A DNA stretch of 64,000 nucleotides, from positions 7,006,001 to 7,070,000 of the forward strand of contig JAUCEF010000007.1 of the NCBI GenBank assembly GCA_033558025.1, read 5' to 3'. A model generated the notes under the pieces. The model had not been told where the DNA came from and did not search any database. It saw nothing but the letters and a program-made list of their open reading frames with translations. The position numbers were made by a program, and so were the translations under genes. Position 1 is the stretch's first letter, and every line of letters begins with the position of its first letter. This DNA is from Phytophthora sp. 'mugwort'. Its lineage: Eukaryota; Oomycota; Peronosporomycetes; Peronosporales; Peronosporaceae. Below are positions 1 through 64,000 of the stretch, piece by piece.

Positions 1-147
1 CAGCGAGCGAGTTTTGCCGTCCCGTCGGCTGTGAGCATCGGAGATCATCAGTGGATAGGCAGCAACGGAGCGTTGGGTACGTGGTTTCGCCTGTTTTGGT
101 AGATGCATGGTTGTGTTTTTTTTGCGGAGTTTTGTCAGTCCAAGCAA

Positions 148-218
148 GCGCCGTTGGTTTAGTGGTAAAATATCTCGTTGCCAACGAGATGCCCCGGGTT
201 CGATTCCCGGACGGCGCA
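148..218 (+). tRNA. tRNA-Gly (GCC), reference copy for the array
   Basis: This 71-nt gene folds as a complete tRNA. Bases 1-7 pair perfectly with 64-70 and base 71 is the A discriminator. The anticodon stem TCTCG/CGAGA encloses loop TTGCCAA, giving anticodon GCC at bases 33-35, which reads GGC and GGU codons. The T stem CCGGG/CCCGG closes TTCGATT. The internal Pol III promoter is an A box (TGGTTTAGTGG, bases 8-18) and a B box (GGTTCGATTCC, bases 50-60). There is no intron and no encoded CCA. CAA motifs sit within 10 nt upstream, a possible Pol III start context. This unit has a run of eight Ts at 113-123, about 25-35 nt upstream. Confidence 0.97.
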
Positions 219-1201
219 TTCTCTTATGCTTCTCTCGGACTGCCCAGACCGCTCGGACGCGTCTTTCGGTGAATCGGACAGCTAGTACGTCGTGGCCATT
301 GGTGCAGGCCGATTGTGCAGCTTTCCGTTCGGCTGGTTGCTGACGGAGTCAATTCTGGAAGACTCAGTTTGTCCAGCGAGCGAGTTTTGCCGTCCCGTCG
401 GCTGTGAACATCGGAGATCATCAGTGGATAGGCAGCAACGGAGCGTTGGGTACGTGGTTTCGCCTGTTTTGGTAGATGCATGGTTGTGTTGTTTTGCGGA
501 GTTTTCGTCACTCCAAGCAAGCCAATGAGATGGCACGGGTTCGATTCCCGGACGGCGCATTCTCTTATGCTTCTCTCGGACTGCCCAGACCGCTCGGACG
601 CGTCTTTCGGTAAATCGGACAGCTAGTACGTCGTGGCCATTGGTGCAGGCCGATTGTGCAGCTTTCCGTTCGGCTGGTTGCTGACGGAGTCAATTCTGGA
701 AGACTCAGTTTGTCCAGCGAGCGAGTTTTGCCGTCCCGTCGGCTGTGAGCATCGGAGATCATCAGTGGGATAGGCAGCAACGGAGCGTTGGGTACGTGGT
801 TTCGCCTGTTTTGGTAGATGCATGGTTGTGTTGTTTTGCGGAGTTTTGTCAGTCCAAGCAAGCCAATGAGATGGCACGGGTTCGATTCCCGGACGGCGCA
901 TTCTCTTATGCTTCTCTCGGACTGCCCAGACCGCTCGGACGCGTCTTTCGGTGAATCGGACAGCTAGTACGTCGTGGCCATTGGTGCAGGCCGATTGTGC
1001 AGCTTTCCGTTCGGCTGGTTGCTGACGGAGTCAATTCTGGAAGACTCAGTTTGTCCAGCGAGCGAGTTTTGCCGTCCCGTCGGCTGTGAACATCGGAGAT
1101 CATCAGTGGATAGGCAGCAACGGAGCGTTGGGTACGTGGTTTCGCCTGTTTTGGTAGATGCATGGTTGTGTTGTTTTGCGGAGTTTTGTCAGTCCAAGCA
1201 A

Positions 1202-1272
1202 GCGCCGTTGGTTTAGTGGTAAAATATCTCGTTGCCAACGAGATGCCCCGGGTTCGATTCCCGGACGGCGCA
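1202..1272 (+). tRNA. tRNA-Gly (GCC)
   Basis: Consensus copy ending a 372-bp unit; follows two truncated units. Confidence 0.96.
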
Positions 1273-1573
1273 TTCTCTTATGCTTCTCTCGGACTGCCCA
1301 GACCGCTCGGACGCGTCTTTCGGTGAATCGGACAGCTAGTACGTCGTGGCCATTGGTGCAGGCCGATTGTGCAGCTTTCCGTTCGGCTGGTTGCTGACGG
1401 AGTCAATTCTGGAAGACTCAGTTTGTCCAGCGAGCGAGTTTTGCCGTCCCGTCGGCTGTGAACATCGGAGATCATCAGTGGATAGGCAGCAACGGAGCGT
1501 TGGGTACGTGGTTTCGCCTGTTTTGGTAGATGCATGGTTGTGTTGTTTTGCGGAGTTTTGTCAGTCCAAGCAA

Positions 1574-1644
1574 GCGCCGTTGGTTTAGTGGTAAAATATC
1601 TCGTTGCCAACGAGATGCCCCGGGTTCGATTCCCGGACGGCGCA
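1574..1644 (+). tRNA. tRNA-Gly (GCC)
   Basis: Consensus copy, 372-bp unit. Confidence 0.96.
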
Positions 1645-1944
1645 TTCTCTTATGCTTCTCTCGGACTGCCCAGACCGCTCGGACGCGTCTTTCGGTGAAT
1701 CGGACAGCTAGTACGTCGTGGCCATTGGTGCAGGCCGATTGTGCAGCTTTCCGTTCGGCTGGTTGCTGACGGAGTCAATTCTGGAAGACTCAGTTTGTCC
1801 AGCGAGCGAGTTTTGCCGTCCCGTCGGCTGTGAGCATCGGAGATCATCAGTGGATAGGCAGCAACGGAGCGTTGGGTACGTGGTTTCACCTGTTTTGGTA
1901 GATGCATGGTTGTGTTGTTTGCGGAGTTTTGTCAGTCCAAGCAA

Positions 1945-2015
1945 GCGCCGTTGGTTTAGTGGTAAAATATCTCGTTGCCAACGAGATGCCCCGGGTTCGA
2001 TTCCCGGACGGCGCA
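1945..2015 (+). tRNA. tRNA-Gly (GCC)
   Basis: Consensus copy, 371-bp unit (one T fewer upstream, spacer variant tttcacctg). Confidence 0.96.
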
Positions 2016-2315
2016 TTCTCTTATGCTTCTCTCGGACTGCCCAGACCGCTCGGACGCGTCTTTCGGTGAATCGGACAGCTAGTACGTCGTGGCCATTGGT
2101 GCAGGCCGATTGTGCAGCTTTCCGTTCGGCTGGTTGCTGACGGAGTCAATTCTGGAAGACTCAGTTTGTCCAGCGAGCGAGTTTTGCCGTCCCGTCGGCT
2201 GTGAGCATCGGAGATCATCAGTGGATAGGCAGCAACGGAGCGTTGGGTACGTGGTTTCACCTGTTTTGGTAGATGCATGGTTGTGTTGTTTGCGGAGTTT
2301 TGTCAGTCCAAGCAA

Positions 2316-2386
2316 GCGCCGTTGGTTTAGTGGTAAAATATCTCGTTGCCAACGAGATGCCCCGGGTTCGATTCCCGGACGGCGCA
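2316..2386 (+). tRNA. tRNA-Gly (GCC)
   Basis: Consensus copy, 371-bp unit. Confidence 0.96.
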
Positions 2387-2686
2387 TTCTCTTATGCTTC
2401 TCTCGGACTGCCCAGACCGCTCGGACGCGTCTTTCGGTGAATCGGACAGCTAGTACGTCGTGGCCATTGGTGCAGGCCGATTGTGCAGCTTTCCGTTCGG
2501 CTGGTTGCTGACGGAGTCAATTCTGGAAGACTCAGTTTGTCCAGCGAGCGAGTTTTGCCGTCCCGTCGGCTGTGAGCATCGGAGATCATCAGTGGATAGG
2601 CAGCAACGGAGCGTTGGGTACGTGGTTTCACCTGTTTTGGTAGATGCATGGTTGTGTTGTTTGCGGAGTTTTGTCAGTCCAAGCAA

Positions 2687-2757
2687 GCGCCGTTGGTTTA
2701 GTGGTAAAATATCTCGTTGCCAACGAGATGCCCCGGGTTCGATTCCCGGACGGCGCA
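2687..2757 (+). tRNA. tRNA-Gly (GCC)
   Basis: Consensus copy, third 371-bp unit in a row. Confidence 0.96.
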
Positions 2758-3741
2758 TTCTCTTATGCTTCTCTCGGACTGCCCAGACCGCTCGGACGCG
2801 TCTTTCGGTGAATCGGACAGCTAGTACGTCGTGGCCATTGGTGCAGGCCGATTGTGCAGCTTTCCGTTCGGCTGGTTGCTGACGGAGTCAATTCTGGAAG
2901 ACTCAGTTTGTCCAGCGAGCGAGTTTTGCCGTCCCGTCGGCTGTGAACATCGGAGATCATCAGTGGATAGGCAGCAACGGAGCGTTGGGTACGTGGTTTC
3001 GCCTGTTTTGGTAGATGCATGGTTGTGTTGTTTTGCGGAGTTTTCGTCACTCCAAGCAAGCCAATGAGATGGCACGGGTTCGATTCCCGGACGGCGCATT
3101 CTCTTATGCTTCTCTCGGACTGCCCAGACCGCTCGGACGCGTCTTTCGGTGAATCGGACAGCTAGTACGTCGTGGCCATTGGTGCAGGCCGATTGTGCAG
3201 CTTTCCGTTCGGCTGGTTGCTGACGGAGTCAATTCTGGAAGACTCAGTTTGTCCAGCGAGCGAGTTTTGCCGTCCCGTCGGCTGTGAGCATCGGAGATCA
3301 TCAGTGGATAGGCAGCAACGGAGCGTTGGGTACGTGGTTTCGCCTGTTTTGGTAGATGCATGGTTGTGTTGTTTTGCGGAGTTTTCGTCACTCCAAGCAA
3401 GCCAATGAGATGGCACGGGTTCGATTCCCGGACGGCGCATTCTCTTATGCTTCTCTCGGACTGCCCAGACCGCTCGGACGCGTCTTTCGGTGAATTGGAC
3501 AGCTAGTACGTCGTGTCCATTGGTGCAGGTCGATTGTGCAGCTTTCCGTTCGGCTGGTTGCTGACGGAGTCAATTCTGGAAGACTCAGTTTGTCCAGCGA
3601 GCGAGTTTTGCCGTCCCGTCGGCTGTGAGCATCGGAGATCATCAGTGGATAGGCAGCAACGGAGCGTTGGGTACGTGGTTTCGCCTGTTTTGGTAGATGC
3701 ATGGTTGTGTTTTTTTTGCGGAGTTTTGTCAGTCCAAGCAA

Positions 3742-3812
3742 GCGCCGTTGGTTTAGTGGTAAAATATCTCGTTGCCAACGAGATGCCCCGGGTTCGATTC
3801 CCGGACGGCGCA
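3742..3812 (+). tRNA. tRNA-Gly (GCC)
   Basis: Consensus copy, 373-bp unit with a T8 run about 25 nt upstream. Confidence 0.96.
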
Positions 3813-4113
3813 TTCTCTTATGCTTCTCTCGGACTGCCCAGACCGCTCGGACGCGTCTTTCGGTGAATCGGACAGCTAGTACGTCGTGTCCATTGGTGCA
3901 GGCCGATTGTGCAGCTTTCCGTTCGGCTGGTTGCTGACGGAGTCAATTCTGGAAGACTCAGTTTGTCCAGCGAGCGAGTTTTGCCGTCCCGTCGGCTGTG
4001 AGCATCGGAGATCATCAGTGGATAGGCAGCAACGGAGCGTTGGGTACGTGGTTTCGCCTGTTTTGGTAGATGCATGGTTGTGTTGTTTTGCGGAGTTTTG
4101 TCAGTCCAAGCAA

Positions 4114-4184
4114 GCGCCGTTGGTTTAGTGGTAAAATATCTCGTTGCCAACGAGATGCCCCGGGTTCGATTCCCGGACGGCGCA
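4114..4184 (+). tRNA. tRNA-Gly (GCC)
   Basis: Consensus copy, 372-bp unit with gtgtcc spacer variant. Confidence 0.96.
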
Positions 4185-4485
4185 TTCTCTTATGCTTCTC
4201 TCGGACTGCCCAGACCGCTCGGACGCGTCTTTCGGTGAATCGGACAGCTAGTACGTCGTGTCCATTGGTGCAGGCCGATTGTGCAGCTTTCCGTTCGGCT
4301 GGTTGCTGACGGAGTCAATTCTGGAAGACTCAGTTTGTCCAGCGAGCGAGTTTTGCCGTCCCGTCGGCTGTGAGCATCGGAGATCATCAGTGGATAGGCA
4401 GCAACGGAGCGTTGGGTACGTGGTTTCGCCTGTTTTGGTAGATGCATGGTTGTGTTGTTTTGCGGAGTTTTGTCAGTCCAAGCAA

Positions 4486-4556
4486 GCGCCGTTGGTTTAG
4501 TGGTAAAATATCTCGTTGCCAACGAGATGCCCCGGGTTCGATTCCCGGACGGCGCA
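4486..4556 (+). tRNA. tRNA-Gly (GCC)
   Basis: Consensus copy, 372-bp unit. Confidence 0.96.
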
Positions 4557-4857
4557 TTCTCTTATGCTTCTCTCGGACTGCCCAGACCGCTCGGACGCGT
4601 CTTTCGGTGAATCGGACAGCTAGTACGTCGTGTCCATTGGTGCAGGCCGATTGTGCAGCTTTCCGTTCGGCTGGTTGCTGACGGAGTCAATTCTGGAAGA
4701 CTCAGTTTGTCCAGCGAGCGAGTTTTGCCGTCCCGTCGGCTGTGAGCATCGGAGATCATCAGTGGATAGGCAGCAACGGAGCGTTGGGTACGTGGTTTCG
4801 CCTGTTTTGGTAGATGCATGGTTGTGTTGTTTTGCGGAGTTTTGTCAGTCCAAGCAA

Positions 4858-4928
4858 GCGCCGTTGGTTTAGTGGTAAAATATCTCGTTGCCAACGAGAT
4901 GCCCCGGGTTCGATTCCCGGACGGCGCA
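4858..4928 (+). tRNA. tRNA-Gly (GCC)
   Basis: Consensus copy, 372-bp unit. Confidence 0.96.
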
Positions 4929-5229
4929 TTCTCTTATGCTTCTCTCGGACTGCCCAGACCGCTCGGACGCGTCTTTCGGTGAATCGGACAGCTAGTACGT
5001 CGTGGCCATTGGTGCAGGCCGATTGTGCAGCTTTCCGTTCGGCTGGTTGCTGACGGAGTCAATTCTGGAAGACTCAGTTTGTCCAGCGAGCGAGTTTTGC
5101 CGTCCCGTCGGCTGTGAGCATCGGAGATCATCAGTGGATAGGCAGCAACGGAGCGTTGGGTACGTGGTTTCGCCTGTTTTGGTAGATGCATGGTTGTGTT
5201 GTTTTGCGGAGTTTTGTCAGTCCAAGCAA

Positions 5230-5300
5230 GCGCCGTTGGTTTAGTGGTAAAATATCTCGTTGCCAACGAGATGCCCCGGGTTCGATTCCCGGACGGCGCA
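5230..5300 (+). tRNA. tRNA-Gly (GCC)
   Basis: Consensus copy, 372-bp unit. Confidence 0.96.
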
Positions 5301-6283
5301 TTCTCTTATGCTTCTCTCGGACTGCCCAGACCGCTCGGACGCGTCTTTCGGTGAATCGGACAGCTAGTACGTCGTGGCCATTGGTGCAGGCCGATTGTGC
5401 AGCTTTCCGTTCGGCTGGTTGCTGACGGAGTCAATTCTGGAAGACTCAGTTTGTCCAGCGAGCGAGTTTTGCCGTCCCGTCGGCTGTGAGCATCGGAGAT
5501 CATCAGTGGATAGGCAGCAACGGAGCGTTGGGTACGTGGTTTCGCCTGTTTTGGTAGATGCATGGTTGTGTTGTTTTGCGGAGTTTTCGTCACTCCAAGC
5601 AAGCCAATGAGATGGCACGGGTTCGATTCCCGGACGGCGCATTCTCTTATGCTTCTCTCGGACTGCCCAGACCGCTCGGACGCGTCTTTCGGTGAATTGG
5701 ACAGCTAGTACGTCGTGTCCATTGGTGCAGGTCGATTGTGCAGCTTTCCGTTCGGCTGGTTGCTGACGGAGTCAATTCTGGAAGACTCAGTTTGTCCAGC
5801 GAGCGAGTTTTGCCGTCCCGTCGGCTGTGAGCATCGGAGATCATCAGTGGATAGGCAGCAACGGAGCGTTGGGTACGTGGTTTCGCCTGTTTTGGTAGAT
5901 GCATGGTTGTGTTGTTTTGCGGAGTTTTCGTCACTCCAAGCAAGCCAATGAGATGGCACGGGTTCGATTCCCGGACGGCGCATTCTCTTATGCTTCTCTC
6001 GGACTGCCCAGACCGCTCGGACGCGTCTTTCGGTGAATTGGACAGCTAGTACGTCGTGTCCATTGGTGCAGGTCGATTGTGCAGCTTTCCGTTCGGCTGG
6101 TTGCTGACGGAGTCAATTCTGGAAGACTCAGTTTGTCCAGCGAGCGAGTTTTGCCGTCCCGTCGGCTGTGAACATCGGAGATCATCAGTGGATAGGCAGC
6201 AACGGAGCGTTGGGTACGTGGTTTCGCCTGTTTTGGTAGATGCATGGTTGTGTTGTTTTGCGGAGTTTTGTCAGTCCAAGCAA

Positions 6284-6354
6284 GCGCCGTTGGTTTAGTG
6301 GTAAAATATCTCGTTGCCAACGAGATGCCCCGGGTTCGATTCCCGGACGGCGCA
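6284..6354 (+). tRNA. tRNA-Gly (GCC)
   Basis: Consensus copy flanked by truncated units. Confidence 0.96.
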
Positions 6355-7337
6355 TTCTCTTATGCTTCTCTCGGACTGCCCAGACCGCTCGGACGCGTCT
6401 TTCGGTGAATCGGACAGCTAGTACGTCGTGTCCATTGGTGCAGGCCGATTGTGCAGCTTTCCGTTCGGCTGGTTGCTGATGGAGTCAATTCTGGAAGACT
6501 CAGTTTGTCCAGCGAGCGAGTTTTGCCGTCCCGTCGGCTGTGAGCATCGGAGATCATCAGTGGATAGGCAGCAACGGAGCGTTGGGTACGTGGTTTCGCC
6601 TGTTTTGGTAGATGCATGGTTGTGTTGTTTTGCGGAGTTTTCGTCACTCCAAGCAAGCCAATGAGATGGCACGGGTTCGATTCCCGGACGGCGCATTCTC
6701 TTATGCTTCTCTCGGACTGCCCAGACCGCTCGGACGCGTCTTTCGGTGAATTGGACAGCTAGTACGTCGTGTCCATTGGTGCAGGTCGATTGTGCAGCTT
6801 TCCGTTCGGCTGGTTGCTGACGGAGTCAATTCTGGAAGACTCAGTTTGTCCAGCGAGCGAGTTTTGCCGTCCCGTCGGCTGTGAACATCGGAGATCATCA
6901 GTGGATAGGCAGCAACGGAGCGTTGGGTACGTGGTTTCGCCTGTTTTGGTAGATGCATGGTTGTGTTGTTTTGCGGAGTTTTCGTCACTCCAAGCAAGCC
7001 AATGAGATGGCACGGGTTCGATTCCCGGACGGCGCATTCTCTTATGCTTCTCTCGGACTGCCCAGACCGCTCGGACGCGTCTTTCGGTGAATTGGACAGC
7101 TAGTACGTCGTGTCCATTGGTGCAGGTCGATTGTGCAGCTTTCCGTTCGGCTGGTTGCTGACGGAGTCAATTCTGGAAGACTCAGTTTGTCCAGCGAGCG
7201 AGTTTTGCCGTCCCGTCGGCTGTGAACATCGGAGATCATCAGTGGATAGGCAGCAACGGAGCGTTGGGTACGTGGTTTCGCCTGTTTTGGTAGATGCATG
7301 GTTGTGTTGTTTTGCGGAGTTTTGTCAGTCCAAGCAA

Positions 7338-7408
7338 GCGCCGTTGGTTTAGTGGTAAAATATCTCGTTGCCAACGAGATGCCCCGGGTTCGATTCCCGG
7401 ACGGCGCA
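7338..7408 (+). tRNA. tRNA-Gly (GCC)
   Basis: Consensus copy flanked by truncated units. Confidence 0.96.
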
Positions 7409-8050
7409 TTCTCTTATGCTTCTCTCGGACTGCCCAGACCGCTCGGACGCGTCTTTCGGTGAATCGGACAGCTAGTACGTCGTGGCCATTGGTGCAGGCC
7501 GATTGTGCAGCTTTCCGTTCGGCTGGTTGCTGATGGAGTCAATTCTGGAAGACTCAGTTTGTCCAGCGAGCGAGTTTTGCCGTCCCGTCGGCTGTGAGCA
7601 TCGGAGATCATCAGTGGATAGGCAGCAACGGAGCGTTGGGTACGTGGTTTCGCCTGTTTTGGTAGATGCATGGTTGTGTTGTTTTGCGGAGTTTTCGTCA
7701 CTCCAAGCAAGCCAATGAGATGGCACGGGTTCGATTCCCGGACGGCGCATTCTCTTATGCTTCTCTCGGACTGCCCAGACCGCTCGGACGCGTCTTTCGG
7801 TGAATTGGACAGCTAGTACGTCGTGTCCATTGGTGCAGGTCGATTGTGCAGCTTTCCGTTCGGCTGGTTGCTGACGGAGTCAATTCTGGAAGACTCAGTT
7901 TGTCCAGCGAGCGAGTTTTGCCGTCCCGTCGGCTGTGAACATCGGAGATCATCAGTGGATAGGCAGCAACGGAGCGTTGGGTACGTGGTTTCGCCTGTTT
8001 TGGTAGATGCATGGTTGTGTTGTTTTGCGGAGTTTTGTCAGTCCAAGCAA

Positions 8051-8121
8051 GCGCCGTTGGTTTAGTGGTAAAATATCTCGTTGCCAACGAGATGCCCCGG
8101 GTTCGATTCCCGGACGGCGCA
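8051..8121 (+). tRNA. tRNA-Gly (GCC)
   Basis: Consensus copy flanked by truncated units. Confidence 0.96.
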
Positions 8122-8762
8122 TTCTCTTATGCTTCTCTCGGACTGCCCAGACCGCTCGGACGCGTCTTTCGGTGAATCGGACAGCTAGTACGTCGTGTCC
8201 ATTGGTGCAGGTCGATTGTGCAGCTTTCCGTTCGGCTGGTTGCTGACGGAGTCAATTCTGGAAGACTCAGTTTGTCCAGCGAGCGAGTTTTGCCGTCCCG
8301 TCGGCTGTGAACATCGGAGATCATCAGTGGATAGGCAGCAACGGAGCGTTGGGTACGTGGTTTCGCCTGTTTTGGTAGATGCATGGTTGTGTTGTTTTGC
8401 GGAGTTTTCGTCACTCCAAGCAAGCCAATGAGATGGCACGGGTTCGATTCCCGGACGGCGCATTCTCTTATGCTTCTCTCGGACTGCCCAGACCGCTCGG
8501 ACGCGTCTTTCGGTGAATCGGACAGCTAGTACGTCGTGTGCAATGGTGCAGGCCGATTGTGCAGCTTTCCGTTCGGCTGGTTGCTGACGGAGTCAATTCT
8601 GGAAGACTCAGTTTGTCCAGCGAGCGAGTTTTGCCGTCCCGTCGGCTGTGAGCATCGGAGATCATCAGTGGATAGGCAGCAACGGAGCGTTGGGTACGTG
8701 GTTCGCCTGTTTTGGTAGATGCATGGTTGTGTTGTTTTGCGGAGTTTTGTCAGTCCAAGCAA

Positions 8763-8833
8763 GCGCCGTTGGTTTAGTGGTAAAATATCTCGTTGCCAAC
8801 GAGATGCCCCGGGTTCGATTCCCGGACGGCGCA
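8763..8833 (+). tRNA. tRNA-Gly (GCC)
   Basis: Consensus copy, 371-bp unit with gtgtgcaatgg spacer variant; first unit of the 2,168-bp repeat. Confidence 0.96.
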
Positions 8834-9134
8834 TTCTCTTATGCTTCTCTCGGACTGCCCAGACCGCTCGGACGCGTCTTTCGGTGAATCGGACAGCTAG
8901 TACGTCGTGTCCATTGGTGCAGGCCGATTGTGCAGCTTTCCGTTCGGCTGGTTGCTGACGGAGTCAATTCTGGAAGACTCAGTTTGTCCAGCGAGCGAGT
9001 TTTGCCGTCCCGTCGGCTGTGAGCATCGGAGATCATCAGTGGATAGGCAGCAACGGAGCGTTGGGTACGTGGTTTCGCCTGTTTTGGTAGATGCATGGTT
9101 GTGTTGTTTTGCGGAGTTTTGTCAGTCCAAGCAA

Positions 9135-9205
9135 GCGCCGTTGGTTTAGTGGTAAAATATCTCGTTGCCAACGAGATGCCCCGGGTTCGATTCCCGGACG
9201 GCGCA
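9135..9205 (+). tRNA. tRNA-Gly (GCC)
   Basis: Consensus copy, 372-bp unit. Confidence 0.96.
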
Positions 9206-9506
9206 TTCTCTTATGCTTCTCTCGGACTGCCCAGACCGCTCGGACGCGTCTTTCGGTGAATCGGACAGCTAGTACGTCGTGTCCATTGGTGCAGGCCGAT
9301 TGTGCAGCTTTCCGTTCGGCTGGTTGCTGACGGAGTCAATTCTGGAAGACTCAGTTTGTCCAGCGAGCGAGTTTTGCCGTCCCGTCGGCTGTGAGCATCG
9401 GAGATCATCAGTGGATAGGCAGCAACGGAGCGTTGGGTACGTGGTTTCGCCTGTTTTGGTAGATGCATGGTTGTGTTGTTTTGCGGAGTTTTGTCAGTCC
9501 AAGCAA

Positions 9507-9577
9507 GCGCCGTTGGTTTAGTGGTAAAATATCTCGTTGCCAACGAGATGCCCCGGGTTCGATTCCCGGACGGCGCA
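9507..9577 (+). tRNA. tRNA-Gly (GCC)
   Basis: Consensus copy, 372-bp unit. Confidence 0.96.
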
Positions 9578-10218
9578 TTCTCTTATGCTTCTCTCGGACT
9601 GCCCAGACCGCTCGGACGCGTCTTTCGGTGAATCGGACAGCTAGTACGTCGTGTCCATTGGTGCAGGCCGATTGTGCAGCTTTCCGTTCGGCTGGTTGCT
9701 GACGGAGTCAATTCTGGAAGACTCAGTTTGTCCAGCGAGCGAGTTTTGCCGTCCCGTCGGCTGTGAGCATCGGAGATCATCAGTGGATAGGCAGCAACGG
9801 AGCGTTGGGTACGTGGTTTCGCCTGTTTTGGTAGATGCATGGTTGTGTTGTTTTGCGGAGTTTTGTCAGTCCAAGCAAGCCAATGAGATGGCACGGGTTC
9901 GATTCCCGGACGGCGCATTCTCTTATGCTTCTCTCGGACTGCCCAGACCGCTCGGACGCGTCTTTCGGTGAATCGGACAGCTAGTACGTCGTGGCCATTG
10001 GTGCAGGCCGATTGTGCAGCTTTCCGTTCGGCTGGTTGCTGACGGAGTCAATTCTGGAAGACTCAGTTTGTCCAGCGAGCGAGTTTTGCCGTCCCGTCGG
10101 CTGTGAGCATCGGAGATCATCAGTGGATAGGCAGCAACGGAGCGTTGGGTACGTGGTTTCGCCTGTTTTGGTAGATGCATGGTTGTGTTTTTTTGCGGAG
10201 TTTTGTCAGTCCAAGCAA

Positions 10219-10289
10219 GCGCCGTTGGTTTAGTGGTAAAATATCTCGTTGCCAACGAGATGCCCCGGGTTCGATTCCCGGACGGCGCA
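10219..10289 (+). tRNA. tRNA-Gly (GCC)
   Basis: Consensus copy with a T7 run upstream (G-to-T change joining two T tracts). Confidence 0.96.
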
Positions 10290-10930
10290 TTCTCTTATGC
10301 TTCTCTCGGACTGCCCAGACCGCTCGGACGCGTCTTTCGGTGAATCGGACAGCTAGTACGTCGTGGCCATTGGTGCAGGCCGATTGTGCAGCTTTCCGTT
10401 CGGCTGGTTGCTGACGGAGTCAATTCTGGAAGACTCAGTTTGTCCAGCGAGCGAGTTTTGCCGTCCCGTCGGCTGTGAACATCGGAGATCATCAGTGGAT
10501 AGGCAGCAACGGAGCGTTGGGTACGTGGTTTCGCCTGTTTTGGTAGATGCATGGTTGTGTTGTTTTGCGGAGTTTTCGTCACTCCAAGCAAGCCAATGAG
10601 ATGGCACGGGTTCGATTCCCGGACGGCGCATTCTCTTATGCTTCTCTCGGACTGCCCAGACCGCTCGGACGCGTCTTTCGGTGAATCGGACAGCTAGTAC
10701 GTCGTGTGCAATGGTGCAGGCCGATTGTGCAGCTTTCCGTTCGGCTGGTTGCTGACGGAGTCAATTCTGGAAGACTCAGTTTGTCCAGCGAGCGAGTTTT
10801 GCCGTCCCGTCGGCTGTGAGCATCGGAGATCATCAGTGGATAGGCAGCAACGGAGCGTTGGGTACGTGGTTCGCCTGTTTTGGTAGATGCATGGTTGTGT
10901 TGTTTTGCGGAGTTTTGTCAGTCCAAGCAA

Positions 10931-11001
10931 GCGCCGTTGGTTTAGTGGTAAAATATCTCGTTGCCAACGAGATGCCCCGGGTTCGATTCCCGGACGGCGC
11001 A
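10931..11001 (+). tRNA. tRNA-Gly (GCC)
   Basis: Counterpart of the 8763 gene in the second 2,168-bp copy. Confidence 0.96.
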
Positions 11002-11302
11002 TTCTCTTATGCTTCTCTCGGACTGCCCAGACCGCTCGGACGCGTCTTTCGGTGAATCGGACAGCTAGTACGTCGTGTCCATTGGTGCAGGCCGATTGTG
11101 CAGCTTTCCGTTCGGCTGGTTGCTGACGGAGTCAATTCTGGAAGACTCAGTTTGTCCAGCGAGCGAGTTTTGCCGTCCCGTCGGCTGTGAGCATCGGAGA
11201 TCATCAGTGGATAGGCAGCAACGGAGCGTTGGGTACGTGGTTTCGCCTGTTTTGGTAGATGCATGGTTGTGTTGTTTTGCGGAGTTTTGTCAGTCCAAGC
11301 AA

Positions 11303-11373
11303 GCGCCGTTGGTTTAGTGGTAAAATATCTCGTTGCCAACGAGATGCCCCGGGTTCGATTCCCGGACGGCGCA
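11303..11373 (+). tRNA. tRNA-Gly (GCC)
   Basis: Counterpart of the 9135 gene. Confidence 0.96.
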
Positions 11374-11674
11374 TTCTCTTATGCTTCTCTCGGACTGCCC
11401 AGACCGCTCGGACGCGTCTTTCGGTGAATCGGACAGCTAGTACGTCGTGTCCATTGGTGCAGGCCGATTGTGCAGCTTTCCGTTCGGCTGGTTGCTGACG
11501 GAGTCAATTCTGGAAGACTCAGTTTGTCCAGCGAGCGAGTTTTGCCGTCCCGTCGGCTGTGAGCATCGGAGATCATCAGTGGATAGGCAGCAACGGAGCG
11601 TTGGGTACGTGGTTTCGCCTGTTTTGGTAGATGCATGGCTGTGTTGTTTTGCGGAGTTTTGTCAGTCCAAGCAA

Positions 11675-11745
11675 GCGCCGTTGGTTTAGTGGTAAAATAT
11701 CTCGTTGCCAACGAGATGCCCCGGGTTCGATTCCCGGACGGCGCA
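11675..11745 (+). tRNA. tRNA-Gly (GCC)
   Basis: Counterpart of the 9507 gene; its spacer carries the single difference noticed between the two 2,168-bp copies (T to C at 11,639). Confidence 0.96.
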
Positions 11746-12386
11746 TTCTCTTATGCTTCTCTCGGACTGCCCAGACCGCTCGGACGCGTCTTTCGGTGAA
11801 TCGGACAGCTAGTACGTCGTGTCCATTGGTGCAGGCCGATTGTGCAGCTTTCCGTTCGGCTGGTTGCTGACGGAGTCAATTCTGGAAGACTCAGTTTGTC
11901 CAGCGAGCGAGTTTTGCCGTCCCGTCGGCTGTGAGCATCGGAGATCATCAGTGGATAGGCAGCAACGGAGCGTTGGGTACGTGGTTTCGCCTGTTTTGGT
12001 AGATGCATGGTTGTGTTGTTTTGCGGAGTTTTGTCAGTCCAAGCAAGCCAATGAGATGGCACGGGTTCGATTCCCGGACGGCGCATTCTCTTATGCTTCT
12101 CTCGGACTGCCCAGACCGCTCGGACGCGTCTTTCGGTGAATCGGACAGCTAGTACGTCGTGGCCATTGGTGCAGGCCGATTGTGCAGCTTTCCGTTCGGC
12201 TGGTTGCTGACGGAGTCAATTCTGGAAGACTCAGTTTGTCCAGCGAGCGAGTTTTGCCGTCCCGTCGGCTGTGAGCATCGGAGATCATCAGTGGATAGGC
12301 AGCAACGGAGCGTTGGGTACGTGGTTTCGCCTGTTTTGGTAGATGCATGGTTGTGTTTTTTTGCGGAGTTTTGTCAGTCCAAGCAA

Positions 12387-12457
12387 GCGCCGTTGGTTTA
12401 GTGGTAAAATATCTCGTTGCCAACGAGATGCCCCGGGTTCGATTCCCGGACGGCGCA
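12387..12457 (+). tRNA. tRNA-Gly (GCC)
   Basis: Counterpart of the 10219 gene, same T7 run. Confidence 0.96.
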
Positions 12458-13440
12458 TTCTCTTATGCTTCTCTCGGACTGCCCAGACCGCTCGGACGCG
12501 TCTTTCGGTGAATCGGACAGCTAGTACGTCGTGGCCATTGGTGCAGGCCGATTGTGCAGCTTTCCGTTCGGCTGGTTGCTGACGGAGTCAATTCTGGAAG
12601 ACTCAGTTTGTCCAGCGAGCGAGTTTTGCCGTCCCGTCGGCTGTGAACATCGGAGATCATCAGTGGATAGGCAGCAACGGAGCGTTGGGTACGTGGTTTC
12701 GCCTGTTTTGGTAGATGCATGGTTGTGTTGTTTTGCGGAGTTTTCGTCACTCCAAGCAAGCCAATGAGATGGCACGGGTTCGATTCCCGGACGGCGCATT
12801 CTCTTATGCTTCTCTCGGACTGCCCAGACCGCTCGGACGCGTCTTTCGGTAAATCGGACAGCTAGTACGTCGTGGCCATTGGTGCAGGCCGATTGTGCAG
12901 CTTTCCGTTCGGCTGGTTGCTGACGGAGTCAATTCTGGAAGACTCAGTTTGTCCAGCGAGCGAGTTTTGCCGTCCCGTCGGCTGTGAGCATCGGAGATCA
13001 TCAGTGGGATAGGCAGCAACGGAGCGTTGGGTACGTGGTTTCGCCTGTTTTGGTAGATGCATGGTTGTGTTGTTTTGCGGAGTTTTGTCAGTCCAAGCAA
13101 GCCAATGAGATGGCACGGGTTCGATTCCCGGACGGCGCATTCTCTTATGCTTCTCTCGGACTGCCCAGACCGCTCGGACGCGTCTTTCGGTGAATCGGAC
13201 AGCTAGTACGTCGTGGCCATTGGTGCAGGCCGATTGTGCAGCTTTCCGTTCGGCTGGTTGCTGACGGAGTCAATTCTGGAAGACTCAGTTTGTCCAGCGA
13301 GCGAGTTTTGCCGTCCCGTCGGCTGTGAACATCGGAGATCATCAGTGGATAGGCAGCAACGGAGCGTTGGGTACGTGGTTTCGCCTGTTTTGGTAGATGC
13401 ATGGTTGTGTTGTTTTGCGGAGTTTTGTCAGTCCAAGCAA

Positions 13441-13511
13441 GCGCCGTTGGTTTAGTGGTAAAATATCTCGTTGCCAACGAGATGCCCCGGGTTCGATTCC
13501 CGGACGGCGCA
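13441..13511 (+). tRNA. tRNA-Gly (GCC)
   Basis: Counterpart of the 1202 gene in the displaced 1.8-kb duplication. Confidence 0.96.
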
Positions 13512-13812
13512 TTCTCTTATGCTTCTCTCGGACTGCCCAGACCGCTCGGACGCGTCTTTCGGTGAATCGGACAGCTAGTACGTCGTGGCCATTGGTGCAG
13601 GCCGATTGTGCAGCTTTCCGTTCGGCTGGTTGCTGACGGAGTCAATTCTGGAAGACTCAGTTTGTCCAGCGAGCGAGTTTTGCCGTCCCGTCGGCTGTGA
13701 ACATCGGAGATCATCAGTGGATAGGCAGCAACGGAGCGTTGGGTACGTGGTTTCGCCTGTTTTGGTAGATGCATGGTTGTGTTGTTTTGCGGAGTTTTGT
13801 CAGTCCAAGCAA

Positions 13813-13883
13813 GCGCCGTTGGTTTAGTGGTAAAATATCTCGTTGCCAACGAGATGCCCCGGGTTCGATTCCCGGACGGCGCA
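13813..13883 (+). tRNA. tRNA-Gly (GCC)
   Basis: Counterpart of the 1574 gene. Confidence 0.96.
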
Positions 13884-14183
13884 TTCTCTTATGCTTCTCT
13901 CGGACTGCCCAGACCGCTCGGACGCGTCTTTCGGTGAATCGGACAGCTAGTACGTCGTGGCCATTGGTGCAGGCCGATTGTGCAGCTTTCCGTTCGGCTG
14001 GTTGCTGACGGAGTCAATTCTGGAAGACTCAGTTTGTCCAGCGAGCGAGTTTTGCCGTCCCGTCGGCTGTGAGCATCGGAGATCATCAGTGGATAGGCAG
14101 CAACGGAGCGTTGGGTACGTGGTTTCACCTGTTTTGGTAGATGCATGGTTGTGTTGTTTGCGGAGTTTTGTCAGTCCAAGCAA

Positions 14184-14254
14184 GCGCCGTTGGTTTAGTG
14201 GTAAAATATCTCGTTGCCAACGAGATGCCCCGGGTTCGATTCCCGGACGGCGCA
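14184..14254 (+). tRNA. tRNA-Gly (GCC)
   Basis: Counterpart of the 1945 gene, 371-bp unit. Confidence 0.96.
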
Positions 14255-14555
14255 TTCTCTTATGCTTCTCTCGGACTGCCCAGACCGCTCGGACGCGTCT
14301 TTCGGTGAATCGGACAGCTAGTACGTCGTGGCCATTGGTGCAGGCCGATTGTGCAGCTTTCCGTTCGGCTGGTTGCTGACGGAGTCAATTCTGGAAGACT
14401 CAGTTTGTCCAGCGAGCGAGTTTTGCCGTCCCGTCGGCTGTGAGCATCGGAGATCATCAGTGGATAGGCAGCAACGGAGCGTTGGGTACGTGGTTTCGCC
14501 TGTTTTGGTAGATGCATGGTTGTGTTGTTTTGCGGAGTTTTGTCAGTCCAAGCAA

Positions 14556-14626
14556 GCGCCGTTGGTTTAGTGGTAAAATATCTCGTTGCCAACGAGATGC
14601 CCCGGGTTCGATTCCCGGACGGCGCA
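14556..14626 (+). tRNA. tRNA-Gly (GCC)
   Basis: Consensus copy, 372-bp unit. Confidence 0.96.
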
Positions 14627-14927
14627 TTCTCTTATGCTTCTCTCGGACTGCCCAGACCGCTCGGACGCGTCTTTCGGTGAATCGGACAGCTAGTACGTCG
14701 TGGCCATTGGTGCAGGCCGATTGTGCAGCTTTCCGTTCGGCTGGTTGCTGACGGAGTCAATTCTGGAAGACTCAGTTTGTCCAGCGAGCGAGTTTTGCCG
14801 TCCCGTCGGCTGTGAACATCGGAGATCATCAGTGGATAGGCAGCAACGGAGCGTTGGGTACGTGGTTTCGCCTGTTTTGGTAGATGCATGGTTGTGTTGT
14901 TTTGCGGAGTTTTGTCAGTCCAAGCAA

Positions 14928-14998
14928 GCGCCGTTGGTTTAGTGGTAAAATATCTCGTTGCCAACGAGATGCCCCGGGTTCGATTCCCGGACGGCGCA
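14928..14998 (+). tRNA. tRNA-Gly (GCC)
   Basis: Consensus copy, 372-bp unit. Confidence 0.96.
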
Positions 14999-15640
14999 TT
15001 CTCTTATGCTTCTCTCGGACTGCCCAGACCGCTCGGACGCGTCTTTCGGTGAATCGGACAGCTAGTACGTCGTGTCCATTGGTGCAGGTCGATTGTGCAG
15101 CTTTCCGTTCGGCTGGTTGCTGACGGAGTCAATTCTGGAAGACTCAGTTTGTCCAGCGAGCGAGTTTTGCCGTCCCGTCGGCTGTGAACATCGGAGATCA
15201 TCAGTGGATAGGCAGCAACGGAGCGTTGGGTACGTGGTTTCGCCTGTTTTGGTAGATGCATGGTTGTGTTGTTTTGCGGAGTTTTCGTCACTCCAAGCAA
15301 GCCAATGAGATGGCACGGGTTCGATTCCCGGACGGCGCATTCTCTTATGCTTCTCTCGGACTGCCCAGACCGCTCGGACGCGTCTTTCGGTGAATCGGAC
15401 AGCTAGTACGTCGTGTGCAATGGTGCAGGCCGATTGTGCAGCTTTCCGTTCGGCTGGTTGCTGACGGAGTCAATTCTGGAAGACTCAGTTTGTCCAGCGA
15501 GCGAGTTTTGCCGTCCCGTCGGCTGTGAACATCGGAGATCATCAGTGGATAGGCAGCAACGGAGCGTTGGGTACGTGGTTTCGCCTGTTTTGGTAGATGC
15601 ATGGTTGTGTTGTTTTGCGGAGTTTTGTCAGTCCAAGCAA

Positions 15641-15711
15641 GCGCCGTTGGTTTAGTGGTAAAATATCTCGTTGCCAACGAGATGCCCCGGGTTCGATTCC
15701 CGGACGGCGCA
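15641..15711 (+). tRNA. tRNA-Gly (GCC)
   Basis: Consensus copy; third unit with the gtgtgcaatgg spacer variant. Confidence 0.96.
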
Positions 15712-16011
15712 TTCTCTTATGCTTCTCTCGGACTGCCCAGACCGCTCGGACGCGTCTTTCGGTGAATCGGACAGCTAGTACGTCGTGGCCATTGGTGCAG
15801 GCCGATTGTGCAGCTTTCCGTTCGGCTGGTTGCTGACGGAGTCAATTCTGGAAGACTCAGTTTGTCCAGCGAGCGAGTTTTGCCGTCCCGTCGGCTGTGA
15901 GCATCGGAGATCATCAGTGGATAGGCAGCAACGGAGCGTTGGGTACGTGGTTTCACCTGTTTTGGTAGATGCATGGTTGTGTTGTTTGCGGAGTTTTGTC
16001 AGTCCAAGCAA

Positions 16012-16082
16012 GCGCCGTTGGTTTAGTGGTAAAATATCTCGTTGCCAACGAGATGCCCCGGGTTCGATTCCCGGACGGCGCA
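16012..16082 (+). tRNA. tRNA-Gly (GCC)
   Basis: Consensus copy, 371-bp unit. Confidence 0.96.
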
Positions 16083-16383
16083 TTCTCTTATGCTTCTCTC
16101 GGACTGCCCAGACCGCTCGGACGCGTCTTTCGGTGAATCGGACAGCTAGTACGTCGTGGCCATTGGTGCAGGCCGATTGTGCAGCTTTCCGTTCGGCTGG
16201 TTGCTGACGGAGTCAATTCTGGAAGACTCAGTTTGTCCAGCGAGCGAGTTTTGCCGTCCCGTCGGCTGTGAACATCGGAGATCATCAGTGGATAGGCAGC
16301 AACGGAGCGTTGGGTACGTGGTTTCGCCTGTTTTGGTAGATGCATGGTTGTGTTGTTTTGCGGAGTTTTGTCAGTCCAAGCAA

Positions 16384-16454
16384 GCGCCGTTGGTTTAGTG
16401 GTAAAATATCTCGTTGCCAACGAGATGCCCCGGGTTCGATTCCCGGACGGCGCA
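16384..16454 (+). tRNA. tRNA-Gly (GCC)
   Basis: Consensus copy; about 50 nt downstream lies the only 7-bp insertion in the array. Confidence 0.96.
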
Positions 16455-16762
16455 TTCTCTTATGCTTCTCTCGGACTGCCCAGACCGCTCGGACGCGTCT
16501 TTCGGGGTTTGGTGAATCGGACAGCTAGTACGTCGTGGCCATTGGTGCAGGCCGATTGTGCAGCTTTCCGTTCGGCTGGTTGCTGACGGAGTCAATTCTG
16601 GAAGACTCAGTTTGTCCAGCGAGCGAGTTTTGCCGTCCCGTCGGCTGTGAACATCGGAGATCATCAGTGGATAGGCAGCAACGGAGCGTTGGGTACGTGG
16701 TTTCGCCTGTTTTGGTAGATGCATGGTTGTGTTGTTTTGCGGAGTTTTGTCAGTCCAAGCAA

Positions 16763-16833
16763 GCGCCGTTGGTTTAGTGGTAAAATATCTCGTTGCCAAC
16801 GAGATGCCCCGGGTTCGATTCCCGGACGGCGCA
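16763..16833 (+). tRNA. tRNA-Gly (GCC)
   Basis: Consensus copy ending the single 379-bp unit. Confidence 0.96.
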
Positions 16834-17133
16834 TTCTCTTATGCTTCTCTCGGACTGCCCAGACCGCTCGGACGCGTCTTTCGGTGAATCGGACAGCTAG
16901 TACGTCGTGGCCATTGGTGCAGGCCGATTGTGCAGCTTTCCGTTCGGCTGGTTGCTGACGGAGTCAATTCTGGAAGACTCAGTTTGTCCAGCGAGCGAGT
17001 TTTGCCGTCCCGTCGGCTGTGAGCATCGGAGATCATCAGTGGATAGGCAGCAACGGAGCGTTGGGTACGTGGTTTCACCTGTTTTGGTAGATGCATGGTT
17101 GTGTTGTTTGCGGAGTTTTGTCAGTCCAAGCAA

Positions 17134-17204
17134 GCGCCGTTGGTTTAGTGGTAAAATATCTCGTTGCCAACGAGATGCCCCGGGTTCGATTCCCGGACGG
17201 CGCA
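17134..17204 (+). tRNA. tRNA-Gly (GCC)
   Basis: Consensus copy, 371-bp unit. Confidence 0.96.
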
Positions 17205-17845
17205 TTCTCTTATGCTTCTCTCGGACTGCCCAGACCGCTCGGACGCGTCTTTCGGTGAATCGGACAGCTAGTACGTCGTGGCCATTGGTGCAGGCCGATT
17301 GTGCAGCTTTCCGTTCGGCTGGTTGCTGACGGAGTCAATTCTGGAAGACTCAGTTTGTCCAGCGAGCGAGTTTTGCCGTCCCGTCGGCTGTGAGCATCGG
17401 AGATCATCAGTGGATAGGCAGCAACGGAGCGTTGGGTACGTGGTTTCACCTGTTTTGGTAGATGCATGGTTGTGTTGTTTTGCGGAGTTTTGTCAGTCCA
17501 AGCAAGCCAATGAGATGGCACGGGTTCGATTCCCGGACGGCGCATTCTCTTATGCTTCTCTCGGACTGCCCAGACCGCTCGGACGCGTCTTTCGGTGAAT
17601 CGGACAGCTAGTACGTCGTGGCCATTGGTGCAGGCCGATTGTGCAGCTTTCCGTTCGGCTGGTTGCTGACGGAGTCAATTCTGGAAGACTCAGTTTGTCC
17701 AGCGAGCGAGTTTTGCCGTCCCGTCGGCTGTGAACATCGGAGATCATCAGTGGATAGGCAGCAACGGAGCGTTGGGTACGTGGTTTCGCCTGTTTTGGTA
17801 GATGCATGGTTGTGTTGTTTTGCGGAGTTTTGTCAGTCCAAGCAA

Positions 17846-17916
17846 GCGCCGTTGGTTTAGTGGTAAAATATCTCGTTGCCAACGAGATGCCCCGGGTTCG
17901 ATTCCCGGACGGCGCA
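17846..17916 (+). tRNA. tRNA-Gly (GCC)
   Basis: Consensus copy, 372-bp unit. Confidence 0.96.
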
Positions 17917-18217
17917 TTCTCTTATGCTTCTCTCGGACTGCCCAGACCGCTCGGACGCGTCTTTCGGTGAATCGGACAGCTAGTACGTCGTGGCCATTGG
18001 TGCAGGCCGATTGTGCAGCTTTCCGTTCGGCTGGTTGCTGACGGAGTCAATTCTGGAAGACTCAGTTTGTCCAGCGAGCGAGTTTTGCCGTCCCGTCGGC
18101 TGTGAACATCGGAGATCATCAGTGGATAGGCAGCAACGGAGCGTTGGGTACGTGGTTTCGCCTGTTTTGGTAGATGCATGGTTGTGTTGTTTTGCGGAGT
18201 TTTGTCAGTCCAAGCAA

Positions 18218-18288
18218 GCGCCGTTGGTTTAGTGGTAAAATATCTCGTTGCCAACGAGATGCCCCGGGTTCGATTCCCGGACGGCGCA
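18218..18288 (+). tRNA. tRNA-Gly (GCC)
   Basis: Consensus copy, 372-bp unit. Confidence 0.96.
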
Positions 18289-18588
18289 TTCTCTTATGCT
18301 TCTCTCGGACTGCCCAGACCGCTCGGACGCGTCTTTCGGTGAATCGGACAGCTAGTACGTCGTGGCCATTGGTGCAGGCCGATTGTGCAGCTTTCCGTTC
18401 GGCTGGTTGCTGACGGAGTCAATTCTGGAAGACTCAGTTTGTCCAGCGAGCGAGTTTTGCCGTCCCGTCGGCTGTGAGCATCGGAGATCATCAGTGGATA
18501 GGCAGCAACGGAGCGTTGGGTACGTGGTTTCACCTGTTTTGGTAGATGCATGGTTGTGTTGTTTGCGGAGTTTTGTCAGTCCAAGCAA

Positions 18589-18659
18589 GCGCCGTTGGTT
18601 TAGTGGTAAAATATCTCGTTGCCAACGAGATGCCCCGGGTTCGATTCCCGGACGGCGCA
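18589..18659 (+). tRNA. tRNA-Gly (GCC)
   Basis: Consensus copy, 371-bp unit. Confidence 0.96.
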
Positions 18660-18959
18660 TTCTCTTATGCTTCTCTCGGACTGCCCAGACCGCTCGGACG
18701 CGTCTTTCGGTGAATCGGACAGCTAGTACGTCGTGGCCATTGGTGCAGGCCGATTGTGCAGCTTTCCGTTCGGCTGGTTGCTGACGGAGTCAATTCTGGA
18801 AGACTCAGTTTGTCCAGCGAGCGAGTTTTGCCGTCCCGTCGGCTGTGAGCATCGGAGATCATCAGTGGATAGGCAGCAACGGAGCGTTGGGTACGTGGTT
18901 TCACCTGTTTTGGTAGATGCATGGTTGTGTTGTTTGCGGAGTTTTGTCAGTCCAAGCAA

Positions 18960-19030
18960 GCGCCGTTGGTTTAGTGGTAAAATATCTCGTTGCCAACGAG
19001 ATGCCCCGGGTTCGATTCCCGGACGGCGCA
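18960..19030 (+). tRNA. tRNA-Gly (GCC)
   Basis: Consensus copy, 371-bp unit; last full gene before five truncated units. Confidence 0.96.
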
Positions 19031-21036
19031 TTCTCTTATGCTTCTCTCGGACTGCCCAGACCGCTCGGACGCGTCTTTCGGTGAATCGGACAGCTAGTAC
19101 GTCGTGGCCATTGGTGCAGGCCGATTGTGCAGCTTTCCGTTCGGCTGGTTGCTGACGGAGTCAATTCTGGAAGACTCAGTTTGTCCAGCGAGCGAGTTTT
19201 GCCGTCCCGTCGGCTGTGAACATCGGAGATCATCAGTGGATAGGCAGCAACGGAGCGTTGGGTACGTGGTTTCGCCTGTTTTGGTAGATGCATGGTTGTG
19301 TTGTTTTGCGGAGTTTTCGTCACTCCAAGCAAGCCAATGAGATGGCACGGGTTCGATTCCCGGACGGCGCATTCTCTTATGCTTCTCTCGGACTGCCCAG
19401 ACCGCTCGGACGCGTCTTTCGGTGAATCGGACAGCTAGTACGTCGTGGCCATTGGTGCAGGCCGATTGTGCAGCTTTCCGTTCGGCTGGTTGCTGACGGA
19501 GTCAATTCTGGAAGACTCAGTTTGTCCAGCGAGCGAGTTTTGCCGTCCCGTCGGCTGTGAACATCGGAGATCATCAGTGGATAGGCAGCAACGGAGCGTT
19601 GGGTACGTGGTTTCGCCTGTTTTGGTAGATGCATGGTTGTGTTGTTTTGCGGAGTTTTCGTCACTCCAAGCAAGCCAATGAGATGGCACGGGTTCGATTC
19701 CCGGACGGCGCATTCTCTTATGCTTCTCTCGGACTGCCCAGACCGCTCGGACGCGTCTTTCGGTGAATCGGACAGCTAGTACGTCGTGGCCATTGGTGCA
19801 GGCCGATTGTGCAGCTTTCCGTTCGGCTGGTTGCTGACGGAGTCAATTCTGGAAGACTCAGTTTGTCCAGCGAGCGAGTTTTGCCGTCCCGTCGGCTGTG
19901 AACATCGGAGATCATCAGTGGATAGGCAGCAACGGAGCGTTGGGTACGTGGTTTCGCCTGTTTTGGTAGATGCATGGTTGTGTTGTTTTGCGGAGTTTTC
20001 GTCACTCCAAGCAAGCCAATGAGATGCCCCGGGTTCGATTCCCGGACGGCGCATTCTCTTATGCTTCTCTCGGACTGCCCAGACCGCTCGGACGCGTCTT
20101 TCGGTGAATCGGACAGCTAGTACGTCGTGGCCATTGGTGCAGGCCGATTGTGCAGCTTTCCGTTCGGCTGGTTGCTGACGGAGTCAATTCTGGAAGACTC
20201 AGTTTGTCCAGCGAGCGAGTTTTGCCGTCCCGTCGGCTGTGAACATCGGAGATCATCAGTGGATAGGCAGCAACGGAGCGTTGGGTACGTGGTTTCGCCT
20301 GTTTTGGTAGATGCATGGTTGTGTTGTTTTGCGGAGTTTTCGTCACTCCAAGCAAGCCAATGAGATGGCACGGGTTCGATTCCCGGACGGCGCATTCTCT
20401 TATGCTTCTCTCGGACTGCCCAGACCGCTCGGACGCGTCTTTCGGTGAATCGGACAGCTAGTACGTCGTGGCCATTGGTGCAGGCCGATTGTGCAGCTTT
20501 CCGTTCGGCTGGTTGCTGACGGAGTCAATTCTGGAAGACTCAGTTTGTCCAGCGAGCGAGTTTTGCCGTCCCGTCGGCTGTGAGCATCGGAGATCATCAG
20601 TGGGATAGGCAGCAACGGAGCGTTGGGTACGTGGTTTCGCCTGTTTTGGTAGATGCATGGTTGTGTTGTTTTGCGGAGTTTTGTCAGTCCAAGCAAGCCA
20701 ATGAGATGGCACGGGTTCGATTCCCGGACGGCGCATTCTCTTATGCTTCTCTCGGACTGCCCAGACCGCTCGGACGCGTCTTTCGGTGAATCGGACAGCT
20801 AGTACGTCGTGGCCATTGGTGCAGGCCGATTGTGCAGCTTTCCGTTCGGCTGGTTGCTGACGGAGTCAATTCTGGAAGACTCAGTTTGTCCAGCGAGCGA
20901 GTTTTGCCGTCCCGTCGGCTGTGAACATCGGAGATCATCAGTGGATAGGCAGCAACGGAGCGTTGGGTACGTGGTTTCGCCTGTTTTGGTAGATGCATGG
21001 TTGTGTTGTTTTGCGGAGTTTTGTCAGTCCAAGCAA

Positions 21037-21107
21037 GCGCCGTTGGTTTAGTGGTAAAATATCTCGTTGCCAACGAGATGCCCCGGGTTCGATTCCCGGA
21101 CGGCGCA
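21037..21107 (+). tRNA. tRNA-Gly (GCC)
   Basis: Full member of the first 713-bp two-unit repeat. Confidence 0.96.
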
Positions 21108-21749
21108 TTCTCTTATGCTTCTCTCGGACTGCCCAGACCGCTCGGACGCGTCTTTCGGTGAATCGGACAGCTAGTACGTCGTGGCCATTGGTGCAGGCCG
21201 ATTGTGCAGCTTTCCGTTCGGCTGGTTGCTGACGGAGTCAATTCTGGAAGACTCAGTTTGTCCAGCGAGCGAGTTTTGCCGTCCCGTCGGCTGTGAGCAT
21301 CGGAGATCATCAGTGGGATAGGCAGCAACGGAGCGTTGGGTACGTGGTTTCGCCTGTTTTGGTAGATGCATGGTTGTGTTGTTTTGCGGAGTTTTGTCAG
21401 TCCAAGCAAGCCAATGAGATGGCACGGGTTCGATTCCCGGACGGCGCATTCTCTTATGCTTCTCTCGGACTGCCCAGACCGCTCGGACGCGTCTTTCGGT
21501 GAATCGGACAGCTAGTACGTCGTGGCCATTGGTGCAGGCCGATTGTGCAGCTTTCCGTTCGGCTGGTTGCTGACGGAGTCAATTCTGGAAGACTCAGTTT
21601 GTCCAGCGAGCGAGTTTTGCCGTCCCGTCGGCTGTGAACATCGGAGATCATCAGTGGATAGGCAGCAACGGAGCGTTGGGTACGTGGTTTCGCCTGTTTT
21701 GGTAGATGCATGGTTGTGTTGTTTTGCGGAGTTTTGTCAGTCCAAGCAA

Positions 21750-21820
21750 GCGCCGTTGGTTTAGTGGTAAAATATCTCGTTGCCAACGAGATGCCCCGGG
21801 TTCGATTCCCGGACGGCGCA
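21750..21820 (+). tRNA. tRNA-Gly (GCC)
   Basis: Full member of the second 713-bp repeat. Confidence 0.96.
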
Positions 21821-22462
21821 TTCTCTTATGCTTCTCTCGGACTGCCCAGACCGCTCGGACGCGTCTTTCGGTGAATCGGACAGCTAGTACGTCGTGGCCA
21901 TTGGTGCAGGCCGATTGTGCAGCTTTCCGTTCGGCTGGTTGCTGACGGAGTCAATTCTGGAAGACTCAGTTTGTCCAGCGAGCGAGTTTTGCCGTCCCGT
22001 CGGCTGTGAGCATCGGAGATCATCAGTGGGATAGGCAGCAACGGAGCGTTGGGTACGTGGTTTCGCCTGTTTTGGTAGATGCATGGTTGTGTTGTTTTGC
22101 GGAGTTTTGTCAGTCCAAGCAAGCCAATGAGATGGCACGGGTTCGATTCCCGGACGGCGCATTCTCTTATGCTTCTCTCGGACTGCCCAGACCGCTCGGA
22201 CGCGTCTTTCGGTGAATCGGACAGCTAGTACGTCGTGGCCATTGGTGCAGGCCGATTGTGCAGCTTTCCGTTCGGCTGGTTGCTGACGGAGTCAATTCTG
22301 GAAGACTCAGTTTGTCCAGCGAGCGAGTTTTGCCGTCCCGTCGGCTGTGAACATCGGAGATCATCAGTGGATAGGCAGCAACGGAGCGTTGGGTACGTGG
22401 TTTCGCCTGTTTTGGTAGATGCATGGTTGTGTTGTTTTGCGGAGTTTTGTCAGTCCAAGCAA

Positions 22463-22533
22463 GCGCCGTTGGTTTAGTGGTAAAATATCTCGTTGCCAAC
22501 GAGATGCCCCGGGTTCGATTCCCGGACGGCGCA
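22463..22533 (+). tRNA. tRNA-Gly (GCC)
   Basis: Full member of the third 713-bp repeat. Confidence 0.96.
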
Positions 22534-23514
22534 TTCTCTTATGCTTCTCTCGGACTGCCCAGACCGCTCGGACGCGTCTTTCGGTGAATCGGACAGCTAG
22601 TACGTCGTGGCCATTGGTGCAGGCCGATTGTGCAGCTTTCCGTTCGGCTGGTTGCTGACGGAGTCAATTCTGGAAGACTCAGTTTGTCCAGCGAGCGAGT
22701 TTTGCCGTCCCGTCGGCTGTGAGCATCGGAGATCATCAGTGGATAGGCAGCAACGGAGCGTTGGGTACGTGGTTTCGCCTGTTTTGGTAGATGCATGGTT
22801 GTGTTGTTTTGCGGAGTTTTGTCAGTCCAAGCAAGCCAATGAGATGGCACGGGTTCGATTCCCGGACGGCGCATTCTCTTATGCTTCTCTCGGACTGCCC
22901 AGACCGCTCGGACGCGTCTTTCGGTGAATCGGACAGCTAGTACGTCGTGGCCATTGGTGCAGGCCGATTGTGCAGCTTTCCGTTCGGCTGGTTGCTGACG
23001 GAGTCAATTCTGGAAGACTCAGTTTGTCCAGCGAGCGAGTTTTGCCGTCCCGTCGGCTGTGAGCATCGGAGATCATCAGTGGATAGGCAGCAACGGAGCG
23101 TTGGGTACGTGGTTTCGCCTGTTTTGGTAGATGCATGGTTGTGTTGTTTTGCGGAGTTTTGTCAGTCCAAGCAAGCCAATGAGATAGCACGGGTTCGATT
23201 CCCGGACGGCGCATTCTCTTATGCTTCTCTCGGACTGCCCAGACCGCTCGGACGCGTCTTTCGGTGAATCGGACAGCTAGTACGTCGTGGCCATTGGTGC
23301 AGGCCGATTGTGCAGCTTTCCGTTCGGCTGGTTGCTGACGGAGTCAATTCTGGAAGACTCAGTTTGTCCAGCGAGCGAGTTTTGCCGTCCCGTCGGCTGT
23401 GAACATCGGAGATCATCAGTGGATAGGCAGCAACGGAGCGTTGGGTACGTGGTTTCGCCTGTTTTGGTAGATGCATGGTTGTGTTGTTTTGCGGAGTTTT
23501 GTCAGTCCAAGCAA

Positions 23515-23585
23515 GCGCCGTTGGTTTAGTGGTAAAATATCTCGTTGCCAACGAGATGCCCCGGGTTCGATTCCCGGACGGCGCA
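23515..23585 (+). tRNA. tRNA-Gly (GCC)
   Basis: Consensus copy, 372-bp unit. Confidence 0.96.
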
Positions 23586-24226
23586 TTCTCTTATGCTTCT
23601 CTCGGACTGCCCAGACCGCTCGGACGCGTCTTTCGGTGAATCGGACAGCTAGTACGTCGTGGCCATTGGTGCAGGCCGATTGTGCAGCTTTCCGTTCGGC
23701 TGGTTGCTGACGGAGTCAATTCTGGAAGACTCAGTTTGTCCAGCGAGCGAGTTTTGCCGTCCCGTCGGCTGTGAGCATCGGAGATCATCAGTGGATAGGC
23801 AGCAACGGAGCGTTGGGTACGTGGTTTCGCCTGTTTTGGTAGATGCATGGTTGTGTTGTTTTGCGGAGTTTTGTCAGTCCAAGCAAGCCAATGAGATGGC
23901 ACGGGTTCGATTCCCGGACGGCGCATTCTCTTATGCTTCTCTCGGACTGCCCAGACCGCTCGGACGCGTCTTTCGGTGAATCGGACAGCTAGTACGTCGT
24001 GGCCATTGGTGCAGGCCGATTGTGCAGCTTTCCGTTCGGCTGGTTGCTGACGGAGTCAATTCTGGAAGACTCAGTTTGTCCAGCGAGCGAGTTTTGCCGT
24101 CCCGTCGGCTGTGAACATCGGAGATCATCAGTGGATAGGCAGCAACGGAGCGTTGGGTACGTGGTTTCGCCTGTTTTGGTAGATGCATGGTTGTGTTGTT
24201 TTGCGGAGTTTTGTCAGTCCAAGCAA

Positions 24227-24297
24227 GCGCCGTTGGTTTAGTGGTAAAATATCTCGTTGCCAACGAGATGCCCCGGGTTCGATTCCCGGACGGCGCA
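24227..24297 (+). tRNA. tRNA-Gly (GCC)
   Basis: Consensus copy, 372-bp unit. Confidence 0.96.
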
Positions 24298-24598
24298 TTC
24301 TCTTATGCTTCTCTCGGACTGCCCAGACCGCTCGGACGCGTCTTTCGGTGAATCGGACAGCTAGTACGTCGTGGCCATTGGTGCAGGCCGATTGTGCAGC
24401 TTTCCGTTCGGCTGGTTGCTGACGGAGTCAATTCTGGAAGACTCAGTTTGTCCAGCGAGCGAGTTTTGCCGTCCCGTCGGCTGTGAACATCGGAGATCAT
24501 CAGTGGATAGGCAGCAACGGAGCGTTGGGTACGTGGTTTCGCCTGTTTTGGTAGATGCATGGTTGTGTTTTTTTGCGGAGTTTTGTCAGTCCAAGCAA

Positions 24599-24669
24599 GC
24601 GCCGTTGGTTTAGTGGTAAAATATCTCGTTGCCAACGAGATGCCCCGGGTTCGATTCCCGGACGGCGCA
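24599..24669 (+). tRNA. tRNA-Gly (GCC)
   Basis: Consensus copy with T7 run upstream. Confidence 0.96.
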
Positions 24670-25311
24670 TTCTCTTATGCTTCTCTCGGACTGCCCAGAC
24701 CGCTCGGACGCGTCTTTCGGTGAATCGGACAGCTAGTACGTCGTGGCCATTGGTGCAGGCCGATTGTGCAGCTTTCCGTTCGGCTGGTTGCTGACGGAGT
24801 CAATTCTGGAAGACTCAGTTTGTCCAGCGAGCGAGTTTTGCCGTCCCGTCGGCTGTGAGCATCGGAGATCATCAGTGGATAGGCAGCAACGGAGCGTTGG
24901 GTACGTGGTTTCGCCTGTTTTGGTAGATGCATGGTTGTGTTGTTTTGCGGAGTTTTCGTCACTCCAAGCAAGCCAATGAGATGGCACGGGTTCGATTCCC
25001 GGACGGCGCATTCTCTTATGCTTCTCTCGGACTGCCCAGACCGCTCGGACGCGTCTTTCGGTGAATTGGACAGCTAGTACGTCGTGTCCATTGGTGCAGG
25101 CCGATTGTGCAGCTTTCCGTTCGGCTGGTTGCTGACGGAGTCAATTCTGGAAGACTCAGTTTGTCCAGCGAGCGAGTTTTGCCGTCCCGTCGGCTGTGAA
25201 CATCGGAGATCATCAGTGGATAGGCAGCAACGGAGCGTTGGGTACGTGGTTTCGCCTGTTTTGGTAGATGCATGGTTGTGTTGTTGTGCGGAGTTTTGTC
25301 AGTCCAAGCAA

Positions 25312-25382
25312 GCGCCGTTGGTTTAGTGGTAAAATATCTCGTTACCAACGAGATGCCCCGGGTTCGATTCCCGGACGGCGCA
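25312..25382 (+). tRNA. tRNA-Gly variant, anticodon ACC
   Basis: Same as consensus except G to A at 25,344, the first anticodon base, giving ACC. All stems are intact. Eukaryotes almost never use A34 in glycine tRNAs, so function is uncertain. The spacer also has an unusual ttgttgtgcgg change upstream. Confidence 0.92.
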
Positions 25383-26024
25383 TTCTCTTATGCTTCTCTC
25401 GGACTGCCCAGACCGCTCGGACGCGTCTTTCGGTGAATCGGACAGCTAGTACGTCGTGGCCATTGGTGCAGGCCGATTGTGCAGCTTTCCGTTCGGCTGG
25501 TTGCTGACGGAGTCAATTCTGGAAGACTCAGTTTGTCCAGCGAGCGAGTTTTGCCGTCCCGTCGGCTGTGAGCATCGGAGATCATCAGTGGGATAGGCAG
25601 CAACGGAGCGTTGGGTACGTGGTTTCGCCTGTTTTGGTAGATGCATGGTTGTGTTGTTTTGCGGAGTTTTGTCAGTCCAAGCAAGCCAATGAGATGGCAC
25701 GGGTTCGATTCCCGGACGGCGCATTCTCTTATGCTTCTCTCGGACTGCCCAGACCGCTCGGACGCGTCTTTCGGTGAATCGGACAGCTAGTACGTCGTGG
25801 CCATTGGTGCAGGCCGATTGTGCAGCTTTCCGTTCGGCTGGTTGCTGACGGAGTCAATTCTGGAAGACTCAGTTTGTCCAGCGAGCGAGTTTTGCCGTCC
25901 CGTCGGCTGTGAACATCGGAGATCATCAGTGGATAGGCAGCAACGGAGCGTTGGGTACGTGGTTTCGCCTGTTTTGGTAGATGCATGGTTGTGTTTTTTT
26001 GCGGAGTTTTGTCAGTCCAAGCAA

Positions 26025-26095
26025 GCGCCGTTGGTTTAGTGGTAAAATATCTCGTTGCCAACGAGATGCCCCGGGTTCGATTCCCGGACGGCGCA
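26025..26095 (+). tRNA. tRNA-Gly (GCC)
   Basis: Consensus copy with T7 run upstream. Confidence 0.96.
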
Positions 26096-26738
26096 TTCTC
26101 TTATGCTTCTCTCGGACTGCCCAGACCGCTCGGACGCGTCTTTCGGTGAATCGGACAGCTAGTACGTCGTGTCCAATGGTGCAGGCCGATTGTGCAGCTT
26201 TCCGTTCGGCTGGTTGCTGACGGAGTCAATTCTGGAAGACTCAGTTTGTCCAGCGAGCGAGTTTTGCCGTCCCGTCGGCTGTGAACATCGGAGATCATCA
26301 GTGGGATAGGCAGCAACGGAGCGTTGGGTACGTGGTTTCGCCTGTTTTGGTAGATGCATGGTTGTGTTGTTTTGCGGAGTTTTCGTCACTCCAAGCAAGC
26401 CAATGAGATGGCACGGGTTCGATTCCCGGACGGCGCATTCTCTTATGCTTCTCTCGGACTGCCCAGACCGCTCGGACGCGTCTTTCGGTGAATCGGACAG
26501 CTAGTACGTCGTGGCCATTGGTGCAGGCCGATTGTGCAGCTTTCCGTTCGGCTGGTTGCTGACGGAGTCAATTCTGGAAGACTCAGTTTGTCCAGCGAGC
26601 GAGTTTTGCCGTCCCGTCGGCTGTGAACATCGGAGATCATCAGTGGATAGGCAGCAACGGAGCGTTGGGTACGTGGTTTCGCCTGTTTTGGTAGATGCAT
26701 GGTTGTGTTGTTTTGCGGAGTTTTGTCAGTCCAAGCAA

Positions 26739-26809
26739 GCGCCGTTGGTTTAGTGGTAAAATATCTCGTTGCCAACGAGATGCCCCGGGTTCGATTCCCG
26801 GACGGCGCA
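26739..26809 (+). tRNA. tRNA-Gly (GCC)
   Basis: Consensus copy between two 342-bp truncated units. Confidence 0.96.
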
Positions 26810-27794
26810 TTCTCTTATGCTTCTCTCGGACTGCCCAGACCGCTCGGACGCGTCTTTCGGTGAATCGGACAGCTAGTACGTCGTGGCCATTGGTGCAGGC
26901 CGATTGTGCAGCTTTCCGTTCGGCTGGTTGCTGACGGAGTCAATTCTGGAAGACTCAGTTTGTCCAGCGAGCGAGTTTTGCCGTCCCGTCGGCTGTGAAC
27001 ATCGGAGATCATCAGTGGGATAGGCAGCAACGGAGCGTTGGGTACGTGGTTTCGCCTGTTTTGGTAGATGCATGGTTGTGTTGTTTTGCGGAGTTTTCGT
27101 CACTCCAAGCAAGCCAATGAGATGGCACGGGTTCGATTCCCGGACGGCGCATTCTCTTATGCTTCTCTCGGACTGCCCAGACCGCTCGGACGCGTCTTTC
27201 GGTGAATCGGACAGCTAGTACGTCGTGGCCATTGGTGCAGGCCGATTGTGCAGCTTTCCGTTCGGCTGGTTGCTGATGGAGTCAATTCTGGAAGACTCAG
27301 TTTGTCCAGCGAGCGAGTTTTGCCGTCCCGTCGGCTGTGAGCATCGGAGATCATCAGTGGATAGGCAGCAACGGAGCGTTGGGTACGTGGTTTCGCCTGT
27401 TTTGGTAGATGCATGGTTGTGTTGTTTTGCGGAGTTTTCGTCACTCCAAGCAAGCCAATGAGATGGCACGGGTTCGATTCCCGGACGGCGCATTCTCTTA
27501 TGCTTCTCTCGGACTGCCCAGACCGCTCGGACGCGTCTTTCGGTGAATTGGACAGCTAGTACGTCGTGGCCATTGGTGCAGGTCGATTGTGCAGCTTTCC
27601 GTTCGGCTGGTTGCTGACGGAGTCAATTCTGGAAGACTCAGTTTGTCCAGCGAGCGAGTTTTGCCGTCCCGTCGGCCGTGAACATCGGAGATCATCAGTG
27701 GGATAGGCAGCAACGGAGCGTTGGGTACGTGGTTTCGCCTGTTTTGGTAGATGCATGGTTGTGTTGTTTTGCGGAGTTTTGTCAGTCCAAGCAA

Positions 27795-27865
27795 GCGCCG
27801 TTGGTTTAGTGGTAAAATATCTCGTTGCCAACGAGATGCCCCGGGTTCGATTCCCGGACGGCGCA
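27795..27865 (+). tRNA. tRNA-Gly (GCC)
   Basis: Consensus copy, 373-bp unit (extra G in gtgggata), first 1,056-bp repeat. Confidence 0.96.
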
Positions 27866-28850
27866 TTCTCTTATGCTTCTCTCGGACTGCCCAGACCGCT
27901 CGGACGCGTCTTTCGGTGAATCGGACAGCTAGTACGTCGTGTCCAATGGTGCAGGCCGATTGTGCAGCTTTCCGTTCGGCTGGTTGCTGACGGAGTCAAT
28001 TCTGGAAGACTCAGTTTGTCCAGCGAGCGAGTTTTGCCGTCCCGTCGGCTGTGAACATCGGAGATCATCAGTGGGATAGGCAGCAACGGAGCGTTGGGTA
28101 CGTGGTTTCGCCTGTTTTGGTAGATGCATGGTTGTGTTGTTTTGCGGAGTTTTCGTCACTCCAAGCAAGCCAATGAGATGGCACGGGTTCGATTCCCGGA
28201 CGGCGCATTCTCTTATGCTTCTCTCGGACTGCCCAGACCGCTCGGACGCGTCTTTCGGTGAATCGGACAGCTAGTACGTCGTGGCCATTGGTGCAGGCCG
28301 ATTGTGCAGCTTTCCGTTCGGCTGGTTGCTGATGGAGTCAATTCTGGAAGACTCAGTTTGTCCAGCGAGCGAGTTTTGCCGTCCCGTCGGCTGTGAGCAT
28401 CGGAGATCATCAGTGGATAGGCAGCAACGGAGCGTTGGGTACGTGGTTTCGCCTGTTTTGGTAGATGCATGGTTGTGTTGTTTTGCGGAGTTTTCGTCAC
28501 TCCAAGCAAGCCAATGAGATGGCACGGGTTCGATTCCCGGACGGCGCATTCTCTTATGCTTCTCTCGGACTGCCCAGACCGCTCGGACGCGTCTTTCGGT
28601 GAATTGGACAGCTAGTACGTCGTGGCCATTGGTGCAGGTCGATTGTGCAGCTTTCCGTTCGGCTGGTTGCTGACGGAGTCAATTCTGGAAGACTCAGTTT
28701 GTCCAGCGAGCGAGTTTTGCCGTCCCGTCGGCCGTGAACATCGGAGATCATCAGTGGGATAGGCAGCAACGGAGCGTTGGGTACGTGGTTTCGCCTGTTT
28801 TGGTAGATGCATGGTTGTGTTGTTTTGCGGAGTTTTGTCAGTCCAAGCAA

Positions 28851-28921
28851 GCGCCGTTGGTTTAGTGGTAAAATATCTCGTTGCCAACGAGATGCCCCGG
28901 GTTCGATTCCCGGACGGCGCA
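28851..28921 (+). tRNA. tRNA-Gly (GCC)
   Basis: Counterpart of the 27795 gene in the second 1,056-bp repeat. Confidence 0.96.
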
Positions 28922-29222
28922 TTCTCTTATGCTTCTCTCGGACTGCCCAGACCGCTCGGACGCGTCTTTCGGTGAATCGGACAGCTAGTACGTCGTGGCC
29001 ATTGGTGCAGGCCGATTGTGCAGCTTTCCGTTCGGCTGGTTGCTGACGGAGTCAATTCTGGAAGACTCAGTTTGTCCAGCGAGCGAGTTTTGCCGTCCCG
29101 TCGGCTGTGAGCATCGGAGATCATCAGTGGATAGGCAGCAACGGAGCGTTGGGTACGTGGTTTCGCCTGTTTTGGTAGATGCATGGTTGTGTTGTTTTGC
29201 GGAGTTTTGTCAGTCCAAGCAA

Positions 29223-29293
29223 GCGCCGTTGGTTTAGTGGTAAAATATCTCGTTGCCAACGAGATGCCCCGGGTTCGATTCCCGGACGGCGCA
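29223..29293 (+). tRNA. tRNA-Gly (GCC)
   Basis: Consensus copy, within the longest run of consecutive full units (27th-33rd kb). Confidence 0.96.
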
Positions 29294-29594
29294 TTCTCTT
29301 ATGCTTCTCTCGGACTGCCCAGACCGCTCGGACGCGTCTTTCGGTGAATCGGACAGCTAGTACGTCGTGGCCATTGGTGCAGGCCGATTGTGCAGCTTTC
29401 CGTTCGGCTGGTTGCTGACGGAGTCAATTCTGGAAGACTCAGTTTGTCCAGCGAGCGAGTTTTGCCGTCCCGTCGGCTGTGAGCATCGGAGATCATCAGT
29501 GGATAGGCAGCAACGGAGCGTTGGGTACGTGGTTTCGCCTGTTTTGGTAGATGCATGGTTGTGTTGTTTTGCGGAGTTTTGTCAGTCCAAGCAA

Positions 29595-29665
29595 GCGCCG
29601 TTGGTTTAGTGGTAAAATATCTCGTTGCCAACGAGATGCCCCGGGTTCGATTCCCGGACGGCGCA
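29595..29665 (+). tRNA. tRNA-Gly (GCC)
   Basis: Consensus copy, 372-bp unit. Confidence 0.96.
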
Positions 29666-29966
29666 TTCTCTTATGCTTCTCTCGGACTGCCCAGACCGCT
29701 CGGACGCGTCTTTCGGTGAATCGGACAGCTAGTACGTCGTGGCCATTGGTGCAGGCCGATTGTGCAGCTTTCCGTTCGGCTGGTTGCTGACGGAGTCAAT
29801 TCTGGAAGACTCAGTTTGTCCAGCGAGCGAGTTTTGCCGTCCCGTCGGCTGTGAGCATCGGAGATCATCAGTGGATAGGCAGCAACGGAGCGTTGGGTAC
29901 GTGGTTTCGCCTGTTTTGGTAGATGCATGGTTGTGTTGTTTTGCGGAGTTTTGTCAGTCCAAGCAA

Positions 29967-30037
29967 GCGCCGTTGGTTTAGTGGTAAAATATCTCGTTGC
30001 CAACGAGATGCCCCGGGTTCGATTCCCGGACGGCGCA
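29967..30037 (+). tRNA. tRNA-Gly (GCC)
   Basis: Consensus copy, 372-bp unit. Confidence 0.96.
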
Positions 30038-30338
30038 TTCTCTTATGCTTCTCTCGGACTGCCCAGACCGCTCGGACGCGTCTTTCGGTGAATCGGACAG
30101 CTAGTACGTCGTGGCCATTGGTGCAGGCCGATTGTGCAGCTTTCCGTTCGGCTGGTTGCTGACGGAGTCAATTCTGGAAGACTCAGTTTGTCCAGCGAGC
30201 GAGTTTTGCCGTCCCGTCGGCTGTGAACATCGGAGATCATCAGTGGATAGGCAGCAACGGAGCGTTGGGTACGTGGTTTCGCCTGTTTTGGTAGATGCAT
30301 GGTTGTGTTGTTTTGCGGAGTTTTGTCAGTCCAAGCAA

Positions 30339-30409
30339 GCGCCGTTGGTTTAGTGGTAAAATATCTCGTTGCCAACGAGATGCCCCGGGTTCGATTCCCG
30401 GACGGCGCA
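30339..30409 (+). tRNA. tRNA-Gly (GCC)
   Basis: Consensus copy, 372-bp unit. Confidence 0.96.
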
Positions 30410-30710
30410 TTCTCTTATGCTTCTCTCGGACTGCCCAGACCGCTCGGACGCGTCTTTCGGTGAATCGGACAGCTAGTACGTCGTGGCCATTGGTGCAGGC
30501 CGATTGTGCAGCTTTCCGTTCGGCTGGTTGCTGACGGAGTCAATTCTGGAAGACTCAGTTTGTCCAGCGAGCGAGTTTTGCCGTCCCGTCGGCTGTGAAC
30601 ATCGGAGATCATCAGTGGATAGGCAGCAACGGAGCGTTGGGTACGTGGTTTCGCCTGTTTTGGTAGATGCATGGTTGTGTTGTTTTGCGGAGTTTTGTCA
30701 GTCCAAGCAA

Positions 30711-30781
30711 GCGCCGTTGGTTTAGTGGTAAAATATCTCGTTGCCAACGAGATGCCCCGGGTTCGATTCCCGGACGGCGCA
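30711..30781 (+). tRNA. tRNA-Gly (GCC)
   Basis: Consensus copy, 372-bp unit. Confidence 0.96.
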
Positions 30782-31082
30782 TTCTCTTATGCTTCTCTCG
30801 GACTGCCCAGACCGCTCGGACGCGTCTTTCGGTGAATCGGACAGCTAGTACGTCGTGGCCATTGGTGCAGGCCGATTGTGCAGCTTTCCGTTCGGCTGGT
30901 TGCTGACGGAGTCAATTCTGGAAGACTCAGTTTGTCCAGCGAGCGAGTTTTGCCGTCCCGTCGGCTGTGAACATCGGAGATCATCAGTGGATAGGCAGCA
31001 ACGGAGCGTTGGGTACGTGGTTTCGCCTGTTTTGGTAGATGCATGGTTGTGTTGTTTTGCGGAGTTTTGTCAGTCCAAGCAA

Positions 31083-31153
31083 GCGCCGTTGGTTTAGTGG
31101 TAAAATATCTCGTTGCCAACGAGATGCCCCGGGTTCGATTCCCGGACGGCGCA
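31083..31153 (+). tRNA. tRNA-Gly (GCC)
   Basis: Consensus copy, 372-bp unit. Confidence 0.96.
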
Positions 31154-31453
31154 TTCTCTTATGCTTCTCTCGGACTGCCCAGACCGCTCGGACGCGTCTT
31201 TCGGTGAATCGGACAGCTAGTACGTCGTGGCCATTGGTGCAGGCCGATTGTGCAGCTTTCCGTTCGGCTGGTTGCTGACGGAGTCAATTCTGGAAGACTC
31301 AGTTTGTCCAGCGAGCGAGTTTTGCCGTCCCGTCGGCTGTGATCATCGGAGATCATCAGTGGATAGGCAGCAACGGAGCGTTGGGTACGTGGTTTCACCT
31401 GTTTTGGTAGATGCATGGTTGTGTTGTTTGCGGAGTTTTGTCAGTCCAAGCAA

Positions 31454-31524
31454 GCGCCGTTGGTTTAGTGGTAAAATATCTCGTTGCCAACGAGATGCCC
31501 CGGGTTCGATTCCCGGACGGCGCA
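31454..31524 (+). tRNA. tRNA-Gly (GCC)
   Basis: Consensus copy, 371-bp unit with private gtgatcatcgg spacer variant. Confidence 0.96.
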
Positions 31525-32165
31525 TTCTCTTATGCTTCTCTCGGACTGCCCAGACCGCTCGGACGCGTCTTTCGGTGAATCGGACAGCTAGTACGTCGTG
31601 GCCATTGGTGCAGGCCGATTGTGCAGCTTTCCGTTCGGCTGGTTGCTGACGGAGTCAATTCTGGAAGACTCAGTTTGTCCAGCGAGCGAGTTTTGCCGTC
31701 CCGTCGGCTGTGAACATCGGAGATCATCAGTGGATAGGCAGCAACGGAGCGTTGGGTACGTGGTTTCGCCTGTTTTGGTAGATGCATGGTTGTGTTGTTT
31801 TGCGGAGTTTTCGTCACTCCAAGCAAGCCAATGAGATGGCACGGGTTCGATTCCCGGACGGCGCATTCTCTTATGCTTCTCTCGGACTGCCCAGACCGCT
31901 CGGACGCGTCTTTCGGTGAATCGGACAGCTAGTACGTCGTGGCCATTGGTGCAGGCCGATTGTGCAGCTTTCCGTTCGGCTGGTTGCTGACGGAGTCAAT
32001 TCTGGAAGACTCAGTTTGTCCAGCGAGCGAGTTTTGCCGTCCCGTCGGCTGTGATCATCGGAGATCATCAGTGGATAGGCAGCAACGGAGCGTTGGGTAC
32101 GTGGTTTCACCTGTTTTGGTAGATGCATGGTTGTGTTGTTTGCGGAGTTTTGTCAGTCCAAGCAA

Positions 32166-32236
32166 GCGCCGTTGGTTTAGTGGTAAAATATCTCGTTGCC
32201 AACGAGATGCCCCGGGTTCGATTCCCGGACGGCGCA
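32166..32236 (+). tRNA. tRNA-Gly (GCC)
   Basis: Same private gtgatcatcgg variant as the 31454 unit, 712 bp away. Confidence 0.96.
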
Positions 32237-32537
32237 TTCTCTTATGCTTCTCTCGGACTGCCCAGACCGCTCGGACGCGTCTTTCGGTGAATCGGACAGC
32301 TAGTACGTCGTGGCCATTGGTGCAGGCCGATTGTGCAGCTTTCCGTTCGGCTGGTTGCTGACGGAGTCAATTCTGGAAGACTCAGTTTGTCCAGCGAGCG
32401 AGTTTTGCCGTCCCGTCGGCTGTGAACATCGGAGATCATCAGTGGATAGGCAGCAACGGAGCGTTGGGTACGTGGTTTCGCCTGTTTTGGTAGATGCATG
32501 GTTGTGTTGTTTTGCGGAGTTTTGTCAGTCCAAGCAA

Positions 32538-32608
32538 GCGCCGTTGGTTTAGTGGTAAAATATCTCGTTGCCAACGAGATGCCCCGGGTTCGATTCCCGG
32601 ACGGCGCA
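32538..32608 (+). tRNA. tRNA-Gly (GCC)
   Basis: Consensus copy, 372-bp unit. Confidence 0.96.
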
Positions 32609-32908
32609 TTCTCTTATGCTTCTCTCGGACTGCCCAGACCGCTCGGACGCGTCTTTCGGTGAATCGGACAGCTAGTACGTCGTGGCCATTGGTGCAGGCC
32701 GATTGTGCAGCTTTCCGTTCGGCTGGTTGCTGACGGAGTCAATTCTGGAAGACTCAGTTTGTCCAGCGAGCGAGTTTTGCCGTCCCGTCGGCTGTGAGCA
32801 TCGGAGATCATCAGTGGATAGGCAGCAACGGAGCGTTGGGTACGTGGTTTCGCCTGTTTTGGTAGATGCATGGTTGTGTTGTTTGCGGAGTTTTGTCAGT
32901 CCTAGCAA

Positions 32909-32979
32909 GCGCCGTTGGTTTAGTGGTAAAATATCTCGTTGCCAACGAGATGCCCCGGGTTCGATTCCCGGACGGCGCA
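32909..32979 (+). tRNA. tRNA-Gly (GCC)
   Basis: Consensus gene; the leader reads cctagcaa instead of ccaagcaa just upstream, disrupting one CAA motif. Confidence 0.95.
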
Positions 32980-33280
32980 TTCTCTTATGCTTCTCTCGGA
33001 CTGCCCAGACCGCTCGGACGCGTCTTTCGGTGAATCGGACAGCTAGTACGTCGTGGCCATTGGTGCAGGCCGATTGTGCAGCTTTCCGTTCGGCTGGTTG
33101 CTGACGGAGTCAATTCTGGAAGACTCAGTTTGTCCAGCGAGCGAGTTTTGCCGTCCCGTCGGCTGTGAACATCGGAGATCATCAGTGGATAGGCAGCAAC
33201 GGAGCGTTGGGTACGTGGTTTCGCCTGTTTTGGTAGATGCATGGTTGTGTTGTTTTGCGGAGTTTTGTCAGTCCAAGCAA

Positions 33281-33351
33281 GCGCCGTTGGTTTAGTGGTA
33301 AAATATCTCGTTGCCAACGAGATGCCCCGGGTTCGATTCCCGGACGGCGCA
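33281..33351 (+). tRNA. tRNA-Gly (GCC)
   Basis: Consensus copy, 372-bp unit. Confidence 0.96.
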
Positions 33352-33651
33352 TTCTCTTATGCTTCTCTCGGACTGCCCAGACCGCTCGGACGCGTCTTTC
33401 GGTGAATCGGACAGCTAGTACGTCGTGGCCATTGGTGCAGGCCGATTGTGCAGCTTTCCGTTCGGCTGGTTGCTGACGGAGTCAATTCTGGAAGACTCAG
33501 TTTGTCCAGCGAGCGAGTTTTGCCGTCCCGTCGGCTGTGAGCATCGGAGATCATCAGTGGATAGGCAGCAACGGAGCGTTGGGTACGTGGTTTCGCCTGT
33601 TTTGGTAGATGCATGGTTGTGTTGTTTGCGGAGTTTTGTCAGTCCAAGCAA

Positions 33652-33722
33652 GCGCCGTTGGTTTAGTGGTAAAATATCTCGTTGCCAACGAGATGCCCCG
33701 GGTTCGATTCCCGGACGGCGCA
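33652..33722 (+). tRNA. tRNA-Gly (GCC)
   Basis: Consensus copy, 371-bp unit. Confidence 0.96.
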
Positions 33723-34023
33723 TTCTCTTATGCTTCTCTCGGACTGCCCAGACCGCTCGGACGCGTCTTTCGGTGAATCGGACAGCTAGTACGTCGTGGC
33801 CATTGGTGCAGGCCGATTGTGCAGCTTTCCGTTCGGCTGGTTGCTGACGGAGTCAATTCTGGAAGACTCAGTTTGTCCAGCGAGCGAGTTTTGCCGTCCC
33901 GTCGGCTGTGAACATCGGAGATCATCAGTGGATAGGCAGCAACGGAGCGTTGGGTACGTGGTTTCGCCTGTTTTGGTAGATGCATGGTTGTGTTGTTTTG
34001 CGGAGTTTTGTCAGTCCAAGCAA

Positions 34024-34094
34024 GCGCCGTTGGTTTAGTGGTAAAATATCTCGTTGCCAACGAGATGCCCCGGGTTCGATTCCCGGACGGCGCA
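34024..34094 (+). tRNA. tRNA-Gly (GCC)
   Basis: Consensus copy, 372-bp unit. Confidence 0.96.
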
Positions 34095-34395
34095 TTCTCT
34101 TATGCTTCTCTCGGACTGCCCAGACCGCTCGGACGCGTCTTTCGGTGAATCGGACAGCTAGTACGTCGTGGCCATTGCTGCAGGCCGATTGTGCAGCTTT
34201 CCGTTCGGCTGGTTGCTGACGGAGTCAATTCTGGAAGACTCAGTTTGTCCAGCGAGCGAGTTTTGCCGTCCCGTCGGCTGTGAGCATCGGAGATCATCAG
34301 TGGATAGGCAGCAACGGAGCGTTGGGTACGTGGTTTCGCCTGTTTTGGTAGATGCATGGTTGTGTTGTTTTGCGGAGTTTTGTCAGTCCAAGCAA

Positions 34396-34466
34396 GCGCC
34401 GTTGGTTTAGTGGTAAAATATCTCGTTGCCAACGAGATGCCCCGGGTTCGATTCCCGGACGGCGCA
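34396..34466 (+). tRNA. tRNA-Gly (GCC)
   Basis: Consensus gene; spacer carries a private ttgctgcagg change. Confidence 0.96.
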
Positions 34467-35789
34467 TTCTCTTATGCTTCTCTCGGACTGCCCAGACCGC
34501 TCGGACGCGTCTTTCGGTGAATCGGACAGCTAGTACGTCGTGGCCATTGGTGCAGGCCGATTGTGCAGCTTTCCGTTCGGCTGGTTGCTGACGGAGTCAA
34601 TTCTGGAAGACTCAGTTTGTCCAGCGAGCGAGTTTTGCCGTCCCGTCGGCTGTGAACATCGGAGATCATCAGTGGATAGGCAGCAACGGAGCGTTGGGTA
34701 CGTGGTTTCGCCTGTTTTGGTAGATGCATGGTTGTGTTGTTTTGCGGAGTTTTCGTCACTCCAAGCAAGCCAATGAGATGGCACGGGTTCGATTCCCGGA
34801 CGGCGCATTCTCTTATGCTTCTCTCGGACTGCCCAGACCGCTCGGACGCGTCTTTCGGTGAATCGGACAGCTAGTACGTCGTGGCCATTGGTGCAGGCCG
34901 ATTGTGCAGCTTTCCGTTCGGCTGGTTGCTGACGGAGTCAATTCTGGAAGACTCAGTTTGTCCAGCGAGCGAGTTTTGCCGTCCCGTCGGCTGTGAACAT
35001 CGGAGATCATCAGTGGATAGGCAGCAACGGAGCGTTGGGTACGTGGTTTCGCCTGTTTTGGTAGATGCATGGTTGTGTTGTTTTGCGGAGTTTTCGTCAC
35101 TCCAAGCAAGCCAATGAGATGGCACGGGTTCGATTCCCGGACGGCGCATTCTCTTATGCTTCTCTCGGACTGCCCAGACCGCTCGGACGCGTCTTTCGGT
35201 GAATTGGACAGCTAGTACGTCGTGGCCATTGGTGCAGGTCGATTGTGCAGCTTTCCGTTCGGCTGGTTGCTGACGGAGTCAATTCTGGAAGACTCAGTTT
35301 GTCCAGCGAGCGAGTTTTGCCGTCCCGTCGGCTGTGAACATCGGAGATCATCAGTGGATAGGCAGCAACGGAGCGTTGGGTACGTGGTTTCGCCTGTTTT
35401 GGTAGATGCATGGTTGTGTTGTTTTGCGGAGTTTTCGTCACTCCAAGCAAGCCAATGAGATGGCACGGGTTCGATTCCCGGACGGCGCATTCTCTTATGC
35501 TTCTCTCGGACTGCCCAGACCGCTCGGACGCGTCTTTCGGTGAATCGGACAGCTAGTACGTCGTGGCCATTGGTGCAGGCCGATTGTGCAGCTTTCCGTT
35601 CGGCTGGTTGCTGACGGAGTCAATTCTGGAAGACTCAGTTTGTCCAGCGAGCGAGTTTTGCCGTCCCGTCGGCTGTGAGCATCGGAGATCATCAGTGGAT
35701 AGGCAGCAACGGAGCGTTGGGTACGTGGTTTCACCTGTTTTGGTAGATGCATGGTTGTGTTGTTTGCGGAGTTTTGTCAGTCCAAGCAA

Positions 35790-35860
35790 GCGCCGTTGGT
35801 TTAGTGGTAAAATATCTCGTTGCCAGCGAGATGCCCCGGGTTCGATTCCCGGACGGCGCA
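35790..35860 (+). tRNA. tRNA-Gly (GCC) with A38G loop change
   Basis: A to G at 35,826, the last base of the anticodon loop (canonical position 38). Anticodon and stems are unchanged. 371-bp unit. Confidence 0.93.
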
Positions 35861-36502
35861 TTCTCTTATGCTTCTCTCGGACTGCCCAGACCGCTCGGAC
35901 GCGTCTTTCGGTGAATCGGACAGCTAGTACGTCGTGGCCATTGGTGCAGGCCGATTGTGCAGCTTTCCGTTCGGCTGGTTGCTGACGGAGTCAATTCTGG
36001 AAGACTCAGTTTGTCCAGCGAGCGAGTTTTGCCGTCCCGTCGGCTGTGAGCATCGGAGATCATCAGTGGATAGGCAGCAACGGAGCGTTGGGTACGTGGT
36101 TTCGCCTGTTTTGGTAGATGCATGGTTGTGTTGTTTTGCGGAGTTTTCGTCACTCCAAGCAAGCCAATGAGATGGCACGGGTTCGATTCCCGGACGGCGC
36201 ATTCTCTTATGCTTCTCTCGGACTGCCCAGACCGCTCGGACGCGTCTTTCGGTGAATCGGACAGCTAGTACGTCGTGGCCATTGGTGCAGGCCGATTGTG
36301 CAGCTTTCCGTTCGGCTGGTTGCTGACGGAGTCAATTCTGGAAGACTCAGTTTGTCCAGCGAGCGAGTTTTGCCGTCCCGTCGGCTGTGAGCATCGGAGA
36401 TCATCAGTGGATAGGCAGCAACGGAGCGTTGGGTACGTGGTTTCGCCTGTTTTGGTAGATGCATGGTTGTGTTGTTTTGCGGAGTTTTGTCAGTCCAAGC
36501 AA

Positions 36503-36573
36503 GCGCCGTTGGTTTAGTGGTAAAATATCTCGTTACCAACGAGATGCCCCGGGTTCGATTCCCGGACGGCGCA
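36503..36573 (+). tRNA. tRNA-Gly variant, anticodon ACC
   Basis: G to A at 36,535 gives anticodon ACC, as in the 25312 copy 11 kb away; the two spacers otherwise differ. Confidence 0.92.
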
Positions 36574-37897
36574 TTCTCTTATGCTTCTCTCGGACTGCCC
36601 AGACCGCTCGGACGCGTCTTTCGGTGAATCGGACAGCTAGTACGTCGTGGCCATTGGTGCAGGCCGATTGTGCAGCTTTCCGTTCGGCTGGTTGCTGACG
36701 GAGTCAATTCTGGAAGACTCAGTTTGTCCAGCGAGCGAGTTTTGCCGTCCCGTCGGCTGTGAACATCGGAGATCATCAGTGGATAGGCAGCAACGGAGCG
36801 TTGGGTACGTGGTTTCGCCTGTTTTGGTAGATGCATGGTTGTGTTGTTTTGCGGAGTTTTCGTCACTCCAAGCAAGCCAATGAGATGGCACGGGTTCGAT
36901 TCCCGGACGGCGCATTCTCTTATGCTTCTCTCGGACTGCCCAGACCGCTCGGACGCGTCTTTCGGTGAATCGGACAGCTAGTACGTCGTGGCCATTGGTG
37001 CAGGCCGATTGTGCAGCTTTCCGTTCGGCTGGTTGCTGACGGAGTCAATTCTGGAAGACTCAGTTTGTCCAGCGAGCGAGTTTTGCCGTCCCGTCGGCTG
37101 TGAGCATCGGAGATCATCAGTGGATAGGCAGCAACGGAGCGTTGGGTACGTGGTTTCGCCTGTTTTGGTAGATGCATGGTTGTGTTGTTTTGCGGAGTTT
37201 TCGTCACTCCAAGCAAGCCAATGAGATGGCACGGGTTCGATTCCCGGACGGCGCATTCTCTTATGCTTCTCTCGGACTGCCCAGACCGCTCGGACGCGTC
37301 TTTCGGTGAATCGGACAGCTAGTACGTCGTGGCCATTGGTGCAGGCCGATTGTGCAGCTTTCCGTTCGGCTGGTTGCTGACGGAGTCAATTCTGGAAGAC
37401 TCAGTTTGTCCAGCGAGCGAGTTTTGCCGTCCCGTCGGCTGTGAGCATCGGAGATCATCAGTGGATAGGCAGCAACGGAGCGTTGGGTACGTGGTTTCGC
37501 CTGTTTTGGTAGATGCATGGTTGTGTTGTTTTGCGGAGTTTTCGTCACTCCGAGCAAGCCAATGAGATGGCACGGGTTCGATTCCCGGACGGCGCATTCT
37601 CTTATGCTTCTCTCGGACTGCCCAGACCGCTCGGACGCGTCTTTCGGTGAATCGGACAGCTAGTACGTCGTGGCCATTGGTGCAGGCCGATTGTGCAGCT
37701 TTCCGTTCGGCTGGTTGCTGACGGAGTCAATTCTGGAAGACTCAGTTTGTCCAGCGAGCGAGTTTTGCCGTCCCGTCGGCTGTGAGCATCGGAGATCATC
37801 AGTGGATAGGCAGCAACGGAGCGTTGGGTACGTGGTTTCGCCTGTTTTGGTAGATGCATGGTTGTGTTGTTTTGCGGAGTTTTGTCAGTCCAAGCAA

Positions 37898-37968
37898 GCG
37901 CCGTTGGTTTAGTGGTAAAATATCTCGTTGCCAACGAGATGCCCCGGGTTCGATTCCCGGACGGCGCA
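37898..37968 (+). tRNA. tRNA-Gly (GCC)
   Basis: Consensus copy in the first 3,192-bp repeat. Confidence 0.96.
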
Positions 37969-38269
37969 TTCTCTTATGCTTCTCTCGGACTGCCCAGACC
38001 GCTCGGACGCGTCTTTCGGTGAATCGGACAGCTAGTACGTCGTGGCCATTGGTGCAGGCCGATTGTGCAGCTTTCCGTTCGGCTGGTTGCTGACGGAGTC
38101 AATTCTGGAAGACTCAGTTTGTCCAGCGAGCGAGTTTTGCCGTCCCGTCGGCTGTGAGCATCGGAGATCATCAGTGGATAGGCAGCAACGGAGCGTTGGG
38201 TACGTGGTTTCGCCTGTTTTGGTAGATGCATGGTTGTGTTGTTTTGCGGAGTTTTGTCAGTCCAAGCAA

Positions 38270-38340
38270 GCGCCGTTGGTTTAGTGGTAAAATATCTCGT
38301 TGCCAACGAGATGCCCCGGGTTCGATTCCCGGACGGCGCA
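38270..38340 (+). tRNA. tRNA-Gly (GCC)
   Basis: Consensus copy in the first 3,192-bp repeat. Confidence 0.96.
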
Positions 38341-38640
38341 TTCTCTTATGCTTCTCTCGGACTGCCCAGACCGCTCGGACGCGTCTTTCGGTGAATCGGA
38401 CAGCTAGTACGTCGTGGCCATTGGTGCAGGCCGATTGTGCAGCTTTCCGTTCGGCTGGTTGCTGACGGAGTCAATTCTGGAAGACTCAGTTTGTCCAGCG
38501 AGCGAGTTTTGCCGTCCCGTCGGCTGTGAGCATCGGAGATCATCAGTGGATAGGCAGCAACGGAGCGTTGGGTACGTGGTTTCACCTGTTTTGGTAGATG
38601 CATGGTTGTGTTGTTTGCGGAGTTTTGTCAGTCCAAGCAA

Positions 38641-38711
38641 GCGCCGTTGGTTTAGTGGTAAAATATCTCGTTGCCAACGAGATGCCCCGGGTTCGATTCC
38701 CGGACGGCGCA
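38641..38711 (+). tRNA. tRNA-Gly (GCC)
   Basis: Consensus copy, 371-bp unit, first 3,192-bp repeat. Confidence 0.96.
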
Positions 38712-39353
38712 TTCTCTTATGCTTCTCTCGGACTGCCCAGACCGCTCGGACGCGTCTTTCGGTGAATCGGACAGCTAGTACGTCGTGGCCATTGGTGCAG
38801 GCCGATTGTGCAGCTTTCCGTTCGGCTGGTTGCTGACGGAGTCAATTCTGGAAGACTCAGTTTGTCCAGCGAGCGAGTTTTGCCGTCCCGTCGGCTGTGA
38901 GCATCGGAGATCATCAGTGGATAGGCAGCAACGGAGCGTTGGGTACGTGGTTTCGCCTGTTTTGGTAGATGCATGGTTGTGTTGTTTTGCGGAGTTTTCG
39001 TCAGTCCAAGCAAGCCAATGAGATGGCACGGGTTCGATTCCCGGACGGCGCATTCTCTTATGCTTCTCTCGGACTGCCCAGACCGCTCGGACGCGTCTTT
39101 CGGTGAATCGGACAGCTAGTACGTCGTGGCCATTGGTGCAGGCCGATTGTGCAGCTTTCCGTTCGGCTGGTTGCTGACGGAGTCAATTCTGGAAGACTCA
39201 GTTTGTCCAGCGAGCGAGTTTTGCCGTCCCGTCGGCTGTGAGCATCGGAGATCATCAGTGGATAGGCAGCAACGGAGCGTTGGGTACGTGGTTTCGCCTG
39301 TTTTGGTAGATGCATGGTTGTGTTGTTTTGCGGAGTTTTGTCAGTCCAAGCAA

Positions 39354-39424
39354 GCGCCGTTGGTTTAGTGGTAAAATACCTCGTTGCCAACGAGATGCCC
39401 CGGGTTCGATTCCCGGACGGCGCA
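39354..39424 (+). tRNA. tRNA-Gly (GCC), C27 variant
   Basis: T to C at 39,379 (canonical position 27) turns the top U-A pair of the anticodon stem into a C/A mismatch. The rest is consensus. Confidence 0.93.
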
Positions 39425-41089
39425 TTCTCTTATGCTTCTCTCGGACTGCCCAGACCGCTCGGACGCGTCTTTCGGTGAATCGGACAGCTAGTACGTCGTG
39501 TCCATTGGTGCAGGCCGATTGTGCAGCTTTCCGTTCGGCTGGTTGCTGACGGAGTCAATTCTGGAAGACTCAGTTTGTCCAGCGAGCGAGTTTTGCCGTC
39601 CCGTCGGCTGTGAGCATCGGAGATCATCAGTGGATAGGCAGCAACGGAGCGTTGGGTACGTGGTTTCGCCTGTTTTGGTAGATGCATGGTTGTGTTGTTT
39701 TGCGGAGTTTTCGTCACTCCAAGCAAGCCAATGAGATGGCACGGGTTCGATTCCCGGACGGCGCATTCTCTTATGCTTCTCTCGGACTGCCCAGACCGCT
39801 CGGACGCGTCTTTCGGTGAATCGGACAGCTAGTACGTCGTGGCCATTGGTGCAGGCCGATTGTGCAGCTTTCCGTTCGGCTGGTTGCTGACGGAGTCAAT
39901 TCTGGAAGACTCAGTTTGTCCAGCGAGCGAGTTTTGCCGTCCCGTCGGCTGTGAACATCGGAGATCATCAGTGGATAGGCAGCAACGGAGCGTTGGGTAC
40001 GTGGTTTCGCCTGTTTTGGTAGATGCATGGTTGTGTTGTTTTGCGGAGTTTTCGTCACTCCAAGCAAGCCAATGAGATGGCACGGGTTCGATTCCCGGAC
40101 GGCGCATTCTCTTATGCTTCTCTCGGACTGCCCAGACCGCTCGGACGCGTCTTTCGGTGAATCGGACAGCTAGTACGTCGTGGCCATTGGTGCAGGCCGA
40201 TTGTGCAGCTTTCCGTTCGGCTGGTTGCTGACGGAGTCAATTCTGGAAGACTCAGTTTGTCCAGCGAGCGAGTTTTGCCGTCCCGTCGGCTGTGAGCATC
40301 GGAGATCATCAGTGGATAGGCAGCAACGGAGCGTTGGGTACGTGGTTTCGCCTGTTTTGGTAGATGCATGGTTGTGTTGTTTTGCGGAGTTTTCGTCACT
40401 CCAAGCAAGCCAATGAGATGGCACGGGTTCGATTCCCGGACGGCGCATTCTCTTATGCTTCTCTCGGACTGCCCAGACCGCTCGGACGCGTCTTTCGGTG
40501 AATCGGACAGCTAGTACGTCGTGGCCATTGGTGCAGGCCGATTGTGCAGCTTTCCGTTCGGCTGGTTGCTGACGGAGTCAATTCTGGAAGACTCAGTTTG
40601 TCCAGCGAGCGAGTTTTGCCGTCCCGTCGGCTGTGAGCATCGGAGATCATCAGTGGATAGGCAGCAACGGAGCGTTGGGTACGTGGTTTCGCCTGTTTTG
40701 GTAGATGCATGGTTGTGTTGTTTTGCGGAGTTTTCGTCACTCCGAGCAAGCCAATGAGATGGCACGGGTTCGATTCCCGGACGGCGCATTCTCTTATGCT
40801 TCTCTCGGACTGCCCAGACCGCTCGGACGCGTCTTTCGGTGAATCGGACAGCTAGTACGTCGTGGCCATTGGTGCAGGCCGATTGTGCAGCTTTCCGTTC
40901 GGCTGGTTGCTGACGGAGTCAATTCTGGAAGACTCAGTTTGTCCAGCGAGCGAGTTTTGCCGTCCCGTCGGCTGTGAGCATCGGAGATCATCAGTGGATA
41001 GGCAGCAACGGAGCGTTGGGTACGTGGTTTCGCCTGTTTTGGTAGATGCATGGTTGTGTTGTTTTGCGGAGTTTTGTCAGTCCAAGCAA

Positions 41090-41160
41090 GCGCCGTTGGT
41101 TTAGTGGTAAAATATCTCGTTGCCAACGAGATGCCCCGGGTTCGATTCCCGGACGGCGCA
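41090..41160 (+). tRNA. tRNA-Gly (GCC)
   Basis: Counterpart of the 37898 gene in the second 3,192-bp repeat. Confidence 0.96.
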
Positions 41161-41461
41161 TTCTCTTATGCTTCTCTCGGACTGCCCAGACCGCTCGGAC
41201 GCGTCTTTCGGTGAATCGGACAGCTAGTACGTCGTGGCCATTGGTGCAGGCCGATTGTGCAGCTTTCCGTTCGGCTGGTTGCTGACGGAGTCAATTCTGG
41301 AAGACTCAGTTTGTCCAGCGAGCGAGTTTTGCCGTCCCGTCGGCTGTGAGCATCGGAGATCATCAGTGGATAGGCAGCAACGGAGCGTTGGGTACGTGGT
41401 TTCGCCTGTTTTGGTAGATGCATGGTTGTGTTGTTTTGCGGAGTTTTGTCAGTCCAAGCAA

Positions 41462-41532
41462 GCGCCGTTGGTTTAGTGGTAAAATATCTCGTTGCCAACG
41501 AGATGCCCCGGGTTCGATTCCCGGACGGCGCA
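41462..41532 (+). tRNA. tRNA-Gly (GCC)
   Basis: Counterpart of the 38270 gene. Confidence 0.96.
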
Positions 41533-41832
41533 TTCTCTTATGCTTCTCTCGGACTGCCCAGACCGCTCGGACGCGTCTTTCGGTGAATCGGACAGCTAGT
41601 ACGTCGTGGCCATTGGTGCAGGCCGATTGTGCAGCTTTCCGTTCGGCTGGTTGCTGACGGAGTCAATTCTGGAAGACTCAGTTTGTCCAGCGAGCGAGTT
41701 TTGCCGTCCCGTCGGCTGTGAGCATCGGAGATCATCAGTGGATAGGCAGCAACGGAGCGTTGGGTACGTGGTTTCACCTGTTTTGGTAGATGCATGGTTG
41801 TGTTGTTTGCGGAGTTTTGTCAGTCCAAGCAA

Positions 41833-41903
41833 GCGCCGTTGGTTTAGTGGTAAAATATCTCGTTGCCAACGAGATGCCCCGGGTTCGATTCCCGGACGGC
41901 GCA
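41833..41903 (+). tRNA. tRNA-Gly (GCC)
   Basis: Counterpart of the 38641 gene. Confidence 0.96.
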
Positions 41904-42545
41904 TTCTCTTATGCTTCTCTCGGACTGCCCAGACCGCTCGGACGCGTCTTTCGGTGAATCGGACAGCTAGTACGTCGTGGCCATTGGTGCAGGCCGATTG
42001 TGCAGCTTTCCGTTCGGCTGGTTGCTGACGGAGTCAATTCTGGAAGACTCAGTTTGTCCAGCGAGCGAGTTTTGCCGTCCCGTCGGCTGTGAGCATCGGA
42101 GATCATCAGTGGATAGGCAGCAACGGAGCGTTGGGTACGTGGTTTCGCCTGTTTTGGTAGATGCATGGTTGTGTTGTTTTGCGGAGTTTTCGTCACTCCA
42201 AGCAAGCCAATGAGATGGCACGGGTTCGATTCCCGGACGGCGCATTCTCTTATGCTTCTCTCGGACTGCCCAGACCGCTCGGACGCGTCTTTCGGTGAAT
42301 CGGACAGCTAGTACGTCGTGGCCATTGGTGCAGGCCGATTGTGCAGCTTTCCGTTCGGCTGGTTGCTGACGGAGTCAATTCTGGAAGACTCAGTTTGTCC
42401 AGCGAGCGAGTTTTGCCGTCCCGTCGGCTGTGAGCATCGGAGATCATCAGTGGATAGGCAGCAACGGAGCGTTGGGTACGTGGTTTCGCCTGTTTTGGTA
42501 GATGCATGGTTGTGTTGTTTTGCGGAGTTTTGTCAGTCCAAGCAA

Positions 42546-42616
42546 GCGCCGTTGGTTTAGTGGTAAAATACCTCGTTGCCAACGAGATGCCCCGGGTTCG
42601 ATTCCCGGACGGCGCA
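42546..42616 (+). tRNA. tRNA-Gly (GCC), C27 variant
   Basis: Counterpart of the 39354 gene with the same C27/A43 mismatch. Confidence 0.93.
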
Positions 42617-43257
42617 TTCTCTTATGCTTCTCTCGGACTGCCCAGACCGCTCGGACGCGTCTTTCGGTGAATCGGACAGCTAGTACGTCGTGTCCATTGG
42701 TGCAGGCCGATTGTGCAGCTTTCCGTTCGGCTGGTTGCTGACGGAGTCAATTCTGGAAGACTCAGTTTGTCCAGCGAGCGAGTTTTGCCGTCCCGTCGGC
42801 TGTGAGCATCGGAGATCATCAGTGGATAGGCAGCAACGGAGCGTTGGGTACGTGGTTTCGCCTGTTTTGGTAGATGCATGGTTGTGTTGTTTTGCGGAGT
42901 TTTCGTCACTCCAAGCAAGCCAATGAGATGGCACGGGTTCGATTCCCGGACGGCGCATTCTCTTATGCTTCTCTCGGACTGCCCAGACCGCTCGGACGCG
43001 TCTTTCGGTGAATCGGACAGCTAGTACGTCGTGGCCATTGGTGCAGGCCGATTGTGCAGCTTTCCGTTCGGCTGGTTGCTGACGGAGTCAATTCTGGAAG
43101 ACTCAGTTTGTCCAGCGAGCGAGTTTTGCCGTCCCGTCGGCTGTGAGCATCGGAGATCATCAGTGGATAGGCAGCAACGGAGCGTTGGGTACGTGGTTTC
43201 ACCTGTTTTGGTAGATGCATGGTTGTGTTGTTTGCGGAGTTTTGTCAGTCCAAGCAA

Positions 43258-43328
43258 GCGCCGTTGGTTTAGTGGTAAAATATCTCGTTGCCAACGAGAT
43301 GCCCCGGGTTCGATTCCCGGACGGCGCA
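43258..43328 (+). tRNA. tRNA-Gly (GCC)
   Basis: Consensus copy, 371-bp unit. Confidence 0.96.
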
Positions 43329-43970
43329 TTCTCTTATGCTTCTCTCGGACTGCCCAGACCGCTCGGACGCGTCTTTCGGTGAATCGGACAGCTAGTACGT
43401 CGTGGCCATTGGTGCAGGCCGATTGTGCAGCTTTCCGTTCGGCTGGTTGCTGACGGAGTCAATTCTGGAAGACTCAGTTTGTCCAGCGAGCGAGTTTTGC
43501 CGTCCCGTCGGCTGTGAGCATCGGAGATCATCAGTGGATAGGCAGCAACGGAGCGTTGGGTACGTGGTTTCGCCTGTTTTGGTAGATGCATGGTTGTGTT
43601 GTTTTGCGGAGTTTTCGTCACTCCAAGCAAGCCAATGAGATGGCACGGGTTCGATTCCCGGACGGCGCATTCTCTTATGCTTCTCTCGGACTGCCCAGAC
43701 CGCTCGGACGCGTCTTTCGGTGAATCGGACAGCTAGTACGTCGTGGCCATTGGTGCAGGCCGATTGTGCAGCTTTCCGTTCGGCTGGTTGCTGACGGAGT
43801 CAATTCTGGAAGACTCAGTTTGTCCAGCGAGCGAGTTTTGCCGTCCCGTCGGCTGTGAGCATCGGAGATCATCAGTGGATAGGCAGCAACGGAGCGTTGG
43901 GTACGTGGTTTCGCCTGTTTTGGTAGATGCATGGTTGTGTTGTTTTGCGGAGTTTTGTCAGTCCAAGCAA

Positions 43971-44041
43971 GCGCCGTTGGTTTAGTGGTAAAATACCTCG
44001 TTGCCAACGAGATGCCCCGGGTTCGATTCCCGGACGGCGCA
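43971..44041 (+). tRNA. tRNA-Gly (GCC), C27 variant
   Basis: Third copy with the C27/A43 mismatch. Confidence 0.93.
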
Positions 44042-44682
44042 TTCTCTTATGCTTCTCTCGGACTGCCCAGACCGCTCGGACGCGTCTTTCGGTGAATCGG
44101 ACAGCTAGTACGTCGTGGCCATTGGTGCAGGCCGATTGTGCAGCTTTCCGTTCGGCTGGTTGCTGACGGAGTCAATTCTGGAAGACTCAGTTTGTCCAGC
44201 GAGCGAGTTTTGCCGTCCCGTCGGCTGTGAGCATCGGAGATCATCAGTGGATAGGCAGCAACGGAGCGTTGGGTACGTGGTTTCGCCTGTTTTGGTAGAT
44301 GCATGGTTGTGTTGTTTTGCGGAGTTTTCGTCACTCCAAGCAAGCCAATGAGATGGCACGGGTTCGATTCCCGGACGGCGCATTCTCTTATGCTTCTCTC
44401 GGACTGCCCAGACCGCTCGGACGCGTCTTTCGGTGAATCGGACAGCTAGTACGTCGTGGCCATTGGTGCAGGCCGATTGTGCAGCTTTCCGTTCGGCTGG
44501 TTGCTGACGGAGTCAATTCTGGAAGACTCAGTTTGTCCAGCGAGCGAGTTTTGCCGTCCCGTCGGCTGTGAGCATCGGAGATCATCAGTGGATAGGCAGC
44601 AACGGAGCGTTGGGTACGTGGTTTCACCTGTTTTGGTAGATGCATGGTTGTGTTGTTTGCGGAGTTTTGTCAGTCCAAGCAA

Positions 44683-44753
44683 GCGCCGTTGGTTTAGTGG
44701 TAAAATATCTCGTTGCCAACGAGATGCCCCGGGTTCGATTCCCGGACGGCGCA
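44683..44753 (+). tRNA. tRNA-Gly (GCC)
   Basis: Consensus copy, 371-bp unit. Confidence 0.96.
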
Positions 44754-45734
44754 TTCTCTTATGCTTCTCTCGGACTGCCCAGACCGCTCGGACGCGTCTT
44801 TCGGTGAATCGGACAGCTAGTACGTCGTGGCCATTGGTGCAGGCCGATTGTGCAGCTTTCCGTTCGGCTGGTTGCTGACGGAGTCAATTCTGGAAGACTC
44901 AGTTTGTCCAGCGAGCGAGTTTTGCCGTCCCGTCGGCTGTGAGCATCGGAGATCATCAGTGGATAGGCAGCAACGGAGCGTTGGGTACGTGGTTTCGCCT
45001 GTTTTGGTAGATGCATGGTTGTGTTGTTTTGCGGAGTTTTCGTCACTCCAAGCAAGCCAATGAGATGGCACGGGTTCGATTCCCGGACGGCGCATTCTCT
45101 TATGCTTCTCTCGGACTGCCCAGACCGCTCGGACGCGTCTTTCGGTGAATCGGACAGCTAGTACGTCGTGGCCATTGGTGCAGGCCGATTGTGCAGCTTT
45201 CCGTTCGGCTGGTTGCTGACGGAGTCAATTCTGGAAGACTCAGTTTGTCCAGCGAGCGAGTTTTGCCGTCCCGTCGGCTGTGAGCATCGGAGATCATCAG
45301 TGGATAGGCAGCAACGGAGCGTTGGGTACGTGGTTTCGCCTGTTTTGGTAGATGCATGGTTGTGTTGTTTTGCGGAGTTTTGTCACTCCAAGCAAGCCAA
45401 TGAGATGGCACGGGTTCGATTCCCGGACGGCGCATTCTCTTATGCTTCTCTCGGACTGCCCAGACCGCTCGGACGCGTCTTTCGGTGAATCGGACAGCTA
45501 GTACGTCGTGGCCATTGGTGCAGGCCGATTGTGCAGCTTTCCGTTCGGCTGGTTGCTGACGGAGTCAATTCTGGAAGACTCAGTTTGTCCAGCGAGCGAG
45601 TTTTGCCGTCCCGTCGGCTGTGAGCATCGGAGATCATCAGTGGATAGGCAGCAACGGAGCGTTGGGTACGTGGTTTCACCTGTTTTGGTAGATGCATGGT
45701 TGTGTTGTTTGCGGAGTTTTGTCAGTCCAAGCAA

Positions 45735-45805
45735 GCGCCGTTGGTTTAGTGGTAAAATATCTCGTTGCCAACGAGATGCCCCGGGTTCGATTCCCGGACG
45801 GCGCA
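45735..45805 (+). tRNA. tRNA-Gly (GCC)
   Basis: Consensus copy, 371-bp unit. Confidence 0.96.
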
Positions 45806-46787
45806 TTCTCTTATGCTTCTCTCGGACTGCCCAGACCGCTCGGACGCGTCTTTCGGTGAATCGGACAGCTAGTACGTCGTGGCCATTGGTGCAGGCCGAT
45901 TGTGCAGCTTTCCGTTCGGCTGGTTGCTGACGGAGTCAATTCTGGAAGACTCAGTTTGTCCAGCGAGCGAGTTTTGCCGTCCCGTCGGCTGTGAACATCG
46001 GAGATCATCAGTGGATAGGCAGCAACGGAGCGTTGGGTACGTGGTTTCGCCTGTTTTGGTAGATGCATGGTTGTGTTGTTTTGCGGAGTTTTCGTCACTC
46101 CAAGCAAGCCAATGAGATGGCACGGGTTCGATTCCCGGACGGCGCATTCTCTTATGCTTCTCTCGGACTGCCCAGACCGCTCGGACGCGTCTTTCGGTGA
46201 ATCGGACAGCTAGTACGTCGTGGCCATTGGTGCAGGCCGATTGTGCAGCTTTCCGTTCGGCTGGTTGCTGACGGAGTCAATTCTGGAAGACTCAGTTTGT
46301 CCAGCGAGCGAGTTTTGCCGTCCCGTCGGCTGTGAGCATCGGAGATCATCAGTGGATAGGCAGCAACGGAGCGTTGGGTACGTGGTTTCGCCTGTTTTGG
46401 TAGATGCATGGTTGTGTTGTTTTGCGGAGTTTTGTCAGTCCAAGCAAGCCAATGAGATGGCACGGGTTCGATTCCCGGACGGCGCATTCTCTTATGCTTC
46501 TCTCGGACTGCCCAGACCGCTCGGACGCGTCTTTCGGTGAATTGGACAGCTAGTACGTCGTGGCCATTGGTGCAGGTCGATTGTGCAGCTTTCCGTTCGG
46601 CTGGTTGCTGACGGAGTCAATTCTGGAAGACTCAGTTTGTCCAGCGAGCGAGTTTTGCCGTCCCGTCGGCTGTGAACATCGGAGATCATCAGTGGATAGG
46701 CAGCAACGGAGCGTTGGGTACGTGGTTTCGCCTGTTTTGGTAGATGCATGGTTGTGTTGTTTTGCGGAGTTTTGTCAGTCCAAGCAA

Positions 46788-46858
46788 GCGCCGTTGGTTT
46801 AGTGGTAAAATACCTCGTTGCCAACGAGATGCCCCGGGTTCGATTCCCGGACGGCGCA
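46788..46858 (+). tRNA. tRNA-Gly (GCC), C27 variant
   Basis: Fourth copy with the C27/A43 mismatch; last full gene before eight truncated units. Confidence 0.93.
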
Positions 46859-49800
46859 TTCTCTTATGCTTCTCTCGGACTGCCCAGACCGCTCGGACGC
46901 GTCTTTCGGTGAATTGGACAGCTAGTACGTCGTGTCCATTGGTGCAGGCCGATTGTGCAGCTTTCCGTTCGGCTGGTTGCTGACGGAGTCAATTCTGGAA
47001 GACTCAGTTTGTCCAGTGAGCGAGTTTTGCCGTCCCGTCGGCTGTGAACATCGGAGATCATCAGTGGATAGGCAGCAACGGAGCGTTGGGTACGTGGTTT
47101 CGCCTGTTTTGGTAGATGCATGGTTGTGTTGTTTTGCGGAGTTTTGTCAGTCCAAGCAAGCCAATGAGATGGCACGGGTTCGATTCCCGGACGGCGCATT
47201 CTCTTATGCTTCTCTCGGACTGCCCAGACCGCTCGGACGCGTCTTTCGGTGAATCGGACAGCTAGTACGTCGTGGCCATTGGTGCAGGCCGATTGTGCAG
47301 CTTTCCGTTCGGCTGGTTGCTGACGGAGTCAATTCTGGAAGACTCAGTTTGTCCAGCGAGCGAGTTTTGCCGTCCCGTCGGCTGTGAGCATCGGAGATCA
47401 TCAGTGGATAGGCAGCAACGGAGCGTTGGGTACGTGGTTTCGCCTGTTTTGGTAGATGCATGGTTGTGTTGTTTTGCGGAGTTTTCGTCACTCCAAGCAA
47501 GCCAATGAGATGGCACGGGTTCGATTCCCGGACGGCGCATTCTCTTATGCTTCTCTCGGACTGCCCAGACCGCTCGGACGCGTCTTTCGGTGAATCGGAC
47601 AGCTAGTACGTCGTGGCCATTGGTGCAGGCCGATTGTGCAGCTTTCCGTTCGGCTGGTTGCTGACGGAGTCAATTCTGGAAGACTCAGTTTGTCCAGCGA
47701 GCGAGTTTTGCCGTCCCGTCGGCTGTGAGCATCGGAGATCATCAGTGGATAGGCAGCAACGGAGCGTTGGGTACGTGGTTTCGCCTGTTTTGGTAGATGC
47801 ATGGTTGTGTTGTTTTGCGGAGTTTTGTCACTCCAAGCAAGCCAATGAGATGGCACGGGTTCGATTCCCGGACGGCGCATTCTCTTATGCTTCTCTCGGA
47901 CTGCCCAGACCGCTCGGACGCGTCTTTCGGTGAATCGGACAGCTAGTACGTCGTGGCCATTGGTGCAGGCCGATTGTGCAGCTTTCCGTTCGGCTGGTTG
48001 CTGACGGAGTCAATTCTGGAAGACTCAGTTTGTCCAGCGAGCGAGTTTTGCCGTCCCGTCGGCTGTGAACATCGGAGATCATCAGTGGATAGGCAGCAAC
48101 GGAGCGTTGGGTACGTGGTTTCGCCTGTTTTGGTAGATGCATGGTTGTGTTGTTTTGCGGAGTTTTCGTCACTCCAAGCAAGCCAATGAGATGGCACGGG
48201 TTCGATTCCCGGACGGCGCATTCTCTTATGCTTCTCTCGGACTGCCCAGACCGCTCGGACGCGTCTTTCGGTGAATCGGACAGCTAGTACGTCGTGGCCA
48301 TTGGTGCAGGCCGATTGTGCAGCTTTCCGTTCGGCTGGTTGCTGACGGAGTCAATTCTGGAAGACTCAGTTTGTCCAGCGAGCGAGTTTTGCCGTCCCGT
48401 CGGCTGTGAGCATCGGAGATCATCAGTGGATAGGCAGCAACGGAGCGTTGGGTACGTGGTTTCGCCTGTTTTGGTAGATGCATGGTTGTGTTGTTTTGCG
48501 GAGTTTTGTCACTCCAAGCAAGCCAATGAGATGGCACGGGTTCGATTCCCGGACGGCGCATTCTCTTATGCTTCTCTCGGACTGCCCAGACCGCTCGGAC
48601 GCGTCTTTCGGTGAATCGGACAGCTAGTACGTCGTGGCCATTGGTGCAGGCCGATTGTGCAGCTTTCCGTTCGGCTGGTTGCTGACGGAGTCAATTCTGG
48701 AAGACTCAGTTTGTCCAGCGAGCGAGTTTTGCCGTCCCGTCGGCTGTGAACATCGGAGATCATCAGTGGATAGGCAGCAACGGAGCGTTGGGTACGTGGT
48801 TTCGCCTGTTTTGGTAGATGCATGGTTGTGTTGTTTTGCGGAGTTTTCGTCACTCCAAGCAAGCCAATGAGATGGCACGGGTTCGATTCCCGGACGGCGC
48901 ATTCTCTTATGCTTCTCTCGGACTGCCCAGACCGCTCGGACGCGTCTTTCGGTGAATCGGACAGCTAGTACGTCGTGGCCATTGGTGCAGGCCGATTGTG
49001 CAGCTTTCCGTTCGGCTGGTTGCTGACGGAGTCAATTCTGGAAGACTCAGTTTGTCCAGTGAGCGAGTTTTGCCGTCCCGTCGGCTGTGAACATCGGAGA
49101 TCATCAGTGGATAGGCAGCAACGGAGCGTTGGGTACGTGGTTTCGCCTGTTTTGGTAGATGCATGGTTGTGTTGTTTTGCGGAGTTTTGTCAGTCCAAGC
49201 AAGCCAATGAGATGGCACGGGTTCGATTCCCGGACGGCGCATTCTCTTATGCTTCTCTCGGACTGCCCAGACCGCTCGGACGCGTCTTTCGGTGAATTGG
49301 ACAGCTAGTACGTCGTGTCCATTGGTGCAGGTCGATTGTGCAGCTTTCCGTTCGGCTGGTTGCTGACGGAGTCAATTCTGGAAGACTCAGTTTGTCCAGC
49401 GAGCGAGTTTTGCCGTCCCGTCGGCTGTGAACATCGGAGATCATCAGTGGATAGGCAGCAACGGAGCGTTGGGTACGTGGTTTCGCCTGTTTTGGTAGAT
49501 GCATGGTTGTGTTGTTTGCGGAGTTTTCGTCACTCCAAGCAAGCCAATGAGATGGCACGGGTTCGATTCCCGGACGGCGCATTCTCTTATGCTTCTCTCG
49601 GACTGCCCAGACCGCTCGGACGCGTCTTTCGGTGAATCGGACAGCTAGTACGTCGTGGCCATTGGTGCAGGCCGATTGTGCAGCTTTCCGTTCGGCTGGT
49701 TGCTGACGGAGTCAATTCTGGAAGACTCAGTTTGTCCAGCGAGCGAGTTTTGCCGTCCCGTCGGCTGTGAGCATCGGAGATCATCAGTGGATAGGCAGCA

Positions 49801-49882
49801 ACGGAGCGTTGGGTACGTGGTTTCGCCTGTTTTGGTAGATGCATGGTTGTGTTGTTTTGCGGAGTTTTGTCAGTCCAAGCAA

Positions 49883-49953
49883 GCGCCGTTGGTTTAGTGG
49901 TAAAATATCTCGTTGCCAACGAGATGCCCCGGGTTCGATTCCCGGACGGCGCA
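49883..49953 (+). tRNA. tRNA-Gly (GCC)
   Basis: Consensus copy, 372-bp unit. Confidence 0.96.
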
Positions 49954-50594
49954 TTCTCTTATGCTTCTCTCGGACTGCCCAGACCGCTCGGACGCGTCTT
50001 TCGGTGAATCGGACAGCTAGTACGTCGTGGCCATTGGTGCAGGCCGATTGTGCAGCTTTCCGTTCGGCTGGTTGCTGACGGAGTCAATTCTGGAAGACTC
50101 AGTTTGTCCAGCGAGCGAGTTTTGCCGTCCCGTCGGCTGTGAGCATCGGAGATCATCAGTGGATAGGCAGCAACGGAGCGTTGGGTACGTGGTTTCGCCT
50201 GTTTTGGTAGATGCATGGTTGTGTTGTTTTGCGGAGTTTTCGTCACTCCAAGCAAGCCAATGAGATGGCACGGGTTCGATTCCCGGACGGCGCATTCTCT
50301 TATGCTTCTCTCGGACTGCCCAGACCGCTCGGACGCGTCTTTCGGTGAATCGGACAGCTAGTACGTCGTGGCCATTGGTGCAGGCCGATTGTGCAGCTTT
50401 CCGTTCGGCTGGTTGCTGACGGAGTCAATTCTGGAAGACTCAGTTTGTCCAGCGAGCGAGTTTTGCCGTCCCGTCGGCTGTGAGCATCGGAGATCATCAG
50501 TGGATAGGCAGCAACGGAGCGTTGGGTACGTGGTTTCGCCTGTTTTGGTAGATGCATGGTTGTGTTGTTTGCGGAGTTTTGTCAGTCCAAGCAA

Positions 50595-50665
50595 GCGCCG
50601 TTGGTTTAGTGGTAAAATATCTCGTTGCCAACGAGATGCCCCGGGTTCGATTCCCGGACGGCGCA
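50595..50665 (+). tRNA. tRNA-Gly (GCC), last gene of the array
   Basis: Consensus copy in a 371-bp unit. About 60 nt downstream the repeat spacer starts to diverge into unique sequence. Confidence 0.96.
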
Positions 50666-50728
50666 TTCTCTTATGCTTCTCTCGGACTGCCCAGACCGCT
50701 CGGACGCGTCTTTCGGTGAATCGGACGG

Positions 50729-51170
50729 CTTGTATAATCGTCTCCATTCGTGCAGGCCTGTTCGCAATTTGCCCGGCTACCCCACAAGTTCACATAGACA
50801 GGCCCATAACTACTACTGCGCTTTCAAGCTTCGGTCCCTCCAGTCCCGTGTTGTCGTTTCTCCACCTCAGCCTAACTCTCGTGCTGTCGCCTCACCTGAC
50901 TACCGGGCCTCAAGGCCCCGCCCCGCGCCGTACCGCGACACTACCACCACACTAAGCCGTCATGCCGCCGCCGCCGAAGAACTAAGTCGTCGCGACTTCC
51001 AATCGAGCCGCTCCCTTGAAGCTGTTGCCGAGTTTGTGTCTGTGGCCCTAGGAGGTCAGAGGAGTGCGGCATAGCCCTACCGTAAAGGGGGGGGGGGAAC
51101 GTGACAGCTGCGAGAGAGCAGCTGGAAGAAGAAACGCCCGAACTGGTCCGTCAGCCTTCGCAGCCCATCA
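50729..51170. other. Array edge and presumed LINE 5' leader
   Basis: The first 35-40 bp still weakly match the unit spacer and then the similarity ends. The rest is C-rich, open in more than one frame and without recognisable domains. An 11-nt G run lies at 51,087-51,097. The stretch may be the 5' untranslated part of the retrotransposon relic that follows. Confidence 0.5.
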
Positions 51171-51172
51171 TC

Positions 51173-52900
51173 ATGGCGGATCCCGTCGTGACCAGACTTG
51201 GCATGCTGAGTGGCGAAACAAGTCCCCACAGGTCGAGTTTTCGCTGCCCACCGATGACGCGCTCGCGTCAGCGGAAAAGACCATGTTGGATCCCGAGCGC
51301 AACGCAACGCTGATGACAAGAAAGCAGCTGCTCTACGTGGAGTTCCCCAGCTCGTCTCGAGTGAGTTGACCTACCCCATGTGGATTCCTGCGCGAGACCT
51401 GACCGCCACGTTCTCTAATACGGAGATCATGACCTCGCTCGGATCGGATACGCAACCGGCCATCTGGTCGGCCAACGTCAGCCATCTACGCGATTTCAAG
51501 ACCATCCGGAACGCTGGCATCAGCTTTGTATGCACTGATAAGCTGTCGCATCCAAGTTAAGTGGCCAGACGCTGTCGATCTGCGACCGAAATTATCGGGT
51601 TCAACCGTACTCCTAGTACCCCAGCTGGTACTATGTCGACTTGCAGCGCCTGCCTGATGAGGTCGATGACAGCGAGATCTACGACTGGTTCGCCGCACAT
51701 GGGACACCACCGGTGTTCATCTGCCCTAGTCGTACGATCCGCGGTCTGAAGTCACGCAGCCGCCGAGTGTACTTCAACCACAAGTCCCCGTCCGAGTCGC
51801 TGATGCTTACGCCAACGACGCCGTTGCGAGAAATCAAGTTTGGTGACCATTGATACGCGGTGGTTAATCACCGCATCCGTGCGTTCAACCACGGCACGCC
51901 GCCCTTCCTGAAGGCGATGCACGAGAAACGCAAGGCTCACCCCATCATCATCTAAGTCGGTCGACCATGCGGCACATCAGGCTTCTTCGAAGCCTGCTGT
52001 TGCCACGAGTGCCGAAGCCAATGGCACGCCTATGGAAACGTCGGATGCCGCGTACGATCCATCCGAGCCTAATGGCTCAGAAGTGAGTGACTCGGAAGCC
52101 AGTTCAGGCAGCGCCATGGAAGGTGTTGAAGGAGAAACTGTTGAAGACGGGATCACAGTCCAGCCCAATTCTATCTGGCCGTCGGACGAAGAACCTCCAA
52201 ATTTTCCCAGTGGCTCGATGAAGCGAACGGACAGGGAATTGTCGTGTATCTTGCGCGCCAGGCAACTTGTATTTGGCAAGATGTCCGCTTCCACGGCCAA
52301 GACAAGGGAATTACCCCCGTCCCAGACTGGCTATCCAGTACTGGCATCAACCAGTATGAGTGGCTGAGTGAGGGAGATGATGGCAATGTCCCACCTGATC
52401 AGGATATGACTTTATGGGACAGTACTCAGATCCCGCCCTCCCCGGTTGCCTCGTATGTCAAGCTGTCCAAGCCTGCCGAGAAGAAACTCAACAGTGCTGC
52501 GATCAAGTACCCTGCAGAGACGATCACCCTCAATGACCTCTGCGACGTCATCGAATCGTATCTGACGGAGTTCTCGAACACCTCAGATGCCGATAACAGC
52601 TTCTACAGGATCCAAGCCCAGCCTAGTGTCCATCGCTTTTTATTGGACACCTCGGCTCCCGGTAACTACCAGCATCTTCGCAGCAAGACGTTTGGCCACG
52701 CATTACTCCGAATGATCTCCATGAAGCTCGACCCCTCGGCGAAGGACTACTCGCTCAAGAACAAGTTGGCCGAGCTCTTCCCGGACGCCGACGACCTAAG
52801 TCCAGAAGTCGTGCTGCAGAGCCTTTGCTCTACCCCAAACGAGTTCTGGCTCCAAACGCGGCTGGCCGAGTTTGATCTTGCGTTGCAAGTGATTGCATGA
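51173..52900 (+). pseudogene. Non-LTR retrotransposon ORF1-like relic
   Basis: Coding similarity moves between frames, so the reading is broken by at least three frameshifts or stops. The first pieces run from MADPVVTRLGM at 51,173 through a stretch ending near 51,560. A second piece (about 51,640-51,853) contains VDDSEIYDWFAAHGTPPVF and RRVYFNHKSP, which resembles the RNA-binding part of oomycete LINE ORF1 proteins. An acidic Ser/Glu-rich linker follows (about 52,030-52,200). The last open stretch, 52,244-52,900, continues in frame to the stop at 52,898 and has no motif I can name. The family assignment is from memory of oomycete LINEs and from the neighbouring ORF2 tail; there was no database search. 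Confidence 0.65.
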
Positions 52901-52901
52901 C

Positions 52902-54539
52902 ATGATAGTACGGTTCATGACCCAGTCTTCTACGTCGAACATCGTGCCCCGAGCTTGGTGGACGTTGCCCATGCACATGCGAGGCCTCGGCTTAACGCCT
53001 GTGACAACAATGATCGAGAGACTCCAACTACACATGCTCTGCAAGCTGCTCATGGCCGTACGCCAGTCACCGGATGATGTACCCTCATGGGCCACCCCAG
53101 TCATTGCGCTGTTTGACTCCGTGATGAAACCTTGGGGACGCGACTTTGACATCCTGTACGCGCTGGTCTGGAACAGCCTTCACCATGTGGTGTCTCGACG
53201 GCTAAGACGATGGAGACCACTTGGTTTGTATTGGCACCATGTTCTCTTCCTTTGGAGCACCATGCACCCCAAACCCACTCGCAACATGACCAAGTTTGAC
53301 AAGTTGACAATGCTGCTGCTGGACAATGTGGATATCACGACTGCAACCAAGACGCCCAAGACCCTGCGAGCCGCAAACCTGGGAATTGTTCAAGACCTTA
53401 TTCGCTTAAAGGTTTATCAGATATCTGACTTGTTTGAGCTTAGTGGATACCCGCCTCAAGCCGCCAAGCTATCCCAAGTCATCCGTGAGCATGGCCAGCC
53501 TAGGCGTGCTAACAGCGTGAGCTTCTGCGGATCTTTCTTAACTAAGATTGACTCGCAGTTACGACCGTTGGCCAACATGCCCATTGGACCCCGCCCCAAG
53601 CCACATAACGGCTGCGCACTCCATACTTGGAGCTTCAGTGGCTATGAAGTCGCTGATCTCACGGTGTCGTTAATACGCAAGCTCCTGGTTCAGTACAAGG
53701 TACCCGGCCTGCCAACGACTGCACTTGGCCTTGAACAAGCGCCTCCCGCAAATGTATGGGGCAGGGACCTAAAGATGAACAAGCACGTACTACCAGTGAA
53801 CGCGGACTTGCTGTACAGACTTCAGCACAACGCACTTTGGGTGGGCTTTAGGCTGCAGCACGTGCAAGACGCTATGACTCGCTGCCATCATGGGTGTGGA
53901 GTCATTGAAACCGTCTCCCATCTCTTTTGGTATTGTGACTTTGCGGCAACCGTATGGGCGGAATGGCTTGAGGTGTTCCAACAGTGGTTTGAGTCTCCCA
54001 TTGAGTGGGCTACTGTGGTCTACTTCGCGGACATCATGCCTACGCCCCGAGCCAAAAAGGACTTTGGTTACAGCCTCTTTGCGGTCTTCCACATAGTGAG
54101 AGTTGTGGTACTTCGCTGCCTATGGACGCACCGCAATGACATCCGCTTCCACGAGTATGAACCAAGTCTCATCGGCGTCAAGGCTCGGGTGCACGCCCTG
54201 ATTGACCTTCATGTTGCTGCCTTATGGCAGGCAACCCAGGCGCAAGCAATAAGACAGTCCACGCAGGTGAGTAGGCAACTACACACCTTATTGCGAGGAC
54301 TGCCTGTGTCGGCACCCTTCGATGACAATGGCCCAAGCGACCACGAGGCGGAAGCCCGTCAGCGGGACTCCTTACTCGCGGACATGTTGAACCACGACAG
54401 GGAAGAGACGTCCGGAGCGTTGGCGCCCTTCACGACTGCAGATCCAAGCGATCGCGCGGTGGAAACCCGTCAGCGGGGCTCCTTTCCCGCGGCCATGTTG
54501 AACCGTAGCCGGGAAGAGACGCCTGTGGCCCGAAGGTAA
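52902..54539 (+). pseudogene. LINE ORF2 C-terminal part with zf-RVT domain
   Basis: A 545-codon open frame starts at ATG 52,902; a TTG three codons earlier is less likely. The N-terminal part (WWTLPMHMRGLGLTP) looks like the region just after the reverse transcriptase palm/thumb. Near 53,880-53,960 is the reverse transcriptase zinc-binding signature: C-HH-GC, then SHLFWYC. The apurinic endonuclease and the RT catalytic core (YADD-type motif) are absent, so the element cannot move by itself. The C terminus carries a tandem 37-residue duplication. The frame overlaps the end of the ORF1-like relic, so a large internal deletion probably joined the two. The open frame is long for a dead element, so the deletion may be recent or the fragment may be copied in trans. 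Confidence 0.7.
54309..54530 (+). repeat. Tandem 111-nt duplication in the LINE C-terminal coding region
   Basis: Two copies start at about 54,309 and 54,420. Each encodes 37 residues ending in MLN(H/R)xREET. They are diverged at many sites, so the duplication is not recent. Confidence 0.75.
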
Positions 54540-55105
54540 GGCCACAAGCTCAAGGCTTCATCTTGATGTCTTACAATCCGCCGCCGGCGTGCTCGGCCAT
54601 TACTGGCTTCAGTCTCCACCACTTTCACGCCCATACGCCAAGTTCCCGGCTCCATTTGCCGATCGCTTAGCGGGCGTTGCCTTATGTCTGCTGTACCCGA
54701 AGGCGGTGTGGATTTTTGAACCCAGGCGGGACCCCACGTTAGCGGACAGGCGGGCGAAGAACGCGACACGCTACAGACGCTTACGCGTGTTATGGCATGC
54801 ACGACATCACTAGACTACTCCTTGGATTGAGGTCTAGAGCGGCGCCACACTCCCGAGCCGCGCGTACTACCAGGCCTACAAGCCCATGAGACGACGACTG
54901 GGAGGCTTTGCCCCTCTAGACCACGACCGGCATCTCTCCTACTGAAGTGCCCGGTCAAGCAGTCTCAAGAACTACCGGGTCTAACCGTGCTTCCAGGCCT
55001 ACAGCCCATGAGACGGCGCCCAGTAGCCCCCAAGACCACCAGTCCAGTCACAAGACCAGATATCCCAACCTTCGCGGCCAAACCCCAACCATCGTCCGAA
55101 AGGTC
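54540..55105. other. Presumed LINE 3' region with short repeats
   Basis: No coding potential is recognised. A motif of about 23 bp (ccaggcctaca ... cccatgagacg) occurs at 54,870-54,893 and again at 54,993-55,015, about 123 bp apart. No poly(A) tail was found. Confidence 0.45.
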
Positions 55106-55107
55106 TG

Positions 55108-55178
55108 GTCGGCCCGGGGATTGAACCCTGGTCGCTTCCGTCCGACACTGGATGCTTAACCAGCTGAGCTATCTGAGC
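55108..55178 (-). pseudogene. tRNA-like sequence, probably a SINE head
   Basis: Read on the minus strand, a perfect A-box match (TAGCTCAGCTGG) is followed 30-35 nt later by a perfect B-box match (GGTTCAATCCC), with tRNA-like spacing. The acceptor ends pair at only four of seven positions. The anticodon stem has two mismatches and the anticodon loop lacks T33, so this is not a working tRNA. A tRNA-derived SINE fits best. An old tRNA pseudogene is the alternative. Confidence 0.6.
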
Positions 55179-55179
55179 T

Positions 55180-55650
55180 CACTAGAAGTAGGTGGCTCAC
55201 CACCACCTGGTTCATCGGGTTATACTTGGTTTTTGTATAGACCCCATCGGAAAGGTCCTGCAAATGTCCAACTCGGCCCAGAGACGTCTCCGGACGTCCA
55301 CCAGTTTCCTCCTGGACACTAAAATGGGTCTTCAGGGTCCACTTTCGAGAAAATGGACCTTTTTGGACACCAATTGGATACTTCGTACCCACCTTTTGGG
55401 TCCACATGACCCAAATCGATCCCAAATAGCAAGTAGGGTAGCTAAGTAGGTTGCTTACTAGCCTTAAAGTGTAATGTATTTTTGCTGTATTTTTTGCTGA
55501 CGTGGCGCTGCTCGCACCCATTCCTGCAACCGTCAGGTAACGCGATCGAATGCTTACATTTCGTGTTTGTATAGGAACCCTAACCGCTTCTGGTGGTGTG
55601 CTCTAACGGTGATACGTCAGTCAGCTCTCTCCACTTCCCCAGCGCCTAGC
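55180..55650. other. Non-coding region upstream of the nadA-type gene
   Basis: No gene is seen. The stretch 55,270-55,420 repeats words such as gggtccac and ggacac. A perfect 8-bp inverted repeat, TTTGGGTC/GACCCAAA with a 5-nt loop, lies at 55,395-55,415. It may be part of an old repeat element. Confidence 0.45.
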
Positions 55651-55653
55651 ACT

Positions 55654-55673
55654 GGTCACTTCAGCATTTTCCC
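55654..55673 (+). promoter_or_regulatory. Oomycete Inr/FPR-like core promoter of the nadA-type gene
   Basis: The sequence ggtcacttcagcattttccc resembles the oomycete initiator followed by the flanking promoter region, with about one extra base of spacing. It lies 42-61 bp before the start codon, as is usual in oomycetes. Confidence 0.5.
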
Positions 55674-55714
55674 GCGCGCGCTAACCATCACCTGCCCCCT
55701 CTCCGCCAAGTAAC

Positions 55715-57356
55715 ATGCGCTCCGCCGTGCAGCTCTCCCACCGTCTGCGCTCGCCTGTTGCACGCCTCGTGCGCATGCGCTCCACTGCCGCGGCGCCGGC
55801 GTCGCTCTCCGCGTCTTGGGATCGCCCGTTTCCCTCCATCCTGGTGCGTTTCTGTCGCTTTCTCCTACCCACTCCTTATAGTACTGCATACTAACCAGTG
55901 CTGGCACCCCATTTATTCCCTGCAGGTGTCCGCCGACGGCGTCTCAGCCCAGGGATCGTTCGCTGAAGCGCAGGCCAACTATCTCAAGCCCGACATGCAA
56001 GTGGTCAAGGAGCTGGACGCGCTGCTGCATGAGAAGAAGATGGGCATTGTTGCGCACTTCTATATGGACCCGGAGCTGCAAGGCATCCTCTCGTCGCTCT
56101 CTTGGCCGCACACGTTCATCGCCGATTCGCTAGCCATGGGTGAGGCGGCGGCCAAGATGGCCAAGAAGGGCATCCAGTCGGTGGCTGTTTTGGGCGTCGA
56201 CTTCATGTCCGAGAGCGTGCGCGCGAATCTGGACTCGAATGGTTTCGAACACATCCCCGTGTATCGCCTGTCCGAGCAAAAGATCGGTTGCAGTCTGGCC
56301 GAGTCGGCCGAAAAGCAAGCCTACATCGCATACTTGCAGAAGGCCGCCAAGACGCCCAACAGCTTACACATCGTGTACATTAATACGTCGCTTCGCAGCA
56401 AGGCTTTCGCGCACGACCTGGTGCCCACGATCACCTGCACGTCTTCGAATGTGGTGCAGACCGTGCTGCAGGCGTTCGCGCAGGTCCCGGATATAAATGT
56501 CTGGTACGGCCCCGACACGTACATGGGCGAGAATCTGCATCAGATGTTCGAGCATATTGCGCAACTTCCGGACGAGAAAATCCGCCAAATTCACCCACAG
56601 CACAACCGCAAGACCATTGTGGAGCTGCTCACGCGCTTCGACTACTTCAAGGAGGGTAACTGCGTTGTACACCACATGTTTGGCGACAAGGTGACCCAGC
56701 GCGTACGTGACGAGTACAGTAATGCCTACCACACGGCGCATTTTGAAGTACCCGGCGAGATGTTCACTCTGGCGATGGAGGCGCAGAATAAGGGCCGCGG
56801 CGTGGTGGGCTCAACGTCCAATATTCTGAACTTTATCAAGTCCAAGACGGCTGAGGCAGTCAAGACCCAATCCGGCGAGAAGCTGAGCTTTGTACTGGGT
56901 ACGGAGGCCGGTATGATTACGGCCATCGTGCGCGGCGTGCAGGATACGCTCAACATGCAGCAAGGTGGCGTCAAGCCGAAGGTCGAAATCATTTTCCCTG
57001 TGTCGGCGGATGCTGTTGCTACGGAAGGCGAGGAGCTAGTGCCCGGTGTTGCTGGCGGCGAGGGTTGTTCGACTGCTGGTGGCTGCGCCACGTGCCCGTT
57101 CATGAAGATGAACGATATCGACGCTCTGTTCCGTGTGGTAGAAGGAGTATCAGCGGACGCGAAATGCTCCGATCCGCTGGCGAAATTCTACCCTCAGAAG
57201 TACAGCGAGCTCATACAGGGCAAGACCGTTACGGATGTCGGTGTGCAACCCATTCTGCACATGAAGGCGTTCATGGACGGACAGAAGTTCTCCGACGCAT
57301 TAGTGAAGGACATTCAGACTCGGACACCGGGCGTGGGCTGCCCCGACTCCAAGTAA
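55715..57356 (+). CDS. nadA: Quinolinate synthase (NadA family), two exons
   Basis: Condenses iminoaspartate with dihydroxyacetone phosphate to quinolinate in de novo NAD synthesis, using a [4Fe-4S] cluster. Exon 1 (55,715-55,843) and exon 2 (55,926-57,353) give 519 residues. I chose ATG 55,715 because it joins in phase across the intron and yields an Arg/Ser/Ala-rich leader (MRSAVQLSHRLRSPVARLVR) typical of mitochondrial targeting. Family signatures are AHFYMDPELQ (near residue 87), INTSLRSKAFAHD, CTSSN (Cys214), YGPDTYMGENL, GVVGSTSNIL, LGTEAGM and CATCPFMKMN (Cys430, Cys433). Cys214 and one CATC cysteine are probable cluster ligands; the usual middle ligand is less clear, with Cys289 a candidate. 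No SufE domain is present, unlike the plant plastid enzyme. It converges with the GH7 gene. Confidence 0.93.
55844..55925 (+). other. Intron of the nadA-type gene
   Basis: This 82-bp phase-0 intron has donor GTGCGT, branch site TACTAAC at 55,889-55,895 and acceptor TGCAG. Removing it joins the ATG-initiated leader to the conserved frame. If read through, the exon 1 frame does not match exon 2. Confidence 0.88.
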
Positions 57357-57589
57357 GCGTTGTTTTACATGTACTAGCTGATGTTCCTGCTTACAAAGGA
57401 GGCTCTGTAACCAGTCAGTTCAGTTAAGCAAACATTTGGAACTGTTACAGGTAGTGGGGTACATCCTCGATAGGATTCCTGTTAGGAATCCCTTAGGAAT
57501 GGAATAGCTATAGACGCGACGACTACCGAGGGGTTCGTCTGTACTTTATAGTCATTTGTTTTAAAAATTTAGGCCGCGAGCCATTTTAG
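57357..57589. other. 3' region of the nadA-type gene
   Basis: AT-richer non-coding sequence. A short imperfect palindromic stretch (gattcctgttaggaatcccttaggaat) near 57,472-57,498 repeats the word aggaat. No clear polyadenylation signal was seen. Confidence 0.4.
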
Positions 57590-57835
57590 TACATACAACG
57601 CTGGAGTACCTCGACGACGAGCACCACTGCATCCCCTTCAGCTTCGACTTCTTCGGAAGTCAGCGAGGCTAACGACAAGACTGACTTCGCCCCGGAGGTC
57701 GATGCTGAGACTGAAACAGACAGTGAAGAGGATGCCGGCACGACGACTGCTGTACGTCGGCTCCCAGCATTTCGCCCAGCTCGTGCAAGACTCGCACTCT
57801 CCCCACTAGACATGTACAAATATCAGACGCAAAAG
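57590..57835 (+). other. Exon-like open frame, Ser/Thr-rich and acidic, unidentified
   Basis: An 82-codon open stretch starts right after a stop codon, has no initial ATG and ends exactly at a consensus donor (AAAAG/GTAAGT). It encodes a low-complexity Ser/Thr segment, an acidic segment (ETETDSEEDAG) and a basic/hydrophobic end (LPAFRPARARLALSPLDMYKY). It could be an internal exon, a gene fragment or chance. I do not recognise a family. Confidence 0.3.
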
Positions 57836-57981
57836 GTAAGTTTTACAAACAACATTTCTTAAGGGTTCTATCGCAAGCTTCGCTTGCTACTACAAAAAAG
57901 CAGGTTGCTTAGTTCTTAGATCGACACATCACGCATATATCGTTTCACTCATCCGAGTCAATGCCAGCTACTGACTGGCAT

Positions 57982-59556
57982 TTAGTGTCGGCGCTTGCAC
58001 GAGCTGGTGGATACGGTAGGAGCCGTCCTAACCGACTCAGTGTCCGCTTCGCTACCAACCTCCTCCTTCGAGCCGGCCATGTTGGGCGTCTTCGTGGTCT
58101 TTTTGGTCGTAGTCTTCTTTGGCGTGGTCTTTGCGGTGGTCGTGGTGCTCATGCCCTTCACCGTCGAGCCAATGTCACCGAAGCGAATATTGCTGAAGAC
58201 AACGGTGGCCTCGGCCTGCTCAGCGATGACCTCTCTCGGTACGCCAGACGTCTTGGCGCACGTACCACGCGAAACACCGGGCTTCGAAGCGGAAGCGGTC
58301 GCCGGGTAGTCCGAATCAAGCCACAGGCACTGAGCAGCGTTGTCCGTCCATAGACTCATGGTTAGCACCATTCCGCGCTTCATGGCCTGTCCGATCTGCG
58401 CGAGGCCACCCTTGGTTTTGTGGTCGTCCTTGTCGCCAAACAGCTTCTTGGCAGCAGAGCACTGGGTGTCGGTCAGCGACTTCATGCCCTTGATAGCCGA
58501 GAACGTCGACTGCGGCATCTCATGGGTCACTCCGTTCTGAACGTAGAAGCGGGTAACCTCGCTGAGCGTGCCAGTGGCCGAGTTATCGTCCGTAATGAAG
58601 CGGGTCACCACTGTGAACTTCTTGGTCGTGTCAATAGTGAAATCCGAGCCAGGGCCAAAGAATGTCTTGTTGCCCATTCGATAGGGGTTGAAGTCGCATC
58701 CGTCCTTGTCACACACACCATCGTAGCGGTTGTCACCAACGCCGCAATCCTTGGCTGAGGAGCAGCGATGGGCACCACCCGTCTTCGTTGTGCATGGGTG
58801 CGTCGTGTAGGCGTTGCTGATGCTGTTGGCCTCCCAAATATCCATCTCAGCACAGCAAGCTCCGTACTTGCCAGTACCGGCGTTGCTGTCGGTCTTGCTT
58901 GGGGTCCAGTTGAGGACGTTGGCCTCACCGCTGATGAATTTGAGGTCCTGAGGACACTGCGCATCGCAGTAGCCCGTGCCGTACTTGGCGCCAGCCTTGT
59001 TGCTGGGGAAACTCTTCATGCCACCGTCGGTCTCCATGTCCACGAAGTACAGGGCGCCGTTGAGACCACAGTCGAGACCAGACACGTCCACATCAAAGGT
59101 GAATTCCTGGTTCAGCAGCTTATAAGCCTTATACGTGTCGTCAGACTCCATGACGTACACACGGGAGCCGATGTTGGTGCTGTACGGACCCTTGGTCACC
59201 AGCTTCATGCTCAGACTGTCGCTCTTGGAGTTGATGCCATACGTTCCAGTGTAGTCGGCCCCGTCGAGTGCGCAGGTCGAAGCACACGTCTTGGGGTCCG
59301 AGCAGATAGACTCGTCCCACTTGTTGCCCGTGTAGCAGTTCGTCGACGTGCCAGTCTTGTACAGCCAGCGCCAGTTAGCGTCGAGCACGATGGACGTGTC
59401 CTCGTCAGTGCAGCCGCTCTTGGTACAGGTCTGCGTCTTAAGTGGTGGGTGAGTCTCAGCCGTATTGTCACCAACGAGCTGAGCGCTAGTGGTCATGGCA
59501 GCAAGCGAAGCCGTCGCGACGAAGGCCACAAGACTAAACGAACTTGGGGTCTGCAT
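57982..59556 (-). CDS. Secreted GH7 cellobiohydrolase-like enzyme
   Basis: Glycoside hydrolase family 7 enzymes cut cellulose beta-1,4 bonds with retention, usually from the reducing end. The 524-residue single-exon product starts at ATG 59,556 with a signal peptide (hydrophobic residues 6-25, likely cut before Gln26, the usual first mature residue of the family). The catalytic motif is CCAEMDIWEANS: Glu237 is the nucleophile, Asp239 the helper and Glu242 the acid/base. Many cysteines and segments such as NGALYFVDMETDGG, KYGTGYCDAQCP and SNIRFGDIGST match the fold through residue 455. The tail (about 457-524) is rich in Thr and Lys and lacks a CBM1. In oomycetes such enzymes act on plant walls or on the organism's own cellulose. 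Whether it is exo- or endo-acting cannot be told from the sequence read here. Confidence 0.95.
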   Translation of the reverse strand: MQTPSSFSLVAFVATASLAAMTTSAQLVGDNTAETHPPLKTQTCTKSGCTDEDTSIVLDANWRWLYKTGTSTNCYTGNKWDESICSDPKTCASTCALDGADYTGTYGINSKSDSLSMKLVTKGPYSTNIGSRVYVMESDDTYKAYKLLNQEFTFDVDVSGLDCGLNGALYFVDMETDGGMKSFPSNKAGAKYGTGYCDAQCPQDLKFISGEANVLNWTPSKTDSNAGTGKYGACCAEMDIWEANSISNAYTTHPCTTKTGGAHRCSSAKDCGVGDNRYDGVCDKDGCDFNPYRMGNKTFFGPGSDFTIDTTKKFTVVTRFITDDNSATGTLSEVTRFYVQNGVTHEMPQSTFSAIKGMKSLTDTQCSAAKKLFGDKDDHKTKGGLAQIGQAMKRGMVLTMSLWTDNAAQCLWLDSDYPATASASKPGVSRGTCAKTSGVPREVIAEQAEATVVFSNIRFGDIGSTVKGMSTTTTAKTTPKKTTTKKTTKTPNMAGSKEEVGSEADTESVRTAPTVSTSSCKRRH

Positions 59557-59600
59557 CTTGACCGGAAAAGCGGTGGTAGACGATGTGCTCCGGCGAAGGC

Positions 59601-59608
59601 AAATTGAA
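59601..59608 (-). promoter_or_regulatory. Inr-like element of the GH7 gene
   Basis: On the minus strand TTCAATTT matches the oomycete initiator YTCANTYY exactly, 45-52 bp before the start codon. Confidence 0.5.
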
Positions 59609-60183
59609 TTGTAAGCGATCGCTGCGGACGCGTCTTGGAATAACCGGAAAGATCAGAGAGCGCCCGACCCAACGTTGGTGGCACAGACTGCACGGACCAG
59701 CGGCGTAAAGGATGCACTGTCGGTTCATATACTTTTGGTGCTAGTGCTTGCCTTGCTCCTAGCTGTTTCGCGAGATCCATCCGATAGATCACCCTATTGT
59801 TCAATACAATTTGTTGATACCGGACCAGGTCTGCCATGCTTCCAGCTGGGCATGTGGTGTGCGCAAGATCTGCTAACAGCAAAACACCCTCTTCTACCAA
59901 GTAAAGCGAAATGCAGCGAATTGCTCGTGGGATGCAGGCTTGTTTGGAGCGTTGTCATGGTGGAGACTTGGCCGCTTCTTTAGCATGTGGTCCTGACAGG
60001 GTGTACGTGCACAATCTCAGCAAAACTAGAAGTGTTGACAGGTGTTAAGACTTTTCCGGAGCACCAAATTGCAGAGAAACAGGAATGCTATTACATCATG
60101 TACTGTACTAGTGTACCATTAGTTTGTGAGGAGTATGTGTTTGCTTACAGTAACAGCGGCAAACGAACCGCCGCGGATGCTGG
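59609..60183. other. Intergenic region upstream of the GH7 gene
   Basis: No gene, RNA or repeat is recognised. It presumably holds upstream regulatory sequence of the GH7 gene. Confidence 0.4.
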
Positions 60184-60222
60184 ATAAGTGTACCCTGCGG
60201 AGTCTTTGCGGGGTACACTTAT
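60184..60222. repeat. Perfect 12-bp inverted repeat hairpin
   Basis: ATAAGTGTACCC at 60,184-60,195 is complemented exactly by GGGTACACTTAT at 60,211-60,222, with a 15-nt loop. It may be a remnant of transposon ends left by the neighbouring mobile DNA. Confidence 0.6.
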
Positions 60223-60687
60223 TCAATGATGGGGCCAACAACGCGCGAGGAAAGGCATATCTTGGCAGCCCAAGTTTGGCACCAATTAGTGGGATATATC
60301 GTAGTAACTTAGACCCTAAGCCTCTGAGAGCTAGTGGAGAATTGGGCGAATCCTCGCCTCATGTCAGCCTACTTGTGTTCGTGTCACGGTGACATTGCCC
60401 GGATTCAGCATATGATAATGCGCCTTCTCATTCAGAATCCCCGGTTTAGCGGATATGTCTACAAACGATCCTCTTCGCTGTGATAGGGCCAAATTGTCAC
60501 TATCACAAACTGGAGTGTGCCAGAATTCTGGTACATTCGGGTTACCGCATACTAAGTAATACTGTACTTTCTCCATATTTTCATGGTTCTGTCTATAGGA
60601 TACTTTTTTTTACGATGTTACAGTTTTGTTTTTCGGTATTCTATTAAGAGGGGCATTAACTCTGCAAGCACACCCAGTTGCCCTCCT
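60223..60687. other. Region between the hairpin and the mariner-like pseudogene
   Basis: Non-coding. It includes the short palindrome gtgtcacggtgacat. It is probably the 3' flank of the mariner-like element, but I could not identify a terminal inverted repeat. Confidence 0.35.
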
Positions 60688-61262
60688 TCACAGCTCGCTG
60701 GTACAGTATCTTTGTCGCAAGGCAATGACTTCGGGTACTTGCCCTTCACGGCGGAGACGATCTTTGTTGAAGTGAGGAATCTTGTACTCGTTCCCGCCGT
60801 TGCACTCCAATGCGCACAACATGACTGCCTGCAATGACAAGAACACATCCTCTAGTGTCTCGAAGCTAATACGGTTGTATGCTTGGGTTACAGCTTTTAC
60901 CAGCTGCTCAATACCTTGGCGCGCAACTGGAAGGACTGGATTGAAGCAAAAAAACCTAGATCAAGCACATTAGAATCGGCGAGTTTGGAGGCCGGCAAAG
61001 CAAAGGAATGTTCCACCCTCCAGAAGTACCAGCTGCAACGACGTCGGGGTAGAACGGCGAGAGGTGCGGTCTAGCGTTGTCTTGCTGAATGTAAATCACT
61101 TTCCACTTTTCTCATCGGAACCAGATTGCCTTGATTGCGGAAATGACTTTGACAATAATGTAGTCCTTGTAGACATTTCTGTTGACCGACTTCATATTCT
61201 TTGTAACGGGAGCGCCCTTGGCGCGGTTCACGCTTGAGCGCTCCGCGAATGTATATTCGGTA

Positions 61263-61284
61263 CACCGTCCACCCGTATTAGTCT
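61263..61284 (+). repeat. Left terminal inverted repeat
   Basis: Begins CACCGTCCACCCGTATTAGT. Four attagtc words follow within 110 bp and are possible transposase binding sites. Confidence 0.88.
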
Positions 61285-61382
61285 TACGACTTAATTAGTC
61301 TTGCATCGTACTTATCAGGGTACATATAGTATAACTACCGCAATTAGTCAAATACCACAATTAGTCTTGCACGCGAAGACGG

Positions 61383-63005
61383 GTGGTGGCGAGCTCGCTG
61401 GCTCATCGCTTTAAGCTGCAGCTCTCACTTTCGAATACGACGTCGGGCACCCAGCACAGCCTTCAGTACGTCGTCCCCCTCAACAGTCGCGTGCAGTGCA
61501 TGGAGTGGATGGAGATTGATGAAGCGGTCAACGGAGATGCTGGGCTTTTTGGGCGCGCGGTCGCACAGTTTCTCAGCCTCTTTCGTTCCGACAAGCGGGG
61601 AGCGAACCTTACTAAAGCTCGCGATTGGTGGAAAAATCGCGATGCAACTCGAGCTAAACTAGACGACAAGAAGCAACTAAATTATGCAAGCAGTGTGAAA
61701 GGTTCTCGTCAGCAGTATGTGGTCAAAGCGCTAAGTGGTCGTGGACGGAAGCTGGACGCTTAATGGGAATGACTCGATCCTCAGCTATTAATCGAGTTTG
61801 AGAGGTTACGGCGTGCAGGTGTGAAGTTTTCGGTGCGATTAGTCATGGATATGGCTTCTATAATGACCGAAGACATCAATCGTCCCGCTTTCAACAAGAC
61901 TTTGAGCATTCGCGGAGTTCCTTTTCGTGAAAAAGTAACTGAGCGACGGGTGCAGGATTTTTTAGTGCGCTTCAAAATTGTCTATCGCCGCCTAAAGGGG
62001 AACAAGCAGGCTAGCGACGAGAAGCAGCTGCAGATTGACATTTCGATGGGTGCCCACCTTGGTCGTATCAAGCGATAGTTCGACGACAAAACGATTGACC
62101 CGGGTCAAATTTATAATATACGAAAGTCATTTTGTAATTGACCTCGATGATGACAAGACACTTGATTTTCAGGGTTCTGAGGAAGTCAAATATCGCAAAA
62201 TAGTTTCCGGTATGTTGTGGGATTTTATTCTAGTATGACGTTACACTGACTAACGTATTTGTTGCGTGTTACGGTTATAGGGAGGGAGGGATAACAATGT
62301 GTTTGTTGTTAAAAGGCGGATCGGATGCAAAGGTGCTGTGCCCGATGTTCATTTTTAAGAACTCAACTCTAGCCATCCTATTCAAGGTCTCCCCTGACAC
62401 TGTCAACGGCATCTGCTATCGTTCAACTCCGAGCGCATTAATCAACACTGCAACAATGCTCGAGTGGTTGCAAGATGTGCGTTGTTGAGGACCTGGTGAA
62501 CCTTTTGCCGGAGAGCGCATTCTGTGGCTGGACGATGCCAGCGGGCACTCAAGCCAGGATGTTCAGAATGCTGCAAAGCAGCTGCGTACTAGCATCGAAT
62601 TCTTCCTGCCGAACGCAACCGACAGCATTCAACCAGAACACCGCTACCAACCCAACGGATCAAGACAGATTGATGCGCTTTGTGTGAAGCGAGGAATCTG
62701 AAAGCAATTAGAGAAGGAGTCTGGGCAACCAAATCTGGGTCGTTAACGAATCTCGGAAAAAAAAGTTTGTTCTGGAGACGACGGCTGAGTCTATTCGCCG
62801 CGTCAACTTGGAGATGGATGCCAAGAACGTCACCTGGGCAAAAATCGATGCCTCAATGTGGCCTCGACATCTCTGACGACGGCGTTTGGAGAGCTAGTCA
62901 GCTGAGCCGAAAGCTTCGTGGATTGTGGAGGCACATCCGGCATCTTTTGATTCTGCTTACGAAGATTCGAATGCACTAGTAGTAGATAGTCCAGAGGGGT
63001 GCTGA
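61383..63005 (+). pseudogene. pogo-like (DDE_1-type) transposase pseudogene
   Basis: Pieces of one transposase lie in order across three frames. The N-terminal DNA-binding part (KARDWWKNRDATR, 61,383-61,763) ends at a stop. FERLRRAGVKFS and GVPFREKVTERRVQDF follow (61,795-62,080). The first catalytic region (ESHFVIDLDDDKTLDFQG, about 62,115-62,175) has an apparent 2-nt loss where the family has an Asp before ESHF. CYRSTPSALINTATMLEWL follows at about 62,415. The second catalytic Asp is intact in LWLDDASGH (62,523-62,549). FLPNATDSIQP is in the third region. The reading ends with a stop at 63,003. The start is not firmly identifiable; 61,383 is the earliest plausible in-frame position. Confidence 0.78.
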
Positions 63006-63104
63006 TCTCACACACTATAGCCATGCACCATTATTAGTCATGCACATGATATGGTCTGTCCTCTGCTCGGGCTTCCCTCTCTTCCACCACAATTAGTGAG
63101 GACC

Positions 63105-63126
63105 AGACTAATAAGGGTGGACGGTG
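63105..63126 (-). repeat. Right terminal inverted repeat
   Basis: Read inward on the minus strand it begins CACCGTCCACCCTTATTAGT, one mismatch (T for G) to the left repeat. Confidence 0.88.
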
Positions 63127-64000
63127 TAAACGGCCAGATGCCAATCTTACCATTGAACCTGGTTTTCGTATGAAAGTCATATCTACAATACACGGGACAA
63201 ACCCGTTTTTAATACCATAAACAAAAAGATAAGTGTGCAAGGTTACATTGGCTTCGCCACCGCGGCTAGAAACATGATCTTCCGAATAAAACGTTTGCTA
63301 CGGCGATGGCGCTGTTGGACTTCCTCCCCTTCGACGGCGTAGTACGACTGCTTCTCCACGTCTTCATAGAACCACTTCTCGTCCACGTGTACGGTGTCGT
63401 ACATGGGCTAAAAAAAGTGGGTGCGCCCATCAATAAAGGACAGCGCATACTCCACGCGCTCGGCCTTGTTCTTTGCGGTCGGGAGGGCTTGATTCTCGAC
63501 GAGATGCACTGCATGACGCTATCGCGAAGAAGCCGCTGTAACACGCTCGTCGAAACGCCGGTTGCCTTTTGCAGCCGTCACAATCGTTCGCCGCACGAGG
63601 ATTGGCACCGCTTTGATCTTGATAGTCAACTTTTCATAGTCATAGCCCCGCCGACCTGAATTCCCCTGGATTCGTCTACTCACATCGCCTCCAACAACAC
63701 CGTTAGCAATCGACAGCTTATAGCGATTCCAAATACGAGCAACAGTGCGTTCGTAGCACTTGTATTTGCGGCATAGCTCAACAAAGGCTCCGCGTTGGAC
63801 TCGATGTAAGCTACCGCCGACAGTGTGAAGAAGAACGTCATTAATGATGGCGCGGCTGGTTGGATCGTCGAGGTTGGGCTTGGTAGTGGTGCCAAGTTGT
63901 TTAAGAAGTGAGCGGATGGCCTTTCTTGACTTAGCGGGTCGAGGAAAGAAAATAGGGCTGGGCCGATGGTCTTCTCGACCCAGTAGCTCGGCTTCTACCG

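Follow-up and report, generated by a model that had tools for sequence, protein, structure and literature searches.

A tandem array of tRNA-Gly(GCC) genes with interspersed half-gene units in a Phytophthora nuclear genome

Along one stretch of contig C7 of a Phytophthora genome, tRNA-Gly genes follow one another head to tail, which raises the question of whether such a locus is a working source of a single glycine tRNA or a satellite derived from its gene. The window, i.e., the whole 64,000-nucleotide stretch of DNA that was analysed, is C7:7,006,001-7,070,000 in an assembly of 86,260,535 bases and 154 contigs. An initial annotation of the window had placed tandem tRNA arrays chiefly in Entamoeba and a few animals. 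That description is out of date, as arrays of most tRNA genes have been published for P. infestans (PMC9584435) and the present genome holds at least four more arrays.

In P. infestans, 7,519 tRNA genes were predicted on chromosomes and 3,537 on other contigs, with ~64% of the genes in single-gene arrays, 36% in dimeric or trimeric arrays, and about two thirds of tRNA families on one chromosome (Matson et al. 2022, PMC9584435). The repeats within an array are nearly identical, and the few variants are grouped, often near an edge. Copy numbers in that species agree with read depth, growth of the arrays is ascribed to unequal crossing-over, and a possible role in chromatin has been raised (PMC9584435). 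Nematostella and teleosts are also reported to have large clusters, with fifty or more tRNA genes (PMC2888827). Here, we consider it likely that the C7 locus is a dedicated, single-locus tRNA-Gly(GCC) array of the nuclear genome, one of several tRNA arrays, kept uniform through unequal exchange and short conversion, with a lineage of half-genes shuffled in among the intact ones.

Extent, composition and flanks of the array

In the window ARAGORN called 78 tRNA-Gly genes, which all lie on the + strand between 148 and 50,665; this agrees with the earlier count of at least 78 full genes in a single orientation over ~50 kb. The array was also said to run past the left edge of the window, and it does so for a further ~15.5 kb. 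With flanks added to the window (110 kb on the left and 10 kb on the right), unit homology spans C7:6,990,533-7,056,758 (window -15,467 to 50,758), i.e., 66.2 kb, and at either edge the assembly passes from array into non-array sequence. When parsed by the conserved T arm, the window holds 142 head-to-tail units, of which 78 are full and 64 are short. The whole array in the assembly comprises 185 units, 107 full and 78 short, with none on the opposite strand (Table 1). With 185 head-to-tail repeats in one orientation and tRNA-Gly as the only gene, the locus is a monomeric array. A full tRNA is present in 107 of the 185 units, and loss of the canonical gene, as in a tRNA-derived SINE or satellite, is confined to the 78 half-units.

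The unit length of ~372 bp given previously holds for the full units, which have an anchor-to-anchor spacing of 371-373 bp in 105 of 106 cases and 379 bp in the other. It does not hold for the short units, 64 of them in the window, which had been overlooked and which are spaced at 340-342 bp in all 78 cases. Tandem Repeats Finder (TRF) likewise gave periods of 340-372 bp only. Among the full genes 99 of 107 are letter-identical, the anticodon is ACC in two of the 78 genes of the window, and the four array genes scanned with the tRNA model scored 63.9-68.1 bits (gathering score 29). Variants of the tRNA occur at nt 26, 33 and 37.

Table 1. Features of the window, with positions counted from its first nucleotide
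Feature	Position	Strand	Evidence or remark
tRNA-Gly(GCC) tandem array, window part, 142 units	1..50758	+	ARAGORN, TRF, unit parse, homology
Half-gene unit, example, 341 bp, ending in tRNA 3' part; box A absent, box B present	559..899	+	Sequence, unit table, alignment
Full unit, example, 372 bp: intact tRNA-Gly(GCC) 1202-1272, then spacer	1202..1573	+	ARAGORN, unit table
tRNA-Gly, anticodon ACC, first in window	25312..25382	+	ARAGORN
tRNA-Gly, anticodon ACC, second in window	36503..36573	+	ARAGORN
Right edge: last full tRNA-Gly (50,595-50,665) and spacer, truncated and diverged (95% identical over 164 bp)	50595..50758	+	
LINE (non-LTR retrotransposon) copy, internally deleted, beginning where array homology ends	50760..55483	+	zf-RVT, below cut-off
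Quinolinate synthase (NadA), apparent intron near 5' end	55758..57356	+	Flanking gene
GH7 cellobiohydrolase	57982..59556	-	Flanking gene

In its arrangement the locus has much in common with the monomeric arrays of P. infestans, i.e., one tRNA gene repeated head to tail, apparently on one chromosome, in near-identical repeats, with units of the 0.5 kb class (513 nt in 271 copies for tRNA-Cys there; PMC9584435). Tandem arrays of tRNA genes with copies mostly uniform within an isolate are also shared with Entamoeba. There, however, up to five tRNA genes make up a unit, and the genes of E. histolytica and E. dispar are separated by short tandem repeats (PMC2652664), whereas TRF reported no complex short tandem repeats in the spacer of the present array.

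The right flank begins with a LINE copy that has lost its reverse-transcriptase core and is 94-98% identical to a copy in a tRNA-Asn gene on C5. The latter (C5:886,634-893,426) retains RVT_1 (E 1.1e-21) and lies inside the tRNA gene, with tRNA nt 11-23 duplicated as a 13-bp target-site duplication. Another copy, on C1, terminates at nt 11 within a tRNA-Gly(CCC) gene on the one side examined. That two insertions share one tRNA position suggests an element directed to box A of tRNA genes. In the 3' part of the LINE next to the array (window 55,100-55,185, - strand), a stretch that resembles a tRNA and has motifs of the D arm and the T arm drew no ARAGORN call. Of the two genes further to the right, quinolinate synthase is 94% identical to that of P. 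pseudosyringae over 90% of its length, and the GH7 protein is 83% identical to that of P. lilii and 81% to that of P. sojae over the full length, and 89% to that of P. rubi and 88% to that of P. pseudosyringae over 90%. To the left, a fragment of a DDE_Tnp_4 transposase (- strand, E 6.1e-23) lies ~3 kb from the array, and an AT-rich tRNA-Ala(TGC) of mitochondrial look (C7:6,931,975-6,932,049, - strand) is possibly a nuclear insertion of mitochondrial DNA.

Nuclear supply of tRNA-Gly(GCC) and other tRNA arrays

Genome-wide, the full-length tRNA pattern with up to three mismatches gave 107 forward matches and one reverse match, and its reversed control gave none, which rules out chance. All but one of these 108 matches lie at the C7 array, and the remaining one fits a mutated relic on C3 of ~1.6 units that is 91% identical over 618 bp and carries three T-arm substitutions. 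We rejected this relic as a working gene on account of its three T-arm changes, though ARAGORN calls it tRNA-Gly. Patterns joining D arm and anticodon gave no match in the genome when the array was excluded; D-arm patterns can fail, however, since one of them gave none despite the 29 Gly(TCC/CCC) genes, which have a D arm of another sequence. A pattern running from anticodon to T arm is independent of the D arm, and it matched 204 places in the genome (control 2): 105 in the array (the 107 genes minus the two with ACC), 94 of a GGTTCAA type and five others, one of which (C7:519,400) holds no tRNA according to ARAGORN. No other credible nuclear tRNA-Gly(GCC) gene is found among the matches listed, and within an assembly that may be incomplete, and that bounds these searches, the array appears to be the principal nuclear source of tRNA-Gly(GCC), or the only one.

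Of the GGTTCAA-type matches, 91 are identical copies of one GCC-type tRNA stretch on the small contigs C15-C154, and the other three are on C1 and C6. The three places sampled on small contigs look mitochondrial, so many contigs of the assembly seem to be of mitochondrial origin. Small contigs also carry 62 of the 63 best tRNA-model matches, all 62 with one shared score. A dispersed nuclear element was rejected as an explanation of these 63, as the three sampled places are AT-rich clusters of mitochondrial-type tRNAs.

In Entamoeba almost all tRNA genes lie in arrays; here, the five sets of tRNA genes examined all do so. Thirteen Gly(TCC) and 16 Gly(CCC) genes, mostly alternating, occupy C1:3,731,547-3,758,812 (six of them confirmed by ARAGORN in 4 kb); at C1:3,754,824-3,756,920 a CCC gene stands where the period predicts TCC (spacings 1,048 and 1,048), as if its anticodon had been converted. 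Trp(CCA), Ser(GCT) and Thr(CGT) share one unit of ~2,556 bp at C7:1.20-1.27 Mb, where 23 Trp pattern matches fall into three blocks (11 forward, 9 reverse and 3 forward), and this array matches the trimeric Thr(CGT)-Trp(CCA)-Ser(GCT) arrays of P. infestans (PMC9584435). Thr(AGT) has 77 matches at exactly 746 bp on C4 (four confirmed by ARAGORN), and Asn(GTT) has at least 23 listed matches on C5 and 15 genes in the next 12 kb, at a spacing of 732-746 bp, in an array that continues. The positions of these last two come from the first 100 of the 1,249 matches to a box-A pattern used genome-wide (control 0). Between the unit spacer of the tRNA-Gly(GCC) array and the other tRNA arrays, we found no homology beyond the shared tRNA 3' end of the Gly genes. 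Given these further arrays and those of P. infestans (PMC9584435), the idea that the locus is the first of its kind was rejected.

Tandem tRNA genes at one locus are likewise known from the Ser-Tyr-Tyr cluster of Arabidopsis, which is silenced in most tissues (PMC12308677), and from the human tRNA tandem repeat at 1q23.3, which varies in copy number (9-43 units) and has units of 7.3 kb compared with ~0.37 kb here (PMC4041453). Unlike in these clusters, no other nuclear gene for the tRNA of the array was found here among the matches listed.

Intact internal boxes A and B argue for transcription of tRNA genes by Pol III, and a run of four T (T4) is the usual Pol III terminator. The intact units would thus be transcribed by Pol III through their internal A and B boxes, and the output of the array would be a tRNA reading GGC and GGU. 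No T4 run lies within 166 nt 3' of the array tRNA, the first being at +167. In five of seven other gene types (Gly(TCC), Trp, Ser(GCT), Thr(CGT) and Asn) the first run is at +1 to +11, and in Thr(AGT) and Gly(CCC) it is late, at +78 and +95, resembling the array. In the two neighbouring genes, a small sample and one which leaves out codons 1-60 of the ORF for quinolinate synthase (apparent intron), the glycine codons are GGC 45, GGT 27, GGA 9 and GGG 1. This two-gene bias towards GGC and GGT (72/82) goes with 107 GCC genes against 13 TCC and 16 CCC genes. A role in setting glycine tRNA dosage, which was proposed for the array at the outset alongside a putative chromatin or replication barrier, is plausible in view of this codon use and of the fact that other nuclear tRNA-Gly(GCC) genes were not found among the matches listed.

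The strongest alternative sees in the array chiefly a tRNA-derived satellite that is no longer transcribed, with the working tRNA-Gly(GCC) genes absent from the assembly or missed by the patterns. It is consistent with the lack of a nearby T4 terminator and with a half-gene share that has already reached 78 of 185 units, and the anticodon-to-T-arm evidence rests on the matches listed (all but four of 204). Purifying selection on the tRNA within the array was not detected either, as the variable sites of full units number 3 of 70 in the tRNA and 16 of 302 in the spacer (p = 1.0); changed copies, which are not independent events, number 7 over 68 tRNA sites and 174 over 304 spacer sites. However, the 99 letter-identical genes among the 107 full ones fold as tRNAs, no other canonical tRNA-Gly(GCC) gene occurs among the matches listed, a near T4 run is likewise absent at Thr(AGT) and Gly(CCC) genes, and further nuclear tRNAs are also arranged in arrays. 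We therefore regard a dead satellite as improbable. The self-expanding satellite that the initial annotation had considered is not favoured, in light of the letter-identical genes and the random order of half-units, though this reading keeps a small probability.

Half-gene units and probable exchange along the array

Half-units make up 42% of the whole array (78/185) and 64 of the 142 units of the window. They are without 32 alignment columns (313-344), about nt 2-33 of the tRNA. Lost with these are the 5' strands of the acceptor and anticodon stems, the D arm between them with its box A, and the first base of the anticodon. All 78 have this deletion and one substitution in common, and two further substitutions occur in 77 of them, which points to a single origin. 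A GC dinucleotide stands at both break points, so that a slip or joining between the two is probable, and the half-gene probably arose from a single 32-bp deletion between them. Exchange and conversion would then have spread it to 78 of the 185 units.

No half-gene gaps were seen in the Thr array or in the listed parts of the Asn and Gly(TCC/CCC) arrays. Nor did we find mention of such units in Phytophthora tRNA arrays in the portions of the literature covered, supplementary files aside. For P. infestans the text consulted mentions none, compared with 78 of 185 here (PMC9584435). Half-units may exist uncounted in that species, where 1,292 predicted pseudogenes were excluded from one analysis (S2 Fig legend, PMC9584435).

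The order of full and short units along the array is random (91 runs vs 90.8 +/- 6.6 in 5,000 shuffles). The r2 of variants with unit type is 0.98-1 at the tRNA remnant, falls upstream of the deletion to 0.66 (11 columns away) and 0.63 (16 columns away), and is at most 0.08 at the 15 other common spacer sites, where polymorphisms are common to both types; the linkage of spacer variants to unit type thus fades within ~30 bp. Random order and fading linkage indicate that full and short units form one pool. Spacer variants are scattered along the array, half-units are not grouped, and neighbouring units are only slightly less divergent than others (3.5 differences in the spacer at lag 1 and 5.2 at lag 160, compared with 4.2 for all pairs). 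Runs of identical units, up to six units long, recur at offsets of 9 and 39 units. As judged from these variants, the pattern fits frequent unequal exchange with short conversion tracts, by which unequal exchange and short-tract gene conversion would homogenise the units and alter their copy number.

The half-gene is most likely a tolerated pseudogene passenger. A very unlikely alternative is a two-component array, in which 107 genes make tRNA and 78 interspersed box-B-only units are putative ETC-like sites where TFIIIC alone docks, which would keep Pol III complexes spaced or serve the locus as insulators, the half-gene being a selected architectural unit and not a passenger. Selection on the half-units as TFIIIC docking or insulator sites, with box B but without box A, would be in keeping with a box B that is unchanged in 78 of 78 half-units. 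This constancy is, however, uninformative because few sites vary anywhere in the units (12 of 304 spacer sites in short units); the half-units are also in random order, and the arrays found without half-gene gaps count against it, so that we give such selection very little credence.

An inflated copy number, produced in assembly from a few real units, is equally hard to credit: it would be in keeping with near-identical units and with the caution of Matson et al. that tRNA counts differ between assemblies (PMC9584435), but the 184 whole units comprise 53 distinct sequences, the longest repeated run of identical units is six, both edges are resolved, and assembled counts agreed with read depth in P. 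infestans (PMC9584435). On the strength of the resolved edges, the distinct unit sequences and the short repeated runs, the array copy number is favoured as real.

Implications

The type of array described here is already known from P. infestans, and the remaining points of interest are the 42% admixture of half-genes, the apparent supply of an essential tRNA from a single locus, and the LINE in tRNA genes. Such loci would go unseen in collapsed assemblies, a point that Matson et al. make for older Sanger assemblies (PMC9584435). Since half-units differ from full units at known sites, they provide a built-in marker for the reach of exchange tracts within a tRNA array, and they also allow a direct test of TFIIIC binding without transcription at units that have box B only. 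Should a single fast-evolving array indeed make an essential tRNA, recombination alone could shift the number of gene copies and perhaps the dosage of the tRNA.
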